DNA of 64,000 nucleotides from an uncultured Clostridia bacterium (GTDB taxonomy: Bacteria; Bacillota; Clostridia; TANB77; CAG-465). A program made the position numbers and the translations under genes. Position 1 is the stretch's first letter, and every line of letters begins with the position of its first letter. The stretch lies in assembly GCA_944387385.1 (NCBI GenBank), contig CALXES010000003.1, positions 1 to 64,000 on the forward strand. The letters are read 5' to 3'. The notes under the pieces are model-generated. The model saw only the letters and a list, made by a program, of their open reading frames with translations, did no database searches and had not been told where the DNA came from. Shown piece after piece: positions 1 to 64,000 of this stretch.

Positions 1-41
1 ATATTATACTAAAAAAAAAATAAAAAAGCAAGTTAATGTTC

Positions 42-69
42 TTGAAATTTACATTAAATATGATATAAT
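42..69 (+). promoter_or_regulatory. Putative sigma-A promoter of the DnaJ-like gene
   Basis: TTGAAA (42-47) and TATAAT (64-69) are separated by 16 bp, and the coding start follows at 108 after an AAAGGGG ribosome site. The match is good, but this is an AT-rich region where such pairs also occur by chance. Confidence 0.55.
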
Positions 70-107
70 AAAAATCAATAAACTATTAGTTTTTAAAGGG
101 GTACTAT

Positions 108-1037
108 ATGAAATACAAAAACTATTATGCAATATTAGAAGTAAACAGAAAAAGTTCTGATCAAGATATAAAATTAAATTTTAGGAGACTAGCAAAAGAA
201 TACCATCCTGATAAAAACAAGACACCAGGAGCAGAGGAAAAATTTAAAGATATAAATGAAGCATATGCCGTATTAATGGATCCAGAAAAAAGAAGAAAAT
301 ATGATAGACAAGTGGCAAAATATGGGTATGGATTTGCAAATATTGAATCTAGCTTACAAGATGTAAAATACGAATTTAAATCAGGAGCAAATGTTTTTAA
401 TGATCTTCTAAGTCAAATCTTAGGTTTTAAGAAAGATAATAACTCACAAAGCACCTCTGATGACATAGATTCACAAGATAGAAAACAAAAGCCAATAAAA
501 GGAACAGATATAGTTACTCACTTAGATGTAACACTTGAAGAAGGCTTTTTTGGTGCAGAAAAGAAAATTGCTATTAAAGCATATAAAACAGGAATGAAAA
601 CCTTCTCTGTAAAAGTTCCAGTGGGAATAAAAAATGGAGATAAAATAAGACTTGCAGCTTTAGGTAACCCTGGAAAAAATGGTGGTAAAAATGGAGATTT
701 AATAATTCATGTTAAACTACTTGAAGACGATGAATTTAAAGTGTCAGGTTTAGATTTGATAAAAGAAATAAATGTAACACCTGCTGTTGCCGCACTTGGT
801 GGAAAATACAAATTACAAGTTATGGATGAAAAGCTATTTGTATCTTTACCAAAGCACTTAAGAGATGGTGAAGTAGTAACAGTACCAAATAAAGGATATA
901 TTGCAGAAGATGGCTCAAGAGGAGACTTAAATTTGAAAGTTCATATTGATTTACCAGACGATATATCTGAAAGAGAAGAAAAATTATACGAACAGATTCT
1001 AAAAATAGAAAGAAAAAGAGAAGAATTTAACTATTAA
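108..1037 (+). CDS. DnaJ/CbpA-type J-domain co-chaperone
   Basis: A 309-residue cytoplasmic Hsp40 that should stimulate DnaK ATPase and deliver clients. The J domain fills roughly residues 4-68, with the invariant HPD at 33-35. A weakly structured linker (about 70-130) leads to the two-lobed DnaJ C-terminal substrate domain (about 132-300). The four CxxCxGxG zinc repeats of true DnaJ are absent, so this is a CbpA-like type II J protein rather than the housekeeping DnaJ of a grpE-dnaK-dnaJ operon. It is monocistronic, with its own promoter and a terminator directly after the stop. Start supported by AAAGGGG 7-8 nt upstream. Confidence 0.9.
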   Translation: MKYKNYYAILEVNRKSSDQDIKLNFRRLAKEYHPDKNKTPGAEEKFKDINEAYAVLMDPEKRRKYDRQVAKYGYGFANIESSLQDVKYEFKSGANVFNDLLSQILGFKKDNNSQSTSDDIDSQDRKQKPIKGTDIVTHLDVTLEEGFFGAEKKIAIKAYKTGMKTFSVKVPVGIKNGDKIRLAALGNPGKNGGKNGDLIIHVKLLEDDEFKVSGLDLIKEINVTPAVAALGGKYKLQVMDEKLFVSLPKHLRDGEVVTVPNKGYIAEDGSRGDLNLKVHIDLPDDISEREEKLYEQILKIERKREEFNY

Positions 1038-1040
1038 AAA

Positions 1041-1068
1041 AGAATACATAAATCATGTATTCTTTTTT
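1041..1068. terminator. Bidirectional terminator
   Basis: AGAATACAT (1041-1049) pairs with ATGTATTCT (1055-1063). A-run before and T-run after serve both the DnaJ-like gene and the convergent MBL gene, whose stop lies at 1067. Confidence 0.8.
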
Positions 1069-1843
1069 ATTTAAACATCTTGTATGTATTATCGATCTTT
1101 ACAAGCTGTGTTTTTACATATTTTGGAAAATAATCTTCATAATCCTTATAATTTGAAAAAAATCTTATATGCGATGCATATATCTTTTTTACATTTAGCT
1201 TTGACGTATCTCTTAAGATATCTTTTGTTCTTCCATGATAGTTTCTAAAAGAGTTAAATCTCTTTTTAGGATATCCAGCATCTATAAGGACCGCTTCACT
1301 TCCCCATACGAAATCTTTTAATTCTTCTGAATACTTTGCTATATCTGAAGTATACACAAACCATTTATCCTTTATCTGTATTTTCGTAGCATATGATTCT
1401 CCTCTATGAATTGTTTTACAAAAAGTAAATTTTGCATCATCTATTTTCATCATAAACTTCTCATCTAACACATGAATATTAAATACGCCCTTAAATTCAG
1501 TAATGATATTATATACTATACTTTTATGCGGCAAAACAACATCAACCACTACTTTTTTCTTATGTGTTAAATTATATATGTACAGATATAATGCTAATGA
1601 AAGTAAAGATAAGTTATGATCTACATGATTATGTGATATTATAATTAGTATATTACTTAAATCAATCTTTCCTTCTTTTACCATTCTTATAAATTTTGAA
1701 AAAACGCCAGCTCCAAAATCTAAAAAAATATGTTGATTAAACCCTTCAAGCATATAACAAGTACTCTTACATTTTCCAAAAGTTCGTATATTTGGGGAAT
1801 AATTACCAAGAACATAAAATTTGAAATTATTCATCATATCCAA
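1067..1843 (-). CDS. Metallo-beta-lactamase-fold hydrolase
   Basis: About 258 residues. The HNHVDH motif at about 71-76 matches the HxHxDH metal-binding signature of the metallo-beta-lactamase fold, preceded by the LDFGAG strand-turn (41-46). Further metal-ligand candidates are the H in TIHRGE, the D of YTSDIA and the late ASHIRF histidine, arranged as in RNase Z/phosphodiesterase-like members. No signal peptide, so cytoplasmic. Substrate unknown. Start is ambiguous: TTG at 1843 lies 5 nt after AGGA, while ATG codons at 1837 and 1834 are further away. It faces the DnaJ-like gene and shares its terminator. Confidence 0.8.
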   Translation of the reverse strand: MDMMNNFKFYVLGNYSPNIRTFGKCKSTCYMLEGFNQHIFLDFGAGVFSKFIRMVKEGKIDLSNILIIISHNHVDHNLSLLSLALYLYIYNLTHKKKVVVDVVLPHKSIVYNIITEFKGVFNIHVLDEKFMMKIDDAKFTFCKTIHRGESYATKIQIKDKWFVYTSDIAKYSEELKDFVWGSEAVLIDAGYPKKRFNSFRNYHGRTKDILRDTSKLNVKKIYASHIRFFSNYKDYEDYFPKYVKTQLVKIDNTYKMFK

Positions 1844-1925
1844 TCACATCCTATAAATTATTATTTGATTATCTTTTGCAAATATGCGTTATATATTATA
1901 TCACCTTTGTCAAAAAATACAAAAA

Positions 1926-1951
1926 ATTGGTAAGAATTTTATCTTACCAAT
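1926..1951 (-). terminator. Terminator of the dnaD-dnaC unit
   Basis: Stem ATTGGTAAGA / TCTTACCAAT (1926-1935 / 1942-1951) overlaps the last codons of the helicase loader. The adjacent A-run on the plus strand gives a U-tract in the minus-strand transcript. Confidence 0.75.
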
Positions 1952-2943
1952 TTCTTTTTTAATATTCTTATATCTTCACCTACAAATCTACAAATCATAA
2001 AATCGCCTACAAATCTTGAAAAAATTCTCTCTTCATACTCTCTTTTTATTTCTTGTGGTGTTAAGTTTGTAGATATTAAAATTTTTTTATTTTTTAGAAG
2101 TCTTGTATTTAAAATATTAAATAATTCACTAAATTTAGCTCCATTCATTGCCTCAGTTCCCAAATCATCTATTATTAATAAATCCACATCAAATATTTTA
2201 TCATACTCTTCTCTTTCTGCTTCTGTTTTATTAAATTTAAATTTATAATCAACCATTTTATCAAGTAAAATTGGTGCTGTTTGATAAATAACAGATTTAC
2301 CACTCTTAAGTACTTCTGCAGCAACACAATTTGCTAAAAAAGTCTTCCCTAGTCCTGTACTACCTGTAAACAAAAGATTTTTTTGCTGTGGATCATCTAA
2401 ATTATGCGAAAAATTATATGCAAGTCTTCTTATTCCATCTATATTTTCAAGTGGAGATTTCTCTATTCCATACTTCTCCTTGTCATTTGTTGATGAATAA
2501 TATCCAAAATCAAAAGTCTCAAAATTTTCATCTTTAATTTTAAACATATTAGATTGCTTAAAAGACTCATTAATTAACTCTTGATTAAAACAACTACACA
2601 TCTTATTTCCAATATATCCTGTATCATTACATTTAGTACACTCATACTTTGGTTCAAAATCTCTTTTTGAAAGACCAATTCTTGCTAGCTGTTCTTCATA
2701 TTCTTTATTTAACTTATTGAGTTGTAAAGTTAGATTTTCTTGCTCTATCTGTCTTGTAAAATCATCCGAAAAAATTCTAGACTTAATAGATTTTAATGAA
2801 ATCTTATTAATTTTATCTTCGATTTGTGCAAGTTTAGGATTCTCGTCATATACATTCTTTTTAAAGTGTCTTGCATCACTTTGAGCTTTCTGCCTCTTTA
2901 CACTATAATCTCTTTCTACTTTTCTATAAACACTACTTTGCAT
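1939..2943 (-). CDS. dnaC: DnaI/DnaC-type replicative helicase loader
   Basis: AAA+ ATPase of 334 residues expected to load the replicative DNA helicase at origins or stalled forks. The N-terminal half is charged and helical. A zinc-ribbon-like cysteine cluster follows (C102, C105, C116, C118), as in DnaI. The ATPase domain has Walker A GSTGLGKT at 194-201 and Walker B LLIIDD near 255-260, and the C-terminal part has an arginine-finger-like region. It lies 14 bp downstream of the DnaD-domain gene, the usual primosome pairing in Bacillota. Start ATG follows GGAGGGGAG. The choice of name dnaC versus dnaI is a convention. Confidence 0.9.
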   Translation of the reverse strand: MQSSVYRKVERDYSVKRQKAQSDARHFKKNVYDENPKLAQIEDKINKISLKSIKSRIFSDDFTRQIEQENLTLQLNKLNKEYEEQLARIGLSKRDFEPKYECTKCNDTGYIGNKMCSCFNQELINESFKQSNMFKIKDENFETFDFGYYSSTNDKEKYGIEKSPLENIDGIRRLAYNFSHNLDDPQQKNLLFTGSTGLGKTFLANCVAAEVLKSGKSVIYQTAPILLDKMVDYKFKFNKTEAEREEYDKIFDVDLLIIDDLGTEAMNGAKFSELFNILNTRLLKNKKILISTNLTPQEIKREYEERIFSRFVGDFMICRFVGEDIRILKKKLVR

Positions 2944-2957
2944 ATGACTCCCCTCCT

Positions 2958-3929
2958 TTATATATCATCATAAAAGTCATCTGTATTATCATACTCTCTT
3001 TGTGAATAACTTTGATAACTCTTTTTTCTTGAATCAGATACTGTTCTTTTTATCTCTGACTTTTTCTCTGGTAAAGATTTAGGACTTTCATTTTCTTCAA
3101 TTTCTTGTACTGTTTTAAATCCCTTTTTATACCAACTTGTAATAATTGCATCAATATACTTTATTGATGGATTTGTTGTAGATGTACTCCTTTTTAGTCC
3201 CTCTTCAATAATATCAAAATCATAACCATATTCTTCTATCCATTTTTTTACATATACTTCTTCATATTTAGATAAGCTTCTACCAAGATTTAAAGCTCTT
3301 GAAATCTTCTGTTTTATTTTATTAAACTTATCATAATTATCTAAAAAGCTTTCTAGTTCTTCAAATGTTCTTACACCGCCATTATGCCAAGTCTCTGCAA
3401 CTGCAAAAACATATTTTCTATTTAAAGCTTTTCTCTCTTTACAGTACTGAAAAAGTGCTATCATTACTTCTTCTGAAAAAGAGTACATATTAAATAAATT
3501 TCCAATATCTGTACTCCAATTAAAGGTCATAAGTCCATTAAAAAAGCTCTCGCAAATGGCATCGACCGCAGCTTTTCTTTTTTCATCTATAACATTTTCA
3601 TATTTTTTCTGTCTATTATCAAATTTAGGAGTATATGATTTATTTATTTCCATTTCTTTTAAGTCTATTACTACAACACCTCTTGTTGTTTTTTGAAGAA
3701 GTCCTTCTGCCTGTAATACCTCGACACTTGTTTTTACTTCATCATTTGATAGTCCTAAGTCCTTAACTATCATATCAGAATCAACATCAGCACCTTTTTT
3801 TAGCAAATACAAAATATACATATATACTTTTATATCATTCCCGCTTAAAGTTTTCATATTATTTTGAATAAATAAATCTGGCACTAAAGTATCTCCTAGT
3901 TCCAGTTTGTTTTTTTGAACAAATTTCAT
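2958..3929 (-). CDS. DnaD/DnaB-domain replication initiation protein
   Basis: A 323-residue DnaD-domain protein. The N-terminal part (about 1-95) looks like the winged-helix oligomerisation domain (LSGNDIKVYMYILYLLKKG region). Two DnaD-like C-terminal helical domains follow; the second (about 205-270) ends with the DAIITSWYKKGFKT stretch that resembles the family YxxxIxxxW motif. The tail is charged and rich in S/Y. Paired with the loader downstream, it should act in origin or restart primosome assembly. It has its own strong promoter, which separates it from the T4SS-like genes just upstream. Confidence 0.88.
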   Translation of the reverse strand: MKFVQKNKLELGDTLVPDLFIQNNMKTLSGNDIKVYMYILYLLKKGADVDSDMIVKDLGLSNDEVKTSVEVLQAEGLLQKTTRGVVVIDLKEMEINKSYTPKFDNRQKKYENVIDEKRKAAVDAICESFFNGLMTFNWSTDIGNLFNMYSFSEEVMIALFQYCKERKALNRKYVFAVAETWHNGGVRTFEELESFLDNYDKFNKIKQKISRALNLGRSLSKYEEVYVKKWIEEYGYDFDIIEEGLKRSTSTTNPSIKYIDAIITSWYKKGFKTVQEIEENESPKSLPEKKSEIKRTVSDSRKKSYQSYSQREYDNTDDFYDDI

Positions 3930-3957
3930 AAATAAATCTCCTACTTAACTGGGGTTC

Positions 3958-3986
3958 ATTATATCACTTTTAGAGTTTTTTTTCAA
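3958..3986 (-). promoter_or_regulatory. Sigma-A-type promoter of the dnaD-like gene
   Basis: On the minus strand, TTGAAA (3986-3981) and TATAAT (3963-3958) are separated by exactly 17 bp, about 30 nt upstream of the start codon. It implies transcription of dnaD-dnaC independent of the VirB-like genes. Confidence 0.75.
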
Positions 3987-3998
3987 TATACTATTTTT

Positions 3999-4328
3999 CT
4001 ACAATTTTTTATATATTGATTTTTTCATATTAAAACAATTTTCACTACAATATATTCTCCTAAACATCATAAACTTTATAATAATATATAATTTATCTAT
4101 TATACTTTCTTCATTTATATTTAATAATATAAAAATAATTAAAGGTAGTATTAAATTAACAATAATATATAATCTTAGAGTATACGATATATTAAAACAA
4201 AAAACAAATTTAACTATTAAATAAACATACATAATACTAAATACAAGTGTTTTATAATCAATTATTCCAAGCCATCTATTTTTCTTATTATAATAATTAA
4301 ATACTTCTTGTTTGTTAATTTTTTCCAT
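3999..4328 (-). CDS. VirB3/PrgI-like small membrane protein
   Basis: 109 residues. A short charged N-terminus ends in the segment WLGIIDYKTL, reminiscent of the IPxxIDYK entry of VirB3/PrgI proteins. Two closely spaced hydrophobic segments (about 27-48 and 51-70) and a basic C-terminus follow. In type IV secretion systems this subunit sits in the inner membrane complex next to VirB4. Its start overlaps the 3' end of the VirB6-like gene by 14 nt, so the two are translationally coupled. Assignment rests on size, topology and gene order, not on a strong motif. Confidence 0.55.
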   Translation of the reverse strand: MEKINKQEVFNYYNKKNRWLGIIDYKTLVFSIMYVYLIVKFVFCFNISYTLRLYIIVNLILPLIIFILLNINEESIIDKLYIIIKFMMFRRIYCSENCFNMKKSIYKKL

Positions 4329-5121
4329 AACTTTTTAAATCTCCCATAATTTGACAAATTTTAAACATAACAACAATACTTCCTATAAGTATTGGAATAT
4401 ATATATCTTCTTCTTTTTTTGATACTACTGGAATATAAATAATGATATAATTAAAAGTTTGAATTAAAAGATTAAAAACAAATATTTTTAGCCATATATA
4501 AAAATATATTTTTGATCTGTTGCTAATTAAACATAAAAACAAAATAGGTGATAAAATAATACATATATTTATAATAAAATATCTTACAGAAAAGAAAACA
4601 ACAAGAGCTAATATAAAGATACAGACCATTATATCCTTAAGTCCATTTATTCCTCTTTTATCTGCAAACTTAAAAAAATCATCTAATGTAGAAATATTAT
4701 CTTCTAAAAATCTGTAATCTATTTTTTCATTTGAAACCTCTTCTAAAAAGCTCTTTGTTATATCAGATAAAAAGTAATTAATATCAACAATTTCTTTACA
4801 TATATCAAATGCATTTGAACTTATAATAGATATTATTATTATCTTAACTATAAAATAATATATATTATTTATTGATGTATTACTGTACAAAGAAATTATA
4901 TTTTTAAATACATAATATAAAATAATACCAGAGATAATAGCATTTAAAATTAAAATAATATTGTTTATATTTTTACCTGTAGATAGTGACTTTAATGGCT
5001 CCTTACTAAAAATATCTATAGAAATTATAGAGATATTATCAATAAATTTGTACCCTTCTGATTTAATAGAAGAATAAAACACTGTTAAAATATCATTAAG
5101 ATTATTAAATATGTTCTCCAT
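4315..5121 (-). CDS. VirB6/TrbL-like polytopic membrane protein
   Basis: 268 residues. An amphipathic N-terminal region of about 55 residues precedes about six predicted membrane helices, with a large soluble loop around residues 115-160. This is the topology of the VirB6/TrbL channel subunit of type IV secretion systems. Its ATG overlaps the stop of the pilin-like gene (TAATG), and it overlaps the next gene by 14 nt, so the three form one unit. No relaxase, coupling protein or VirB4 is adjacent; a VirB4-like gene lies 43 kb away. Confidence 0.6.
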   Translation of the reverse strand: MENIFNNLNDILTVFYSSIKSEGYKFIDNISIISIDIFSKEPLKSLSTGKNINNIILILNAIISGIILYYVFKNIISLYSNTSINNIYYFIVKIIIISIISSNAFDICKEIVDINYFLSDITKSFLEEVSNEKIDYRFLEDNISTLDDFFKFADKRGINGLKDIMVCIFILALVVFFSVRYFIINICIILSPILFLCLISNRSKIYFYIWLKIFVFNLLIQTFNYIIIYIPVVSKKEEDIYIPILIGSIVVMFKICQIMGDLKSYGKN

Positions 5122-5444
5122 TATTTAGCTACAGTCTCAATAAATTTAATAATAACATCTAACAGCCTTATTGCAGCATATCCAACAACACTATTTATGA
5201 TTATCTGTTTTCCCATAATTAACTTTCTTTCGTCGCCAAAACTTAATTTTCTTATTAATATACCACTTGTAATACATACTCCCGCTATAGGTGTTGATAT
5301 TTTTTCAAGATATCCTTGAATTTTGTTAAATGCTGAATTTATTTTTGTAACAAGACTTGGTGTAGATGAAGCAGCATATACACTAGATAAAAGTATACAA
5401 TTGCAAGTTATTAACAATATACACATAATAAATCTATACTTCAT
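5121..5444 (-). CDS. VirB2/TrbC-like T4SS pilin
   Basis: 107 residues. A cleavable signal peptide (about 1-24, ending SVYA) is followed by a short amphipathic segment and two hydrophobic helices (about 50-66 and 80-102). They are separated by a charged turn containing FGDERKL, which resembles the GDE.K turn of Gram-positive T4SS pilins. The mature protein would be about 83 residues, as expected for VirB2/TrbC. First gene of the VirB2-VirB6-VirB3-like unit, with ribosome site AAAGGGTGG. No obvious sigma-A promoter was found upstream. Confidence 0.65.
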   Translation of the reverse strand: MKYRFIMCILLITCNCILLSSVYAASSTPSLVTKINSAFNKIQGYLEKISTPIAGVCITSGILIRKLSFGDERKLIMGKQIIINSVVGYAAIRLLDVIIKFIETVAK

Positions 5445-5468
5445 AAGACCACCCTTTCAAAACATAGT

Positions 5469-5655
5469 GTGATTCAAATATATCTTTTTTTGCAAAACCA
5501 AGCTGTGAAAATGTATCTTTCAAAAATGAACGCTTTTCTCCCCACAAAAGTATCATAGTCACAAAATAATACATTTAAGAATATAATATTATGAAAAAAC
5601 AAAATAGAAAAAAATATTTAGAATAAAATAATTTAGATTAAAATATTTGAATCAC
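5469..5655. repeat. 13-bp inverted repeat flanking about 160 bp
   Basis: GTGATTCAAATAT (5469-5481) and ATATTTGAATCAC (5643-5655) are perfect inverted copies. They could be paired operator sites for the pilin-like gene or ends of a small relic element. No coding sequence lies between them. Confidence 0.5.
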
Positions 5656-5803
5656 GGGTAATATACTAACACTCTATTTAAACTCTCACAATACTTTTTG
5701 ACTAATGTTATAAAAGTAGTGCTTTTGCAAATAATAAATTGTAGAAATATTGTATTAAATAATTTAAAATTTGATATTTTTTTTATAATTTTGAAAAAAT
5801 CTA

Positions 5804-5832
5804 TTGACAAGGTCCCAAAATTGTAGTATTAT
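5804..5832 (+). promoter_or_regulatory. Strong promoter of the tRNA cluster
   Basis: Consensus TTGACA (5804-5809) and TATTAT (5827-5832), 17 bp apart, about 44 bp before the first tRNA. Confidence 0.8.
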
Positions 5833-5875
5833 ATATGCGCAGTCAGTTGTGAAACTGATTGTAATATACTTTGTT

Positions 5876-5951
5876 GGGCCATTAGCTCAGTTGGCAGAGC
5901 ACTTGACTTTTAATCAAGTTGTCCGCAGTTCGAATCTGCGATGGCTCACCA
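5876..5951 (+). tRNA. tRNA-Lys (TTT)
   Basis: 76-nt cloverleaf. Acceptor GGGCCAT pairs with ATGGCTC, anticodon TTT sits in the loop CTTTTAA, the T-loop is GTTCGAATC, and CCA is encoded at 5949-5951. Confidence 0.97.
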
Positions 5952-5958
5952 TAAATGG

Positions 5959-6033
5959 GGCCCGTTGGTCAATCGGTTAAGACATCGCCCTTTCACGGCG
6001 GAGTGAGGAGTTCGACTCTCCTACGGGTCACCA
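5959..6033 (+). tRNA. tRNA-Glu (TTC)
   Basis: 75 nt. Acceptor GGCCCGT pairs with ACGGGTC, anticodon TTC lies in the loop CTTTCAC, the T-arm contains GTTCGACTC, and CCA is encoded. Only 7 nt separate it from tRNA-Lys. Confidence 0.96.
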
Positions 6034-6046
6034 TTAAAAGTATATT

Positions 6047-6122
6047 GCCGGAATAGCTCAGTTGGTAGAGCAACGGTCTTGTAAACCGTAGGTCCTCAGT
6101 TCGAATCTGAGTTTCGGCTCCA
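6047..6122 (+). tRNA. tRNA-Thr (TGT)
   Basis: 76 nt. Acceptor GCCGGAA pairs with TTTCGGC through one G-U, anticodon TGT lies in the loop CTTGTAA, the T-loop is GTTCGAATC, discriminator T, encoded CCA. Confidence 0.96.
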
Positions 6123-6137
6123 TTAAAAATGGTAAAG

Positions 6138-6167
6138 CAAGTAATCTTTTAAGGTTACTTGTTTTTT
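6138..6167 (+). terminator. Terminator of the tRNA cluster
   Basis: CAAGTAATC / GGTTACTTG stem (6138-6161) followed by a run of seven T. Confidence 0.85.
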
Positions 6168-6216
6168 TATTGCTTTTTTTTCTAAATCATGTATCATTTT
6201 TATAGGAGGGATATAT

Positions 6217-6678
6217 ATGAAAAAAGATAAAACAATAATACTAACTTTGTCAATTATAATTATCGTTTTAGTTTTAGGATTACTAGGATATACTTGGTAC
6301 AAATATCAGTCAGAAAAAGTACTATCTGATAGTTTAAAGCAAATACAACTCTTAAATGAAATTTATTCAGATTTTATATCTAAAAACAAAAAAGAAAACG
6401 CTACTATTACATTTGACAACAGTGCTTTAACTAACTTTATAACTAAAGAAATATATAGTAATAGTGATATAGAGAAATTAAAAGAACTAGAAATAAATCT
6501 TGAAAATCCGAATAAAACATTTACTTTTAGCATAATGTATGATGATATATCAAATTGTTTAACATTGTTTTTAAAAGAAAATGGTAGTAGTCATTCAATA
6601 TCTAAAAATTATTACTTAAATCCTAGTCCATTTAATATAAATTATAAAACTAATAATATTAGTACAATTACTAATTAA
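6217..6678 (+). CDS. Membrane-anchored protein of unknown function
   Basis: 153 residues. One N-terminal hydrophobic segment (about 6-27) with a basic head predicts a signal anchor with an extracellular domain rich in N, S and K. No recognised domain. The ribosome site TAGGAGGG gives a clear start. It is monocistronic between the tRNA terminator and its own terminator, so it is either constitutive or read through from the tRNA operon. Confidence 0.7.
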   Translation: MKKDKTIILTLSIIIIVLVLGLLGYTWYKYQSEKVLSDSLKQIQLLNEIYSDFISKNKKENATITFDNSALTNFITKEIYSNSDIEKLKELEINLENPNKTFTFSIMYDDISNCLTLFLKENGSSHSISKNYYLNPSPFNINYKTNNISTITN

Positions 6679-6685
6679 TAAATAA

Positions 6686-6714
6686 AAACACTTCATTTTT
6701 GAAGTGTTTTTTTT
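6686..6714. terminator. Bidirectional terminator
   Basis: AAACACTTC / GAAGTGTTT stem with flanking A and T runs, between two convergent genes. Confidence 0.85.
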
Positions 6715-7675
6715 ACATTATAACGTTTTTAGGATTAGTAATATTTTCAGTTATAAATCTAATAACCTTACCATTTTTTATAGTAGCTTCAGTAATTTTA
6801 GCACAAGGATAAGATGTGTTTTCATTTAATACACCTTTATCATCAAACACCATACCTGCTGTTGAAGTAATCATTATTCCTCCTAAAGCCTGTAAACAGG
6901 TTACGTGATAATGACCAAATTGAACAAAACATATATTATAATTTCTATTTTTTATAATAACGTTATCACTCATATTTTCAAACTGTTGCCACATTTCTTT
7001 TTCTATTTTATATGACTTAGTATATGCAAGCTTTCCTGTTCCGTGCTGAAGTCTTTTTACTACACCTTGTATTACTAAGTTTGCGACCATTTCATTTATA
7101 TGATGGAATTCTATTCCTTTTTCACTAAGTCGTCTTTGCACTAAAATAATAGGATTAATCGAATCACCTTTTTCAAATGATAAGTCTCTTTCACCATTAA
7201 TACAGTAATACTTAAATTCTGGATATTTTGAAAATAATTCTATGGCAATTTCTGCTTGTTCTTGAGCTGTTTTTGCTGTAAGATATAAGTCTTGCTTTTT
7301 ATATGAAGGATGTCCTGCACATAAATCTCCAGCTATATGAACATTAGTAATCCCTTCTTTTTTAGCAAGTTCAAGAACATAATTTAGTGTATCCATATCA
7401 CAAAATTTACTTCCAAGATAAATATCACTTAATTCTAGCCACTTTTCTGTTACTTCTTCCTTACTTGAAAAAGAAATTATCTCATAGTTGTTTTCATTAA
7501 ACTTTGTTATATAATACGTATTATTTGCCTTATTATAATTAATATTTCCAGTTGCTGATATTAATTCTTCAATTTCTTCTTTACTTAGTTCTAATTCTTC
7601 AAGTGTACAAGCTTTGGTTCGCATTTTTGAAAGTGCATTAGTTGCTTTTTGTGAGGTTAAAAAATCTTCATTCAT
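6713..7675 (-). CDS. Degenerate metallophosphoesterase-like paralogue
   Basis: About 320 residues from ATG 7675 (GGAGGG 8 nt upstream; an in-frame ATG at 7696 precedes that ribosome site). It aligns along its whole length with the neighbouring phosphoesterase, including the helical N-terminal domain. Metal-site motifs are damaged: D-x-H reads SDIYLG (His to Tyr, residue 86), GDLLD reads GDLCA, and GNHD reads GERD (Asn and His lost, 162-163). The late GHYH is kept. It is probably catalytically weak or dead and may regulate or pair with its neighbour, which ends 2 nt upstream. Confidence 0.8.
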   Translation of the reverse strand: MNEDFLTSQKATNALSKMRTKACTLEELELSKEEIEELISATGNINYNKANNTYYITKFNENNYEIISFSSKEEVTEKWLELSDIYLGSKFCDMDTLNYVLELAKKEGITNVHIAGDLCAGHPSYKKQDLYLTAKTAQEQAEIAIELFSKYPEFKYYCINGERDLSFEKGDSINPIILVQRRLSEKGIEFHHINEMVANLVIQGVVKRLQHGTGKLAYTKSYKIEKEMWQQFENMSDNVIIKNRNYNICFVQFGHYHVTCLQALGGIMITSTAGMVFDDKGVLNENTSYPCAKITEATIKNGKVIRFITENITNPKNVIM

Positions 7676-7677
7676 AA

Positions 7678-8634
7678 TTATCCCTCCTCTTTCCAAGGAT
7701 TATAAAATTCAATTTTTTCCTTGGCAATTTTGTCGCCAACTATTATAAGCTCTCTAAATACTCCACCTGTTTTTCCTGATATTCCCATTCTTTTTTCCAA
7801 ATCACCATCATGCTGAAAATTACCTGGCATTATTATAGTAATTCCACTCATAGACAATGCATAAAAAGTATGAAAATGTCCAGCTTGTATGCTTCTTAAA
7901 TTATATATCTTTCCTCCTATGTGTACATCATTTAAGTTACTTTCAAATACTCTTGAAAGATATACTTGTACCTTATATGACGCTGCTCTTGCTGCTCCAC
8001 CTTGTAGATGAATTAATCTAAATACAATTCCAGCATGAATTATATTCCCTTCATATGCATTTAGATAGGTAAATCTTTTACCAATTTTTGCCATTTTGGC
8101 CTCAAGATACTTGATTGGATCTAATCCACCTTTCATACAGAAAGATTGATCATGATTTCCTGTACTAGCTATATACCAAAAGTCATATTTTTCAAGTATC
8201 GCCATCAACTCGTTTACTTGCTCAATAGCTTTATTTGATTTCAAATTATTCTCTTGACCTCTATATACACCAAAGCCATCAAGTAAGTCTCCTGAGATGT
8301 GTACAAATTCCACGCCTCTTTTTTTTGCCTCTTGGAGTGTTTTATCTAATCCTTGTTTATCAAAATTTCTACACCCAGTATGCAAATCTGATATCTCCAA
8401 AAGCTTAAGCTTAATTTCTTGTCCTTTACTTGGTGAATCTGAAATTTTAATATAAGCACTGTCTCCTGATGTAACTATATAATAAACATAATCACTTACT
8501 CTTGGATCATATTGTTCCTTTATATTATATCCAACATCTCTTAGATAAATTATATCCTCCATAGATAATCTTAGTTGCTTTAACGTGAGCTGATTTTTTT
8601 TCATCTTATCAATTATTTTGCTATAATTTTTCAT
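7678..8634 (-). CDS. Calcineurin-like metallophosphoesterase
   Basis: 318 residues. The first 75 or so form a helical domain shared with the downstream paralogue. The phosphoesterase domain follows with SDLHTG (D83, H85), GDLLDG (D116), GNHD (160-163) and GHFH (252-255), the full set of dinuclear metal ligands. No signal peptide. Substrate unknown; candidates in this superfamily include nucleotides, nucleic acids and phosphoproteins. First gene of a two-gene operon; start supported by GGAGGG. Confidence 0.88.
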   Translation of the reverse strand: MKNYSKIIDKMKKNQLTLKQLRLSMEDIIYLRDVGYNIKEQYDPRVSDYVYYIVTSGDSAYIKISDSPSKGQEIKLKLLEISDLHTGCRNFDKQGLDKTLQEAKKRGVEFVHISGDLLDGFGVYRGQENNLKSNKAIEQVNELMAILEKYDFWYIASTGNHDQSFCMKGGLDPIKYLEAKMAKIGKRFTYLNAYEGNIIHAGIVFRLIHLQGGAARAASYKVQVYLSRVFESNLNDVHIGGKIYNLRSIQAGHFHTFYALSMSGITIIMPGNFQHDGDLEKRMGISGKTGGVFRELIIVGDKIAKEKIEFYNPWKEEG

Positions 8635-8767
8635 AAAAATCCCTCCTTAAATTTAATTTTTAGGAAATCAAGCAAATATTCATTTAGCTCATCATAATTA
8701 ACAACTGACCCAATTATATATTAAAAAAATTTGTGTGTCAATAAATTTTTTTGACATGAATTTAATA

Positions 8768-8796
8768 TTAACAAATTGTAAAATATATGTTATAAT
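8768..8796 (+). promoter_or_regulatory. Promoter of thymidine kinase
   Basis: TTAACA (8768-8773) and TATAAT (8791-8796) with 17-bp spacing. The predicted leader is only about 18 nt and contains the AGGAGG ribosome site. Confidence 0.75.
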
Positions 8797-8820
8797 TTGT
8801 CTGATTTTAGGAGGAAAATT

Positions 8821-9408
8821 ATGTCAAAACTCTATTTTAGATACGGAGCAATGGGAAGTGGAAAAACTATTGATTTATTAAAGGTTGCATATAACTATAA
8901 AGAAAGAGGTCAAGAAGTATTAATATATACTGCAAAAATTGACGATAGATACGAAGTAGGAAAAGTAACTACAAGGATTGGAATACAATCAGATGCTTTA
9001 CTTTTTGACAAAGAAACAAATATTTACAGAGATACAAAAAAACTAGATAGAAAACCTGATTGTATTTTAATAGACGAAGCTCAATTTTTAACAAGAAGAC
9101 AAGTGTTACAACTTAGTGATATCGTAGATTATTTAGATATACCAATCATTTGCTACGGATTAAGAACTAATTTTAAGATTAAATTTTTTGAGGGCTCAAG
9201 AGCTTTAATGGAACTTGCAGATAAAATAGAAGAAATTAAAACCATATGTGAATGTGGAAAAAAAGCAACTGTAAACTTAAGAATGATTAATGGCGTACCT
9301 GTTACATCAGGACCAGATATTTTAATTGGTGGAAACGATTCATACAAAGCAGTTTGCAGAAAATGCTATAAAAAACTAACACATCATGTACCAGGAATAT
9401 ATAATTAA
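8821..9408 (+). CDS. tdk: Thymidine kinase
   Basis: 195-residue type II thymidine kinase (salvage, thymidine to dTMP). Walker A GAMGSGKT lies at 9-16, the Walker-B-like ILIDEAQFL carries the catalytic glutamate, and the lasso domain has a zinc site (CECG pair and CRKC pair). ATG 8821 is preferred over the in-frame ATG at 8797, because AGGAGG lies 6 nt before it and the -10 box ends at 8796. Monocistronic. Confidence 0.96.
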   Translation: MSKLYFRYGAMGSGKTIDLLKVAYNYKERGQEVLIYTAKIDDRYEVGKVTTRIGIQSDALLFDKETNIYRDTKKLDRKPDCILIDEAQFLTRRQVLQLSDIVDYLDIPIICYGLRTNFKIKFFEGSRALMELADKIEEIKTICECGKKATVNLRMINGVPVTSGPDILIGGNDSYKAVCRKCYKKLTHHVPGIYN

Positions 9409-9418
9409 TAAATTTTCA

Positions 9419-9437
9419 CCAGCCTAGCTGGGGTTTT
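9419..9437 (+). terminator. Short hairpin after tdk
   Basis: CCAGC-CTA-GCTGG followed by GGTTTT. The T tract is short, so it may only assist the stronger hairpin downstream. Confidence 0.5.
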
Positions 9438-9450
9438 CTATAAACAAAAA

Positions 9451-9474
9451 AAGATGGATTTTTTAATCCATCTT
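9451..9474. terminator. Bidirectional terminator
   Basis: AAGATGGATT / AATCCATCTT stem with an A-run on the left. It serves tdk and the convergent gene whose stop is at 9473. Confidence 0.75.
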
Positions 9475-10015
9475 ATAAACATACTTGAATAATTTCTTCA
9501 TACTCATATTTAGGAATATTTATATCCTGTAAAACAAGTATCCAAGAATCTCTATCAATTCTTTCTAAACTAAAACAAATATACATTCCACTAGGAAAAC
9601 AATAATTAGAATTGTCAGACTCCAATGGCGGAAGTTTATTAATAATTTTTTTCATGTTTTTATTTGCCCCAGGATATTTCCGACATTCAAAACCATATTC
9701 TAAGTAACATCTTACTCCAGCATTAGCAAAAAAATTTCTCTCAAACCTAGCTCCTCCATTATTAAGATGTTCATTTACTTTATAAATCTTTCCTTTAATA
9801 TCTTCAACAAAATTATCATAAAATGCTTTTTTCACTTTAAGTGGTGCTCCATTTTTCTTAAAAAAGTAATAAAAACCATCTTCGTGCTTTACATCAATAA
9901 TTTTCACCCGACTTTCAATATCAAGATAATTGCTAATTAAATTGACAATTTTACTTAAAGAAAATTCATAAAATTCACCATTAAGTCTAGCAGATACTAA
10001 TAATTCTTTTTCCAT
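9473..10015 (-). CDS. Conserved-looking protein of unknown function
   Basis: 180 residues from ATG 10015, preceded by a GGAGGGAGAAG ribosome site (the longer frame to 10060 reads through that site and is unlikely). The protein is soluble and mixed alpha/beta, with several conserved-looking cysteines and aromatic residues, and ends in an acidic strand region. No domain recognised. Monocistronic, between terminators. Confidence 0.65.
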   Translation of the reverse strand: MEKELLVSARLNGEFYEFSLSKIVNLISNYLDIESRVKIIDVKHEDGFYYFFKKNGAPLKVKKAFYDNFVEDIKGKIYKVNEHLNNGGARFERNFFANAGVRCYLEYGFECRKYPGANKNMKKIINKLPPLESDNSNYCFPSGMYICFSLERIDRDSWILVLQDINIPKYEYEEIIQVCL

Positions 10016-10136
10016 ATTTCTCTTCTCCCTCCTAAAATGTAAGAAAGTACAAAATATCACTAATCTGTGATAATATAGTACTATTAAAAATACACAAATA
10101 TTATATCACTAATTTACATAAATATCAAGTAAAAAA

Positions 10137-10157
10137 GAGAACACAATAATTGTTCTC
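10137..10157 (-). terminator. Terminator of the rsmA-GDPD unit
   Basis: GAGAACA / TGTTCTC stem with A-run on the plus strand (U-tract in the minus transcript), just after the GDPD stop. Confidence 0.8.
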
Positions 10158-10160
10158 TTT

Positions 10161-10883
10161 TTACTTTATAGTATCTTCATTTTCAAATATTACCATATCT
10201 GAAATATCTTTTATTTTGTCATATTCTTCTTTAGTTTTTACTGTCCAAACAGCTAAAGCTCTTTTCTTTCTTTTTTGCTTTTTGTAAAATTTACTATTTA
10301 CCTCAGTATAAAGATAAGAAATAAAGTGTGGTTTAGTAATAACATTAAATACCATTTTTCCAAGTAAAAATTTTAATAGTCTTCCATTTACCTCCCTAAT
10401 ATTTTTAGAAGCTAATTGTCCTCTTATTATACTTGGTACATTTTTCCTTAGCCAATATAAAATTCTTGGATCAAAAGATTCTATAACATATTCACCCTCG
10501 TACTTTTCTAATAAATTTATAAGCTTAGGCATTAGCTCCTTATATCTTTCATTTTTCTTAATTTCAATCATTAAAGGAACTTTACCATCAACTAGCATGA
10601 GCACATCTTCAAAAGTTGGAATAACATTATCTGTTCCTAGTAGCTTAAGCTTTTTTAATTCATTTAAATTCAATAAGTTTACATCATTTTTTATTCCAGT
10701 CATTCTTTTTAAGCTAGTGTCATGAAACACAACCAAATGTCCATCTAAAGACATATTCACATCTAATTCTATTGCGTAACCTTTTAAGATAGCATTTTCA
10801 AAAGCTTTCATAGAGTTTTCTGGTGTATCAATTCTATTAAAAAGTCCCCTATGTGCTATATATTTATATTTTTCTATATTCAT
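10161..10883 (-). CDS. Glycerophosphodiester phosphodiesterase
   Basis: 240-residue GDPD-family enzyme that hydrolyses glycerophosphodiesters to glycerol-3-phosphate and an alcohol. It shows AHRG near residue 9, the ENSMKAF stretch, the metal-site strand IELDVNMSLDGHLVVFHD (E and D plus catalytic His) and a later MIEIKKN glutamate. No signal peptide, so cytoplasmic, like the UgpQ type. ATG 10883 follows AGAGAGG by 6 nt; an in-frame TTG at 10889 is less likely. It lies 15 nt downstream of rsmA. Confidence 0.92.
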   Translation of the reverse strand: MNIEKYKYIAHRGLFNRIDTPENSMKAFENAILKGYAIELDVNMSLDGHLVVFHDTSLKRMTGIKNDVNLLNLNELKKLKLLGTDNVIPTFEDVLMLVDGKVPLMIEIKKNERYKELMPKLINLLEKYEGEYVIESFDPRILYWLRKNVPSIIRGQLASKNIREVNGRLLKFLLGKMVFNVITKPHFISYLYTEVNSKFYKKQKRKKRALAVWTVKTKEEYDKIKDISDMVIFENEDTIK

Positions 10884-10898
10884 GATCAACCTCTCTTA

Positions 10899-11756
10899 TT
10901 AATTTATATTATTAACTATTTTAATAAATTCTTCTATTGTTAATTCTTCAGCTCTAGTATTTAAGTTCAAATCACATCTTGTAAATAGTTCTTCGATTTC
11001 TTGTTTAGACATATTATTAAAATTCGTAGCGTATAGTGAATTAATCATCTTCTTTCTTCTTTGAGCAAACGATTTATGTATCAACTCAAAAAATAATTTT
11101 TCATTTGAAACTTCATACTTTCTAATCTTTTTTAAATTAATAACTGCAGATTCTACACCAGGTTCTGGAATAAAACTAGAATTTGGTACAATAATTTCAA
11201 TATTTGCATTTGAAAAATACTCAACCATTAAAGTAAGTATTCCAAACTCTTTACTCTTAGGTTTTGCTGTCATTCTTTGTGCCACTTCTTTTTGCACCAT
11301 AACTGTAATATCTGATATACTATTTTCTTCTTCTAATAGCTTAAATATAATTGGTGTAGTTATATAATATGGTAAATTAGCTACAACCTTTACATTTCTA
11401 AATTTAAAATTATTAACAATCTCAATTTTCTCTACTAACTCATCTATATTTACTTTTAATATGTCTTCATTAATTAAAAGATAATTATTAAAACTTTTAA
11501 ATCTATCTTCTAAAACACTTATCATTTTAGGATCGATTTCAACTAATATAGCATATTTTGCTTTAGATAATATATACTCAGTAAGATTACCTAAACCTGG
11601 ACCAATTTCTATTACTAAGTCTTCGTCTGTAATATCTGAAGCGCTAATAATATTTTCTAAAATATTATCATCTATTAAAAAGTTCTGACCATATCTTTTA
11701 TTAGCTATAATATTAAATTTCTTCATTATACTTTTAGTTTTAATTAAAGTATTCAT
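10899..11756 (-). CDS. rsmA: 16S rRNA dimethyladenosine transferase RsmA/KsgA
   Basis: 285 residues. Dimethylates the two adjacent adenosines in the 3' terminal hairpin of 16S rRNA in ribosome maturation. Motifs: YGQNFL near 22-27, SAM-binding EIGPGLGNLT (50-59), and the catalytic NLPYY (127-131) before ITTP. Full family length. Downstream of the YabE-like gene, as in Bacillus yabE-rnmV-ksgA, but the rnmV nuclease gene is not between them. Confidence 0.96.
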   Translation of the reverse strand: MNTLIKTKSIMKKFNIIANKRYGQNFLIDDNILENIISASDITDEDLVIEIGPGLGNLTEYILSKAKYAILVEIDPKMISVLEDRFKSFNNYLLINEDILKVNIDELVEKIEIVNNFKFRNVKVVANLPYYITTPIIFKLLEEENSISDITVMVQKEVAQRMTAKPKSKEFGILTLMVEYFSNANIEIIVPNSSFIPEPGVESAVINLKKIRKYEVSNEKLFFELIHKSFAQRRKKMINSLYATNFNNMSKQEIEELFTRCDLNLNTRAEELTIEEFIKIVNNIN

Positions 11757-11778
11757 TATTTCTCCTTTAAAAGAACAA

Positions 11779-11801
11779 AAGAATAGCAGAAAGCTATTCT
11801 T
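11779..11801 (-). terminator. Hairpin between the YabE-like gene and rsmA
   Basis: AAGAATAGC / GCTATTCTT stem followed on the minus strand by TTGTTC, only a moderate T-tract. It could be an intrinsic terminator or attenuator. Confidence 0.55.
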
Positions 11802-11813
11802 TAATTAACTATA

Positions 11814-12878
11814 TTATATACTTCCTGTATTTATTAAATTCTCTCTATGTGAAAGTATCTTATTACTATACGCTCTATCAATTATTCCTTGACTAAAGCA
11901 TGAATTATAATATCCATTTTCTCCCATATTATATGAATTTAACGCATACACAATTTGAGTTTGATAGTCTGATGTACGAGTAGTTGCTATACTCATATAT
12001 GTACTTAGCATATATGCTCCAGCTGTCATATTATCATATGGATCATATAAATTTGTTATACCCAATTTTGAACTCAAATTAGAAAAGTTAGATATTCCAA
12101 TCTGACATAAACCTAAATACATTCCACCATTACTAGCATTAGGATTAAATCCACTTTCAGTATACATAAGTGCTATAAACATTGGATAATCTATTCCATA
12201 TCTTTTGCATAGATTGTATGCGTACTGTTGATATTCTAGCGGTAATGATATATTGTACTGAGTAAATCCACCGTCAACAACATCTGTACTAATTGAAGAT
12301 ACAATATCACTTCTTGATACTGTAACCTTAGTTCCAACTTCTACAACTCTGTTTTGTGCTTCTGCAAGTATTTCAGATCCAATTTCATCTTTTTGAATTA
12401 CTTTATCTTTTGTTGATTTTACTATATAACTTATTGATTTTGATCCTTCAACACCTTCTTGTAGTACTTCGGTATCTCCTGAATCTCTTTCTTCATTATT
12501 TACTGTTTCTTCTTCAAATGGTATTGTTTCAATCTCTTGTTTAACACTAGCAACTATTGGAGCATAAGACTCCCTAACACTTTCAATATCAAAAGCTTCT
12601 TCCTCATTACTATATACTGTTAATGTCATACCATTTATCACTCTTGATTTTTCTGATGGTTCAACAATAGCATTATCATTTAAATATATACTATTTTGCA
12701 ATAAGAAAGCATCTACCGAACTAGCTAATGTCTTAACAGATTTTATATCACCATAATAATTAAATGTTATTGTCTTAAGTTGAGTTGTTATTGCAAGTAA
12801 TCCAGCTGTAGCAAATATAAGAACTAGACTTACAACTGTAAGAATCTTTCTAACTATAAATGCTTTATCTTCTTCCAC
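11814..12878 (-). CDS. YabE-like cell-wall protein with lytic transglycosylase domain
   Basis: 354 residues. One N-terminal membrane anchor (about 13-30), a DUF348-like ubiquitin-fold repeat (about 34-92), a G5-like domain (about 112-190) and a C-terminal SLT-type lysozyme fold with catalytic Glu near 241 in YTESGF and the later AYMLSTY and LNSYNMGE motifs. It should cleave peptidoglycan glycan strands outside the membrane. Bacillus YabE has a different catalytic domain, so this is the transglycosylase variant at the conserved locus next to rsmA. Ribosome site TAGGAGG. Confidence 0.88.
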   Translation of the reverse strand: MEEDKAFIVRKILTVVSLVLIFATAGLLAITTQLKTITFNYYGDIKSVKTLASSVDAFLLQNSIYLNDNAIVEPSEKSRVINGMTLTVYSNEEEAFDIESVRESYAPIVASVKQEIETIPFEEETVNNEERDSGDTEVLQEGVEGSKSISYIVKSTKDKVIQKDEIGSEILAEAQNRVVEVGTKVTVSRSDIVSSISTDVVDGGFTQYNISLPLEYQQYAYNLCKRYGIDYPMFIALMYTESGFNPNASNGGMYLGLCQIGISNFSNLSSKLGITNLYDPYDNMTAGAYMLSTYMSIATTRTSDYQTQIVYALNSYNMGENGYYNSCFSQGIIDRAYSNKILSHRENLINTGSI

Positions 12879-13025
12879 AAAAATTCCTCCTAAGATTATT
12901 TAACAAACTTATTATACTATATAATATATTCTTTGTCAAATTTATTAGTACTTAATTAGATAAATAACTAATTAAGTTAAAGCTCAATTTTACTACTTTT
13001 TACCATTTTTAGTAATATTTATTTA

Positions 13026-13054
13026 TTGCAAATATTAATATTTAATGATAGAAT
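13026..13054 (+). promoter_or_regulatory. Promoter of lemA-htpX
   Basis: TTGCAA (13026-13031) and TAGAAT (13049-13054) at 17-bp spacing, followed by an AAAGGAGG ribosome site before the start at 13089. Confidence 0.6.
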
Positions 13055-13088
13055 ATTATAAACACTATTATAAAGGAGGTAATATTTT

Positions 13089-13637
13089 ATGTGGATTATA
13101 ATAGTAATAGTCGTTATTATTGCGATTTTACTTTTAATTGCTGGTTTATACAACAATTTAGTAACTCTAAAAATGAGAGTAAAAAATGCGTGGGCACAAA
13201 TTGATACTCAATTAAAAAGAAGATTTGATTTAATCCCTAATTTAGTTGAAACTGTAAAAGGATATGCTGCTCATGAACAAGAAACATTAGAAAAAGTAAT
13301 CAATGCTAGAAACACATACGTTACTGCTTCTTCTGTAGAAGCCAAAGCAGATGCAAACAATCAATTAACTGAAACACTAAAGAATTTATTTGCACTTGCA
13401 GAATCTTACCCAGATTTAAAAGCAAATCAAAACTTTTTAGCACTACAAACAGAACTATCTGGAACTGAAGATAAAATTGCTTATTCAAGACAATTTTACA
13501 ACGATACTGTTCAAATGTACAATACTGCAATCATGAAATTTCCAGCAAATTTATTTTCTGGAATGTTTGGATTTAAAGAAGAACCATTCTTTGAAATTAG
13601 TGAAGCAGAAAAAGAACCTGTTAAAGTACAATTTTAG
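13089..13637 (+). CDS. lemA: LemA family protein
   Basis: 182 residues. A single N-terminal membrane helix (1-20) is followed by a long helical domain with the family stretch VKNAWAQIDTQLKRRFDLIPNLV (a run of the LemA signature near 33-55) and FNDTV-like YNDTVQMYN near 142. LemA proteins are membrane-anchored helical bundles of unclear biochemical role, commonly co-encoded with HtpX or TPM-domain proteins, as here (the htpX start follows by 8 nt). Confidence 0.93.
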   Translation: MWIIIVIVVIIAILLLIAGLYNNLVTLKMRVKNAWAQIDTQLKRRFDLIPNLVETVKGYAAHEQETLEKVINARNTYVTASSVEAKADANNQLTETLKNLFALAESYPDLKANQNFLALQTELSGTEDKIAYSRQFYNDTVQMYNTAIMKFPANLFSGMFGFKEEPFFEISEAEKEPVKVQF

Positions 13638-13645
13638 GTGATAAT

Positions 13646-14536
13646 ATGATTTTAAAAGCTGTAAGAGACAACAAAATACATACATATTTTATTATTTTAG
13701 GTTTCTTTTTAATTATATCATTAATTATATATTTCATATGTTATTACTTAAATTTGGGTGTCTTTTCTATAGTAATAGCACTGGGAGTTTCTATAGCAAC
13801 ATCCATAGCTTCATATTATAACTGTGACAAAATGGTTCTAGCTATAAATGGTGCAAGACCGGCTACAGAAGAACAAGATAAGTTGTTGTCAAGTCTGCTT
13901 GATGGACTTTGTATTGCATCTGGTCTTCCAAGACCAAAGTTATATGTAATAAATGATCCTTCACCTAACGCATTTGCAACAGGAAGAAATCCAGAACACG
14001 CAGTAATATGTGTTACTACTGGTCTTCTTGAGATAATGGATAAATATGAACTAGAAGGAGTTCTTGCTCATGAACTCTCACATATAAAAAATTATGATAT
14101 ATTATTATCTACAATTATTTCTGTATTTGTTGGCTTTGTAGTAATTGTTTCAGATTTTACTTTAAGATTTGGATTTTTTGGAAGACGTTCAAATGATAAT
14201 GAAAATAGAAGTTCATTAGATATCATATTGTTTATTGTTGGATTAATATTTTTGATTTTATCTCCGCTATTTACCAAGCTTATACAACTTGCAGTATCTA
14301 GAAAAAGAGAATACCTAGCAGATGCTACTGCAGTAGAATTTACTAGAAATCCCAATGGCCTTATATCTGCACTTAAGAAACTACAAGGAGATACTACTAC
14401 AATGAAAAATGTAAGTAAAGCGACAGCTCATATGTATATTAATGAGCCAGATAAAAAACAAAGAGAAAAAACAAATTTATTTTCTACACATCCACCAATT
14501 TCAGAACGTATTGCAAGACTTGAAAATATAAATTAG
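13646..14536 (+). CDS. htpX: HtpX-type M48 membrane zinc metalloprotease
   Basis: 296 residues with two N-terminal membrane helices (about 15-35, 38-57) and a further pair after the active site (about 155-172 and 190-212). Zinc motif HELSH at 142-146 and the third ligand in the REYLADA stretch are both present. It probably degrades misfolded membrane proteins. Translationally close to lemA, forming the common lemA-htpX operon. Confidence 0.93.
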   Translation: MILKAVRDNKIHTYFIILGFFLIISLIIYFICYYLNLGVFSIVIALGVSIATSIASYYNCDKMVLAINGARPATEEQDKLLSSLLDGLCIASGLPRPKLYVINDPSPNAFATGRNPEHAVICVTTGLLEIMDKYELEGVLAHELSHIKNYDILLSTIISVFVGFVVIVSDFTLRFGFFGRRSNDNENRSSLDIILFIVGLIFLILSPLFTKLIQLAVSRKREYLADATAVEFTRNPNGLISALKKLQGDTTTMKNVSKATAHMYINEPDKKQREKTNLFSTHPPISERIARLENIN

Positions 14537-14558
14537 TCTCTGTCGAGACTAATTTTTT
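14533..14558 (+). terminator. Terminator of lemA-htpX
   Basis: TTAGTCTC / GAGACTAA stem with TGTC loop and a T6 tract, overlapping the htpX stop. Confidence 0.85.
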
Positions 14559-14623
14559 ATTTTTTATTTCAAATAAAATTATAATATGATATAATGCTTT
14601 TGATGTTAGGAGGATATTATATT

Positions 14624-15082
14624 ATGAAAGAAAGAGGATTTGAAATTGCAAAAGGATATGAAGATAAAGGAATTAATCTTCCTGTAAGAAAAACAGCTCA
14701 TTCTGCAGGTTATGACGTAGAAGCAGCCGAAGATGTCATTATTCCAAAATACTATCCTGGAATTAAACCAACACTTATTCCTACTGGTCTTAAAGCTTAT
14801 TGTAAAGAAAATGAATGTTTCTTATTACTTAATCGTAGTAGCGGTCCTAAAAAAGGATTTTTAATGGCAAATAGTGTTGGACTAATTGATTCTGATTACT
14901 ATGGTAATCCAGACAACGATGGACATTTTTATTTTTCTTACTTTAACTGTTCTGATCACGACATTGAAGTAAAAAAGGGAGACGTTATTGGACAAGTTGT
15001 ATTCTTAAATTATCTAACTGTAGATAATGATACAGCAACAGGAAAAAGAATAGGTGGATTTGGTTCTACAGATAAAAAATAA
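14624..15082 (+). CDS. dut: dUTP diphosphatase (trimeric type)
   Basis: 152 residues from ATG 14624, preceded by TTAGGAGG. Converts dUTP to dUMP and PPi. All five dUTPase motifs are visible: SAGYDV, NRSSGPKKG, GLIDSDYYG, GDVIGQVVF and the glycine-rich RIGGFGST tail. The insertion NPDNDGHFYF after motif 3 is seen in the Gram-positive subset. Monocistronic with its own terminator. With tdk it covers dTTP-pool maintenance, though the two are not co-transcribed. Confidence 0.94.
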   Translation: MKERGFEIAKGYEDKGINLPVRKTAHSAGYDVEAAEDVIIPKYYPGIKPTLIPTGLKAYCKENECFLLLNRSSGPKKGFLMANSVGLIDSDYYGNPDNDGHFYFSYFNCSDHDIEVKKGDVIGQVVFLNYLTVDNDTATGKRIGGFGSTDKK

Positions 15083-15087
15083 ATTAT

Positions 15088-15115
15088 AAAAGCTATCAAA
15101 TGATAGCTTTTTTTG
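15088..15115 (+). terminator. Terminator of dut
   Basis: AAAGCTATCA / TGATAGCTTT stem, 2-nt loop, and T-run. Confidence 0.88.
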
Positions 15116-15175
15116 TTATGCTATTAACTTTTAAGTATTTGTATGCTATAATATAGTCACTTAGGAGTGATAATT

Positions 15176-15757
15176 GTGCAAGATCTATACATATATGTAG
15201 ATAAAGATATTGCTAGTGATTGCTTAAAATATGGAATAAAATTATCTGAATTTGAAAATAGAGTTATACAGCTTAACGATTCAAATAAAAGAGGAATTCA
15301 AGCTTTTCTTTCTCCTAAAGATTCGCCATTATATCTAGACGAAAACTTTGAATGTCTTAGAGTAAAATCCAAAGGATTAACAGCAGTAGTTTTTAATAAA
15401 ATTTGTGAAAACACTGATTTAATAGATAAATTTATAACTGATATTGAAAATTATAAGATAGGAGATTATGAAATTCCAGAAGCTATTATTTGTTCATCTA
15501 TACTTTCGGATAATCTATCATTATATAATAAAATAATTGATAAGCCTTTACTAGTGCAAAATTCTAGAGAATTTTATTATGAAAAATGTATTAACGAAAT
15601 AATAGAAACTGATATGTTTTCAAAATATGAATTATATCAAACTTTATTAATACTTGGTGATCAAAAAAGAGTTCTTAATGTTGAAAAACATAAAAATGTG
15701 AAAATATATACAGACCCTATCAGCCAAAAAATATATACAAAAAGAAGCAATAATTAA
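15176..15757 (+). CDS. Uncharacterised cytoplasmic protein
   Basis: 193 residues if it starts at GTG 15176, which lies 8 nt after AGGAG; the alternative GTG at 15167 overlaps that ribosome site. It is soluble and acidic with alternating strands and helices. No recognised domain, signal peptide or membrane segment. Monocistronic, with a TATAAT-like box near 15147. Confidence 0.65.
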   Translation: MQDLYIYVDKDIASDCLKYGIKLSEFENRVIQLNDSNKRGIQAFLSPKDSPLYLDENFECLRVKSKGLTAVVFNKICENTDLIDKFITDIENYKIGDYEIPEAIICSSILSDNLSLYNKIIDKPLLVQNSREFYYEKCINEIIETDMFSKYELYQTLLILGDQKRVLNVEKHKNVKIYTDPISQKIYTKRSNN

Positions 15758-15768
15758 TTGCTTCTTAT
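15742..15768. terminator. Bidirectional terminator
   Basis: AAGAAGCAA / TTGCTTCTT stem between convergent genes, overlapping both 3' ends. Confidence 0.75.
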
Positions 15769-16982
15769 TTTTCTTCTATAACCAATTCATCATACAGTTC
15801 TATCTTAAAGCTTGTATCCAAATTATACTTTTCATATTCCGATTCATCAACATTTTCAACCAAAGCAATACTATCACTTTGTGAAACAATCTTAATTGGC
15901 ACTCTTACATAATCTGTACCATAAACCAAAAGAACATAGTTATATCCTTGTATTTCATCTTGATAAATTGCATTTAAAGGTACAGCTATTCCTGTTTCAG
16001 TATACCAAATAACTTCACATGATAATTTTCTATAATCAACAAGACTATCTATGTCATTATCTATTTGAAATAGTGAGTAATTGTAGTCTCCCTCTTTTAT
16101 ATTTTTAACAAGTGTAGCCGTAATTGACAAATTTTCTAAATCGGAAATTCTTATTTTATAATTTCTGCCAGCCTTTATATATTCATCATCTTGACTACTC
16201 TCTGATTTAACTAAAAGATATGTTCCAAAATTATCTACTATTTTTATTCCAAACTCACTATTATTGTTATTATCATATGATAGTATTAATTTGTCAAAAT
16301 CAGAGTACGAATAGTTCTCAATATCATCAAAATTATATGTATTTTCTAACAAATCTATCTTATAAGTTACTACACCTGATATAGGTGTTAAAATTGTATT
16401 ATCTGATGTTTTACTTAAATTTTCCAAATTTTCCCTTTGAGACAATAATTCTCTTATAGCCGAACTATCTGGTGAAGCATTAGCAAGAACAGTAATCTTT
16501 TTATATGCTAACTCATCGAGTTTTGTTTTATACTCTTGAATTTTTAAATATGAAGTTGTTCCTTGAACCTCATTAGAATAATCAAGAATTTTATTTTCAA
16601 TATTAATTAAATCAGCAGAGTAAGTATCTGGTAAATCTTTAACTAATGTTTGTATCTGCTTATCTATTTCTGCAATCTGATTTTGATATTCATCATAACT
16701 ATCATTTTGATATGTTGCAATTACTTCATTTTCTCTTGCTCTTCTTCCTTGCTCTACAATTGCTGTTATTGGTTGATCTTTATCATAATCAATAACTGTT
16801 TCATTTTTTATAACATATAAATTAGTTTCAACTGAATGCTCAATATCTCCACTAACTACTGTATAAATTGTCTTTTGTTTAAGTTCCGATTTAGATAAAT
16901 AAATAATCAAAAAAATTAGTAAGATTATTAAAACTATAATAACTTTTATATTTGATTTAAAAAAATCAATTATTTTTTCCAT
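15765..16982 (-). CDS. HlyD-like membrane-fusion/adaptor protein
   Basis: 405 residues. One N-terminal membrane helix (about 13-30), a lipoyl/barrel half (about 40-90), a coiled-coil hairpin (about 95-180), then the second lipoyl half starting ILTPISGVVTY and beta-barrel domains. This is the layout of HlyD/CusB-type adaptors, but no ABC exporter gene is adjacent. It is the last gene of the mutL-miaA unit, 14 nt after miaA. In a Gram-positive it would face the cell wall. Partner unknown. Confidence 0.75.
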   Translation of the reverse strand: MEKIIDFFKSNIKVIIVLIILLIFLIIYLSKSELKQKTIYTVVSGDIEHSVETNLYVIKNETVIDYDKDQPITAIVEQGRRARENEVIATYQNDSYDEYQNQIAEIDKQIQTLVKDLPDTYSADLINIENKILDYSNEVQGTTSYLKIQEYKTKLDELAYKKITVLANASPDSSAIRELLSQRENLENLSKTSDNTILTPISGVVTYKIDLLENTYNFDDIENYSYSDFDKLILSYDNNNNSEFGIKIVDNFGTYLLVKSESSQDDEYIKAGRNYKIRISDLENLSITATLVKNIKEGDYNYSLFQIDNDIDSLVDYRKLSCEVIWYTETGIAVPLNAIYQDEIQGYNYVLLVYGTDYVRVPIKIVSQSDSIALVENVDESEYEKYNLDTSFKIELYDELVIEEK

Positions 16983-16996
16983 AGTATTCTCCTATA

Positions 16997-17920
16997 TTAT
17001 ACATTTTTTAAAATTTCATCTACTAATTCATTTCTTGGCTTACTTCCATCTAACTTTATACATTGAAGTTTATTATTAAACCATGTCATTTGTCTTTTGG
17101 CATAATGTCTAGTTTCTTTTTTTAATGTATCTATAGCTTCCTCTAAAGTTATCTTTCCCTCAAAATATGGAAAAAACTCCTTATAGCCAATGGCTTGCAT
17201 ACAAGTATTATTATTTGGAAGTTTCATATCATATATTTTTCTTGCTTCATCTAATATTCCATCTTTAAGCATTAAATCAACCCTAAGATTTATTCTGTTA
17301 TACAAGTACTCCCTTTCTTGATTAATACAAAATATCAAGAAATCATACTTGCTTTTTTCTTTTTTTATTCGCTCTTCTTCTTCAACCATATGAGTAGATT
17401 TTAACTTAACATTTTGAGCCATTTCAATAGCTCTAATTACACGCTTAACATTATTTTTATGAATTTGTTTTGCTGTAATTGGATCTAAATTTTCAAGAAT
17501 GGAATGTAGATAATCATTACCTTTTTCTTTGGCAATATTTTCTAGTTTTTTTCTATATTCTAAATCTACATTTTCTTCATTAAAATTCATATTATATACT
17601 ACTGCATTAACATAAAGACCTGTTCCACCAGCAATTATTACATTTTTTCCTCTGCTACGTATTTCTTCTATTTTATCATAACACATCTGTTTAAATTCAG
17701 CAACGCTAAAATTTTCATCTATATTACATATGTCGATTAGATGATGCGGAATTCCTTGTGCTTCTTCTTTTGTAACCTTTGCGGTACCAACATTAAGTCC
17801 TCTATATATTTGCATAGAATCTGCAGATATAATTTCTGCATCTATTTTTTTAGCAAGTTCAATTGCAAGACCAGTTTTACCTGATGCTGTTGGTCCTACT
17901 ATACAAATAATTTTATCCAC
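16997..17920 (-). CDS. miaA: tRNA dimethylallyltransferase
   Basis: 307 residues. Adds a dimethylallyl group to A37 of tRNAs reading codons that start with U. P-loop GPTASGKT (8-15), DSMQIYRGLNVGTAK (a substrate-binding region near 35-49), GGTGLYV (about 98-104), and the C-terminal MQAIGYKE and RHYAKRQMTWF motifs are intact. Directly downstream of mutL (12 nt), the classic mutSL-miaA order. Confidence 0.97.
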   Translation of the reverse strand: MDKIICIVGPTASGKTGLAIELAKKIDAEIISADSMQIYRGLNVGTAKVTKEEAQGIPHHLIDICNIDENFSVAEFKQMCYDKIEEIRSRGKNVIIAGGTGLYVNAVVYNMNFNEENVDLEYRKKLENIAKEKGNDYLHSILENLDPITAKQIHKNNVKRVIRAIEMAQNVKLKSTHMVEEEERIKKEKSKYDFLIFCINQEREYLYNRINLRVDLMLKDGILDEARKIYDMKLPNNNTCMQAIGYKEFFPYFEGKITLEEAIDTLKKETRHYAKRQMTWFNNKLQCIKLDGSKPRNELVDEILKNV

Positions 17921-17932
17921 TATATTTCTCCT

Positions 17933-19846
17933 TTATTTTCTCATAAATTTTCTCTCTATTTCATATCTTGTCATAGGAATTGCTGTTGGTCTTCCATGAG
18001 GACAAGTAAATGGATTATCTAATCCAATCATATTATCTACAAGTCTCTTTTGCTCTTCAACATCTAGCTTCATTCCGCCTTTTACAGCAGCTTTACAAGC
18101 AAGAGTCGCTAAAAATCTGTGTTCTTTTTCTTGTCTTTCTGTCTTTTCTGTTGTTGAAAGCTCTGTTATTATATCTTTAAACATTGACTTATGATCAATA
18201 TTATATCCTACATTTGGAACTCCAGAAATTTTATATGTATTTTCACCAAATTCTTCAAGAATAAAGCCAGAATCTTCAAACATATTGAGATTTTCTCTTA
18301 CTATATTCATCTCTTTTGTAGATAATCCTATTAAAAGTGGAATAAGAAGCATTTGTGTCTGTCTATCTTTCGCATAATATGCCTCTTTAATTTGCTCAAA
18401 TAAATAACGCTCATGTGCAGCATGCTGATCTACAAAATACATTTTATCTTTCATTTGAATTATAATATATGTATCAAATAAATTTCCAATATACTTATAC
18501 ACATTATCTATCTTTTCCATTTGAGTATTTTCATAGGTCTCAACATCAAATTTTGCTTGCTCAAAAGTAGAAGTTTCTTCCTCTTTTTTTTCTTGTACTT
18601 TTGTATTAATATTTCCAACTTTTTCATTTAAAGAATCTATTAAACTATTTATATTTACAGGCTCAATTTTAGGCTTATTATATAATTTTTGAGTTGCAGT
18701 TTCAAAACTAAACTTTTTTTCTTCTTTATTATCTAAAACAACTCCATTATTCATTAAATCCTTTGAAATTTGCTTTACTTTATCTTCATTTTCATTAATA
18801 ATATTTTCTTGAACTTTTATTTCTTCTCTTGCGATAGTAAATGGACTAGTGTTTTTATTATCATTTTCTATTGCACTCCTTACGGCATGATACACAACAT
18901 CAAAAATCTTACTTTCATCTGCAAATTTCACTTCAAGTTTTGCAGGATGAACATTAACATCAAGTTGAGATGGATTCATATATATATTACATACAATAAA
19001 AGCATGTTTACTAATTGCAAATTTCTCTTCACAGGCTCTATCAATAGCTGAAGATATTGTCTTATCTTTTATATATCTATTATTAATAAAAATAAATTGA
19101 TGTGTTCTTGTTGAACGTGATATTGATGGCTTTCCAATCATTCCAAAAACTTTCATATCACCAGATTCATAATCTATAGGTAATACTGCACTATAATACT
19201 CCTTACCAAAAATATTATATATTGTATCATGTAAATTTCCTGTACCTGATGTCTGTAAAATCGTTTTTCCATTGTTAATAAATCTAAAACTTATGTGTGG
19301 ATAAGCAAGAGCAATCCTTGTCACAACATCTTCAACATATCCAGCTTCTGTGTAATCCTTCTTTAAAAACTTAAACCTTGCTGGTACATTATAAAACACG
19401 TCAAATATTTCAATTGTTGTTCCTGTTGTAAAAGGTACTTCTTGTTTAGACTTAATTTCACCATTTTCTACTCTTACTTTAATTCCAATTTCTTCATTTT
19501 CATTTTTGGTTGTAAGAGTAATTTTAGATATTGCAGCAACAGAAGCAAGTGCTTCACCTCTAAACCCCATAGAGGTAATACTTTGCAAATCTTCCTCTTT
19601 TCTTATTTTACTAGTAGCATGTCTTTCAAAAGCAAGTTCTATATCATCAGATTTAAAACCTTTTCCATTATCTATTATCTTAATATAACTTATTCCGCCT
19701 TTTCTTATTTCAACAGTAATAGAAGTAGCTTTTGCATCTATTGAATTTTCAACTAATTCTTTTACTATTGAAGCTGGTCTATCAACAACTTCCCCAGCTG
19801 CTATTTTATTTATTGTTTGTTCATCTAATAATACAATATCTCCCAT
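17933..19846 (-). CDS. mutL: DNA mismatch repair protein MutL
   Basis: 637 residues. N-terminal GHKL ATPase: ELVENSIDA (about 29-37), DNGKGF, and TSMGFRGEAL. A variable linker (about 340-440) is followed by the C-terminal dimerisation/endonuclease domain with DQHAAHERYLFE (the DQHAxxERxxYE nuclease motif), ACKAAVKGG and the late CPHGRPT. It is thus the endonuclease-active MutL typical of bacteria lacking MutH. It has its own promoter, because a terminator closes mutS. Confidence 0.97.
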   Translation of the reverse strand: MGDIVLLDEQTINKIAAGEVVDRPASIVKELVENSIDAKATSITVEIRKGGISYIKIIDNGKGFKSDDIELAFERHATSKIRKEEDLQSITSMGFRGEALASVAAISKITLTTKNENEEIGIKVRVENGEIKSKQEVPFTTGTTIEIFDVFYNVPARFKFLKKDYTEAGYVEDVVTRIALAYPHISFRFINNGKTILQTSGTGNLHDTIYNIFGKEYYSAVLPIDYESGDMKVFGMIGKPSISRSTRTHQFIFINNRYIKDKTISSAIDRACEEKFAISKHAFIVCNIYMNPSQLDVNVHPAKLEVKFADESKIFDVVYHAVRSAIENDNKNTSPFTIAREEIKVQENIINENEDKVKQISKDLMNNGVVLDNKEEKKFSFETATQKLYNKPKIEPVNINSLIDSLNEKVGNINTKVQEKKEEETSTFEQAKFDVETYENTQMEKIDNVYKYIGNLFDTYIIIQMKDKMYFVDQHAAHERYLFEQIKEAYYAKDRQTQMLLIPLLIGLSTKEMNIVRENLNMFEDSGFILEEFGENTYKISGVPNVGYNIDHKSMFKDIITELSTTEKTERQEKEHRFLATLACKAAVKGGMKLDVEEQKRLVDNMIGLDNPFTCPHGRPTAIPMTRYEIERKFMRK

Positions 19847-19871
19847 ATTAATCTCCTTATTTTCTTTTTTA

Positions 19872-19900
19872 ATTATACTATCTTTTTGTAGATTTTACAA
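19872..19900 (-). promoter_or_regulatory. Promoter of the mutL-miaA operon
   Basis: Minus-strand TTGTAA (19900-19895) and TATAAT (19877-19872), 17 bp apart, about 25 nt before the start codon. Confidence 0.75.
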
Positions 19901-19909
19901 GATAGAAAA

Positions 19910-19929
19910 AAGCACATAAAAATGTGCTT
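19910..19929 (-). terminator. Terminator of mutS
   Basis: AAGCACAT / ATGTGCTT stem with A-run on the plus strand (U-tract in the transcript). It overlaps the mutS stop, so mutL is mostly transcribed separately. Confidence 0.8.
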
Positions 19930-22525
19930 ATTCTAACTTTTCTTTAAGCTTATATAATACTTCTAAAGCATCTTTTGGAGTAAGTTCGTCTAAATCTATT
20001 TTTTCAAGCATTCCTGTCACTTCAGCCATTTTATAATTAAACATATCCACCTGCACTTCTTCAGTTGTTATTTTCTTTCTTTTTTCATCAATTGTTTTTT
20101 TAGCTAAATCTACATTTTCAAGATATTTTAATATTTCTTTAGCTCTAGATATTACCGGCTTTTTTATACCAGCAAGTTTTGCAACATATATACCATAAGA
20201 TTCATCTGCTCCTCCAGCAATAATCTTTCTTAAGAATATTACTTCGTCACCTTTTTCTTTAACCTCAATAGAATAATTTTTTACTCCTTCTATTTTACTC
20301 TCTAGCTCAATAAGTTCATGATAATGAGTTGCAAATAGAGTCTTTGCTCCAACTTTATCAGTCATATATTCTACAGTTGACCATGCTATAGCTAGTCCAT
20401 CATAAGTTGAAGTTCCTCGTCCTATTTCATCAAGAATAACTAAACTATCTTTTGTTGCATTTTCTAATATATTAGATAGCTCTTTCATTTCTACCATAAA
20501 CGTAGATTGTCCTGTTGCTAAATCATCTGATGCACCTATTCTTGTAAATATCCTATCAACAATAGAAATAGTTGCACTATCAGCTGGAACAAAAGAACCA
20601 AGTTGTGACATATATGTAATTATGGCTATTTGTCTCATATATGTAGATTTACCTGCCATATTAGGACCAGTTATTATTAAAAATCTATCTGTAGTATTAT
20701 TTAAAAAAGCATCATTTGGTATAAACTGTTCGTTTTTTAAAGCTTTCTCAACTACAGCATGTCTACCATTTTTTATGTCTATTATTCCATCTTCAGTAAT
20801 TTTTGGCTTGACATAGTTATTATTAACTGCAACTGTTGCAAAAGAACATAATACATCTAAAATAGATATTATAGAAGCTGTCTTTTGTATTCTTATTACT
20901 TGTAAAGCAACTTCTTCTCTAATTTTACAAAACAAATCATATTCCAAATCCACTAATTTTTCTTTTGCTCCAAGAATTTTTTCTTCTATTTCCTTTAATT
21001 CTTCTGTTACATACCTTTCAGCTCCAGCTAAAGTCTGCTTACGTATATATCTATCTTCTGGTACTTGTGATTTATAAGAATTTGTTACTTCTATATAATA
21101 TCCAAAAACTCTATTATATCCGATTCTTAACCATTTTCCTTTTATTCCTGTAAGCTCTTTTTCCCTTGCTTCAAGTTCCATTAACCACTCTTGTCCTTTA
21201 GTAGAAGCATTTCTATAATCATCTACTTGTGTACTAAATCCATCTTTTATTATTCCGCCTTCTTTAATCGTAACACCTGCATCTTCAATTATAGCTTTAT
21301 CTATTAGAGTAAATACATCTTCAAGTGTATCAATTGAATTTAAGAACTCATTAAAGTACCCATCGTTTGTTTTTTCAACTATATTTTGAATTAATTTTTT
21401 TAAATCAGGTAATCTTTTTAAAGAATTTTTTAACGATGTAAGTTCTCTTGCATTAACGCTTCCACCAACAACTTTAGATATTAATCTTTCTATATCATAA
21501 ACTGTCTTTAACATATCTTGTAAGTCATCTCTAAAAATATTATTATTTACAAGTACTTCAACTGCATTTTGTCTTTTCTCAATCTCATTCTTATTTAAAA
21601 GAGGTGACTCGAGCCAATGTCTTAAAGCACGCCCGCCCATAGCTGTTACAGTTTCATCTAGAACCCAAAGAAGACTTCCCTTTTTAGTATGTTCTCTATT
21701 AGACTCTAGTATTTCCAAATTTTTTCTTGTTGAAGTGTCAAGCTGCATATATCTTTCTATATCATATTTAGTAATTGTATTAATTTGCTCAATAGAACTT
21801 TTTTGTGTCTCTTCAATATAATTTATAAGAAGAGTAGCAGCTTCGTTTTCATATTTACTTAAGTCAATATTTTGTTTTTCTAAAATATCTGATAAGAATT
21901 TACTCTTTTCATTGTTATTATATGTACTTACATAAATATCAAATATCTTATTAAATTCTTTAAAAAAAATAGAATTTTCTTTTGTAGACTCTGACAATAT
22001 AATTTCAGAAGGAGCAATTCTAGAAATTTCATTTAATACTTTAGTAATTACATCAATTCCACTTACACTTGATACCAAAAATTCACCCGTAGATACATCA
22101 CAAAAAGAAATTGCGGCTTCTTTTCTGTCCATATATATACTTGCTATATAGTTATTTTTCTTTTCATCAAGCATTGTTAAATCTGTAATTGTACCAGGTG
22201 TAACAATTTTTACTACGTCTCTTTTTACTATTCCTTTTGCATATCTTGGATCTTCTAATTGTTCACATATTGCCACTTTATATCCTTTTTCAATAAGTTT
22301 GGTAATATATGTGTCTCTTGCATGATGTGGTATACCACACATTGGAGCTCTTTCTTCTAATCCACAATCTTTTCCAGTTAAAGTAAGTTCAAGCTCTTTA
22401 CTTACAGTAATTGCATCATCAAAAAACATCTCATAAAAATCGCCTAATCTATAAAATAAAATACAATCTTTATATTTTTCTTTTGTATCTAAATAATTTT
22501 GCATCATTGGCGTAACTTGTGCCAT
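19928..22525 (-). CDS. mutS: DNA mismatch repair protein MutS
   Basis: 865 residues, full length. Mismatch-recognition domain I with the FYEMF motif (about 30-34, the Phe that wedges into mismatches), connector, clamp and lever domains, and the ATPase with Walker A GPNMAGKST near 618-626, the STFMVEM loop, and Walker B LVILDEIGRGTSTYDG. The C-terminal helical tail ends near ELTPKDALEVLYKLKEKL. Works with MutL just downstream. Start follows AAGGGGGC. Confidence 0.97.
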   Translation of the reverse strand: MAQVTPMMQNYLDTKEKYKDCILFYRLGDFYEMFFDDAITVSKELELTLTGKDCGLEERAPMCGIPHHARDTYITKLIEKGYKVAICEQLEDPRYAKGIVKRDVVKIVTPGTITDLTMLDEKKNNYIASIYMDRKEAAISFCDVSTGEFLVSSVSGIDVITKVLNEISRIAPSEIILSESTKENSIFFKEFNKIFDIYVSTYNNNEKSKFLSDILEKQNIDLSKYENEAATLLINYIEETQKSSIEQINTITKYDIERYMQLDTSTRKNLEILESNREHTKKGSLLWVLDETVTAMGGRALRHWLESPLLNKNEIEKRQNAVEVLVNNNIFRDDLQDMLKTVYDIERLISKVVGGSVNARELTSLKNSLKRLPDLKKLIQNIVEKTNDGYFNEFLNSIDTLEDVFTLIDKAIIEDAGVTIKEGGIIKDGFSTQVDDYRNASTKGQEWLMELEAREKELTGIKGKWLRIGYNRVFGYYIEVTNSYKSQVPEDRYIRKQTLAGAERYVTEELKEIEEKILGAKEKLVDLEYDLFCKIREEVALQVIRIQKTASIISILDVLCSFATVAVNNNYVKPKITEDGIIDIKNGRHAVVEKALKNEQFIPNDAFLNNTTDRFLIITGPNMAGKSTYMRQIAIITYMSQLGSFVPADSATISIVDRIFTRIGASDDLATGQSTFMVEMKELSNILENATKDSLVILDEIGRGTSTYDGLAIAWSTVEYMTDKVGAKTLFATHYHELIELESKIEGVKNYSIEVKEKGDEVIFLRKIIAGGADESYGIYVAKLAGIKKPVISRAKEILKYLENVDLAKKTIDEKRKKITTEEVQVDMFNYKMAEVTGMLEKIDLDELTPKDALEVLYKLKEKLE

Positions 22526-22616
22526 TTTTCTGCCCCCTTAAACAGAGTTTATTATATCAAAAAATGTAAAAAAATGCAATAAATCTAAATCTATAGAATA
22601 CTTTTAAATACCTTAA

Positions 22617-23102
22617 TTATATTATTATTTTTGTAATAATAATAGCTAAAATTATTGCAGTTATATCTCCTATTAGCCCGCAAATAATAGGAAGCTTCAT
22701 ATCTTTTATTTTTATCTTACTAGACATTATCGAAATAACATATAGTGTAGTTTCAGTTGAAGCCATAATTAAAGATGCAAAAATCCCATTAAAGCTATCT
22801 GGACCATACTTATTAAATATATCTACAACTAAAGCTGTAGAAGCTCCACCAGATAAAGGTTTCATTAGCATTAAAGGTAATATATCTCCTTGAATATTAA
22901 ATAATTTAATATTATTTAATATTCCAGTATCGTTAATTAAACCTGCTATTATTGTTATAGCAAATATATATGGGAAAATATTGTATACTGTTTTAAGCCC
23001 AGTTTTTACTCCTTCAATAAATAAACTATATATATTTTTCTTCTCAAATAATGCTATAACAACAATAATTAATATAAAAACTGGTATTATATAACTACTC
23101 AT
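22617..23102 (-). CDS. spmB: Spore maturation protein B
   Basis: 161-residue polytopic membrane protein with a nucleoside-recognition (Gate) domain. The stretch MKPLSGGAS followed by DSFNGIFASLIMASTETTLY matches the SpmB signature (STETTFY). About four or five membrane helices. SpmA and SpmB are needed for spore core dehydration in Bacillus and Clostridium. It overlaps spmA by 8 nt, so coupled. mutS lies about 90 nt downstream with no terminator seen between, so read-through is possible. Confidence 0.9.
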   Translation of the reverse strand: MSSYIIPVFILIIVVIALFEKKNIYSLFIEGVKTGLKTVYNIFPYIFAITIIAGLINDTGILNNIKLFNIQGDILPLMLMKPLSGGASTALVVDIFNKYGPDSFNGIFASLIMASTETTLYVISIMSSKIKIKDMKLPIICGLIGDITAIILAIIITKIII

Positions 23103-23670
23103 TTTTTCTCCATAATAAGTTTACAGATATTAACGATACTACTAATGATACAAAAGATATAACTATAACCGGAATTATTATTTTTTCAGGATTTTGTGAA
23201 TTATATAATGCTCTAAGCGAAATCATTGAAGTAGGAATTATTTGCATTGAAGCTGTATTCAAAGCAATAAAAACAGCCATAGATTTATTAAGCTTTTCTT
23301 TATGCTTATTTGTCTTTTGCATCTCTTCTATTCCATTTAAACTATTTATTGTTGCTGCATTCCCCACACCTAATATATTTGAAGCTATATTTAGACTTAT
23401 ATACTCTTTACTTTTTTCTGAAACTTCATCCTTTTTAAATAAAAATGAAAAGATATTATATATTTTTTTAGATAATTTAGACAAAGTACTAGTATTAGAT
23501 AATATATTAAAAATCCCACTCCAAAAAATTAACATGCTAGCAATAACTAAAACATTTTCTATTGCATTTTTTGAACTACTTGTAATTGAATCTATTACTA
23601 CACTTGGATCACTTGAAATACACGAAAATATAATACAGATTACAAGTAATAAAGACCAAATAATTGACAT
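23095..23670 (-). CDS. spmA: Spore maturation protein A
   Basis: 191-residue membrane protein of the nucleoside-recognition family. The conserved SLNIASNILGVGNAATINSLNG and ALNTASMQIIPTSMISLR regions fit SpmA (runs around 93-112 and 136-154). About five membrane helices. First gene of the spmAB pair, giving direct support for an endospore former. The upstream intergenic region is short and divergent to a HAD gene; no clear sporulation-sigma box was identified. Confidence 0.9.
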   Translation of the reverse strand: MSIIWSLLLVICIIFSCISSDPSVVIDSITSSSKNAIENVLVIASMLIFWSGIFNILSNTSTLSKLSKKIYNIFSFLFKKDEVSEKSKEYISLNIASNILGVGNAATINSLNGIEEMQKTNKHKEKLNKSMAVFIALNTASMQIIPTSMISLRALYNSQNPEKIIIPVIVISFVSLVVSLISVNLLWRKNE

Positions 23671-23726
23671 ATTTCACCTCATTAGATTATATGTTTTTAT
23701 ATTTTTTATATTCTATTTAAAAGCAA

Positions 23727-23756
23727 TTGAAAAAATTATTATTTTTACTGTATAAT
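23727..23756 (+). promoter_or_regulatory. Promoter of the HAD gene
   Basis: TTGAAA (23727-23732) and TATAAT (23751-23756), 18-bp spacing. Very short leader before the start at 23773. Confidence 0.6.
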
Positions 23757-23772
23757 TTTATAAGGTGAAAAT

Positions 23773-24444
23773 ATGAAAAAAAATTTATTTTTTGATGTTG
23801 GAAGTACACTTTTATATCCGAAAACAAAAGAATGGTTTATTCCACCTAATTATAAAAAAATTCTTGGAGATATAGATACAAATTTATTCAAAGAAAGTAT
23901 AGATAAAAACAAATTTTTACTAGATGAAAGAAATATTAATACTGAAGAGCAAGAATTTGAAATGTTTTCTAAATTTTACTATAATGTTCTAAAAGATTTT
24001 AATTATTCAAACATTACTACAGAAATAATACAAAATTTAGCATATGATTGTGTTTACAACGATGATAAATTTGTATTTTATAAAGAAGTAAAAAGAGAAC
24101 TTAAAAATTTATCTAAAGAGTATGACATGTATATTATATCCGATGCGTGGCCGTCTACATACAGAATACTAAAAAACTATGGTATATATGATTTATTTAA
24201 AAACGTATATATATCTTCTGATTTAGGATTTAAAAAATCTGATAAGATGTTATTTGAAATAGCTCTTGAAAACATATCTTTAAACGATATAAACTACTTT
24301 ATAGATGATAGGTTTGAACTACTTAAAATATCCGAAAAATATGGATTTATACCAATAATCATAGATAGAAATGATAACGAATTAACAAATTATATAGAAG
24401 TTAGAAATCTTACACAATTAAGACACTTATTAAAAATAATATAG
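23773..24444 (+). CDS. HAD-superfamily hydrolase
   Basis: 223 residues. Motif I is FDVGSTL (7-13): the nucleophile Asp is present, but the usual second Asp (DxD) is Gly, as in a subset of HAD subfamily I. Motif II Ser/Thr is in IISDAWPS, motif III Lys in DLGFKKSDK, motif IV in FIDDRFE (near 176). The helical cap lies between motifs I and II. Probably a phosphatase of unknown substrate. Loss of the DxD general acid/base is shared by several DxG-type family members. Confidence 0.85.
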   Translation: MKKNLFFDVGSTLLYPKTKEWFIPPNYKKILGDIDTNLFKESIDKNKFLLDERNINTEEQEFEMFSKFYYNVLKDFNYSNITTEIIQNLAYDCVYNDDKFVFYKEVKRELKNLSKEYDMYIISDAWPSTYRILKNYGIYDLFKNVYISSDLGFKKSDKMLFEIALENISLNDINYFIDDRFELLKISEKYGFIPIIIDRNDNELTNYIEVRNLTQLRHLLKII

Positions 24445-24470
24445 ATAGCAAAAAATGCTATCTATATTTT
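24441..24470. terminator. Bidirectional terminator
   Basis: ATAGATAGCA / TGCTATCTAT stem with AAAAA loop. A T-rich tract follows on the plus side; it also overlaps the 3' end of the GNAT gene. Confidence 0.75.
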
Positions 24471-24909
24471 AATCACTATAATCAAGTAGTTCATAAGTAT
24501 ATGCTACTTCAATTTTATTATTATTTTCTCTTTTTTTACTTTCAACTCCACCCGAGCTTTTTAAAAATTTTCTCATCTTTTCATTTTTTTCGTCACACCA
24601 AACAATCAAATTTCTATAGCCTTTATCAAAAAGTTCTCTTTTTGTTTCAAAAAGCACTTCTGAATTTATTACATCTTTATTTTTTATATTTCTTGTATAA
24701 ATACCATAAATCTCAGAGTCATAATCATCATCATCTATTTCATCAGTTCCAAAAAAAGATGCACTAACTATATCTTTTTCATCATTTTCATATACATATA
24801 AATATCTTAAGTCATTATTTATATATTTTTTTATTTCATCTTCTGTTAAATTGATTGATGGAATACTTTTAATTTTATCTATATCAGATATTTCTGCTTT
24901 TCTATACAT
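24469..24909 (-). CDS. GNAT-family N-acetyltransferase-like protein
   Basis: 146 residues. Begins MYRKAEISDIDKI, typical of GNAT proteins, with strands and helices in GNAT order and a late NEKMRKFLKSSGG (helix 4 and loop). The acetyl-CoA-binding Q/RxxGxG/A motif is not obvious: the expected region is IYTRNIKNKDVIN. Activity therefore uncertain. Monocistronic. Confidence 0.7.
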   Translation of the reverse strand: MYRKAEISDIDKIKSIPSINLTEDEIKKYINNDLRYLYVYENDEKDIVSASFFGTDEIDDDDYDSEIYGIYTRNIKNKDVINSEVLFETKRELFDKGYRNLIVWCDEKNEKMRKFLKSSGGVESKKRENNNKIEVAYTYELLDYSD

Positions 24910-24999
24910 CTATTACACCTCTTTTATTTTAATAATATTCTTCCTCATAATACTATATTTATATCTATATTACATTAAATTATAAAAAAAATCAACAAT

Positions 25000-26613
25000 C
25001 TATTTTTTCATATCATCATAGTTTCCCAAATATGAATTAATCTTATAATCTTGAATATTAAAAACTCTAGTTGCAAGTTTATTAATAAAGTATCTGTCAT
25101 GAGACACAAAAAGAACCGTCCCTTTATAATCTTTTAAAGCTTCTTCTAATATTTCTCTTGTATCTATGTCAATATGATTTGTAGGCTCATCAAGTATTAA
25201 AAAATTTATATTTTTTAACATAAGTTTCATAAGTATAAGTCTTACTTTCTCTCCGCCAGACAACTTTCCAATTCTTTTAAATACATCCTCACTTCTAAAT
25301 CCATACCTTGCAAGTTGCTTTCTTGCATCAGTCTCTGTAAGACCACTATCGTGAATATAATATCTTAAAACTGTTTGTGTATCATCATCAAATGTAATGT
25401 TTTGTGGAATATAACCAATTTTTATTGATGTACCAATTCTTATTAGTCCAATATATTCAGTATCTTTACCTAAAATCATATTAATTAAAGTCGATTTTCC
25501 TGCCCCATTGCTCCCAAGTAAAGCTGCTTTTTCTCCATATACAAGTAACATATCTGCATCTTTAAAAATAATCTTATTATTAAAGCTCTTATTTAATTTT
25601 TCTATTTTTACAACTTCTTTTCCTGATCTTATATCCATATTAAATTTTAAAGAAATAGATTTCTTATCTATTTCTACTTTTTCAATGACGTCCATTTTTT
25701 CAAGTCTTTTTTCTATACTCTTAGCTCTTTTAAAAAACAATTCATTTTTAGCTAATTCTCCAAATTTTCTAAGTTTTGCTATAGACTCTTTCATTTTTTC
25801 TATTTGCTTTTGCTGATTTTTATAGTTTTCAAATTGTGCTAAAGTTCTTCTTTCATCTTCTTCTAAAAAATATGAATAATTTCCATAATATACATTAGCT
25901 TTTCCATTTTCTAAAAGTACTGTCTTTGTTGCGACTTTATCTAAAAAATATCTGTCATGTGACACTATTAAAATACTACCCTTATACTTTAATATAAGCT
26001 CTTCTAAAAATTCTAATGAATCTATATCCAAATGATTTGTAGGTTCATCTAACAATAATATATCTGGTTCTTTAAGTAAAAGTCTTGCTAAGTTTACCTT
26101 TGTCTTTTCTCCGCCACTTAAAAGATTATAGCTTTGATTTAAAACTTTATCTGATATATAAAATTTAGTACATATCTTATTAAATTTTTCTTGTACTTCA
26201 TAACCACCATTAAGTGTATATTTTTCTTGAAGTCTACCATATTCATTTAAAATTTTTTCAAGTTTCTTTGCATCTTGCTCTATTGACATACTATTTTCTA
26301 ATACAGACATTTTTTCTTCTAATCTAAAAATATCTTCAAAACTCTTGTATAAATATTCTCTAACAGATATATCATCTTTCTCATTTTCATATATCTGATT
26401 TAATATTCCAATTTTAGCCTGATTTCTTATACTAATAGTTCCATCATCTATATTTTCTTGTTTTGATATTATCTTAAGAACAGTGGATTTTCCACTTCCA
26501 TTAGGTCCTACTAATGCTACTCTTTCTCCTGTTTTTACTTCTAAATTAAAACCATCTAGAATATTCTTTAAACCATAATTTTTCTTAATATTATTTAATT
26601 CTATTTCTATCAT
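25000..26613 (-). CDS. ABC-F ATPase (ribosome-associated, possible antibiotic resistance)
   Basis: 537 residues with two ABC domains and no membrane helices. Walker A1 GPNGSGKST (36-44), signature LLSGGE, Walker B LLLDEPTNHLD. A charged interdomain linker (about 245-310) carries the region that reaches the ribosomal P/E site in ABC-F factors. Walker A2 GSNGAGKST is near 366, and a second LSGGE and LILDEPTNHID are present. Members either tune translation or dislodge antibiotics (Vga/Lsa/CplR types). The upstream leader ORF and attenuator strongly suggest the drug-inducible kind, though the exact spectrum cannot be read from sequence. Confidence 0.9.
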   Translation of the reverse strand: MIEIELNNIKKNYGLKNILDGFNLEVKTGERVALVGPNGSGKSTVLKIISKQENIDDGTISIRNQAKIGILNQIYENEKDDISVREYLYKSFEDIFRLEEKMSVLENSMSIEQDAKKLEKILNEYGRLQEKYTLNGGYEVQEKFNKICTKFYISDKVLNQSYNLLSGGEKTKVNLARLLLKEPDILLLDEPTNHLDIDSLEFLEELILKYKGSILIVSHDRYFLDKVATKTVLLENGKANVYYGNYSYFLEEDERRTLAQFENYKNQQKQIEKMKESIAKLRKFGELAKNELFFKRAKSIEKRLEKMDVIEKVEIDKKSISLKFNMDIRSGKEVVKIEKLNKSFNNKIIFKDADMLLVYGEKAALLGSNGAGKSTLINMILGKDTEYIGLIRIGTSIKIGYIPQNITFDDDTQTVLRYYIHDSGLTETDARKQLARYGFRSEDVFKRIGKLSGGEKVRLILMKLMLKNINFLILDEPTNHIDIDTREILEEALKDYKGTVLFVSHDRYFINKLATRVFNIQDYKINSYLGNYDDMKK

Positions 26614-26616
26614 ATT

Positions 26617-26773
26617 TTATATCTCCTTATTATTCATCTTAAAATTAATATAAATAACGAGATATAATTGCCGAATTAACTATTACAACACCGGCTATTT
26701 ATCTCGTTGCAATAGTTTCACAGCCATAGGCTCTTACTTTAACCTTACTAGCTAATATTTCAATTTTAGTCAT
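26617..26773 (-). promoter_or_regulatory. Leader-peptide attenuator controlling the ABC-F gene
   Basis: The minus-strand RNA segment UUAUAUCUC (complement of 26659-26667) can pair either with GAGAUA at the end of the leader ORF (26700-26705 complement, part of a 9-bp perfect repeat 26656-26664/26700-26708) or with GAGAUAUAA at 26625-26617, which contains the ABC-F ribosome site. A third option pairs AACUAUUGCAAC (26717-26706) with GUUGUAAUAGUU (26689-26678). Mutually exclusive pairings plus a leader peptide fit translational attenuation. Mechanism is inferred. Confidence 0.7.
26699..26773 (-). CDS. 24-residue leader peptide of the ABC-F gene
   Basis: ATG 26773 has GGAGG 6-7 nt upstream. The encoded peptide starts MTKIEILASK and ends RAYGCETIATR, then TAA. 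Its last codons form one arm of two alternative hairpins. Stalling on such leaders by macrolides, lincosamides or pleuromutilins induces many ABC-F resistance genes. No similarity to a named leader was recognised. Confidence 0.7.
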   Translation of the reverse strand: MTKIEILASKVKVRAYGCETIATR

Positions 26774-26961
26774 TTTATTCCTCCAATTTCATTAATTATG
26801 TATAATATTATACCAAAAAAGTATATATTTTTCAATAAACGAAAAATATAATATCATAAAAATATTTTTAATATCTATTTTTACTAAAACTTATTTACAA
26901 AGATTTAAAGTTTATATATAATTTAAATATAATTTTATTATTTTTGATAGGGAGATTAAAA

Positions 26962-29118
26962 ATGAAATATATTAAATTTTTTTTAAGAAAAATTAAAAAA
27001 CTATTGCTATCTTTATTACTTGTTTTTTTTCCTTTTTTCATTGTCTTAATACCTGTAGGTATAATGGCTATAATAGAATTTTTTTCTGGTGAAACAGAAA
27101 TTAATGGTATTAATGACTATTGTAATTTAACTGACATAAGTTATACAGCATTAGTACAAGATAATGAAAATGCGAGTGTCGAAATTACAGAATATCTAAC
27201 TTTTGATATTCATGCTTCGTCAACATCTAACATGTATAAAGAAGTATGGAGAGAGCTTCCAGAAGAATATGTTGATGGTCTAAAACTAACTTATGATGTA
27301 AAATCGGTATCTCAAATTTTAGATAACGGTCAAGAAATTTCATATGCTGAAACATCTAAAATGTATTGGGATGATTCAGACTATACTCAAAGCTCAACAA
27401 AATATTGGCACCATAGTGATGGAGATGGAAAGTATCCAGATAATGACGAATCTTTATTGATATATATTCCATGGACATATAGAGATAAATTAACTTTTAA
27501 AATTGTATATACAATGAATAATGCTGCTTTAAAATACAAAGATTGTTCTGAACTATATTTAGCAATGTATTCAGGAGATGCTGTAACAAAATTAAATTCA
27601 TATAAAGCACAAATTGTTGTACCAAATGAACTAATGCCATCATCATATTATACTTATACTTTTGGTACTTCTAAAAGCAGATTACCATATACTGAATCTG
27701 ATACATTAAACCCTGGATATCATACATTTTCAATTAATTTAGATAAATCTGATTTAAAATTTGATTATAATAATAGATATCTAGAATTTTGTTTACTTAC
27801 ATACGGAGATGATAAACATATATTTACTCAAAATGCACCTAATAATAGCTATTCAAATCAAAATGTTTTAGATGAATGTATTGAAGAAAATGAGTATTAT
27901 GAAAATGAGAACAAAGCAAATAATAAGAAAAAAATTATTATTTTATCTTTCTCAATAATTGCATCTATATTAGTTATTATTAAGTCAATAAAAACATATA
28001 AAAAAGAAAAAAACAAATACACTTTTTATAAACCAGATATTGATTTTGATTACTTTAGAGAAATTCCAAGTGATTTAGATCCAATTTTTGCATCAGAATT
28101 AGTGTTTATGAAAGATCCTCTAGACGAAAATAAAGAGAAAAAAGAGGAATATGCAGCAATTTTACTTAGTCTTGTTAGAAAAAAATATGTTAAATTAAGT
28201 AAATTAACTGAATCTACAGATTGGAATAAATATAATACATTAATAACTTTAGAACCTATAAAAACAGAATCATCAGTACCAGAATATAGTGACTCTATAG
28301 ATTATTCACCAGAACCAACTTATACTTCAATTAATGAAAATACTGGTGAAAAAGTAGAAGAACTTACAACTTCAGAAAGACTTTATTTAGAGTTATTAGA
28401 AAGATATGCAAAAGCTAATGGAAACCAAATTACATTAGAACAATTTCAAAAAAATATAAACTTAGACTATACTCATACCAACTCATTTGTAAAAGATATG
28501 GAAAAGAAACCAATCTTAGAAAATGGAGTAGCAAAAGGATATTTTCAAACTAAAGATTATGATAAACCTAAGAAAGGACTTGAAAGTAAAGCTTCACTTA
28601 GCTTAACTGTTGGCATATTATTATTAACCGTTATAAACTTAATATTCTATTATTCAAATCTAGGATTATGTTTTGGAGCTTTTACTATTTTAGGTATAGC
28701 ATTTTTATGGAGATATTTTTATTTAACAGTAAAATCTAGTGATTTAATCCTACTTACACAATACGGCGCTAATGAACAAGCAAAATGGTATGGACTATAT
28801 AACTTCTTAAAAAGTGATACATTAATTAAAGAAAGAAACGTTCACGAATTACCATTATGGGAAAAATACTTAATATATGCAACTGCTTTTGGAATTTCCG
28901 AAAAAGTTATTAAAGCTATAAAAATAAATGCTATAGAATTAAACGTTGATGAAAGTCCTATATTAAATCGTAGCTTTTATATACATTCAAGTAATTTTCA
29001 TCATACATCAAGATCATTTGGTAGATCACTTCATACATATTCAAGAGGTGGAGGATCTTTTGGACATGGATATGGAGGTGGCGGCCGTGGAGGCGGCGGT
29101 GGTGGCGGAGGTCACTAA
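26962..29118 (+). CDS. DUF2207-like membrane protein with glycine-rich tail
   Basis: 718 residues from ATG 26962 (GGGAG ribosome site just before; the frame can be extended to 26944). One N-terminal membrane helix (about 14-38), then a large extracellular beta-rich domain (to about 290) that resembles DUF2207, a second helix (about 312-328), a cytoplasmic region (about 330-540), two further helices (about 545-590), a conserved soluble part, and a 25-residue Gly/His-rich end (GGGSFGHGYGGGG-type). Function unknown. Such proteins often accompany LemA; here lemA is 14 kb away. Confidence 0.78.
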   Translation: MKYIKFFLRKIKKLLLSLLLVFFPFFIVLIPVGIMAIIEFFSGETEINGINDYCNLTDISYTALVQDNENASVEITEYLTFDIHASSTSNMYKEVWRELPEEYVDGLKLTYDVKSVSQILDNGQEISYAETSKMYWDDSDYTQSSTKYWHHSDGDGKYPDNDESLLIYIPWTYRDKLTFKIVYTMNNAALKYKDCSELYLAMYSGDAVTKLNSYKAQIVVPNELMPSSYYTYTFGTSKSRLPYTESDTLNPGYHTFSINLDKSDLKFDYNNRYLEFCLLTYGDDKHIFTQNAPNNSYSNQNVLDECIEENEYYENENKANNKKKIIILSFSIIASILVIIKSIKTYKKEKNKYTFYKPDIDFDYFREIPSDLDPIFASELVFMKDPLDENKEKKEEYAAILLSLVRKKYVKLSKLTESTDWNKYNTLITLEPIKTESSVPEYSDSIDYSPEPTYTSINENTGEKVEELTTSERLYLELLERYAKANGNQITLEQFQKNINLDYTHTNSFVKDMEKKPILENGVAKGYFQTKDYDKPKKGLESKASLSLTVGILLLTVINLIFYYSNLGLCFGAFTILGIAFLWRYFYLTVKSSDLILLTQYGANEQAKWYGLYNFLKSDTLIKERNVHELPLWEKYLIYATAFGISEKVIKAIKINAIELNVDESPILNRSFYIHSSNFHHTSRSFGRSLHTYSRGGGSFGHGYGGGGRGGGGGGGGH

Positions 29119-29120
29119 AA

Positions 29121-29146
29121 AAAAGAGCATATGCTCTTTTTTTACT
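29121..29146. terminator. Bidirectional terminator
   Basis: Perfect palindrome AAAAGAGCATATGCTCTTTT (29121-29140) between convergent genes. A sister version with AAGCATATGCTT occurs at 58493-58520. Confidence 0.85.
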
Positions 29147-30599
29147 TTAAAATATCTTTTAATTGTAAATTATCTATTTTTATACTAAGACTTTTTTCAA
29201 TTTTTTCTTTTTTTATTGTCTTATAAATTGTTTTGGAGATATATTTTTCAGCAAAATTAATTATTTCATTATATTCTTTAATATCATCTGGAAAATATAT
29301 TCCTCCTTTTTCTTTATTTTTTATCATCCAACAAGCAGCAGATAAGGCTGACATAGCAACAGGTGTAATTGTAGGTGTTTGCCAAAAGGATGCTTTTTTG
29401 TCCTTATATAAATAATTTTTCTTAATTCTATTTCCAATCCACACCGGATCAAATTTACTTCCCAATAACAAAACCCCTACATATTCTGTACCTTTTCTTA
29501 TATTTTCCTTATATATTATTTCATAATTTTCAGGATATTTAAATCCTCGTACTATTGATATATTATCATCTTGTGGCTTATTAATATCTGGTTTTAAATA
29601 ATCATTTACTTCTGCATTTTTTAAATACCTTACTGCAAAATCACATGGAGAATATAAAAATACAACTGTAGGTCTATATATCACCCTATTATCCTCTTTT
29701 ACCTCAAGAGCTTTTGCAATAGATACCGTTTCTTCGTGTGGTACCAAAAAGCCCTCAAATTTTCCTTTAGGATAATAAGTATTTCCAATTTTATTTATTG
29801 CAAGATCTTTAAATTCTAAGAATCCATTTTCCATATCTACTTTCTTGCAACTATCTAAATAATCTATTTTTTCATTTGTTCCAATATTTGCTGTTGCTTC
29901 ACTTAACATTTCAAAAAAAAATGAATCAACAGACCATGTACTATATAGCTTATTTTCATAATATTTATCTTTAACTTTTTGATAATCATTATCATTTACA
30001 TGAATTTCTTTTAAATCAAGCAACTTTGCAAGTTCATTAAATTTACAATTTTCAATAAGCTCATTATACATTTTATTGTGCTTAAATTGCTTTCTTACAA
30101 TATATTCAAGTCCAGCTTTTACAAAATGAGATACAAGTCCGGGATTGTTTCCGTGATGAATCACAATTGGATATTTATTTACATTTTCTATATTTTTTAA
30201 TTGTTCTCTTAGTTTTGACTTTTTCAAATTTTCTTCAAAAATATTATACCAATTATCACTCCAATCAGTTTCACCAGTGTTTAAGTACATTATATTTTCT
30301 TTAGCACACCATTCAATAAAATCTTTAGTTCCAACACTATCTGCAAAATCTATTAGCAAACCCCCTTCACTTAAATATTTAGAAAATATTTTTTTAAAAT
30401 TTTCTCTATTTATTTCAGCAACAATAAAATTTCCTATATTTCCACCCATTTCAAGAAAAAAACTATACTCTAACTTATCTCTAGAAATAACAAAATATTT
30501 TTTACTATCAAAGCTTATTTCCTTTGATACTTTTTCAAAAAAACTTTTTCCGACTGCTCCAAAGCCAAATTGAACAATATTATTATCAAATTTAATCAT
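29142..30599 (-). CDS. Homospermidine synthase-like enzyme
   Basis: 485 residues. The N-terminal Rossmann fold has VQFGFGAVGKS (10-20), then LNTGETDW near 108-115 and HHGNNPGLVSHFVKAGLEYI (a run beginning near 150), which are hallmarks of bacterial homospermidine synthase in the saccharopine dehydrogenase-like superfamily. It makes sym-homospermidine from putrescine (or putrescine plus spermidine) using NAD. It is the last gene of an operon with an ATP-grasp ligase resembling glutathionylspermidine synthase, so the polyamine may be a precursor of a conjugate. Confidence 0.85.
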   Translation of the reverse strand: MIKFDNNIVQFGFGAVGKSFFEKVSKEISFDSKKYFVISRDKLEYSFFLEMGGNIGNFIVAEINRENFKKIFSKYLSEGGLLIDFADSVGTKDFIEWCAKENIMYLNTGETDWSDNWYNIFEENLKKSKLREQLKNIENVNKYPIVIHHGNNPGLVSHFVKAGLEYIVRKQFKHNKMYNELIENCKFNELAKLLDLKEIHVNDNDYQKVKDKYYENKLYSTWSVDSFFFEMLSEATANIGTNEKIDYLDSCKKVDMENGFLEFKDLAINKIGNTYYPKGKFEGFLVPHEETVSIAKALEVKEDNRVIYRPTVVFLYSPCDFAVRYLKNAEVNDYLKPDINKPQDDNISIVRGFKYPENYEIIYKENIRKGTEYVGVLLLGSKFDPVWIGNRIKKNYLYKDKKASFWQTPTITPVAMSALSAACWMIKNKEKGGIYFPDDIKEYNEIINFAEKYISKTIYKTIKKEKIEKSLSIKIDNLQLKDILK

Positions 30600-30601
30600 A
30601 A

Positions 30602-31264
30602 CTATAACTCCTCTTTTTCAAATCTCTCTATTAATGACTTAAATAATGTAATCTTTTGAGGAAATGTATAACTATCTGTCTCATATATTAAGATTCCTTC
30701 ATTTTGATAGCTAATTAGAATCTTCTTTAAATCTTTTTGAATTTTATCTGTAACAACTATTATTTTTGTTATATCATTTTTAATAAAGTACTCAGCTGAT
30801 GGTACATCTTGCTTATATATATCCCAACTATTATCAAAAATAGATTCGTTTGATCTATACCTATTTATTCTATAACTATCTAATAAAAATGCTGGATTTG
30901 CGTTATCATTTAAAAATATTGTTTTTAATTTTTCACCACCATTTATTAAACAACTTTCTATTAAATAAGTATCTGTTGTTGCTCTTGCTCCTTGTTGTTC
31001 ATCAGTTCCATTAAAAACAGGAATAGGTCTATAGCCAATACGTGCCAAAGCTACTCCTAATTCTATACTTTCAATTCCAGGTAAGTCTATAAAAATTGCT
31101 GTATTTTTATCATACTCATTTATAAACATTACTTTTCTATCTTTCCAATTAGAAATTGGTTTTCTATTATATATATCAATTGCAACAAATGGTACTGGTC
31201 TTACCCAATCAATCCATTTTGCTCCGTAAGGTGCATATATCTTAAATATATCTCTTCCATTCAT
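30602..31264 (-). CDS. Unknown protein of the polyamine operon
   Basis: 220 residues from ATG 31264, 10 nt after the ligase gene (TAGGAG ribosome site). Alternating strands and helices suggest an alpha/beta soluble fold. A DxPGIESIELGVALARIGYRPIP region and a hydrophobic strand IIVVTDKI near 175 are notable. Not recognised as a known family. Co-transcription with the homospermidine synthase (2 nt downstream) points to a role in the same pathway. Confidence 0.75.
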   Translation of the reverse strand: MNGRDIFKIYAPYGAKWIDWVRPVPFVAIDIYNRKPISNWKDRKVMFINEYDKNTAIFIDLPGIESIELGVALARIGYRPIPVFNGTDEQQGARATTDTYLIESCLINGGEKLKTIFLNDNANPAFLLDSYRINRYRSNESIFDNSWDIYKQDVPSAEYFIKNDITKIIVVTDKIQKDLKKILISYQNEGILIYETDSYTFPQKITLFKSLIERFEKEEL

Positions 31265-31274
31265 TTTATTTCTC

Positions 31275-32480
31275 CTACTTTTCAATCAAAACTGGAATAT
31301 CTTCTGCATATGAATCAATTCTTGGATACAGACTCATTCTTGCATAATATCCGGCATGCTTTCCTTCTATTGTATAAGAACCTAAACAAATATGATATTT
31401 ATTTCCGTCGTTAGTTATTATTGCTTTACTTTTAAAGTCTTTTTGCAACAAATATTGTTGAGGATGTTTTTTAACATCCCTTAAAATCTTTTCATATTCA
31501 TCTCCTTTACATGCTTCTTTAATTGAAATTCTCTCTCCAACTCTTCCATATACTGGCTTATATATGTATCCCTCTTTTAGTAAAAACTTTTTTACTTCAA
31601 AAGTTTCTGGCAATAATTTTTTCCATGTACTCATACTAATGCCTGCTTTTTCTAAATCATTCCACACAAATGGAAATCTTTTGCTTTGAGCATAAATACT
31701 AATAGGATGGTTACAAGATTTTGTTACAGTGTTAAAATATCCATCCCATCTACGTGGTTTCATCTGTATAAGCCATTCTAAAGGCGTAAACCTAAATATT
31801 AAATCTATACTTATTTGATTATTATCTAATATACAGTAAGCTTTTTTATCCTTAAAATTAATGTGATCTGCTGCACCATATATTATTTTATATCCTTCCC
31901 TTTTTAACCTATCACCCATGTATTGCATAACTTGTCTGTCATCACTAAAGCAAGTACAATGCACCATCATAATTGTTCCCTTTTTATTTAATTTTTTATT
32001 TATCTCTTCAACCATCTTATCTCCAAAAGAAGTAAAATCTAATTGAGGTAAATTAATAACATTTCTTGCTAAATTTGGCAACAAAGAACTCTCAGCAAAT
32101 CCACCTGGACAATCACTATTAACTTCAGTAACTACCCAGTTATTATCTATACTTAAATGGAAATCATATCTCATGAGTCTAATATTTTGTGTTTTATCAT
32201 AATTTTGCATATTCGGTATTTGCTCTAAAATTTTTCTAGGAAGAGCTAACTTTTTTGCAATTTTTATATTTTTATTTAAATACTCTTCTGCAAGTCTTGT
32301 TTCTTTATCTAACTTTTCTGTTAGAGAAATTATTTCTTCATTTTCTTTTTCTGTTAAAACTAAAACATATTTAGATAAAGTATTATTATCACAAAATTGA
32401 GGATCCCACTTATAGCAGTCAAACATAGCTTTAATTTTATAATCATAATATTTATCTTCAGGAATCTTAATTAATTTCAT
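31275..32480 (-). CDS. ATP-grasp ligase resembling glutathionylspermidine synthase
   Basis: 401 residues. The RYDFHLSIDNNWVVTEVNSDCPGGFAE stretch (a run from about 103) matches the N-terminal substrate region of glutathionylspermidine-synthase-like preATP-grasp domains. RFTPLEWL, QSKRFPFVWNDLEKAG and YKPVYGRVGERI match the ATP-grasp half. The family forms an amide between a carboxylate and a polyamine amine. No amidase domain is present. Together with homospermidine synthase downstream it suggests acylation of homospermidine; the carboxylate donor is unknown. Confidence 0.8.
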   Translation of the reverse strand: MKLIKIPEDKYYDYKIKAMFDCYKWDPQFCDNNTLSKYVLVLTEKENEEIISLTEKLDKETRLAEEYLNKNIKIAKKLALPRKILEQIPNMQNYDKTQNIRLMRYDFHLSIDNNWVVTEVNSDCPGGFAESSLLPNLARNVINLPQLDFTSFGDKMVEEINKKLNKKGTIMMVHCTCFSDDRQVMQYMGDRLKREGYKIIYGAADHINFKDKKAYCILDNNQISIDLIFRFTPLEWLIQMKPRRWDGYFNTVTKSCNHPISIYAQSKRFPFVWNDLEKAGISMSTWKKLLPETFEVKKFLLKEGYIYKPVYGRVGERISIKEACKGDEYEKILRDVKKHPQQYLLQKDFKSKAIITNDGNKYHICLGSYTIEGKHAGYYARMSLYPRIDSYAEDIPVLIEK

Positions 32481-32695
32481 TATTTCTCACTTTCTCTAAT
32501 TTTTTTATCTTCTTTACTTATATAAATTATTGTTAATATTATTCCAATCAAATTAATACCTACAGATAAGCCTAATAACACTCCACTTGTAAATTCACTA
32601 AATGATCCTACCTCTTCACCTGTAAAAAATATATATGCTAAGTATAATATATTACCTAATATTATTAATGAAAGTCCAAACTTTAAATTTTTCAT
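32480..32695 (-). CDS. Small two-helix membrane protein
   Basis: 71 residues from ATG 32695 (GGGAGAG just before; an upstream in-frame ATG at 32710 lies inside that site). Two hydrophobic segments (about 6-22 and 37-58) and a charged tail. The stop shares a base with the start of the ATP-grasp gene, so it leads the polyamine operon. Function unknown. Confidence 0.65.
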   Translation of the reverse strand: MKNLKFGLSLIILGNILYLAYIFFTGEEVGSFSEFTSGVLLGLSVGINLIGIILTIIYISKEDKKIRESEK

Positions 32696-32762
32696 AAATA
32701 TCTCTCCCATCCTTATATATAAATTTATTATATTATATCAATAAAAATTATATAAAAAAAGA

Positions 32763-32783
32763 CATTGAATAAAAATTCAATGC
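32763..32783 (-). terminator. Terminator of tRNA-Arg(ACG)
   Basis: CATTGAAT / ATTCAATG stem with A-run on the plus strand (32754-32760), directly after the tRNA on the minus strand. Confidence 0.85.
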
Positions 32784-32788
32784 TTTTA

Positions 32789-32865
32789 TGGTGCACCAGG
32801 AGGAATTCGAATCCCCGACCTCTCGGTTCGTAGCCGAGTGCTCTATCCAGCTAAGCTACTGGTGC
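32789..32865 (-). tRNA. tRNA-Arg (ACG)
   Basis: 77-nt cloverleaf. Acceptor GCACCAG / CTGGTGC, anticodon ACG in loop CTACGAA, T-loop GATTCGAAT, encoded CCA. A34 is the target of TadA deamination to inosine, and tadA is the next gene upstream (42 nt). Confidence 0.97.
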
Positions 32866-32878
32866 AATAACAATTAAT

Positions 32879-32907
32879 ATTATACACTAATAATATGTAA
32901 AATTCAA
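32879..32907 (-). promoter_or_regulatory. Promoter of tRNA-Arg(ACG)
   Basis: Minus-strand TTGAAT (32907-32902) and TATAAT (32884-32879) with 17-bp spacing, ending about 13 nt before the tRNA. It begins right at the tadA stop codon. Confidence 0.75.
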
Positions 32908-33324
32908 CTATTTTCTTCTAAGCTTTTTAAAGAAGTCTTTTAAAATCTCTGAACATTCTTTATTTTCATAATAAGTTGTTATATTATCATCATATGATTC
33001 TATTTTATCATCTTTAGCTCCATAATATACCATATTAATCCTTGATTGCTTTATAGCGCCTATACACATTTCACACGGATATAATGTAACATACATAGTA
33101 CATCCCTCAAGTCTCCAATTAGCTAACTTCTTACATGCCCTATGTATACAAATTATTTCCGCATGAGATAATGCATCTTGCTTAGTTTCTCTTAAATTGT
33201 GTCCTCTTGCAATAATTTTACTATCCTTAACTATTACTGCTCCAACTGGCACTTCATTTTTTTCAAATGCTTTTTTTGCTTCTTTTAAAGCTTCCCTCAT
33301 ATACTTATCCACATTATTCACCAT
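32908..33324 (-). CDS. tadA: tRNA-specific adenosine deaminase
   Basis: About 138 residues from ATG 33324. Converts A34 to inosine in tRNA-Arg(ACG). Zinc deaminase motifs: SHAE (catalytic Glu) and PCEMC. Also GAVIVKDSKIIARGHNLRE near the N-terminus. The frame opens to 33387, but the segment upstream is hydrophobic and unlike the family, and a TATAAT box sits at 33334-33329, so the true start is at or after 33324 (33303 is possible). Lies between tRNA-Arg(ACG) and tRNA-Arg(CCT). Confidence 0.93.
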   Translation of the reverse strand: MVNNVDKYMREALKEAKKAFEKNEVPVGAVIVKDSKIIARGHNLRETKQDALSHAEIICIHRACKKLANWRLEGCTMYVTLYPCEMCIGAIKQSRINMVYYGAKDDKIESYDDNITTYYENKECSEILKDFFKKLRRK

Positions 33325-33367
33325 ATACATTATACTATAGCTAGGAAATAAAATAAAGAAAATACTC

Positions 33368-33395
33368 TTGAATTTAATCTCAAACATGATATAAT
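33368..33395 (+). promoter_or_regulatory. Promoter of tRNA-Arg(CCT)
   Basis: TTGAAT (33368-33373) and TATAAT (33390-33395), 16 bp apart; predicted transcript start lies at the tRNA 5' end. Confidence 0.65.
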
Positions 33396-33403
33396 TATAT
33401 TAT

Positions 33404-33479
33404 GCTTCTGTAGCTCAGTGGATAGAGCAGCGACCTCCTAAGTCGTTGGTCGGACGTTCGATTCGTCTCAGGAGCACCA
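33404..33479 (+). tRNA. tRNA-Arg (CCT)
   Basis: 76 nt. Acceptor GCTTCTG pairs with CAGGAGC, anticodon CCT in loop CTCCTAA, T-loop GTTCGATTC, encoded CCA. Confidence 0.96.
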
Positions 33480-33485
33480 TAAAAA

Positions 33486-33517
33486 AATCAAGCACAATTG
33501 TATGCTTGATTTTTTAT
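33486..33517. terminator. Bidirectional terminator
   Basis: AATCAAGCA / TGCTTGATT stem with A-run before and T-run after, between tRNA-Arg(CCT) and a convergent membrane-protein gene. Confidence 0.85.
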
Positions 33518-33519
33518 TT

Positions 33520-33861
33520 TTATAAAGATAATAAAGAAATTATAAAACAAATAGCACCAATTACTGTACATATTGTAAAGAACAAAACACAATTCTTAAT
33601 TGTTGTAAGTAGCTCAATTGTCTTATATCCAATAAATTCTTGAATTTCATCTTTATTTAATTTACTTTGTGAACCATAATAATATTTATACTTTTGATTA
33701 TCATAATCAAATTCATACTCCACATCTTCAGGTAAAATACCTTCAGGATGTTTTCCATCTAACATTTTATCATATTTTTTGGAAGTTTCTTCATCACATT
33801 CTTTTTTTGAAAATGTATTGTATTTTATTCTTAACTCTTCTAATTCTTCTTTTGCATCCAT
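33520..33861 (-). CDS. Tail-anchored protein of unknown function
   Basis: 113 residues. N-terminal helical, acidic segment with C19, a YEFDYDNQKYKYYYG middle and a C-terminal hydrophobic anchor (about 87-112). Start preceded by AAGGGGGG. No recognised domain. Third of three small minus-strand membrane genes that may form an operon (gaps about 70 and 2 nt). Confidence 0.6.
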   Translation of the reverse strand: MDAKEELEELRIKYNTFSKKECDEETSKKYDKMLDGKHPEGILPEDVEYEFDYDNQKYKYYYGSQSKLNKDEIQEFIGYKTIELLTTIKNCVLFFTICTVIGAICFIISLLSL

Positions 33862-33931
33862 ATATTTTCCCCCCTTACATAAACTTTATAAAAAATCAAT
33901 TATAACAATATAGTATTTGATTTTTTAATAT

Positions 33932-34144
33932 CTATTTTTTCTTCTTTATAATAACTCCTACTATAAAAATCAATAAACTTGGTACAATAAATTCTACTGT
34001 TCTAACAATGATTGTAGTATAAAAAGGAAATGAAGTTTCATATGGATTATAATTTTTATAATCTAATAATAAAATAATTATATATACAATCAATAAAATA
34101 ATAGAAATTATATATAAAATTTTATATAAGTTTTCTTTTTTCAT
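33932..34144 (-). CDS. Small membrane protein
   Basis: 70 residues, two hydrophobic helices (about 7-27 and 40-64) and a basic KKKK end. Starts 2 nt after the preceding gene, so co-translated. Function unknown. Confidence 0.6.
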   Translation of the reverse strand: MKKENLYKILYIISIILLIVYIIILLLDYKNYNPYETSFPFYTTIIVRTVEFIVPSLLIFIVGVIIKKKK

Positions 34145-34146
34145 TC

Positions 34147-35013
34147 TTAATTCTCCTTATCATTTTTTACTTGTTCAATTTTATCTTCACATTTTGTAAT
34201 TAAAACATAAAAGATTAATATAAATATTGTTATTATTGCTATAAAAATACCATTATTTGGATTAATATCAAATTTAATTGCAATGTATATAATTAATCCA
34301 ATCAATAATAAAAAACAAGTATTTAAAAATATATACTTAATAATAGTACTATAATATATCTTTTTTTCTTCTTGTGTTAAATCTTTTACTTTTCTAGTAA
34401 CATCATAAAACTTCTTATCTTTTATAATCTCATCGTAATTATCTTTATATATATTAGGCTCAATTTCTCTTCTATACCATTGTACATATAAATACCAGTA
34501 TTTTGAATATGTTTTTCTTCCTATAAAAGCGTGTAATAGCAATAAAATAATAGGAATAATAAACATTTGCAAAGCACCTGTAACCACTTTTTTTCCTTCA
34601 TCTTGTCTATGCGCTATACTAACAACATTATTATTATCGTCTAAATATATAAATATAATTTCTCCTTTTTCAAATGTTGTATCAGATGTATATTCATCTA
34701 AATCAAATTCATACTTATTACTACTATCAGTATACCAAAAAGTATCTTCGTATAAAGAAATATGTCCTGATACTTCTTTTGTTGCACCATTAGGAAAATC
34801 TTTAGAATTAGCTATATTATCTATATTTTTTAAGTTGTAAATACAAAGTGGTATCATAACTAAAAAGATAATTAATAAAGTAATTATAACAGATAATATA
34901 TACGCATTTTTAGCTTTTTTTCCTTCTTTTGAAGGATATTTTTTTATATATTTTAAAATTCTAGCTTGTTCTTCTAAATTAACACTCGTACTTAATGCTA
35001 AAGCTTTGTTCAT
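34147..35013 (-). CDS. Membrane protein of unknown function, about four helices
   Basis: 288 residues. Cytoplasmic N-terminus, helix about 40-62, an extracellular loop with acidic residues (about 75-140), helix about 148-166, a soluble cytoplasmic loop, and two adjacent helices near 225-270. The extracellular strand-rich loop and second helix loosely resemble DUF3592 proteins, as at 60165. Ribosome site GGAGG. First gene of the three-gene set. Confidence 0.65.
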   Translation of the reverse strand: MNKALALSTSVNLEEQARILKYIKKYPSKEGKKAKNAYILSVIITLLIIFLVMIPLCIYNLKNIDNIANSKDFPNGATKEVSGHISLYEDTFWYTDSSNKYEFDLDEYTSDTTFEKGEIIFIYLDDNNNVVSIAHRQDEGKKVVTGALQMFIIPIILLLLHAFIGRKTYSKYWYLYVQWYRREIEPNIYKDNYDEIIKDKKFYDVTRKVKDLTQEEKKIYYSTIIKYIFLNTCFLLLIGLIIYIAIKFDINPNNGIFIAIITIFILIFYVLITKCEDKIEQVKNDKEN

Positions 35014-35082
35014 ATAACACCTCCAACATATATTTTATTATACCAATTATTATTGTTTTATTCTATAATTTTGTATAAAAAA

Positions 35083-35105
35083 GACTGTTTGAAATACAAA
35101 CAGTC
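35083..35105 (-). terminator. Terminator of the activase gene
   Basis: GACTGTTTG / CAAACAGTC stem with A-run on the plus strand (U-tract for minus transcript), just after the stop at 35113. Confidence 0.88.
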
Positions 35106-35112
35106 CTTTAAT

Positions 35113-38100
35113 TTATTTTTTCATCTTCATTTTCTTATTACTAACAGTATATTTTTTTACTACTTCTCTTCTTTTTAAGTTGTCTTTGGCAACTGTTATT
35201 AATAATTTTATTCTATTTATTTGGTTTGTCTGACTTGCTCCTGGATCATAATCTATAGGTGAAATATTGGCTTCAGGGAATTTTTTTCTTATAGTCTTTA
35301 TTACACCTTTACCAACGACATGATTTGGAAGACAAGCAAATGGTTGAACACATACAATGTTTGGAATATCATTTTCAATAAATTCTATCATTTCGGCAGT
35401 TAAGAACCAACCTTCTCCTGTCTGATTTCCAATAGATAAAATATCTTGAACTTTATCTTCTAAATGCCAAATATCACATGGAGGCAAATATCCTTTTTTA
35501 GATTTTTGAAGTGCAATTTTTGCATCTTTTTCAAATTCATCCATAAACTTTATTGCAACTTTGCTAATTTGTGCAATAAATTTATCCTTCTTTAAAAGTT
35601 TACTAGTTGTAACGGCATGTGTTCCCATATATTTAACAAATCCCATAAAATCTGGCATTACAACTTCTGCTCCCTCTTGCTCTAACACATCTATAACGTA
35701 GTTATTTCCAAAAGGATGATATTTAATTAAAATCTCACCAACAACACCTACTCTAGGCTTCTTAATATTTCTATTTATTTGTATATTTTCAAAATCATCA
35801 ACCATCTGATATATTCCAGCCTTAAAGTCTTTATTAGTACCATTTTTTATTATATCTTTAGCTTTATCTAGCCATTTATTATATACTTTTTCTGTTTCAC
35901 CTTTTTTAACCTCATATGCTCTATTTTTAAGTAGCATCTTTTGAAGTAAATCTCCATATACTATTGCCTTTAAAAGCCTTACTGCAAGTGGTATTGTTAT
36001 TTTAAAGCCACTTGTCTTTTCCATCCCCTTAACATTAAATGAAATAATAGGAATGTTTGGATAGCCAGCATCCTTTAATGCTTTTCGTATAAATCCTATA
36101 TAATTTGTTGCTCTACAGCCTCCTCCTGTTTGTGACATTATTAGTGCTGTTTTATTTAAGTCATACTCTCCGCTTTCTAAAGCTTCAATCATTTGACCTG
36201 TTGTTATTATTGAAGGATAGCAAGCATCATTATTTACATATTTTAAGCCTGTTTCAATTGTATGCTCTGTACACTCTCTTAATAACTTAACGTTATAACC
36301 TTCTGCTTCAAGAGCAGGTAAAAGAAGCTCAAAATGAATTGGTGCCATTTGTGGAACAAGAATTGTATAACCATTTTCTTTCATTTCTTTAGTAAATTTT
36401 ACTTTATCTATTTCATATTCTCCAAGTTTTTCATCATAATTTGGTTTATTTTCTTTTCCTTGATTATTTTGCATCCTTTTATTCATACTTGCAAGTAGTG
36501 ATCTTATACGAATTCTAACAGCTCCAAGATTATTTATTTCGTCTATTTTAATTAAAGTATACATATTATTATAGCTTGTTAGTATCTCTTCTACTTCATC
36601 TGTTGTAACAGCATCTACACCACAACCAAACGAATTAAGTTGTATCATTTCTAAGAAATCATGTCTTCCGACAAATTCAGCTGCAGCATATAGCCTTGAA
36701 TGATAAACCCACTGATCAACAACTCTAATAGGACGTCTAACCTCTGCTTTATCTGACACACTATCTTCAGACAAAACACAAAGTCCTAGGCTTGTAATTA
36801 ATGTATCAATACCGTGATTTATCTCAGGATCAACATGATATGGACGCCCTGCAAGAACAATACCTCTTAAATTATTCTCTTTTATATAGTCTATAATTTC
36901 TTGTCCTTTTTTATGAACATCATCTCTAAATTTTTGATATTCTTTTTCAGCCTCTTTAGCAGCTTTTAATACTTCACTTCTTTTAAAATTATATTCTTTA
37001 AACTCTGGCAGATCCATAACCGCTTCTGTAAGTGGTTTTGCTTCAAAAGGTAAAAAAGGATTTATATATTTTGCATCTTTTAGCTCTTCTACATTATTAC
37101 GTATAACTTCTGAATATGAAGCAACAATAGGACAATTGTACTTGTTATCTGCCTCATCAAATTCTTTTCTTGAATATGATATGCAAGGGTAAAATATAGT
37201 TTTAATCCCTTTATCTATTAAACTCATAATATGTCCATGAGCAAGTTTTGCTGGATAACAAACAGACTCAGAAGGCATAGATTCCATACCTTTTTCATAA
37301 GTTTTCCTATTACTTTTTTCAGATATTATTACTCTAAATCCCAAATTAGTAAAAAATGTAAACCAGAAAGGATAATCTTCATACATATTTAAAACTCTAG
37401 GTATACCTATTGTTCCTCTTGGAGCTTTATCTTCATCAAGAGGCTTATATGAAAATAATCTCTCGTTTTTATATTTATACATATTTGGTAAATCTTTTGT
37501 TGTATCAGTATTACCTTCACCTTTTTCGCATCTATTTCCTGATACAAACCTTTTACCATTTCCAAATTTACTAATTGTAAGTCTACAATTATTTTCACAT
37601 TTTCCACATCTAGCATGTGTTATTTTTATATCTAGATTGTCTATTTGTTCTGGTGTAAGCATAGTTGATTTATAATAATCATCTTCATTTGCAATAAATT
37701 GTTCTTTTGCAAGAAGTGCAACACCATAAGCTCCCATAAGTCCAGCGATATCTGGTCTTATAACGTTTCTACCAGTTACTTTTTCAAAGCTTCTTAAAAC
37801 TGCATCATTATAGAATGTTCCACCTTGAACTACAATATTTTTTCCAAGTTTTCTCACATCACGTATCTTCATTACTTTTTGAATAGCATTTTTTACCACC
37901 GAATATGAAAGACCACTTGAAATATCTCCAACAGATGCTCCTTCTTTTTGTGCCTGTTTAATTCTAGAATTCATAAACACTGTACATCTTGATCCTAAAT
38001 CTACTGGTGCTTTTGAATGTATTGCCTCGTCAACAAACTCTTCAATACTAACACCTAAACTCTTAGCAAATGTTTCTATAAAAGAACCACAACCAGATGA

Positions 38101-39435
38101 ACATGCTTCATTTAGCATTATATTATCTATAGCTTCATTTTTTAGCCTAATATACTTCATATCTTGGCCACCAATATCAATAATGCTATTTACTTTTGGC
38201 ATAAATTCTTTTGCAGCAGTGTAATGAGCTATAGTCTCTATTTCACTTAAGTCAATATTAAGTGCTGCCTGAATAAGTTTTTCTCCATATCCTGTAACTC
38301 CTGCAAATCTTAATATTGCTCCTTCAGGAATATTTTTGTATAACTCTTTTATCATAGAAATAACGCTAGACAATGGATTACCATTATTGCTTCCATATAG
38401 TGAGTAAAGTAAAGCTCCATTCATATCAATCGCTACAAGCTTAGTTGTAGTAGAGCCAGCATCAATTCCAACAAAGATATCTCCTTTATATGTCTTTAAA
38501 TCTCCTCTTTTTACTTTATCTTTATCATGTCTTTGTTTAAATTCGTTATAATCTTCTTCGCTTTCAAATAAAGGTGGCAAAGGCTTTGTTTCAACATATT
38601 TAGCATCCTTAAAGCTATCTAATTTCTTTACTAAGTCTCTATAATTAATTTCTTCTGTATCTAAAGATGCAAGAGCTGCTCCTTTTGCAACTAATAAATG
38701 AGCATCTTCTGGTACTATTATTTCATCGTCTTTTAATTTTAAAGTCTCAATAAATCTATTTCTAAGCTCAGGTAAATAATTTAAAGGTCCACCAAGAAAA
38801 GCAACTTTTCCTTTAATTGGTCTACCGCATGCAAGACCACTTATTGTTTGATTTACAACAGCTTGAAATATTGAAGTAGCAATATCTTCTTTTCTCGCTC
38901 CCTCATTTATTAATGGTTGTACATCAGTTTTAGCAAACACACCACATCTTGAAGCAATAGGATATATCACTTCATGTCCTTTTGATAGTTCATTTAATCC
39001 AGCTGTATCTGTATTAAGTAATGATGCCATTTGATCAAGGAATGCTCCTGTACCTCCAGCACAAGTTCCATTCATTCTTTGCTCTATAAACTTATCAAAA
39101 TAAATAATCTTTGCATCTTCTCCTCCTAGCTCTATAACAACATCAGTTTGTGGTATATACTTTTCAACAGCTCTTTTACAAGAAATAACTTCTTGTATAA
39201 ACTGCATACCGAGTATTTTAGAAATTTCTAGCGCTCCTGAACCGGTAAGAGCAATAGTATATGATGCATTAGGAAAATCCTTAACTAACTTCTTTAATAC
39301 TTCATATATTGTATTCTTAGTATCTGAATGGTGCCTTGTATAATTTGTATATACTTCTTCTAATTTATCATTCATTACTACGATTTTTACAGTAGTTGAA
39401 CCAACATCAAGCCCAACATGTAGTATCTTTTTCAT
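35113..39435 (-). CDS. Fused 2-hydroxyacyl-CoA dehydratase activase-related protein
   Basis: 1440 residues from ATG 39435, chosen because GGGGTGG lies 8 nt before it; the frame extends to 39504 without a ribosome site. Two ASKHA/BadF-type ATPase domains begin LHVGLDVGSTTVK (about 4-16) and FVGIDAGSTTTK (about 315-326). Each has a Cys/Gly loop for a bridging [4Fe-4S] cluster (CAGGTGAF, CSSGCGSF). A CxxC-bearing DUF2229-like module and HgdB-like dehydratase-related domains follow. Common as a single giant gene in Clostridia; substrate unknown. Monocistronic. Confidence 0.88.
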   Translation of the reverse strand: MKKILHVGLDVGSTTVKIVVMNDKLEEVYTNYTRHHSDTKNTIYEVLKKLVKDFPNASYTIALTGSGALEISKILGMQFIQEVISCKRAVEKYIPQTDVVIELGGEDAKIIYFDKFIEQRMNGTCAGGTGAFLDQMASLLNTDTAGLNELSKGHEVIYPIASRCGVFAKTDVQPLINEGARKEDIATSIFQAVVNQTISGLACGRPIKGKVAFLGGPLNYLPELRNRFIETLKLKDDEIIVPEDAHLLVAKGAALASLDTEEINYRDLVKKLDSFKDAKYVETKPLPPLFESEEDYNEFKQRHDKDKVKRGDLKTYKGDIFVGIDAGSTTTKLVAIDMNGALLYSLYGSNNGNPLSSVISMIKELYKNIPEGAILRFAGVTGYGEKLIQAALNIDLSEIETIAHYTAAKEFMPKVNSIIDIGGQDMKYIRLKNEAIDNIMLNEACSSGCGSFIETFAKSLGVSIEEFVDEAIHSKAPVDLGSRCTVFMNSRIKQAQKEGASVGDISSGLSYSVVKNAIQKVMKIRDVRKLGKNIVVQGGTFYNDAVLRSFEKVTGRNVIRPDIAGLMGAYGVALLAKEQFIANEDDYYKSTMLTPEQIDNLDIKITHARCGKCENNCRLTISKFGNGKRFVSGNRCEKGEGNTDTTKDLPNMYKYKNERLFSYKPLDEDKAPRGTIGIPRVLNMYEDYPFWFTFFTNLGFRVIISEKSNRKTYEKGMESMPSESVCYPAKLAHGHIMSLIDKGIKTIFYPCISYSRKEFDEADNKYNCPIVASYSEVIRNNVEELKDAKYINPFLPFEAKPLTEAVMDLPEFKEYNFKRSEVLKAAKEAEKEYQKFRDDVHKKGQEIIDYIKENNLRGIVLAGRPYHVDPEINHGIDTLITSLGLCVLSEDSVSDKAEVRRPIRVVDQWVYHSRLYAAAEFVGRHDFLEMIQLNSFGCGVDAVTTDEVEEILTSYNNMYTLIKIDEINNLGAVRIRIRSLLASMNKRMQNNQGKENKPNYDEKLGEYEIDKVKFTKEMKENGYTILVPQMAPIHFELLLPALEAEGYNVKLLRECTEHTIETGLKYVNNDACYPSIITTGQMIEALESGEYDLNKTALIMSQTGGGCRATNYIGFIRKALKDAGYPNIPIISFNVKGMEKTSGFKITIPLAVRLLKAIVYGDLLQKMLLKNRAYEVKKGETEKVYNKWLDKAKDIIKNGTNKDFKAGIYQMVDDFENIQINRNIKKPRVGVVGEILIKYHPFGNNYVIDVLEQEGAEVVMPDFMGFVKYMGTHAVTTSKLLKKDKFIAQISKVAIKFMDEFEKDAKIALQKSKKGYLPPCDIWHLEDKVQDILSIGNQTGEGWFLTAEMIEFIENDIPNIVCVQPFACLPNHVVGKGVIKTIRKKFPEANISPIDYDPGASQTNQINRIKLLITVAKDNLKRREVVKKYTVSNKKMKMKK

Positions 39436-39462
39436 ATTGTATTCCACCCCATTTTTATCTAT

Positions 39463-39471
39463 TTTTCGACA
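39463..39471 (-). promoter_or_regulatory. Possible Spo0A-box-like site before the activase gene
   Basis: The minus strand reads TGTCGAAAA, a match to the Spo0A box TGTCGAA, 28 bp upstream of the start codon. A single 7-mer is expected by chance a few times in a window of this size and composition, so this is weak alone. Confidence 0.3.
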
Positions 39472-39535
39472 TATATATGATATCACAAAGTAATAAAAAG
39501 TCAATAAACATAACTACAGCTATTGTCATAAAACA

Positions 39536-39564
39536 TTGTATTCTCAAGCATTTTATGTTATAAT
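39536..39564 (+). promoter_or_regulatory. Promoter of the HD-domain gene
   Basis: TTGTAT (39536-39541) and TATAAT (39559-39564), 17-bp spacing. Confidence 0.65.
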
Positions 39565-39617
39565 TTTTTTGCAAAAAAAAAATGAATTTTTTAAATAATT
39601 TTAAAAGAGGTGATTTT

Positions 39618-40289
39618 ATGAATAGAAATGATAATATACTTAGATTTTATTTACTTGCAACATCACTAAAAAACAAAATTCGTCAAGGCTCTATTTATTG
39701 GAATGTTTCATCTCCAAGAAGAGAGAGTATAGCAGAACACGTTTACGATACTTGTATGCTTGCAATAGCTATTCATTCAGAATATCAAATGAATATTAAC
39801 ATAGCAAAAGTAATAATGATGCTAGTTATACATGAGCTTGAAGAAATAATAATTGGAGATATTACACCTTTTGATAAAACTAGTCCAATAGAAAAAGAAA
39901 AGCTAGGTAAAAAAGCTGTTGAAGAAATTGTATCTTGTCTAATATTAAAAGATGAATATATTTCTCTTACAAATGAATTTAATAGCCAAGAAACAAAAGA
40001 AGCAAAATTTGCATATCTATGTGATAAACTTGACTTTGATTTACAGATGAAACTATATACAGATCAAGGTTATATAAAACTAGATGAGTCAAATACATCA
40101 CCAGTTTTTAAAAATGCTACTATTCAAAAAATGATAAAAAACGGCGCTAAAAGTCCAAATGAAATATTTTATGGTTATGATGTTAAAAAGTATAATAACT
40201 ATCCGGACTTTAGACAGCTATTAGACTATGCATATAGTCTGGATTTAGCAAAACTATTAGAAAAGTATTTAAAAGAGGAGTTTGATTAA
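39618..40289 (+). CDS. HD-domain hydrolase (YfbR/HD family 5'-nucleotidase-like)
   Basis: 223 residues from ATG 39618 (AAGAGGTG ribosome site). Metal-binding signature: the early H in IAEHVYDTC, then HELEEIIIGDITP (H and E of an HE-type variant of HD, and D) and a late CDKLDFDLQ (D). This layout matches HD-superfamily phosphohydrolases such as YfbR or the HDDC2-type nucleotidases. Likely dephosphorylates deoxynucleoside monophosphates. Monocistronic. Confidence 0.85.
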   Translation: MNRNDNILRFYLLATSLKNKIRQGSIYWNVSSPRRESIAEHVYDTCMLAIAIHSEYQMNINIAKVIMMLVIHELEEIIIGDITPFDKTSPIEKEKLGKKAVEEIVSCLILKDEYISLTNEFNSQETKEAKFAYLCDKLDFDLQMKLYTDQGYIKLDESNTSPVFKNATIQKMIKNGAKSPNEIFYGYDVKKYNNYPDFRQLLDYAYSLDLAKLLEKYLKEEFD

Positions 40290-40304
40290 TTCAAGCTCTT
40301 TTTT
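40278..40304 (+). terminator. Terminator of the HD-domain gene
   Basis: GAGTTTGA / TCAAGCTC stem (one G-U) overlapping the stop, followed by T6. Confidence 0.7.
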
Positions 40305-40389
40305 ATTGTCAAATACAAAAAATAATGATATAATTCATTAAACATCAATGATATTGTTTCCAAAATTAATATTTTTAGGAGGGATACGA

Positions 40390-40983
40390 ATGATAAAAAT
40401 TAAAATCTGGGGAAATATAACTGAAAAGACGTCAAGTCTTGTTGAAAATGCAGTCTCATCTATTATAGATGAAGAAGAACCTGTAATTTTAGTCATAAAC
40501 TCTAGTGGTGGTATAATGAATGATGCAATAATAATATATAATTTATTAAGTGGATTACCAAATCCATTAATAACAGTAACAATGGGAAAGTGCTTTAGTG
40601 CTGCCACATTAATATTTAATTGTGGTAAAAAACGGTATATTACTAAACATTCAGAATATATGATACATCAACCATCTTTAATTCTATCTAATGCGTATAA
40701 CTTTTCTGAAATAAAAAAAGTCAAAAATCATTTAGCTTATACACTAAATATATTTAAAAAATATTATCTAAATAATAATATCAACATTCCAAAGAAAAAA
40801 TTAGATTATGCTTTTAAATATGGTAATGATTTATATTTGAATTATAAAGAATGCTTAAAATATGATATTGCAACTAATGTATTTAAAAGCTGGAATGAAT
40901 TATTAAAAAAAGAAAACATTGATACTACTAAAGAAAAGATATTACTATTTGAAGTTTCTGACAATTTAATTGAAGAAGAATAA
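40390..40983 (+). CDS. ClpP/SDH-family serine peptidase-like protein
   Basis: 197 residues from ATG 40390 (TAGGAGGG before it). ClpP-like fold: the NSSGG oxyanion strand, GKCFSAATLI with a Ser in place near the usual GxAAS nucleophile, and MIHQP with the catalytic His. The final acidic residue is unclear. The sequence is divergent from housekeeping ClpP and lacks a neighbouring Clp ATPase or phage genes. It may be a stand-alone peptidase similar to prophage head-maturation types, or an inactive relative. Confidence 0.75.
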   Translation: MIKIKIWGNITEKTSSLVENAVSSIIDEEEPVILVINSSGGIMNDAIIIYNLLSGLPNPLITVTMGKCFSAATLIFNCGKKRYITKHSEYMIHQPSLILSNAYNFSEIKKVKNHLAYTLNIFKKYYLNNNINIPKKKLDYAFKYGNDLYLNYKECLKYDIATNVFKSWNELLKKENIDTTKEKILLFEVSDNLIEEE

Positions 40984-41003
40984 AAATTCTTCTTTTTTTT
41001 TAT
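40974..41003. terminator. Bidirectional terminator
   Basis: AGAAGAAT / ATTCTTCT stem overlapping the ClpP-like stop, with long T-run; the convergent CwlD gene ends at 41000. Confidence 0.8.
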
Positions 41004-41719
41004 TTAAAAAACTCTTGTATTCCTATAAAAATCCCCCAAGCTAATTTGTCTTGATACTCATCTTCTTGAAGCTTTTTTGCTTCTTCCTCATTAGACAAGA
41101 AGCCACATTCAACCGTAACTGTTGTATTTTCAACATTATCCATTATATATATTCCTTTTAGCGGTAAAGCCACTCTATTATTTGGAGTAGAAATAGATTT
41201 ATTTAATCCCTCCTGTATACAATTTGCAAGCTTTATACTCTCTTCACTATCTGCTTGATAAAAAGTTTGCCATCCACTATATATGCTCTCTGGATACTTA
41301 TTTAGATGGATTGAAACAAAAATATCTACATCTTCTTGATTTCCAATAGCTACTCTATTTTTTATATCACTTACTTTCATTTGTTTTATTGTATCACTAC
41401 TATCTGCAGAATAAATACCATTTTCATCACTTCGTGTTAAATATACAATTCCTCCACTTTGTTCTATTAAAGATTGTAATTTTAATGCGATTTTTAAATT
41501 TATTGCCTCCTCAGTAGTGCCATATAATCCCACTGCTCCCTCATCTGGTTTACCATGCCCAGCATCTATAACAACAACATGAGATGTAACGGCTGTTGAA
41601 TTAGTCGTAACACTCTCTTTTTCATTTTTTATTTTTAAAATACCAGCGACTATAAATGAATATACTAAAAATATACAAAAGGCAATAAAATATACAACTC
41701 TTTTTTTCAATTTTTCCAC
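41000..41719 (-). CDS. cwlD: N-acetylmuramoyl-L-alanine amidase CwlD
   Basis: 239 residues, the usual CwlD length. One N-terminal membrane helix (about 8-27), then an Amidase_3 domain with IDAGHGKPDEGA (zinc His and first Glu region), EEAINLKIALKL, VSIHLNKYP (second His) and VECGFLSNEEE (catalytic Glu). CwlD starts muramic-delta-lactam synthesis in the spore cortex. Single gene; start not preceded by a strong GGAGG but by AGGTGG. Confidence 0.88.
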   Translation of the reverse strand: MEKLKKRVVYFIAFCIFLVYSFIVAGILKIKNEKESVTTNSTAVTSHVVVIDAGHGKPDEGAVGLYGTTEEAINLKIALKLQSLIEQSGGIVYLTRSDENGIYSADSSDTIKQMKVSDIKNRVAIGNQEDVDIFVSIHLNKYPESIYSGWQTFYQADSEESIKLANCIQEGLNKSISTPNNRVALPLKGIYIMDNVENTTVTVECGFLSNEEEAKKLQEDEYQDKLAWGIFIGIQEFFK

Positions 41720-41777
41720 CTATTACATATTATGGTGGTATACCTAAAAAAATTCTAAGTGTACTTTAAATTTAAAA

Positions 41778-41809
41778 AAACTAGATTAAAAAATAATCTA
41801 GTTTTTTAT
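41778..41809 (-). terminator. Terminator of the sigma/membrane-partner unit
   Basis: AAACTAGATTA / TAATCTAGTTT stem with A-rich flank giving a U-tract on the minus strand, just after the stop at 41813. Confidence 0.85.
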
Positions 41810-41812
41810 AAA

Positions 41813-42043
41813 TTATACTAAAGATTTAAAAATCTCACTAAATAGCTCTATATTATCTTGTAGTTTTAATTGTATAACAAAAATTAAAACAGTTAAAATA
41901 GCTAAAATAATTATTCCAGTAATTATATATTTAAAAAATTTAATTCTTTTTTTAAATTTAGAATAATCAACGCTAAACATACCATGTGGTACTTCTATTT
42001 TTTTATATTTTTCTTCAAGAATTTTATCTATATCCTTTGACAT
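41813..42043 (-). CDS. Small membrane protein, putative anti-sigma partner
   Basis: 76 residues from ATG 42043 (GAGG 8-9 nt upstream; the frame extends to 42058). A cytoplasmic N-terminus of about 38 residues, one membrane helix (about 40-60) and a short outside tail. It overlaps the ECF sigma stop, the standard position for an anti-sigma factor, but it is too short for a classic anti-sigma domain. Role inferred from position only. Confidence 0.6.
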   Translation of the reverse strand: MSKDIDKILEEKYKKIEVPHGMFSVDYSKFKKRIKFFKYIITGIIILAILTVLIFVIQLKLQDNIELFSEIFKSLV

Positions 42044-42044
42044 A

Positions 42045-42566
42045 TTATTTATCCTCATATCTATTTCTTATTTTTTCTTTAATTCTACTGATTCTCATTC
42101 TTAATGTACCTTCTCTAATATTTAATATTTGACTCATTTCAGTTATACTAAAGTCTTGTGAATATCTCATGGTTATAATGGTTTTTTCTTCTTCATTTAA
42201 AAAATCTATCATTTCAAAAAAGTTTTGTTCTCCTTCTAACTTAAGATATTCATTTTCTTTATCTGGTAGATTATTTACAATAGAATCTTCAAAACTCAAA
42301 ACAGATTCTTTCTTTTGTCTTATTATATCGTTACAATTATTAATTAATATTCTTATTATCCAAGGTTTAAAACAAGTTACTCTCTTTAAATACCATAAAC
42401 TCCTATATATATCAAATAATGTCTCCTGTATTGCATCTTCAACATCTGCTTCATTTTTTAATCTTACTACCGCTATAGAATACATTTCTGTTTTGTATTC
42501 TCGAACAATGTTCTCAAAAGCATCAATGTCTCCATTTTTTGCTAAATTTATAATATTCTCTTCCAT
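42045..42566 (-). CDS. ECF-type RNA polymerase sigma factor
   Basis: 173 residues. Sigma region 2 (about 10-75: FENIVREYKTEMYSIAVVRL then DVEDAIQETLFDIYRSLWYL) and region 4 helix-turn-helix (about 115-165: EEKTIITMRYSQDFSITEMS then NIREGTLRMRISRIKEKI), with no region 3, as in ECF sigma. A small membrane gene follows, translationally coupled. The target regulon cannot be read from here. An unrelated secreted-protein gene lies upstream behind a terminator. Confidence 0.9.
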   Translation of the reverse strand: MEENIINLAKNGDIDAFENIVREYKTEMYSIAVVRLKNEADVEDAIQETLFDIYRSLWYLKRVTCFKPWIIRILINNCNDIIRQKKESVLSFEDSIVNNLPDKENEYLKLEGEQNFFEMIDFLNEEEKTIITMRYSQDFSITEMSQILNIREGTLRMRISRIKEKIRNRYEDK

Positions 42567-42596
42567 AATCTTCCTCTTCTACCTTATTATATCATA

Positions 42597-42627
42597 AAAA
42601 AGGGACTTAGTACACCTACTAAATCCC
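42597..42627 (-). terminator. Terminator of the 247-residue exported protein
   Basis: Minus-strand GGGATTTAGT / ACTAAGTCCC stem (one T-G) followed by T-run, between the exported-protein gene and the sigma gene. Confidence 0.82.
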
Positions 42628-42640
42628 ACACAACAAAAAC

Positions 42641-43384
42641 TTATTCTACTTCTTCGCTATTATTAATATATGTATTAATATAATTTTGCAATGATTCAAA
42701 TTCACCTGTTTTATTATTCATAACTTGTAATGTATCAATACTATAGTTTTGCACACTTAATCTATTTGCATAATTAACATTAAGCTTTCTTAGTCCCATA
42801 TCAAGTCCAATTATCTCATATTTATCATTATTTTTCTTTAAATAAATTAAGTATGTATAACCTTCTTCTATTTCGATGTCATCTGAGATTACAATATTAA
42901 TATATGTATTGTCTAAATCAATATCTACTCCAGCTTGTTGTCGTAAATATGCACGTTTTAAGTTTGCATTAACTGGTTGAGTATCTTCCCATTCAGCCAT
43001 ATTCATTACTCCACCATTTTTAATATACTCTACTACTTGTCCTTGTTGTAAATCACCTTGTAAAGTTTGATTTATTAGCAATTTACCTGTTGTTACACCA
43101 AATAGTCCAGTTTCCGGATCACCATCATCAAGTGAAATTACAGAAGCTATTACTATATCATCTGCATCTTCTCCTAGGCTCTCAGGTGTATAGGCCTCTT
43201 CAAGGCACAAGTCTACGCTACAGTCTTGCATATTGTCAAGCATATCCTGAGTAATATATGAAGTAACTTCATATTCTCTTGTTGGATCTATTTTTGTTTT
43301 GCCAAAACTAGATACTCCATAAACGACAACAGCGCTCAGACCTAATGCGATAAACAAAAATATAAGCATAGTTTTTCTTTTCAT
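42641..43384 (-). CDS. Membrane-anchored extracellular protein of unknown function
   Basis: 247 residues from ATG 43384 (AGGGGGAATT ribosome site; the frame extends upstream without one). N-terminal hydrophobic segment (about 6-22) acts as signal anchor or signal peptide. The extracellular part is acidic, with DLCLEEAY, a possible disulfide pair of Cys, and beta-strand character. Resembles uncharacterised secreted proteins of clostridia. Monocistronic. Confidence 0.68.
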   Translation of the reverse strand: MKRKTMLIFLFIALGLSAVVVYGVSSFGKTKIDPTREYEVTSYITQDMLDNMQDCSVDLCLEEAYTPESLGEDADDIVIASVISLDDGDPETGLFGVTTGKLLINQTLQGDLQQGQVVEYIKNGGVMNMAEWEDTQPVNANLKRAYLRQQAGVDIDLDNTYINIVISDDIEIEEGYTYLIYLKKNNDKYEIIGLDMGLRKLNVNYANRLSVQNYSIDTLQVMNNKTGEFESLQNYINTYINNSEEVE

Positions 43385-43498
43385 AACAGAATTCCCCCTA
43401 TATAGTTGTACAACATCTAAGCTACATAATTTAGTTCGTTGAATTTGCATCTATAATATAGACGGAAATTTTTCCAATTTTGTCACATAAAATTGAAA

Positions 43499-43533
43499 AA
43501 AACTTAAAAATTTTAAAAATTTTTAAGTTTTTC
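43499..43533 (-). terminator. Terminator of the Nudix gene
   Basis: AAACTTAAAAATTT / AAATTTTTAAGTTT hairpin with T-rich minus-strand tail, just after the stop at 43546. Confidence 0.75.
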
Positions 43534-43545
43534 TATAAAATTATA

Positions 43546-44028
43546 CTATTTTTTGTCATAAATTATAAAATGTTTAAGTTCTTTTTTAGTATTTTTTAAA
43601 AGTTCTAATTTTAAAAACTCTGGTTTAAAATTATCTAACTTATTAATCTCTAACCATTTAAACTCTAATTTTACTTTCTCATATTTATCATCTTCTATTA
43701 CCAAATAATCTTTTTGAATAACTTTAGTTTTAGGTTTAAGTAAGTAATAAAATCCAAGTTCATGAAAATGTCCTAGTTTTCCTTCAAAGAAATTCTCTGT
43801 TACATATAATAATTTATCTATAACAATATCTATTCCAGTCTCTTCATAAAATTCTCTTAATATTGCTTCTTCTGTATTCTCCATTATCTCTACATGTCCA
43901 CCAGGCAAACAATAAAAACCGTTATTATTAATTTGAACAGTGAGAATTTTATTATCAACAATTAAAATTCCAGAAACTCTATATTTAAATTTAGTGTCAC
44001 CAAATGAAAATTTAATATCTTGTTTCAA
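43546..44028 (-). CDS. Nudix hydrolase
   Basis: 160 residues. Complete Nudix box from about 43: GGHVEIMENTEEAI then LREFYEETGID, fitting GX5EX7REUXEEXGU. Hydrolyses a nucleoside diphosphate-linked substrate, identity unknown. It lies 14 nt downstream of a radical SAM gene and shares its operon. Confidence 0.92.
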   Translation of the reverse strand: MKQDIKFSFGDTKFKYRVSGILIVDNKILTVQINNNGFYCLPGGHVEIMENTEEAILREFYEETGIDIVIDKLLYVTENFFEGKLGHFHELGFYYLLKPKTKVIQKDYLVIEDDKYEKVKLEFKWLEINKLDNFKPEFLKLELLKNTKKELKHFIIYDKK

Positions 44029-44042
44029 AGCTAAATCTCCTT

Positions 44043-44936
44043 TTAGATTAGAGTAGTATCCACATATCTTGTTGGCTTTACATTAAAGTTTACAGGTTGT
44101 GATAAAGCCTTGATTATATTATCTCTAATATTTCCTTTTCTAAAATCTATATCGTCTTCTTCTGATTGAATACATTGCTTTAAACTACCACAACTAGTAA
44201 CTCTAAGATGCATTTTTTTACATACATCACATTCTCTTATTCTGCAATGAGAATGAAAAAATGTAACTGCTGTAAAGTCTCCATCCATTCCGTGCCATTC
44301 CTTAAATAAATCATCATATTTTGGTTTTAAATTAAAATCAGATATAATTCTCTCTTTCATTTCTAAATATTCTTTTCCTGTAGTTTCAGCAACTTCATTT
44401 TTTACTTCTTCAAGTATTTTAATTCTTATTTTATTATCATATGCCCATTTAACTAGCTTATATAAATTATCATAATCTCCATTAAATACAGTTGAAATAG
44501 TAACATTTACTCCTGAATTTTTTACTCTTAAAGTATTTTCTAAAGCTTGCTTTGAACTTATTCCAACAGGTGATTGTTTAGAAATTGGTGCATCAAAATA
44601 ATCTAAACCAACAACAACTCTATAAATCCATCCTTTTTCAATCATATACATAAGTTTATCTATTTCAATAATATTTGTATTAATTCCTACCTTTAAATGA
44701 TATTTTTCTGCAAGCATTTGACAAATATCAAAAATTTCTTTATGTATAAGAGGTTCTCCTCCTGTAAGTCTTACTTGCTCTAGTCCTAAGTCATATGAGT
44801 TTTTAATTAGATTTTCTATATCATCTTTACTTAACTGATTAATTACTTTATTTCCTTCATTATGGCAATACACACATTTCATATTGCATCCTGAAGTTAT
44901 TGAAATTCTATACTCATTTTTTGGTAACTGTAACAT
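44043..44936 (-). CDS. MoaA-like radical SAM protein
   Basis: 297 residues. CNMKCVYC (residues 18-25: CxxxCxxC) binds the SAM [4Fe-4S] cluster; TGGEPL near 58-63 is the SAM-contact GGEP motif. A second cysteine set CDVCKKMHLRVTSCGSLKQC occurs late, as in the MoaA second cluster, but its spacing is CX2CX15C rather than CX2CX13C and no C-terminal GG ends the protein. No other molybdopterin genes are near, so the substrate may differ from GTP. Paired with a Nudix gene. Confidence 0.8.
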   Translation of the reverse strand: MLQLPKNEYRISITSGCNMKCVYCHNEGNKVINQLSKDDIENLIKNSYDLGLEQVRLTGGEPLIHKEIFDICQMLAEKYHLKVGINTNIIEIDKLMYMIEKGWIYRVVVGLDYFDAPISKQSPVGISSKQALENTLRVKNSGVNVTISTVFNGDYDNLYKLVKWAYDNKIRIKILEEVKNEVAETTGKEYLEMKERIISDFNLKPKYDDLFKEWHGMDGDFTAVTFFHSHCRIRECDVCKKMHLRVTSCGSLKQCIQSEEDDIDFRKGNIRDNIIKALSQPVNFNVKPTRYVDTTLI

Positions 44937-44964
44937 TTTTATTTCCTCACTTTCACTACTATAT

Positions 44965-45741
44965 CTAATATCTCTTTTTACCTAAATCTATCCTCAAGTC
45001 ATCAAAATCAATATTACTATATCCTTTCATTGCATATTTCCAAAGTTCATTAATCCTTTTTACTTTTTCTTCTTTTGATGTACCTTCCTCTATTGCTTTA
45101 AAAAATAAATCAATAAATTCTCTTTCTGGTATCTTTTTATGCTGAGCTTTTTGTATCTTTTCATTTGTATATAACTTATATATTTTAGTTTGCGATAAGT
45201 TTGAAAATCCTTTAAGCTTATGATAAAAATCTCTAATTCTTTCTATTGTTAAAAAATAGAAATTCTCGAAATATGGGTCATTTTGCACTCTTAGCTCTTC
45301 TGTTGCAAGTACTGCCTTTCTTATAGAAGCTATCTGATAAATTGCTTCATGTCTTGTATAACCTGGTAAAGCTCTAGAATACTTTTCTTTAATGTAATCT
45401 ATTAATTCTTTTACCTTACCATTTCTATCAAAGATTACTTCTCCATATCCAATCATAGATAAAAGTGAATCTTCACATTTCATATAATCTGAGTTTGCTC
45501 TCTCATATATTTTAGATACGGTTCTTTCAAAATATTCTACTTGAATTCCATTTACAGTTTTAAATCCTTTAATCTGATTTGCATCAGAATCGTCATCAAA
45601 TAGTACCATAAGATCAATATCTGAAAATTCATTATAGGTTCCTGTATGAAAGCTTCCGTAAAATACAATACCTTCGACGTCTTCATTTTTTAAATAATTC
45701 ATTTCATCAATAAACTTATTTAAAGCATCTCTATAATTCAT
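44965..45741 (-). CDS. Nucleotidyltransferase-fold protein
   Basis: 258 residues from ATG 45741 (CGGAG ribosome site). GSFHTGTYNEFSDIDLMV (from about 29) gives the polymerase-beta-like GS-x-DxD motif; a third carboxylate is in VEYFE. A C-terminal helical domain (about 125-250) has several basic patches. Antibiotic nucleotidyltransferases and tRNA-related enzymes share this layout; the exact role is unclear. Cotranscribed with the radical SAM and Nudix genes (28 nt). Confidence 0.78.
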   Translation of the reverse strand: MNYRDALNKFIDEMNYLKNEDVEGIVFYGSFHTGTYNEFSDIDLMVLFDDDSDANQIKGFKTVNGIQVEYFERTVSKIYERANSDYMKCEDSLLSMIGYGEVIFDRNGKVKELIDYIKEKYSRALPGYTRHEAIYQIASIRKAVLATEELRVQNDPYFENFYFLTIERIRDFYHKLKGFSNLSQTKIYKLYTNEKIQKAQHKKIPEREFIDLFFKAIEEGTSKEEKVKRINELWKYAMKGYSNIDFDDLRIDLGKKRY

Positions 45742-45767
45742 ATTTTCACTCCGTACTAAACAAAAAA

Positions 45768-45803
45768 AATCCAATAGAAAAATTATTTTATTTCTACTGG
45801 ATT
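45768..45803 (-). terminator. Terminator downstream of the YlbF-like unit
   Basis: AAATCCARTAGAAA / TTTCTAYTGGATTT stem with long A-run on the plus strand, between the 51-residue gene and the nucleotidyltransferase start. Confidence 0.8.
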
Positions 45804-45876
45804 TAATTATAGCATAATTTTCCAATTTTTACAATAGCATTTAAGTATTATTTTACATAAATTATTTTCATAATAA

Positions 45877-46032
45877 CTATATATCTATAATAATTCTTTT
45901 ATGAACAATCTTCATATTTTTAGTTTCTCTTTGTTTTAAGTCCTCAGGTGCATCATTCACATTACCTGAATATATTACTTTTCCATCTTCTAGAATATCA
46001 ACATCATAGTTTCTAACGTCTTTAACCCACAT
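45877..46032 (-). CDS. 51-residue small protein
   Basis: ATG 46032 is preceded by TAGGAG 6 nt upstream. The product starts MWVKDVRNYDVDILEDGK and ends VHKRIIIDI, acidic in the middle and strand-rich. Only 9 nt after the YlbF-like gene and before a terminator, so the codons and context support a real gene. No known family. Confidence 0.6.
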   Translation of the reverse strand: MWVKDVRNYDVDILEDGKVIYSGNVNDAPEDLKQRETKNMKIVHKRIIIDI

Positions 46033-46041
46033 ATTATACTC

Positions 46042-46380
46042 CTAAAATTTAACTAACTCTTCTATTGCTTCTCCCATTGATTTTTGTAAATCTGCTAAAA
46101 TTATATTAATTTTCATTTCACATTCTAAAATTTTTCTGCAATCCTCATTTTGTATAACTATTGAATAAAGATTTTCCATTTCTTCTTTTTTCTCTTTTGT
46201 CACATCTTGTCCATTTAAAAATGCGATTTGAACTTCATTTTGTTTATCTTTAAAATCTTTTAACATGTTATATATCTCTGTATTTGATTTTAAACCATCT
46301 TTTAGCCTTTTATATTCTATATATTCATCTGTTTGCTTAAAAGATGAAACTAAACTATTAATATTATCATAAAAATTCAT
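46042..46380 (-). CDS. YlbF/YmcA-family protein
   Basis: 112 residues, all alpha-helical, typical of the Com_YlbF family (PF06133 type): a helix pair with YIEYKRLKDGL and the DLQKSMGEAIEEL end. In Bacillus, YlbF, YmcA and YaaT form a complex that promotes Spo0A phosphorylation, competence and biofilm. This copy is near the spo0E-like gene and the VirB4 operon, but a functional link is only inferred. Confidence 0.8.
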   Translation of the reverse strand: MNFYDNINSLVSSFKQTDEYIEYKRLKDGLKSNTEIYNMLKDFKDKQNEVQIAFLNGQDVTKEKKEEMENLYSIVIQNEDCRKILECEMKINIILADLQKSMGEAIEELVKF

Positions 46381-46442
46381 TAAATCACCTGTCCTTTTGG
46401 ACTATATTATATAACACTTTTGGTTATTTTTAAACATAAATA

Positions 46443-47135
46443 CTAAATTTTTTCTAAATTTTTGCATATATCAAATTGAGTTTGAGTTAATTTTCCCTTC
46501 TTTCTTGATACAAGTTCTGTTACGTTTTGTATTATTGAATTCTCACTAATACAATTATTATCAAAAGAGACTTTCTTTTTTAATTTATTAAGTTTTCCAG
46601 CAATTTCTTTTATATCTTTTAAATCAAATTTATCATATGCATCATACCAATCATTACACATCTCTTTAAAATTATCCACTTTATCTAAACACTTAGAAAT
46701 TCCATTATATAACTTAGATTTAAAATCTTTACTTGAAATAAAGCCTTTTAAACTTTCAAAAAAATCTTCAATATAATTATAAAATATATTGCCATATTTT
46801 TTAGCATTTTCAACTATTCCTACCCCTATATTAATGGATGTAGTAAGACCTCCCTTTAATGCTGTATCTACCATTTGGTCTATTTGACTTAGATTCTCTT
46901 TTTTTACTCCAATTATGCTTAATCCTTCATTAATACTACTACTTACTGCTACCTTAATTATATTTAAAAAGTCTCTTTCTTTAAGAGCTTCTTTAACATC
47001 ATTTAAAACCTCTTTTATATGCTCATTGACTGGCATAGATTTTATAATGTAATTTGATCCTTTTTCTATTACTTTTGATATTATATTAGATACCTCTACT
47101 TTATTTTTCTCTATTTCTATATTTTCGTTATTCAT
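46443..47135 (-). CDS. Unknown protein of the VirB4 operon
   Basis: 230 residues, predominantly alpha-helical, no membrane helices certain. A central glycine-rich region GGLTTSINIGVGIVENAKKYG (run from about 95) has amphipathic or membrane-peripheral character. Starts after AAGGAGG and overlaps the ATPase gene by 8 nt, so it belongs to the VirB4 operon. No recognised family. Candidate dedicated partner of the T4SS-like machine. Confidence 0.65.
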   Translation of the reverse strand: MNNENIEIEKNKVEVSNIISKVIEKGSNYIIKSMPVNEHIKEVLNDVKEALKERDFLNIIKVAVSSSINEGLSIIGVKKENLSQIDQMVDTALKGGLTTSINIGVGIVENAKKYGNIFYNYIEDFFESLKGFISSKDFKSKLYNGISKCLDKVDNFKEMCNDWYDAYDKFDLKDIKEIAGKLNKLKKKVSFDNNCISENSIIQNVTELVSRKKGKLTQTQFDICKNLEKI

Positions 47136-48267
47136 AATTATCCTCCTTATATTTTAAAATTCTTTCTATTAATTTGTTTTTTAAGTTAAATATTCTACCT
47201 ATATTTAGCTTTCTTAAAATATACTTTAAATTATACTTTAAATACCTTTCTTTATATTTGTTCTTATAGCTTAAAATGAAACTGAAATAAACATATCCAT
47301 TAATACTAAAACTCATATTATTTAATATACTTTTTAATCTTTTTCTTAAGAATACTTTATTACAAACTATACTTGCATATGATAGAAGATTCTCATCAAT
47401 ATATATTGTATCAAGGGCATACTCTTTCATAGCCTTTTTAGTAGGTTCTATTATATGAAATAAATTATAACTATTTTCTTTTGCTATACTATATATCTTA
47501 TTTATTATAAATGTAGACGTATCAACAACAACATAATCATAATAATTTTGTAAACTATCTATAATTTTAGTAATTATCACTGTACTTGGGACTGAAATAG
47601 ATTTTGAATTTAAAATGTACTTTAAATTATAATGTCTAGAATCACTAGTCTCATAGTTTTTAATATCCTTTAATTTATTATCATTTAAGTCTTTAATATA
47701 ATCTAATAATGAATAATTTTTATTTACATCTAAATATGTATCTAAAGTTGGACTTATAAAATCCAAATCAATTAAAGCAACTCTTTTTGTTCTATCTTTA
47801 GCTATTATATTTGAAATAACAAGCGATAGTATTGTCTTTCCTACACCTCTACTTCCTGTAATACAAATAACTTTATTATTTTTTTCTTGATTCTTAAGAT
47901 ATTTATATACAACAATCCTTGGATTTTCAATCAAATCAACTAAACTATCTAAACTAAATTTTAATCCTTCTATTATGTTAAAAACTTCTTTTGAAAATAA
48001 AAACTCTTTTAAATTTTGATCTAGTTTTTTTACTAGTACAATAATTTGTATATTCTTACTCAAACATTTTAATTTTATAATTAAATCTTTAAATTTAATC
48101 TCTCCATTTATATCTTCCCTAATTAAAAGCACTATTTTTTCATTTTGACATACCAAACTATATACAATATCTGTTGACTTAGCTAAATAAATATCATAAT
48201 CTTCAGCATATTTTTTAACAACCTTCTCTTCAATCACTTTATTGTTTACAGCTACTATCATCTTCAT
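47128..48267 (-). CDS. CpaE/TadZ-like ParA-superfamily ATPase
   Basis: 379 residues. N-terminal about 115 residues resemble a degenerate receiver domain (CpaE-like). A P-loop GSRGVGKT (138-145) lacks the first Lys of the deviant Walker A (KGGxGKT). ALIDLDFISPTLDTYLDV (from about 164) matches the CpaE/MinD switch strand. CpaE/TadZ proteins place pilus machines at cell poles. It overlaps the VirB4-like gene by 29 nt. The first ATG (48267) follows AAAGAGG by 8 nt. Confidence 0.75.
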   Translation of the reverse strand: MKMIVAVNNKVIEEKVVKKYAEDYDIYLAKSTDIVYSLVCQNEKIVLLIREDINGEIKFKDLIIKLKCLSKNIQIIVLVKKLDQNLKEFLFSKEVFNIIEGLKFSLDSLVDLIENPRIVVYKYLKNQEKNNKVICITGSRGVGKTILSLVISNIIAKDRTKRVALIDLDFISPTLDTYLDVNKNYSLLDYIKDLNDNKLKDIKNYETSDSRHYNLKYILNSKSISVPSTVIITKIIDSLQNYYDYVVVDTSTFIINKIYSIAKENSYNLFHIIEPTKKAMKEYALDTIYIDENLLSYASIVCNKVFLRKRLKSILNNMSFSINGYVYFSFILSYKNKYKERYLKYNLKYILRKLNIGRIFNLKNKLIERILKYKEDNYE

Positions 48268-49927
48268 TTATAATACCTCTTTCAAACTCATTAGGACTTA
48301 TTTTCAGTTTGACACTATTATTATCTATAAGCAAAATGGCTTCTGCCTTTTTAAGTGATAAGATACTATTAGGATCTACTGTTAAATTGTCACTAATAGT
48401 CCTTGCCTCAGTATAATTAGATTTAAAGAAAAACTTAAATTTTGAATTATTTAAAATTGTATTTGCATATATTCCATTTTTATATCTATAAAAATCTGTA
48501 ATTTCCTGAGTTATTGTTACAATTGAACAATTTCTTTTTCTAATTGTCTTATACATATTAAAAATCATTTCTAGAATTTCTTCTTCTTTTACAAATTTCC
48601 ATAACTCATCAATATATATAATTGTATTAATATCCTCTATATTATTCATTATATATTCAATTATTTTTGATACTAAAAAAGAATTATTTACTATATTAGA
48701 CATATTTAAAACATATAATTTATTTTCTTTTTTTATATTAGTTTTCTTAGAAAAAAACTTTAATTCATTTTCTGTTAAACTACTTAATATATCTTTTTGT
48801 ACTGAATTATCTAAATATTTTATTAAATCTCTTAATGTAGGAAATTTATCGTCTTGTATCATTTCATGTTCTAAGTATATGTTACTTTCATCTTCAAGCC
48901 TAGTTACAGACATAATATCATTTGAAATATTAAAATCTTGATATAATTTATACAACTTTGTCCTAACATATGGTATATCTATTTCATGTATTCCATTTAT
49001 AAATTTTAGTACTTTTTCTATTTTTTTATCCAAGAAATTTTCTTGCATTATATCCTTTTTAGTTATTTCAAGAATATTTACATAAGTATTATAAAAGAGA
49101 GTTGTTCCATAAAAGCTATTACATAAATCTAGATACTCTCCTTCTATATCAAATATAATCTGTTTTCTATTTAAAAAATAATTTCTAATAATAAAAAGCT
49201 TTGTAAAATATGATTTTCCAGAGCCACTGCTTCCAAAAATACAAATATTTGCATTTTCATATTTACTACTAAAAATATCTAACCTACAAATTTTATTTTC
49301 TGACGTATACCCAAGCATAATTCCATTTTCATCTATAAAATTAGTAGTATAAAACGGAAAAATATTTGAAAGAGCATCTGTAGTTACATAAATTTTGTTT
49401 AATAATTCTTTATTTTTTAGTGTTAATGGTAAATTTGATAGATAAAACTCTAAGTGTCTAAAATTAGTTATTTCTGCACTTATTCCCTTTGAAAAAAATT
49501 TTGCTTTAATTGAAAAAATAATTTTTAATAATTGATTAAAATCATTTGAATAAAAAGAAAATATTAAAGATATAATATATATTTCTTGATTTTCTACTTG
49601 TATCTTTTTTCTCATGCTTGCGGATTCATCTTTTGTCATACTCAATATATCTATGTTTCTTTGACTTTTATTTATAGTATTTAGTTCACTACTTACAGCG
49701 CCAATATTATATGTTAAATTATTTAATATTTTAATTGGATCTTGTTTGCTAACATACATTGAAAAATCATAATCTAAATTTCTTGGAAATTCATTTACTA
49801 TATCTAGAAAAAAAATTGTACTAGGTAAAGACTTAATGCTTAAAGAAATAATATAATTATCATTTAATTTAATATATCTAAAATTAGTGTTATCTATTAT
49901 AGTTGGTAAAAAATCACTATTTTCTAT
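48239..49927 (-). CDS. VirB4/TraE-type T4SS ATPase, probable non-AUG start
   Basis: Walker A GSSGSGKS lies at about 232-239 and Walker B YIDELW near 440 in the extended numbering. The frame is open 56 codons upstream of ATG 49759 to an ATA at 49927 with AAAGAGG 7 nt before it; the extra sequence (NFRYIKLNDNYIISLSIKSL etc.) matches the N-terminal strand region of clostridial VirB4 proteins, which the ATG start would cut off. VirB4 powers subunit or substrate handling at the cytoplasmic face. The family N-domain precedes the ATPase domain. Confidence 0.78.
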   Translation of the reverse strand: MENSDFLPTIIDNTNFRYIKLNDNYIISLSIKSLPSTIFFLDIVNEFPRNLDYDFSMYVSKQDPIKILNNLTYNIGAVSSELNTINKSQRNIDILSMTKDESASMRKKIQVENQEIYIISLIFSFYSNDFNQLLKIIFSIKAKFFSKGISAEITNFRHLEFYLSNLPLTLKNKELLNKIYVTTDALSNIFPFYTTNFIDENGIMLGYTSENKICRLDIFSSKYENANICIFGSSGSGKSYFTKLFIIRNYFLNRKQIIFDIEGEYLDLCNSFYGTTLFYNTYVNILEITKKDIMQENFLDKKIEKVLKFINGIHEIDIPYVRTKLYKLYQDFNISNDIMSVTRLEDESNIYLEHEMIQDDKFPTLRDLIKYLDNSVQKDILSSLTENELKFFSKKTNIKKENKLYVLNMSNIVNNSFLVSKIIEYIMNNIEDINTIIYIDELWKFVKEEEILEMIFNMYKTIRKRNCSIVTITQEITDFYRYKNGIYANTILNNSKFKFFFKSNYTEARTISDNLTVDPNSILSLKKAEAILLIDNNSVKLKISPNEFERGIINEDDSSCKQ

Positions 49928-50469
49928 ATTAATACCTCTTTGTTAAGACTCTCATATAATACATTTGTTATTATCTTTTTTGTCTTTAATCTTCTTGTAT
50001 TACAACCAACATAATCTAGTTTTTTTATAACACTATCTAGCTGACTAATATCAAAACTTGTATCTCTATTAATTGAAATAATAATATAATATTTAGTTGT
50101 ATATATCATTTCTTCCTCAAGATTTTTACTTATATTCTTTAAATATTCATTCATAAGAGAAATATAGTTTTGACTTGAATTTTTACTTATAACTTTAGCT
50201 AAGTTATCCACATAGCTTTCTACATTAATTTTTTTATTAGAAATATAAATTTGAAAATCATAATTTAATTCACGAAGAAATTCATTATATAGATTTAAAA
50301 TATTAGATTGAACATCCATTGAAAAATTTAAAAATGTAACCGGCTCTATTTCATAAATATAAACCTTCTTTATATTATCCTTATCTTTTAATAAAATGTA
50401 GCTATCAGTTACATCAATTAAATTAAATAAACTGTTTATATTTGCATATTTAATATTGCATCCCTCCAT
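49924..50469 (-). CDS. VirB4-associated N-terminal companion protein
   Basis: 181 residues if ATG 50469 is used, but that codon lies upstream of the only good ribosome site (GGAGGG); the in-frame ATT at 50454, 7 nt after GGAGGG, is the better-placed start (176 residues). Residues about 16-50 (ILLKDKDNIKKVYIYEIEPVTF) and the later RELNYDFQIYISNKKINVE resemble the small protein preceding VirB4 in clostridial conjugative elements (start ...TKDGRYVKILEVxPINF). First gene of the operon. Confidence 0.6.
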   Translation of the reverse strand: MEGCNIKYANINSLFNLIDVTDSYILLKDKDNIKKVYIYEIEPVTFLNFSMDVQSNILNLYNEFLRELNYDFQIYISNKKINVESYVDNLAKVISKNSSQNYISLMNEYLKNISKNLEEEMIYTTKYYIIISINRDTSFDISQLDSVIKKLDYVGCNTRRLKTKKIITNVLYESLNKEVLI

Positions 50470-50481
50470 TTCTTATATACT

Positions 50482-50510
50482 CTTATACCACTTGTATTTT
50501 GATACGTCAA
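50482..50510 (-). promoter_or_regulatory. Promoter of the VirB4-like operon
   Basis: Minus-strand TTGACG (50510-50505) and TATAAG (50487-50482), 17-bp spacing. The TGTCGAA element starts exactly 29 bp upstream of the -35. Confidence 0.75.
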
Positions 50511-50530
50511 CATATTTTTCCATTTTTTTC

Positions 50531-50546
50531 ATCGCAACTTTCGACA
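50531..50546 (-). promoter_or_regulatory. Spo0A-box-like/dyad regulatory element, copy 1
   Basis: Plus-strand ATCGCAACTTTCGACA (50531-50546) reads TGTCGAAAGTTGCGAT on the minus strand. TGTCGAA matches the Spo0A box; the core TCGCAANTTTCGA is also a near-perfect dyad. It lies about 68 bp upstream of the predicted VirB4-operon transcript start and about 45 bp upstream of that of the divergent small-protein operon. Confidence 0.65.
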
Positions 50547-50575
50547 CTAATAATCACAAAGTAAGATTAAGTGCA

Positions 50576-50581
50576 TATAAT
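50576..50581 (+). promoter_or_regulatory. -10 box of the small-protein operon
   Basis: TATAAT at 50576-50581 without a good -35 (ATCACA at 50553-50558), suggesting activator dependence; the shared regulatory element lies just upstream. Confidence 0.5.
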
Positions 50582-50604
50582 TAAACTATATAGGAGATGA
50601 TATT

Positions 50605-50763
50605 ATGAATGAAAATAATGAATTAAATCAAAAACTAATGGGTATCCTTGGATCTTTGGATAAAGATAAAATTGAACAAGTAACAAAAATGGTTCAAAAT
50701 ATGTCTAGTGATGATTTAAATAATATTGCAAAAATGTTTGGAATTAATAACAAGAAGAAATAG
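50605..50763 (+). CDS. 52-residue small protein
   Basis: ATG 50605 follows TAGGAGATG. Helical, acidic/Asn-rich product (starts MNENNELNQKLMGILGSLDK, ends GINNKKK). Two nt before the next start, so first gene of a three-gene plus-strand operon. No family recognised; sequence shows a helix-turn style repeat of DK/DD segments. Confidence 0.65.
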   Translation: MNENNELNQKLMGILGSLDKDKIEQVTKMVQNMSSDDLNNIAKMFGINNKKK

Positions 50764-50765
50764 CT

Positions 50766-51152
50766 ATGAATGAAGAGAATAAGGATGCACTAAACAATTT
50801 AATACATAGCATCCAAGAAAAAATGAATAATAATGTAGAAAATAGTGATGAAGCTTCTTCAAATATCTCATCACTATTAAACACATTAAATAATAGCAAT
50901 ACTTCATCACAAGATAATACACAAAAACAAGAAGAAAGTAATAACAATTTCTTTAATTCAATCGATCCAAGTATATTTGCAAAAATACAACAGATAATGG
51001 GAGCTTTAAATAGTAGTAGTCCCCAAAAAGATTTACTTATATCATTAAAACCATTTTTGAGAAAATCAAGACAGGATAAAATGGGAGACTATTTAACTAT
51101 ATTAAGTGTAATATCAGTTTTAGAATCATTTAAAAATAAAGGTAGTGATTAG
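50766..51152 (+). CDS. 128-residue protein of the small-protein operon
   Basis: Low-complexity N/S-rich first half and a C-terminal segment LLISLKPFLRKSRQDKMGDY that resembles a short conserved region of clostridial proteins found near sporulation genes (from memory, not verified). Overlapped by or adjacent to the third gene. Cytoplasmic. Confidence 0.6.
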   Translation: MNEENKDALNNLIHSIQEKMNNNVENSDEASSNISSLLNTLNNSNTSSQDNTQKQEESNNNFFNSIDPSIFAKIQQIMGALNSSSPQKDLLISLKPFLRKSRQDKMGDYLTILSVISVLESFKNKGSD

Positions 51153-51153
51153 T

Positions 51154-51510
51154 ATGTTTTTTAATAATTATTATCCATATTATAATAATCAAAATTATCA
51201 TAGAAATTATTATAATAACTATAGACCAAATTTTAATAATAATATCGATAGTCAAAAAAAAGATACTGAACCGGAAAATACCGATACAATACCTTTTAAA
51301 AATTTTGAACTAAATGAAACTCCTAATACATCTCAAGACAGAAGTAATAAATTCAATTTATTTGGTTTTTCATTTGAAATAGATGATTTAATTCTTATTG
51401 GATTAATTATACTATTATTCTTAGAATCAGATAAAAATTACGCTCTAATAATAATACTTGGATTAATCCTACTAAATGTGAACTTAGGTGATATCCTTAA
51501 GATCTTTTAA
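51154..51510 (+). CDS. Small membrane protein with Tyr/Asn-rich head
   Basis: 118 residues from ATG 51154, preferred because AAAGG lies about 12 nt upstream; the GTG at 51145 crowds that site. N-terminus is rich in Tyr and Asn (YYPYYNNQNYHRN), followed by an acidic linker, and two hydrophobic helices at the end (about 77-90 and 95-113). This composition resembles small spore-associated or coat-like proteins of Clostridia, but that is inference. Its 3' end overlaps the spo0E-like gene on the opposite strand. Confidence 0.6.
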   Translation: MFFNNYYPYYNNQNYHRNYYNNYRPNFNNNIDSQKKDTEPENTDTIPFKNFELNETPNTSQDRSNKFNLFGFSFEIDDLILIGLIILLFLESDKNYALIIILGLILLNVNLGDILKIF

Positions 51511-51633
51511 ATAATATTCTGCAAGTAGTATATCAATCTCCTTGCTAGTTTTTAATATTTGTGAATATTGACATCCTATCTCAATTTCTTTATCTAGTTT
51601 TCGTTTTAATCTTTCAATTTCTTCTAATATCAT
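51484..51633 (-). CDS. Spo0E-like aspartyl-phosphate phosphatase
   Basis: 49-residue ORF, shorter than typical ORF-calling limits. It starts MILEEIERLK and has the stretch ILKTSKEIDILLAEYY near 27-42, matching the Spo0E signature S-x-x-LD-x-LI in a helical hairpin. AAAGGAG ribosome site 6 nt before ATG 51633. Spo0E proteins dephosphorylate Spo0A~P and delay sporulation. Its 3' end overlaps the plus-strand membrane-protein gene by 27 nt. Confidence 0.75.
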   Translation of the reverse strand: MILEEIERLKRKLDKEIEIGCQYSQILKTSKEIDILLAEYYLKDLKDIT

Positions 51634-51656
51634 GCAAAACTCCTTTTTTTTTAGTA

Positions 51657-51685
51657 TTTATATCATTTGTTTTTTAATAAGTCAA
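51657..51685 (-). promoter_or_regulatory. Promoter of the spo0E-like gene
   Basis: Minus-strand TTGACT (51685-51680), 17 bp, TATAAA (51662-51657). It is 29 bp downstream of regulatory element copy 2, the same layout as the VirB4-like operon. Confidence 0.72.
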
Positions 51686-51705
51686 TATTTTTAACCCTAT
51701 AATCA

Positions 51706-51721
51706 ATCGCAAGTTTCGACA
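51706..51721 (-). promoter_or_regulatory. Spo0A-box-like/dyad regulatory element, copy 2
   Basis: Plus-strand ATCGCAAGTTTCGACA (51706-51721), identical to copy 1 except the central base. Placed 29 bp upstream of the spo0E-like -35. Confidence 0.65.
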
Positions 51722-51796
51722 GATAAAACAATAATGAACTACAAAAATAGTCTATGTCTATAATACTAAATTATGAATGTTATACATAATATTTAC

Positions 51797-53086
51797 TTAT
51801 TTTGATATTATTTTTGATGATACTCTATTTTCTTCACTTAATTTATTTAAAAATTCTTTTATATCACTAGCTTTTATATTTTTTAATATTTCCATATCTG
51901 CATACACACTTGTATCATCTAATATTGAGTCTATTACTCTTCTATAGCTAACATTTAAACTATCAGATGAAAGAATTGCTTCACCAATCTTTTTACGTTT
52001 TATTACTTCAAACAATTCTTCATCAATTGGTTCTTTTTTTATTTGATTAATATAATCTAAAATATCTTTTTCTATAGAATCTATATCAGTTGAAGTTGTA
52101 GATAATATTACATGTGAAAAAGTATCGCTTCCTTCATATTGCATATCTATAAAACTATTTATTTTACCGTTATTATATTCTCTCTCAAAAAAGTCAGATT
52201 GTTTAGAAAAATACATATCAGATATAATACTTACAATTATCTCGTTTTTAATAATTTCTTCTTTTTTTGCAAGGTCTAGTTTATATCCTATGCACAACTG
52301 AGGTAGATATATTTCCATCTTTTGTACTATTTCTTTTTGTGCAACTTCTTTAGGTTCATCTTCAGAAAACTTTTCAATTTTAGCATTAGTATCTACTTTA
52401 GTTTCATATTTTTTTATATTCTCTTCAATAATATCAATTGTCTTATCTACATCAACATCACCAACAACTAAGAAAAACATATTTTGTGGACTATAAAAAG
52501 TATTATAACATGTATAAAGCAACTCTTTTGTTATATGTGATATTGATTCTATAGTACCAGCAATATCTATTCTAACTGGATTTTTTTGATACATAGCTCT
52601 TAATGCGTTAAAATACACCATAAAACTAGGATCATCATCATACATGCTAATTTCTTGACCTATTATCCCCTGTTCTTTTTGAACGTTTTCATCAGTAAAA
52701 TATGGTTCTTTAATTAATTTTACTAACATTCCTATAGACTCTTCAAATTTTTCTGATGTTTCAAAGAAATATACAGTCTGATCAAAAGAAGTATAAGCAT
52801 TAGAAGAAACACCCATTTTTGAGAATAAATCTAACGCATTTGCTCCCTCTTTTTCAAATAGTTTATGTTCTAAAAAATGAGCTATACCATCAGGAACTTT
52901 AATACGTTTTCCTGTTGTAATATCTACAAAGTCATTTACAACAGAACCATATTTTGTACCAAACATTCCTATTTTTTTACCAAAGCCTTTTTTTTGGCAA
53001 ATATATACTTTAAGACCATTTTCTAAAGTAGTACAAAATGTGCTTTCTCCTAATTCTTTAGAAACCTCAACACTCATTTTACGCAT
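51797..53086 (-). CDS. M16 zinc peptidase, YmfH-like
   Basis: 429 residues. HFLEH at 70-74 is the inverted zinc motif HxxEH of active M16 peptidases, with the downstream Glu in the MYDDDPSF region. Two M16 halves. It pairs with the upstream inactive partner, overlapping by 8 nt, as in ymfF-ymfH. Substrate unknown. Start ATG 53086 follows GGGAGG. Confidence 0.88.
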   Translation of the reverse strand: MRKMSVEVSKELGESTFCTTLENGLKVYICQKKGFGKKIGMFGTKYGSVVNDFVDITTGKRIKVPDGIAHFLEHKLFEKEGANALDLFSKMGVSSNAYTSFDQTVYFFETSEKFEESIGMLVKLIKEPYFTDENVQKEQGIIGQEISMYDDDPSFMVYFNALRAMYQKNPVRIDIAGTIESISHITKELLYTCYNTFYSPQNMFFLVVGDVDVDKTIDIIEENIKKYETKVDTNAKIEKFSEDEPKEVAQKEIVQKMEIYLPQLCIGYKLDLAKKEEIIKNEIIVSIISDMYFSKQSDFFEREYNNGKINSFIDMQYEGSDTFSHVILSTTSTDIDSIEKDILDYINQIKKEPIDEELFEVIKRKKIGEAILSSDSLNVSYRRVIDSILDDTSVYADMEILKNIKASDIKEFLNKLSEENRVSSKIISK

Positions 53087-54323
53087 TATCTACACCTCCC
53101 AAAACAAAGATTTTTTCAACACTAACCAATTTAGCTACTCTTATTATATCTTCTACTGTAACTTTACTCATTTTTTCTCTCATATCTTCTACTGTTATAT
53201 TTTCATCTTTAAAAGCAATAATGTTTGCAAATTTCATTTTTGCCATCGCAACTTTTGAATCTTTCCATTCAAGTAAATCTGCCATCAAACTATCTTTTGC
53301 ACTCTTAAATTCATCTTCACTAATATCTCCATTTTTAATTGCATCGATTTGTTCATTTATTACTTCCACTGCTTTATTATAATTTTCTTTATTTATTCCT
53401 GCAAAAATTACAATTATATCTTTAAATCTATAATATCTAGACCTAACAGTATATGCTAATGATTCTTTTTCCCTAACATTTTGAAACAATTTTGAAGATG
53501 GAGTAGTTCCTAGTATTGCATTATATAAATTTAATGCATAAAAATCTTCTATTGAAGCATTATTTATTCTTAGTCCTAAAGATAATACACTCTGTGTTGT
53601 ATCTTGATATTCACTAACTTCTTCTATTTTATTTACTTTTTGTTTTTTAGTATTATATACTAAATCTGTAATTTTATTTGTAGAAAATTCACATGTTTCA
53701 AACACTTTTTTAAACTTTTCATCTATATCTTCATATCCATCTAAATTACCAGAGATTAATACTGTTACACATGATTTAATTAATTCACTATATGCTTTTT
53801 TTAGTATTTCTTTATTAACATTTTCAACAGTATCTTTTTCTCCATATAAAAACGCACCAAAAGGTTCATCCTTACATAGAAGCTCTTCTGCCCTTTGTAC
53901 TCCATACTTTAATTTTTCATCTTTTCTTTCATTAATACGTTCAAGTATAAAACTTTTTTCTCTTTCTATACTATCTTGAGACCAATCAGCTGGATTATAT
54001 ATCATTTCCTTTAAAAAGCTTAAAATATCATCTACTAATTCTTCATTATTTGGTAAAAACGCTTTGTTTATATATTCTATTTTAAATTCCAAATTATATA
54101 AATCACCATATTTTTCTACATTTACATCATAAGATGCACCATATAGTGAATTTAGATATTTTTCAATATCTTTTTGTGTCTTATATTTTTGTGAAGTCTT
54201 AGCCATTAATGCCCCAAGTACAGCATTATTAGAAAAAATACTTCTATCCTTTACTTCCATAGTAAAATTGTATGAAATATAAATACTTTTAAATTTGCTA
54301 TTATTAATCTTATATATTCTCAT
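53079..54323 (-). CDS. M16-like peptidase partner, YmfF-like
   Basis: 414 residues of M16 fold without the HxxEH zinc motif: the corresponding region reads IFSNNAVLGALMAKTSQKYK. It therefore probably forms an inactive half of a heterodimer with the gene that follows. Typical YmfF role. AGAGAGG ribosome site. Confidence 0.82.
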   Translation of the reverse strand: MRIYKINNSKFKSIYISYNFTMEVKDRSIFSNNAVLGALMAKTSQKYKTQKDIEKYLNSLYGASYDVNVEKYGDLYNLEFKIEYINKAFLPNNEELVDDILSFLKEMIYNPADWSQDSIEREKSFILERINERKDEKLKYGVQRAEELLCKDEPFGAFLYGEKDTVENVNKEILKKAYSELIKSCVTVLISGNLDGYEDIDEKFKKVFETCEFSTNKITDLVYNTKKQKVNKIEEVSEYQDTTQSVLSLGLRINNASIEDFYALNLYNAILGTTPSSKLFQNVREKESLAYTVRSRYYRFKDIIVIFAGINKENYNKAVEVINEQIDAIKNGDISEDEFKSAKDSLMADLLEWKDSKVAMAKMKFANIIAFKDENITVEDMREKMSKVTVEDIIRVAKLVSVEKIFVLGGVDNA

Positions 54324-54348
54324 CTTAACCTCTCTTTCTCATATAAAT

Positions 54349-54370
54349 GAGCCAAGATTTAACTTGGCTC
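54349..54370 (-). terminator. Hairpin after the YqeY-like gene
   Basis: GAGCCAAG / CTTGGCTC stem with no strong T-run, so possibly a transcript-stabilising or weak terminating structure. Confidence 0.5.
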
Positions 54371-54374
54371 TATC

Positions 54375-54818
54375 TTACATATTAGCAAGTTTTTCTTTAA
54401 CTATATCACTTACTAACTTACCATCTGCTTTTCCAGCAGTTTTTGGTCTTAAAATTGACATTACTTTACCCATATCCCTTGGTGAAACTGCTCCAGATTC
54501 TTTTATTGCATCTTCAACCATTTTTCTTATTTCTTCTTCTGTAAGTTGCTCAGGTAAATATTTAGATAATATTTCTATTTCTTTTTTTAGATTTTCTGCT
54601 ATATCTTCTCTTCCAGCATCTTCATATTCTTTAACTGATTCTTTTCTTTTTTTAACTTCTTTTGCTACAATAGCACAAATTTCATCATCATTTAACACTT
54701 TTTGAGAATCCTTTTCTACTTGAAGTATAGCTGCTCTAAGCATAGTAATAGTATCTTTTTTTAATGTATCCTTATTTTTCATAGCCTCTTTTAAATCTTG
54801 TAATAACTCTTCTTTCAT
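54375..54818 (-). CDS. yqeY: GatB/YqeY-domain protein
   Basis: 147 residues, wholly helical. MKEELLQDLKEAMKNKDTLK start, TMLRAAILQ and EIEILSKYLPEQLTEEEIRK are YqeY hallmarks, with PRDMGKVMSILRPKTAGKADGKLVSDIVKEKL at the end. The YqeY domain is also the tail of GatB; the free protein's role is unclear, although tRNA-amidotransferase links are suspected. Confidence 0.92.
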   Translation of the reverse strand: MKEELLQDLKEAMKNKDTLKKDTITMLRAAILQVEKDSQKVLNDDEICAIVAKEVKKRKESVKEYEDAGREDIAENLKKEIEILSKYLPEQLTEEEIRKMVEDAIKESGAVSPRDMGKVMSILRPKTAGKADGKLVSDIVKEKLANM

Positions 54819-54858
54819 TATATATTATCTCCCTTCTTTATATATTATATGAAATTAT

Positions 54859-55932
54859 TTAAGTATTATTTGCTTTAAATTTGTTGTTTATTGTCTCATC
54901 TACCTTTAAATCTCTAGACTTAACCATACTAGCAATCCAAAGTGAAATAAATATTGTAGACATACCAATTAGAAGTCCAAGTTTCCACAAATCTTGTGTT
55001 ATTAATGATACAGCTATTATACATAGTGTACTAGTAACAGTATAAAGTATTAGTACAGCTTGTCGTTGTGTAAAGCCAGCTTTTATTAATCTATGATGAA
55101 CATGTCCACCATCTGGTGCAAAAAGAGGCTTTCTTTTTACAGCTCTTCTTACCATTGCAAATATTGTATCAAATATTGGTACACCAAGTATTAATACAGG
55201 TGATAAATACTCAACAGCAGTATATCCTCTTGAAAAACCAAGAATAGTAACTGTTGCCATTGTAAATCCTAAGAAATTTGAACTACAATCTCCCATAAAA
55301 GTCTTTGCCGGATTAAAATTATATGGTAAAAATCCAACTCCAGCTCCAACTATTGCAGCTGTAATTACTATTGCTTCTAAACTTGCAGAAGTTGATATAA
55401 AAAGCATTAAAAGCGAAAGTGCAGATATAGAAGTAATTCCGGCTGCAAGACCATCTAATCCGTCAATTAAATTCATTGCATTTTGAACTGTAATTATCCA
55501 TAAAAAAGTAACTGGTAGTGAAAAATATCCTAAATCTAGGCTTCCTATATTTTCTATTCTAATACCAAAAAAATATACAACTAAAATAGAAGCAAGTTCA
55601 AAAATAAATTTATATTTTGCCCTTAATGTAAATATATCATCTATAATTCCCATTATAAAAATCAAACATGCACCTATTACATATCCTAAAAATTGTGTAT
55701 TAAACGCTATAGAAGGTATATCTTTAGTAAGCAAATAATACACAAGAAGTGCAACCATAGAAGAAGTAAATATTGCTATTCCTCCACATCTTGGCATAGG
55801 CTTTGAATGTACTCTTCTACTATCTTTTGGAACATCAACCAGTCCATGTTTTTTACACATGGATATTACAAAAGGTGTAAGTACTAAACACAGAACAAAT
55901 GCTATAACAGCTATACTATATACTATCGCCAT
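54859..55932 (-). CDS. WecA/TagO-family undecaprenyl-phosphate sugar-1-phosphate transferase
   Basis: 357 residues, about ten or eleven membrane helices. Motifs: GIIDDIFTLRAKYK, NAMNLIDGLDGLAAG, FMGDCSSNFLGF, and the catalytic/nucleotide loop APDGGHVHHRLIKAGFTQRQA. It begins a lipid-linked glycan, such as wall teichoic acid or exopolysaccharide, by adding GlcNAc-1-P (inferred). Overlaps rpiB by 17 nt. Position next to rpiB and the phosphatase matches other Firmicutes. Confidence 0.93.
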   Translation of the reverse strand: MAIVYSIAVIAFVLCLVLTPFVISMCKKHGLVDVPKDSRRVHSKPMPRCGGIAIFTSSMVALLVYYLLTKDIPSIAFNTQFLGYVIGACLIFIMGIIDDIFTLRAKYKFIFELASILVVYFFGIRIENIGSLDLGYFSLPVTFLWIITVQNAMNLIDGLDGLAAGITSISALSLLMLFISTSASLEAIVITAAIVGAGVGFLPYNFNPAKTFMGDCSSNFLGFTMATVTILGFSRGYTAVEYLSPVLILGVPIFDTIFAMVRRAVKRKPLFAPDGGHVHHRLIKAGFTQRQAVLILYTVTSTLCIIAVSLITQDLWKLGLLIGMSTIFISLWIASMVKSRDLKVDETINNKFKANNT

Positions 55933-56383
55933 ATTCTACACCGTCCTTTTGAGAATTTTCTATTTTTGTAATTTTATCTAATCTTCTTTGATGTCGACCT
56001 CCAGCAAATTCCGTATTTAAAAATTCATCAACAATTTCAAAAACATTTGCAAAATTTAATCTGGCTCCTAAGCATAATACATTTGCATCATTATCTTGCC
56101 TTGTCATTTTTGCCATATATTTGTCTGTACAAACAGCAGCTCTAATTCCATTTATCTTATTACATGCTATTGATATTCCAATACCTGTTCCACATATTGC
56201 AATTCCTAAGCAATTTTCTTTTTTTACATTACAACAAACTATATATGCTATATCTGGATAATCATCTCCTGATTGATCTTTAAAATTAGTAACATCCTTT
56301 ACAGCTATTCCTTTTTCATTTAAATATGAAATTATTTTCTTTTTAAGCTCTATACCTGTATGGTCTGAACCAATTATTATCAT
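55916..56383 (-). CDS. rpiB: Ribose-5-phosphate isomerase B
   Basis: 155 residues. GSDHTGIELKK (with the D9-like residue), GIAICGTGIGISIACNKINGIRAA (active site Cys and Gly loop), and LGARL, NDANVLCLG are all RpiB hallmarks. Interconverts ribose-5-P and ribulose-5-P. Slightly extended C-terminus with a basic patch. In an operon with the LMW phosphatase and the sugar-1-P transferase. Confidence 0.93.
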   Translation of the reverse strand: MIIIGSDHTGIELKKKIISYLNEKGIAVKDVTNFKDQSGDDYPDIAYIVCCNVKKENCLGIAICGTGIGISIACNKINGIRAAVCTDKYMAKMTRQDNDANVLCLGARLNFANVFEIVDEFLNTEFAGGRHQRRLDKITKIENSQKDGVEYGDSI

Positions 56384-56396
56384 ATATTCACTTCCT

Positions 56397-56855
56397 TTAT
56401 ATCATTTCTAGAAGTTTATCCACACATTCAACTATTTCTTTGGCACATGCACTATAAATTCTTATATCATATCCCCATGGATCATCTATATCAACATTTT
56501 CTATTTCATTACCTAATACATATTCTTTTAGTGTGAAAACTTTTCCTTTCATTTTTGGAAAATATGCTAAAAAATTATATTTATGTTGTTCCGTCATACA
56601 CAATATTAAATCATAGTTTTCTACATCTATATCAAACATGTTTGTAGCTTTATGAGTTGTCAAATCCACATCATAATTTTTCATTACAGAAATCGCATTA
56701 TTTGTAGATCTTTCTCCTGTTACTGCAGATGTACCACATGAAGAAACAAAAATATCCTTTTCTTTTTTTAAATCATAAAGTCTTTTTTGACAATAATGAT
56801 GTGCCATTGCACTTCTACAAATATTTCCTGTGCACACAAACATAATACCTTTCAT
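56397..56855 (-). CDS. Low-molecular-weight protein-tyrosine/arginine phosphatase
   Basis: 152 residues from ATG 56855 (GGAGG 8 nt before; a TTG at 56870 precedes the ribosome site). CTGNICRS is the CX5R signature near 7-14, and the general-acid Asp is in DIDDPWGYD. Corresponds to YwlE in Bacillus, a protein-arginine phosphatase, which is placed beside rpiB there too. Confidence 0.92.
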   Translation of the reverse strand: MKGIMFVCTGNICRSAMAHHYCQKRLYDLKKEKDIFVSSCGTSAVTGERSTNNAISVMKNYDVDLTTHKATNMFDIDVENYDLILCMTEQHKYNFLAYFPKMKGKVFTLKEYVLGNEIENVDIDDPWGYDIRIYSACAKEIVECVDKLLEMI

Positions 56856-56885
56856 AGTATTTTCCTCCAAAATTTAATCAAAATA

Positions 56886-56914
56886 ATATTATCACATTTA
56901 ACTTTTAAAGTCAA
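56886..56914 (-). promoter_or_regulatory. Promoter of the phosphatase/rpiB operon
   Basis: Minus-strand TTGACT (56914-56909), 17 bp, TAATAT (56891-56886). Confidence 0.65.
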
Positions 56915-57002
56915 TGTTAGAGCTATTTTAAGACTAACTTAATAATTCATTTATAAATATTATTTTTTAATATTTATAATTTATGATAAAAATAACAAAA
57001 AA

Positions 57003-57031
57003 AAGATGATTTACATCTTATAAATCATCTT
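57003..57031 (-). terminator. Terminator of the NAD kinase gene
   Basis: AAGATGATTTA / TAAATCATCTT stem overlapping the stop at 57018, with A-run giving a U-tract on the minus strand. Confidence 0.82.
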
Positions 57032-57815
57032 TTATCATTTTTTCAAGCATATTTTTACTATAGCTTTTTTCATTATACTTTAGTTTAAATATAGAATCAC
57101 TTCCTATTTGAATTTTAATATACACAAGCTTTTTTAAATCTTGATATACATTTTGACCATCAATTATTATTTCAACATCATCAAAATCAGAAAGCAATTT
57201 AAAGCTAAAGCTATTTCCTATCAAAGAGTTTTGAATATAGTCTTTTGTCTTACTATTTTGTATTGGAGCAAACAAAGTTGCACATAACACATCAACACCA
57301 TCACATATTACAGGTCCACCTAGACTCTTATTATATGCAGTAGAACCGTATGGTGTAGCAAATACTATTCCTGAAGATAATACTGTTTCTTTAAATTCCT
57401 TACAATCTGTAAGCTCAAATTTAATTTTATGATAATGCTTACCTGAAATTTGTAATTCATTAATTGCGTTGTCCTTTATTATTGTTCCATCATTATAATA
57501 ATATGAAATAGTCGCAAGAGAAATTTTATTTGAGTCAAATTCAGTATTTTTAGATAAAAACTGTATCAAATTATCTACTTCACCCAATAATATATCTTGA
57601 AGATATCCTAAGTTTCCACAATTTATTCCCACATATAATGGAAATCCATCATATTTTAATTTTCTTATTTCTCTTAAGAAAGTACCATCTCCACCAACTA
57701 CAAAAACAATGTCAGGATTAGAATCGACCACATTAAAACCATTTTCTATTAATTTTTTCTTTATAACTCTTGAATCAATTTTATTTCTGCTATTACACAC
57801 AACTTTGATATCCAT
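57018..57815 (-). CDS. nadK: NAD kinase
   Basis: 265 residues. GGDGTFLRE at about 41-49 is the diagnostic ATP/NAD-binding motif, followed by the NELQISGK region (residues 117-124, conserved NE) and TPYGSTAYNKSLGGPV (from about 153). Makes NADP from NAD. Monocistronic on the minus strand. Confidence 0.96.
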   Translation of the reverse strand: MDIKVVCNSRNKIDSRVIKKKLIENGFNVVDSNPDIVFVVGGDGTFLREIRKLKYDGFPLYVGINCGNLGYLQDILLGEVDNLIQFLSKNTEFDSNKISLATISYYYNDGTIIKDNAINELQISGKHYHKIKFELTDCKEFKETVLSSGIVFATPYGSTAYNKSLGGPVICDGVDVLCATLFAPIQNSKTKDYIQNSLIGNSFSFKLLSDFDDVEIIIDGQNVYQDLKKLVYIKIQIGSDSIFKLKYNEKSYSKNMLEKMIKDDL

Positions 57816-57957
57816 GTGTTACACCTCCCTTAATATTAATTAATAGATTTATGTTTTATTTTCATGCTCATTTTATCATAGTTTTATTACGATTTCAATG
57901 TTGATTATTTTATATTAATGTGATAGTATAAACTTAAATTTATAGGAGGCGAATACC

Positions 57958-58494
57958 ATGTTAGATAATATAAAAAAATATGAAAAAACATCTATTGCTA
58001 CTGCTATACTATTAATAATATTTTCATTATTTTTAATATTTAAGCCAGAAGCTTCATTAAACTTTATTGTAATAGTAATAGGAGCATTTCTTGCACTAGT
58101 TGGAATAATTCATATAGTTTCATATTTTACTTCAAACAAAGAATTTAGAGCTATTAGTACTGAACTAATTGAAGGAACTTTATATACAGTAATAGGAATA
58201 TTCTTAATATTTAAACCAGCAATACTAAATGAATTCTTAGGAATTATAATAGGAGCATGGCTAATAATACAATTTATTATAAAATTCCAATTTGCTTTTA
58301 ATTTAAAATCACTTGCTTTGCCAGTATGGTCATTAATGCTAATAAGCTCATTATTACATTTGATACTAGGAATATTAATGATTTTTAATCCTTTTGGTAG
58401 CATGATTGCAATTACAACACTTGCTGGTATTATTTTACTAGTAACTGAAGTAGGTAATATAATAGAATCATTCTACTTATTATTTAAATCATAA
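57958..58494 (+). CDS. DUF308/HdeD-like membrane protein
   Basis: 178 residues with six short membrane helices in three repeated pairs, each starting with a FKPE/FKPA/FNPF-like motif (KPEASLNF, KPAILNEF, NPFGSMIA), the DUF308 repeat pattern. TAGGAGG ribosome site. Function unknown; HdeD of E. coli relates to acid resistance. Single gene with a terminator. Confidence 0.88.
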   Translation: MLDNIKKYEKTSIATAILLIIFSLFLIFKPEASLNFIVIVIGAFLALVGIIHIVSYFTSNKEFRAISTELIEGTLYTVIGIFLIFKPAILNEFLGIIIGAWLIIQFIIKFQFAFNLKSLALPVWSLMLISSLLHLILGILMIFNPFGSMIAITTLAGIILLVTEVGNIIESFYLLFKS

Positions 58495-58520
58495 AAAAAG
58501 AAGCATATGCTTCTTTTTTT
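58493..58520. terminator. Bidirectional terminator
   Basis: Perfect A7-GAAGCATATGCTTC-T7 palindrome (58493-58520) between convergent genes; its core resembles the one at 29121. Confidence 0.88.
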
Positions 58521-59163
58521 ATTTATCTAATATAAACTTTATATCTTCTGCTGCCAAGTCAATATTTCTCATTCCATTTCCAATTGGATAAAATACACTA
58601 TAAACAGAGTATGTTTTATTACCAATATTAATTTTAAATTTTTGTTTTCTTACACTTTTTACACATATTTTTTGATTAAGAAAAATACTACTTACTTGAT
58701 TTCCAAATACAATTATTTTTTTGGGATTAATAATTTCAATCTCTTTATATAATAAATCTAAATATTCTTTTAAAACTCTATCTGAAAGAGGTCTTGCATC
58801 TATTTGTGTACATTTTCCTAAGTTAGTTATAAATATTTTTTTATTTTCTATTTCACTATACACTTCGTCAGCAAACTTTTCCGTCCATTCACTTGGCTTT
58901 TTAGATTGTATCAAATTAAATAGATTTTCATCTATAAGTCCTACTTTATAAAATAATTTCCAAATATTTTTTGTACCAATCCATGGAGATCTTCTTCCTT
59001 TCCACTCCATTGTTGACGCTATATTTTTTCCTGTAGGATTCATAAAAACAAAACATACATCAGGATTATTTTCACATCCACCATTATATATAGATGATAA
59101 TGTTGGCTCCCCATATTCAAGTTGAAGCTTATCATAATATTTATTTAAGTCTTTAATTTTCAT
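58519..59163 (-). CDS. Uracil-DNA glycosylase superfamily protein
   Basis: 214 residues. FVFMNPTGKNI (39-49) resembles the first UDG motif (GEAPG-like), and IFITNLGKCTQ and IIVFGNQVSS match the later strand/active-site segments of family 4/5-like UDG proteins. No obvious Fe-S Cys set. May remove uracil or act on other nucleotide substrates. Monocistronic. Confidence 0.72.
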   Translation of the reverse strand: MKIKDLNKYYDKLQLEYGEPTLSSIYNGGCENNPDVCFVFMNPTGKNIASTMEWKGRRSPWIGTKNIWKLFYKVGLIDENLFNLIQSKKPSEWTEKFADEVYSEIENKKIFITNLGKCTQIDARPLSDRVLKEYLDLLYKEIEIINPKKIIVFGNQVSSIFLNQKICVKSVRKQKFKINIGNKTYSVYSVFYPIGNGMRNIDLAAEDIKFILDK

Positions 59164-59180
59164 AGTTTAAAATTCCTTTC

Positions 59181-59369
59181 TTATATAGATAAATTACTAC
59201 CTAAAAATATAACAACTAATATAAAAAAGATTAATATACTTAGCAATGTTGAAATTATAAAAGATACTAGTACTCGCAAAAATGTAAATTTCTCTCTTTT
59301 ATATAAAATTATTAGTTGTAAGATTAAAGTAATAAAAAAGATTGCAAGGCTTATTATAATTTGTATCAT
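59181..59369 (-). CDS. Small two-helix membrane protein
   Basis: 62 residues with two hydrophobic helices (about 1-22 and 33-55). No family recognised. Near a GNAT pair, 17 nt downstream of the UDG start. Confidence 0.5.
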   Translation of the reverse strand: MIQIIISLAIFFITLILQLIILYKREKFTFLRVLVSFIISTLLSILIFFILVVIFLGSNLSI

Positions 59370-59380
59370 TCTCTTAACCT

Positions 59381-59629
59381 CTACTTATCTAAGATTTTTT
59401 TAGCATATGAACATTCAGCAACAAGATTTTTATTATTTTCATTTGCTTTTTTAATTACACATTCAACCAGTTTTCTTGCTATACCACGTCCCTGATATGT
59501 ACTACTTACACCTGTATGTATTATGTTCCACACATCATTTTCTTCTATAAAATCACATTCTCCAATTTCTTTATTATCATCATATGCTACAGCTCTTTTA
59601 TTTTCTTCTTCAAATAAAATCTTAATCAT
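59381..59629 (-). CDS. Small GNAT acetyltransferase (YjdJ type)
   Basis: 82 residues. The acetyl-CoA motif YQGRGIARKLVE near 45-56 and the final strand VAECSYAK are typical of the minimal GNAT (PF14542). Short gap (15 nt) to the next GNAT gene. Confidence 0.88.
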   Translation of the reverse strand: MIKILFEEENKRAVAYDDNKEIGECDFIEENDVWNIIHTGVSSTYQGRGIARKLVECVIKKANENNKNLVAECSYAKKILDK

Positions 59630-59644
59630 AAAATTTTTTCTCCT

Positions 59645-60124
59645 TTAATTTAACTCTTTTATATATCTGATGTCACATGCAAAGTGCTCTGTGGCTACAA
59701 ATGGTTCTTTCACTTTAACAAACCCATTCTTTTCATAAAATTTTTGAGCTTGTATCATATTATCAAGGGTCTCCAAATAGCATCTACTATAATATTTACT
59801 TGCATATTCTAAAGCTGTATTAATTAGCTGTTGTGCTATACCTGTACCTCGAACCTCGGGTATACAATACATTTTTTGAAGTTCACATACACCATCTATA
59901 TCTAGTCTACCTATTCCAACTCCACCAACTAATTCTCCACTCTCTGCTTGTGCAACCCAATATTTATTTTCTTTAGAATTATATATATATGAAAATCTGC
60001 CTAAATCTGGATCTGCCCATGCAGTACCATCATGATTTGCACCAAATTCAATTAAACAGTCTCTAATAATTTTCTCAATTTTTCTGTTATCTTTTTCTTC
60101 TATTTCTCTAATTAAATACTTCAT
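59645..60124 (-). CDS. GNAT-family N-acetyltransferase
   Basis: 159 residues. VRGTGIAQQLINTAL near 93-107 is the RxxGxG/A acetyl-CoA motif, and YSRCYLETLDNMIQAQKFYEKNGF is the standard GNAT tail pattern (from about 115). Substrate unknown. Cotranscribed with the small GNAT. Confidence 0.92.
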   Translation of the reverse strand: MKYLIREIEEKDNRKIEKIIRDCLIEFGANHDGTAWADPDLGRFSYIYNSKENKYWVAQAESGELVGGVGIGRLDIDGVCELQKMYCIPEVRGTGIAQQLINTALEYASKYYSRCYLETLDNMIQAQKFYEKNGFVKVKEPFVATEHFACDIRYIKELN

Positions 60125-60164
60125 TTTTCCCTTTCTATTTTTTAAGCATCGTTTTATAATATTT

Positions 60165-60872
60165 CTAAGTTAAATCGACAACTTCATCTGTTAATATACT
60201 AATATCAATTACGTACTTCTTTTTATTCTCCATATCAATATAAACTGGTAAAGACTCAATACCTCTTTCTTTAATATCTACTGTTGGATCAAACCATATA
60301 TTTCCACTTTTAAAAATATATTTTTTTCCATCTATTTCATTATCCCATTGACAAATGATATTAAAAGGATGTCTTCCATTAACAGAATATCTAGTATTAT
60401 ATCCAACATCTATAATTTTTGCATATACTTTTTGTCCATACGTCTTAAGCTTTTTCTCTAAAGAACTTTTTCTAACTCTAATAAATATTCCAACCCCACC
60501 AATAACTACAAATATTAGTCCTATTCCTGGAAAGATTAAAAACACATAATCTATAGATTTCACACCAATTTTAGAAGGATTATTTATATCATAATATATC
60601 TCTATCTCTTTTCCTTCATAAAAATTAGATGAATATCCATTTAAAGCTGACTCATATACTCTTCCGTCTACAGTATACTCTACATAAACACTATTTTCTC
60701 TTTGACCATCTAAATCTTTATAACTACCTATTTCTGTTATTATACCTGTTGTTTCTACTTTATTTTTGTAATTAAATACATTTACACATATAATCATTCC
60801 AATTATAACAAAAATTAAGCCTATACCAAAAAATATAATCCAAATTAAATTTTCTACTTTATTGCCTTTCAT
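60165..60872 (-). CDS. DUF3592-like membrane protein
   Basis: 235 residues from ATG 60872. Two helices (about 7-28 and 104-127) flank an extracellular beta-rich loop with YVEYTVDGRVY and IEIYYDINNPSKI, the DUF3592 pattern, and a second soluble beta domain follows. Function unknown. GAAAGTGG ribosome site. Confidence 0.75.
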   Translation of the reverse strand: MKGNKVENLIWIIFFGIGLIFVIIGMIICVNVFNYKNKVETTGIITEIGSYKDLDGQRENSVYVEYTVDGRVYESALNGYSSNFYEGKEIEIYYDINNPSKIGVKSIDYVFLIFPGIGLIFVVIGGVGIFIRVRKSSLEKKLKTYGQKVYAKIIDVGYNTRYSVNGRHPFNIICQWDNEIDGKKYIFKSGNIWFDPTVDIKERGIESLPVYIDMENKKKYVIDISILTDEVVDLT

Positions 60873-60946
60873 TATATAAACCACTTTCCTCTCATAAAAA
60901 TTACACTATTATATTACCATATAATAAAATTTTAAACAATAAAAAA

Positions 60947-60965
60947 TTAGAGCTAAGTTTTAGCC
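60947..60965 (-). terminator. Terminator of the Panacea-like gene
   Basis: Minus-strand GGGCTA / TAGCTC hairpin followed by TAATTTTTT, next to the stop at 60966. Confidence 0.65.
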
Positions 60966-61443
60966 CTAATTTAATTCTAAAAAGTTTTCCTTAAACCAAT
61001 TTCTAGTTTTAAACTTTGATACACCAATATTATATAAAATGTACATATATAGCTCATACGTATTACTAAATATCTCCTCAACAGGTGAATTTTCTGAAAA
61101 TATTACCTCTCTAAGATTAAAAAATGATTTATTTCCAAATATTTTGTATATTGTGTAAATATCTCCTTTAATATCTTCATCTAGTTCTTTTCCTAATTTT
61201 ATTTGCTTATCGTTTAAAATAATCTTTTCATACTTTCCAAACTTATCATCTAATACTTTTAAATATATGCCGACTCATATCTATTCTAAAGTCTTCTTTA
61301 AATAGCTTATCTTCATCATATACACTCATATAGTATCCTTCAAGTAAATATAATAAGCAAGTCAAATGAGCTGTATTTATATTTTTTAATCGCTCTTGAA
61401 ATAACCCAACTAAATAATATGATATTAAAATGATATCATTCAT
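60966..61443 (-). pseudogene. Frameshifted Panacea (DUF4065)-like gene
   Basis: The first frame (ATG 61443, AAAGGAGGT site) covers 65 residues to a stop at 61246: MNDIILISYYLVGLFQERL start with LLYLLEGYYMSVYDEDKLF. The continuation is in another frame from about 61271 to 60966 and reads GIYLKVLDDKFGKY...LELN. Removing one base near 61272 joins the two into about 158 residues, the Panacea length, with the typical short N-terminal helices and EDFRIDMS turn. Either a real frameshift or a sequence error. Panacea domains often act as antitoxins. Confidence 0.7.
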
Positions 61444-61527
61444 AATAACTACCTCCTTTAACTATAATTAAATTAAAGTTTAAGTATAAATGCTCAATCA
61501 TTATAACATAAAAAAGCAATAAAAAAA

Positions 61528-61549
61528 AGAAGATTTTAAATCTTCTAAA
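61528..61549 (-). terminator. Terminator of the 204-residue gene
   Basis: AGAAGATTT / AAATCTTCT hairpin with long A-run on the plus strand (U-tract for minus transcript), overlapping the stop at 61545. Confidence 0.82.
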
Positions 61550-62159
61550 TTTTATCTAAAAAATTGTTTCTTGAAATAGTACTTTCAGAAAAAACTTTAG
61601 ATATAAAGTATGGTACGAAATTAAGCATTCCTTTTTTTAAATTCATCGATAAAGTTAAATTGTCACTACATTCAATTTTATCTTTTAAATCGTTTTCTAC
61701 TTTAAGGCGATATGAAAGCTTAGTATCAACACAGAATATTTCTCCCTTTTCTTCAAACTGATAACTAGAAAATACTTTTTTTCTAAGTTCGCTTACACTT
61801 AGTGTATCTTCCACATCAAAAGTTAAATATGAATTTAAAAAAATAAAATTTTTCATAGAGTAATCAACATCATTTTGCACAAGTACTAATATTATATAAA
61901 GTATTTCTTTTATTTTGCTAGACTCTCTAAAGCAGTGAACTTCTAATTTTCCATTCTCATACTTTGGATAAAAAACTTTAACATAGAAATCTTTAAAAAT
62001 ATATTTTACTGAGAATTTCTCTTTAGAAAACTTGTACCGTATTTGATTTTCTCTAAATTTTGTCGCTATTTCTTTGCCGACACCATAACCCACTCCTTTT
62101 CTTATTGAAAGACATAATTCTAATCTTTCTCTTTTCTTTTTGACATTAGTCTGTTTCAT
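61545..62159 (-). CDS. Uncharacterised protein
   Basis: 204 residues. Basic N-terminus (MKQTNVKKKRERLELC), a GVGYGVGKE stretch near 22-30, then strand-rich middle and a helical end. No membrane helix, no recognised domain. AGAGGAG ribosome site. Monocistronic. About 120 nt separate it from the next upstream gene, and the two show a broadly similar length and strand-rich texture but no clear homology by eye. Confidence 0.6.
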   Translation of the reverse strand: MKQTNVKKKRERLELCLSIRKGVGYGVGKEIATKFRENQIRYKFSKEKFSVKYIFKDFYVKVFYPKYENGKLEVHCFRESSKIKEILYIILVLVQNDVDYSMKNFIFLNSYLTFDVEDTLSVSELRKKVFSSYQFEEKGEIFCVDTKLSYRLKVENDLKDKIECSDNLTLSMNLKKGMLNFVPYFISKVFSESTISRNNFLDKI

Positions 62160-62278
62160 TTTTTTCTTTTTCTCCTCTCTAAAAAAATGAACCCCCTAAA
62201 GTGATATATATAAATCACAATAATATTATAACATTTATTTGTTTTTATGTCAACAAAAGTCAAAAAAAAGAAAAGAAA

Positions 62279-62941
62279 TTAATTCTTTATTCCTTTTACT
62301 ATATCATTATTGAAGACTATAATGTTATTAACAATTTCATAATATATCTCAGATAATCCCACAGTATCAACATTTCCACAATAAGCATCAAATATAATAA
62401 CATTCTTATATGTTTCAATATCATAATTTACATCTATAGTATATTTAGTATATTTGCTAGGAAGTAGTCTATCAAAGTATTCAACAAACTCATCATCTTC
62501 TTCATATTTTACAGATATATTATTATACTTTTGTAAATTCTTAACAAAAAATCCACATTTAATTTTAAGCGCTTTTGGTAATTTACTGTCTGCAAACTTA
62601 TCTAATGCTAATTTTATTTGAAATACAATTCCACCAATATAAAAGAAACATTGTCTTTGCTTTAAAGGAACTTTTTCAAAAATAAAACTAATCATTATCT
62701 TAGTTTTGTCTAAATCAGATTTTTTCTTTGTTTCAATCATTTGGTAATCAAGTGTTACACCTTTACATTTTTTACTTATTGTAGATAAACAACCAATTAC
62801 TTTATCTTGATGGCAGTTTTGTATGAAAAAACTATACTCTAAACATATCCGCTTATCTACACCAAGCATTAATTTTTCATTTGGTCCTTCAATAAATTTT
62901 TCAAATTCACATCTTTCATTTTGTACATTGTTATTTAACAT
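62279..62941 (-). CDS. Uncharacterised protein
   Basis: 220 residues from ATG 62941 (AGAGGAGGG 6 nt before; a GTG at 62947 precedes in frame). Cysteine-rich in its first half (C13, C32, C43, C51 approx) with strand-rich soluble character. No family recognised. A terminator for the upstream SDR gene lies between. Confidence 0.6.
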   Translation of the reverse strand: MLNNNVQNERCEFEKFIEGPNEKLMLGVDKRICLEYSFFIQNCHQDKVIGCLSTISKKCKGVTLDYQMIETKKKSDLDKTKIMISFIFEKVPLKQRQCFFYIGGIVFQIKLALDKFADSKLPKALKIKCGFFVKNLQKYNNISVKYEEDDEFVEYFDRLLPSKYTKYTIDVNYDIETYKNVIIFDAYCGNVDTVGLSEIYYEIVNNIIVFNNDIVKGIKN

Positions 62942-62972
62942 ATGCACCCTCCTCTTTCTTTAATAAAAAAAA

Positions 62973-62993
62973 CGTAAAAATTATATTTTTACG
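62973..62993 (-). terminator. Terminator of the SDR gene
   Basis: CGTAAAAA / TTTTTACG hairpin with A-run on the plus strand, about 40 nt after the SDR stop. Confidence 0.75.
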
Positions 62994-63035
62994 CTTTTAA
63001 TTATATCATTTATACCGTATTATGTCAATTATTTT

Positions 63036-63782
63036 CTATTCTCTTCTCTTTTGCGTACTATAAACTACCTTACTTGCTATATTTGTTGGAGCAATTTTAC
63101 CCAAAAATCTTAATATTTTTATACTAAATCCAGGTGTAATATCTGTCTTTCCTTGTAACATTTTATCAACAGTATATCTAGCTACGTAATCACTAGATAA
63201 AGATTTGAGATCAAATTTTACATTAGCTACTTTATTAAAATTTGTTCTTACTGGTCCTGGATTTAAAGTACCAACCCTAACATTACTTTTACTTTTCTTT
63301 AACTCTTCATTTATTGAAGCAGATAAAATATATACATAATGTTTAGATGAATAATATGCTGCCATAAGTGGACCTGGTAAATGTCCAGCTATAGATGAAA
63401 CATTTAATATATAGCCACTATCTTTTTTAACCATTTTCTTTAAAAAAAGTTTTGTTAATACATGTACAGCTGTAACGTTAGTGTTAATTAACTGTACTTC
63501 TCTATCCAAATCTGTATTAGTAAATCTTCCAAATACACCAAAACCAGCATTATTTACTAATATATCTATATCATCTACTAAATCATATATTTTTTTGCAA
63601 TTATCCACTATGCTAATATCCATAGGAATTATTTGAACTTTCGTTTTTATTTCTTTTGCCACTTCATTAAGTTTTTCTTCATTTCTAGCAACAAGAATAA
63701 TATCATATCCTCTTTTTGAAAGTTCTTTTGCTATATCTCTTCCTATTCCAGAAGAAGCACCTGTTACTAAAGCTTTTGCCAT
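63036..63782 (-). CDS. Short-chain dehydrogenase/reductase
   Basis: 248 residues. TGASSGIG (7-14) dinucleotide motif, NNAGFG near 78-83, SS at the catalytic Ser region (LNVSSIAG) and YYSSK (catalytic Tyr-x-x-x-Lys) near 146-151. NAD(P)H oxidoreductase of unknown substrate, likely a ketoacyl- or keto-alcohol type. AGGAGGT-like ribosome site. Confidence 0.92.
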   Translation of the reverse strand: MAKALVTGASSGIGRDIAKELSKRGYDIILVARNEEKLNEVAKEIKTKVQIIPMDISIVDNCKKIYDLVDDIDILVNNAGFGVFGRFTNTDLDREVQLINTNVTAVHVLTKLFLKKMVKKDSGYILNVSSIAGHLPGPLMAAYYSSKHYVYILSASINEELKKSKSNVRVGTLNPGPVRTNFNKVANVKFDLKSLSSDYVARYTVDKMLQGKTDITPGFSIKILRFLGKIAPTNIASKVVYSTQKRRE

Positions 63783-63836
63783 TTTATACCTCCCATCATG
63801 ATAATAATATCAAGAAAAGAATAAAATAACAACAAT

Positions 63837-64000
63837 TTATATATTTCTTAATAAAATTCTATCTAATTGTTCGTATAAATCTTTAACTCTTTTATGATTT
63901 TCTTCTCTATATATGGAATCTAATATGTTATTAATTTCATCATTTTTTACAAGCTCTAATGCTGCAATTCTAATTAAGAAAAGTTTTAAAACACCTAAAT
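63837..64000 (-). CDS. Unknown protein, 3' part only (runs off the window)
   Basis: An open minus-strand frame from the window end to a TAA at 63837-63839 gives at least 54 codons (…LFLIRIAALELVKNDEINNI…RILLRNI). The helical, charged composition looks coding, but the start and most of the gene lie beyond the window. Confidence 0.5.
   Translation of the reverse strand, partial: LGVLKLFLIRIAALELVKNDEINNILDSIYREENHKRVKDLYEQLDRILLRNI

Follow-up and report, generated by a model that had tools for sequence, protein, structure and literature searches.

The window, by which we mean the whole 64,000-nucleotide stretch of DNA analysed, carries two gene clusters whose products resemble components of type IV secretion systems (T4SSs). 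All of their open reading frames run on the minus strand and lie where a sequence-only reading had placed them. That reading took locus 1 to encode VirB2-, VirB6- and VirB3-like proteins with overlapping starts and stops. The open reading frames, family matches and VirB6 structure bear this out, weakly by sequence in the case of VirB3, and no structure or profile search assigned the locus to another family.

The VirB2-type pilin (5121-5444; 107 aa) matches T4SS_pilin (PF18895) at 3.5e-5, which is below the cut-off (score 24.2 against 26.6); all 30 of the 30 pilin family members match this profile at E<=0.01. Its KD hydrophobic segments are a signal-like N-terminus (residues 1-27) and residues 81-99, and its dN/dS is 0.06-0.08. 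The pilin stop overlaps the start of virB6 (TAATG) by 1 base. The VirB6-type protein (4315-5121; 268 aa, five hydrophobic segments) has itself no TrbL/VirB6 Pfam match, found in 7 of 34 family members, and the VirB6 AF2 model (pLDDT 78.6) is structurally best matched by chains of the R388 VirB5-VirB6 stalk and of Legionella DotA-IcmX. Locus 1 has both the pilin and the polytopic channel protein of a T4SS VirB core. The third gene (3999-4328), which overlaps virB6 by 14 bases, encodes a VirB3/PrgI-like protein of 109 aa with two hydrophobic segments. Family matches in Pfam are all weak (PrgI 8/33, VirB3 2/33; the window's member has none), so that by sequence a VirB3 identity is weakly indicated. 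Gene order favours it, as the gene lies immediately 5' of virB4 in two relatives (genomes G024 and G032; loci L068 and L069). When the VirB6, VirB2 and VirB3 profiles were compared with PDB sequences, none found an informative relative; the sole match of the VirB3 profile (4.7e-5) was a designed protein.

Locus 1 is followed by a dnaD-type replication gene (2958-3929, minus strand), recognised by the DnaB_2 domain of a relative's orthologue and the next gene in 31 of 41 loci. A dnaI/dnaC-type helicase-loader-like ATPase (1939-2943, minus strand) is a further conserved neighbour. Elsewhere in the window an SLT-domain protein is encoded at 11814-12878.

The two-gene VirB4, TadZ-like ATPase and X230 of locus 2

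Locus 2 encodes what the sequence-only reading proposed: a VirB4 ATPase, its N-terminal companion, a CpaE/TadZ-like ATPase and a new 230-residue protein. The VirB4 assignment of the ATPase (48239-49927) is strongly supported at the level of sequence, with NCBIfam VirB4_plasma at 9.5e-46, Pfam P-loop_TraG at 1.6e-14, a family profile match to PDB 4ag5 (VirB4) at 9.7e-60, and intact ATPase motifs (GSSGSGKS, YIDELW). The 181-aa protein (49924-50469) matches NF045975 at positions 100-277 (1.8e-5), a profile that 21 of the 29 members of its family match. On one VirB4 model the 181-aa protein aligns to positions 100-277 and the ATPase, next in order, to 361-893; we therefore regard VirB4 as split over two genes, virB4N and virB4C, which together provide the N-terminal region and the motor domain. 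The VirB4-N and VirD4 profiles likewise found no informative relative among PDB sequences.

The coordinates first assigned to the locus 2 genes hold, except that the ATPase was made to start at the ATG at 49759 (506 aa). Upstream of this codon the frame stays open as far as the last part of the 181-aa gene, and the start is likely to be the ATA at 49927-49925 (562 aa). The window's genome belongs to a monophyletic clade of 12 genomes, the window clade; at the predicted start, nine of the 11 members compared have ATA and two have ATG, and the virB4N and virB4C frames overlap by 15-27 bases across the clade. An AGAGG-type Shine-Dalgarno sequence precedes the ATA, and re-initiation there appears a better fit than a programmed frameshift joining the two frames, for which the usual slippery heptamer was not seen by eye at the overlap.

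The CpaE/TadZ-like ATPase (47128-48267; 379 aa) is of the MinD/ParA class (CbiA 1.7e-6; family profile against MinD/ParA structures, best 1.6e-21). The last gene (46443-47135) encodes X230, a soluble protein of 230 aa with no hydrophobic segment, predicted to be all-helical (AF2 model with ten helices, pLDDT 92.4). Family profile searches gave X230 no confident family, its structure had no PDB match at E<=0.001, and a PDB sequence search with its profile returned no useful relative. X230 is present in 33 of 38 genomes of the window's order and has the lowest dN/dS of the genes of both loci (0.03-0.04), a constraint about equal to that of DnaD and DnaC.

Distribution and inheritance in the order

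Across 38 genomes of this order of uncultured Clostridia, the window's own (G000) included, both loci occur together in 34, VirB4 is kept in 36 and VirB6 in 35. Among 391 genomes of the class there were 17 strong matches, every one inside this order. In its other families the genes lie at the replication-origin cluster, arranged as gyrB–[virB4N–virB4C–tadZ–(cpaF–tadB)–X230]–gyrA; in some relatives a second operon, virD4–virB2–virB6–virB3–dnaD–dnaI, faces it. Both loci flank gyrA in four genomes (G025, G031, G036, G037) and in four named records (L119, L121, L124, L138). In several relatives they lie within about 9 kb around gyrA, against 41 kb apart in the window, and the relatives' neighbourhood comprises gyrase, recF, dnaA, dnaD and dnaI. 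The joint occurrence, the flanking of gyrA and the VirB3-virB4 adjacency mean that the loci are not inherited separately.

Tree distances correlate with those of DnaD for VirB4 (0.90, n=24), VirB6 (0.83, n=27) and X230 (0.89, n=22), the reference pair DnaD and DnaC giving 0.82 (n=18). Within the genus, VirB6 and VirB4N distances correlate weakly (0.26; 7 of 500 shuffles as high). All seven genes have dN/dS of 0.03-0.29 in three genome pairs. The phylogeny of both loci mostly parallels that of a host replication protein, and purifying selection acts on them. One very long open frame in a relative was disbelieved, as half of that stretch reads as N.

A mobile element was rejected on three counts: G000 has no PF03432 relaxase, synteny is order-wide and the trees are host-like. 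The vertical inheritance across the order supports domestication, as had been suggested; the split into two loci, offered as a further sign, does not serve as one, because relatives already have two facing operons. We conclude that the two loci are a real, domesticated mini-T4SS, a pared-down relation of the apparatus with which plasmids transfer DNA from cell to cell.

Coupling protein, motors and competence genes

The sequence-only reading had found no coupling protein and no relaxase, and inferred a loss of DNA-transfer genes. For the coupling protein this is correct for the window clade and incorrect for the system: in 22 of 38 genomes locus 1 begins with a strongly matched VirD4-type protein, so the loss stands for VirD4, missing here and kept by relatives. 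G000 yielded no VirD4-type coupling protein, only a 44-residue match (9.5e-6) within a frame of 851 aa. The search for a PF03432 relaxase in G000 was negative, and 24 of the 38 genomes have no match to this family profile; only G006 has one within 20 kb of the system on the same contig, about 15 kb away.

The TadZ-CpaF-TadB gene set occurs in relatives, mostly inside a virB4 operon. A strong match to the TadA/CpaF motor of the Tad pilus occurs in 16 of 38 genomes and in none of the 12 of the window clade. In that clade, searches for CpaF, for type IV pilus motors and for the coupling protein were all negative, but the VirB2/3/4/6 core is kept, as are ComEA/ComEC-type genes. Across the tree CpaF is absent repeatedly, the coupling protein in one clade. 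The draft genome G000 has no PF00437 ATPase (T2SSE family: ComGA, PilB, CpaF type) above cut-off, and hence none of the VirB11 (ComB11) kind by this profile. Neither a VirB1- or VirB8-type domain among the proteins scanned at the two loci, nor VirB7-VirB10 homologues among their proteins, nor a competence gene beside them was seen.

ComEC is above cut-off in 38/38 genomes of the order and 10/14 control genomes, a ComEA-type match in all 15 genomes that have no PF00437 ATPase above cut-off, and G000 keeps ComEA/ComEC-type genes. Such genes are also found in genomes retaining pilus motors; given this, and ComEC in the controls, finding them does not point specifically to the T4SS.

A second, fuller T4SS lies on contig 16 of G000. 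Its VirB4 has no match at E<=1e-40 in 11 of the 38 genomes, including the close relatives G011 and G019. Dependence of the mini-system on it was considered and rejected, as 10 of these 11 (all but G028) keep the mini-system VirB4.

Proposed function and known systems

We propose, with a probability of roughly 0.4, that the mini-T4SS serves its own cell as a pilus or channel for taking up DNA, in the manner of Helicobacter ComB or archaeal Ted. On a platform of VirB6 and VirB3, the two-chain VirB4 motor would assemble VirB2 subunits into a short filament or pseudopilus. Positioning the complex, or its cargo, at the membrane would fall to the TadZ-like ATPase, and X230 may act in the cytoplasm as a scaffold or adaptor. 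DNA caught on the outside would be pulled across the wall and passed to ComEA and ComEC. That the parts assemble into one machine, its task, the direction of transport and DNA as the substrate are what we infer. Several points count against this proposal: the VirD4-type protein of the fuller machine (22/38) suits export, and H. pylori ComB requires a VirB11 (PMC13395361), a class of ATPase for which the window's genome gave no candidate. To these are added the ComEC and ComEA-type genes of genomes with pilus motors, the negative results for VirB1- and VirB8-type domains and competence genes at the loci, and the weak correlation of VirB6 and VirB4N within the genus.

Export of protein, or a contact pilus, is the chief alternative, credible if doubtful. 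The machine would display a surface pilus or export proteins for attachment to, or exchange with, neighbours, as proposed for Bartonella Trw and the Patescibacteria. The coupling protein of the 22 genomes would be at home in it, the genomes of the order are small (0.9 to 2.1 Mb), and the relaxase-less chromosomal T4SS of Patescibacteria has been tied to epibiotic growth (PMC12102498). Yet the loci showed no conserved candidate effector, X230 lacks hydrophobic segments and is about as constrained as DnaD and DnaC, and the core remains constrained in a clade that has no coupling protein. Improbable, in our estimation, is a DNA-export machine that would release chromosomal DNA of the cell itself or deliver it to neighbours, by means of the VirD4-like protein and some further enzyme that nicks or resects, with the window clade a reduced form. 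VirD4/TrwB-type genes heading locus 1 and the replication genes beside it in relatives would suit this, against the missing PF03432 relaxase in 24 genomes and the missing VirD4 in all 12 of the clade.

That there is no single machine, with a pilin operon kept near dnaD in locus 1 and, apart from it, a set of VirB4/Tad-type ATPases in locus 2, is very improbable. The 41 kb between the loci, a promoter-like site of dnaD's own (sigma-70-like, 3986-3958; 11/12) and three genomes point that way: G029 has locus 2 and no VirB6 by profile, G024 has VirB4 and no VirB6 by single-sequence search, and G028 has TadZ-CpaF-TadB and no VirB4 or VirB6 orthologue. Against it stand the shared gyrA neighbourhood in other families, the VirB3-virB4 adjacency in G024 and G032, the co-occurrence and the correlated trees; G033, which has no VirB4, probably has an assembly gap, since its X230 ends about 80 bases from a contig end. 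Decay of what was once a conjugative element, now without function, to which the absences of CpaF and coupling protein and a few broken copies (virB4 in two pieces in G037, virD4 with stops in G023) might point, is largely refuted by dN/dS far below 1 in all seven genes, intact ATPase motifs and the retention of VirB4 and VirB6.

The DNA-uptake reading can be extended to a T4SS-Tad hybrid, set in a gyrB-gyrA replication-origin operon and inherited order-wide, a conjugation machine having been turned into a core cellular device for DNA uptake. The window would then hold its most reduced form, with neither coupling protein nor VirB11, and this would be the first such Gram-positive domestication; we consider this full statement rather unlikely. 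In the open-licence literature, searched by titles and starts of abstracts, nothing on this system was found among T4SS-Tad hybrids or chromosomal Clostridia T4SSs. If the proposal is right, a bacterial lineage has made a conjugation apparatus into a permanent organ of its own, with many of the genes staying next to replication genes throughout the order. The order also forms a natural series, from coupling protein with CpaF/TadB, through coupling protein without CpaF, to the stripped core of the window, in which one can ask which T4SS parts serve which task.

The likeness to known systems can be summarised as follows. (i) Ted and Ced share the VirB2, VirB6 and VirB4 core, chromosomal and sometimes distal loci and no relaxase found, and Ted combines this core with a MinD/ParA ATPase (PMC9905601), a composition the mini-T4SS matches; the mini-T4SS differs in being bacterial, with a VirB3-like protein, a two-gene VirB4, X230 and a replication-gene setting, and import is predicted for it. 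(ii) ComB, which imports DNA, is among the T4SSs that have no VirD4 (PMC12857230); it shares VirB2-B4 and VirB6 homologues, dispersed chromosomal loci and a retained ComEC (PMC12857230; PMC13395361), but has VirB7-10 and ComB11, the latter's class not found in the window's genome, and belongs to Helicobacter and not to Clostridia. (iii) The Patescibacteria T4SS is described as mostly relaxase-less, chromosomal, related to monoderm conjugation and near dnaA in many classes, often near dnaA/dnaN; it is tied to epibiosis, and the part of the source available describes no TadZ/CpaF/TadB operon or X230 (PMC12102498). (iv) Gram-positive ICE and plasmid T4SSs supply the best VirB4 matches (the NCBIfam Mbov_0397 and CD1110 conjugal-transfer ATPases), whereas the mini-T4SS has no PF03432 relaxase, no CHAP/VirB1 gene at its loci and is not mobile by synteny. 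(v) The Tad pilus shares TadZ-CpaF-TadB with the relatives, in which the set lies mostly within the virB4 operon, and the window retains only TadZ. A review states that Gram-positive T4SSs universally lack VirB11 homologues (PMC12857230); the CpaF/TadB pair of the window's relatives, of the VirB11 superfamily, bears on that statement.

Identity of the proteins and a split VirB4

The open reading frames that the sequence-only reading had placed in two minus-strand loci are present in the window, bases 1-64000 of contig 3 of a 1.52 Mb genome (97% complete, 30 contigs). Locus 1 (3999-5444) encodes VirB2, VirB6 and VirB3-like proteins; locus 2 (46443-50469) encodes VirB4 in two genes, a TadZ-like ATPase and the 230-residue X230. 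Scanned as single proteins, VirB4 was clearly recognised, the TadZ-like ATPase fell in the MinD/ParA class, the pilin gave a weak family match and the VirB6-like, VirB3-like and 230-residue proteins gave no confident family. Orthologue alignments settled more identities. The named relatives are metagenome assemblies, mostly of uncultured Clostridia; frames in the loci of relatives were called mechanically and then labelled by profiles. The VirB4 assignment was borne out by an NCBIfam VirB4 model and by the match of the family profile to the VirB4 structure 4ag5 (9.7e-60), and the pilin by T4SS_pilin matches in 30/30 family members; the TadZ profile matched MinD/ParA structures (best 1.6e-21). 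The VirB6 claim gained TrbL/VirB6 matches in 7 of 34 members, but for the VirB3-like family all matches were weak (PrgI 8/33, VirB3 2/33) and that name is kept tentatively.

The NCBIfam VirB4 model is covered consecutively by the 181-residue protein (positions 100-277) and the ATPase (361-893); on this alignment, VirB4 is split over two genes. Upstream of the ATG at 49759 the ATPase frame runs on without a stop, back into the 181-residue gene. At this junction, compared in 11 members of the window's 12-genome clade (G014 having no called first gene), nine have an ATA codon over the first gene's TAG stop, and G003 and G012 have an ATG over a TAA stop. We infer an ATA start for the motor gene (49925-49927, minus strand), overlapping the preceding stop and translationally coupled to it. 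Separate VirB4-N and VirB4-motor genes also occur in four loci from Bacilli, Erysipelotrichaceae and Mycoplasmatota assemblies (L139, L142, L148, L158), with a VirB3-profile match directly upstream in L139 and L158 and a weak VirD4-profile match close by in L139, L148 and L158.

Distribution and replication-gene setting

Among 38 genomes of the order, the window's own included, all drafts in which gene absence may reflect an assembly gap, the VirB4 orthologue was found in 36 (not G028 or G033; each match 5.7e-29 or better, in G037 as two pieces), VirB6 in 35 (not G024, G028 or G029) and X230, by profile, in 33 (not G024, G027, G028, G029 or G032). X230 of G033 lies about 80 bases from the end of its contig, so its lack of VirB4 is probably an assembly gap. 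The VirB6 profile gave 33 matches in 391 class genomes at 1e-5: 17 at 2.1e-72 or better, all inside this order, and 16 outside it that were far weaker (1.6e-12 to 5.9e-6), one of them (L189) with an adjoining pilin-profile match; among the non-matching genomes listed (338 were not), the order member was G029. This version of the T4SS appears order-specific as far as sampled.

Relatives place the system among replication genes. By Pfam, the locus L122 carries origin genes for YidC, RnpA, DnaA, DnaN, a RecF/SMC_N protein, GyrB, GyrA and DnaD- and DnaI-type proteins. This VirB4 was placed in 60 loci, with four contigs entering twice (L055/L122, L065/L126, L059/L118 and L105/L115) and with L054, L072, L073 and L112 excluded because they belong to other VirB4 families. 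The first labelled gene upstream is gyrB in 22 of them and the first downstream is gyrA in 17; both hold in 12. Among the 26 loci of the window's genus, together with L115 and L116, gyrB takes that place in none and an M16 peptidase gene does so in 22. Locus 1, headed by its coupling protein, is found past gyrA on the opposite strand, from adjacent to ~9 kb at most, in eight cases (G025, G031, G036, G037, L119, L121, L124, L138), and virB3 overlaps virB4N in G024 and G032. The sequence-only reading proposed that the loci belong to one system, a view that independent carriage in relatives would refute; the joint presence of VirB4 and VirB6 in 34/38 genomes, the shared gyrA surroundings and the virB3/virB4N overlap instead tie loci 1 and 2 together.

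In 31 of 41 loci the gene right after locus 1 is dnaD. Between virB3 and dnaD lies a sigma-70-like promoter close to consensus, its second hexamer preceded by TG (3958-3986, minus strand), which suggests that dnaD may be expressed independently of the T4SS operon. Three small plus-strand genes (50605-51510; 52, 128 and 121 residues) diverge from virB4N and recur there in many genus members; protein scans gave no family for the 128- and 121-residue products. A G5/SLT-domain protein (11814-12878, minus strand; SLT 2.1e-15), 6 kb from locus 1, is by its domains a general cell-wall lytic enzyme and might stand in for VirB1. Contig 3 of the relative G006 carries at 24.3-30.7 kb, ~15-20 kb from locus 2, a relaxase gene (searched by PF03432 only) and another VirB4-like ATPase match, resembling an element inserted in the vicinity of the mini-T4SS without enclosing it. 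The window's genome has a second, fuller T4SS on contig 16 (~27.9-33.8 kb; L054), with a duplicated pilin, PrgI, two-gene VirB4 (460 + 667 residues), a large VirB6-like protein and a 1092-residue CHAP-domain protein; its VirB4 occurs in 27/38 order genomes at E<=1e-40.

Reduction and constraint

Many relatives carry a VirD4/TrwB-type gene upstream of virB2 (L057: PF10412 1e-10), and many have after tadZ a TadB-like protein (T2SSF 1.4e-5) and CpaF (T2SSE 6.8e-24), a member of the VirB11 superfamily. Such operons are thereby a candidate exception to the absence of VirB11 homologues from Gram-positive T4SSs, described as universal in a review (PMC12857230). CpaF is strong in 16/38 order genomes; TadZ and CpaF stand apart from virB4 in G024 and G032, and TadZ-CpaF-TadB without it in G028, so the most fitting view of CpaF and TadB is as a module of Tad type which entered, or exited, the virB4 operon.

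A tree built on six concatenated proteins, of which five are T4SS parts, shows the window's clade as monophyletic (support 1.0), and none of its 12 genomes yielded VirD4, CpaF or a PF00437 ATPase above the cut-off. The earlier claim of no coupling protein thus holds for this clade but not for the system as a whole, VirD4 being strong in 22/38 genomes (one copy with stops, one cut at a contig end). Lack of CpaF extends to f3 and to five genus members with VirD4 (G002, G013, G015, G017, G022).

The core T4SS genes are under constraint. Across three genome pairs, seven genes gave dN/dS values of 0.03-0.29, a rough measure with synonymous changes near saturation in some pairs; on the same rough basis X230 (0.03-0.04) and the pilin (0.06-0.08) had the smallest values, compared with 0.02-0.07 for DnaD and DnaC. 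Tree distances of T4SS parts mostly correlate with those of DnaD about as well as DnaC does, except that VirB6 and VirB4N correlate weakly inside the genus (0.26); VirD4, with 3-4 genomes there, showed nothing.

Possible DNA uptake and comparison with known systems

No PF00437 ATPase exceeded cut-off in 15/38 order genomes, the same search being positive in 14/14 control genomes, so by that test these 15 have no ComGA-, PilB- or CpaF-type motor. ComEC exceeded cut-off in 38/38 genomes and a ComEA-type match in all 15 of these. By gene content, the window's clade thus retains a T4SS core without coupling protein, beside a ComEA/ComEC-type pair without the usual pilus motor. By analogy this mini-T4SS may serve DNA uptake, to which we give a probability of about 0.4. 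Two observations weigh against it: relatives carry a coupling protein, and the same Com genes occur also where pili remain.

Known systems point both ways. Two of them have traits of this kind, Helicobacter ComB and the archaeal DNA-import system Ted (PMC9905601), in which a VirB2/B6/B4 core goes with a MinD/ParA ATPase. The Patescibacteria T4SS, also mostly relaxase-less and near dnaA, differs in being tied to epibiosis (PMC12102498), which speaks against uptake. So does the fact that Helicobacter ComB requires ComB11 (PMC13395361). The review (PMC12857230) describes ComB as having no VirD4, as encoded at scattered chromosomal sites and as passing DNA to ComEC; the window's system, read here from its genes, resembles it in lacking VirD4, in its dispersed chromosomal loci and in the presence of ComEC.
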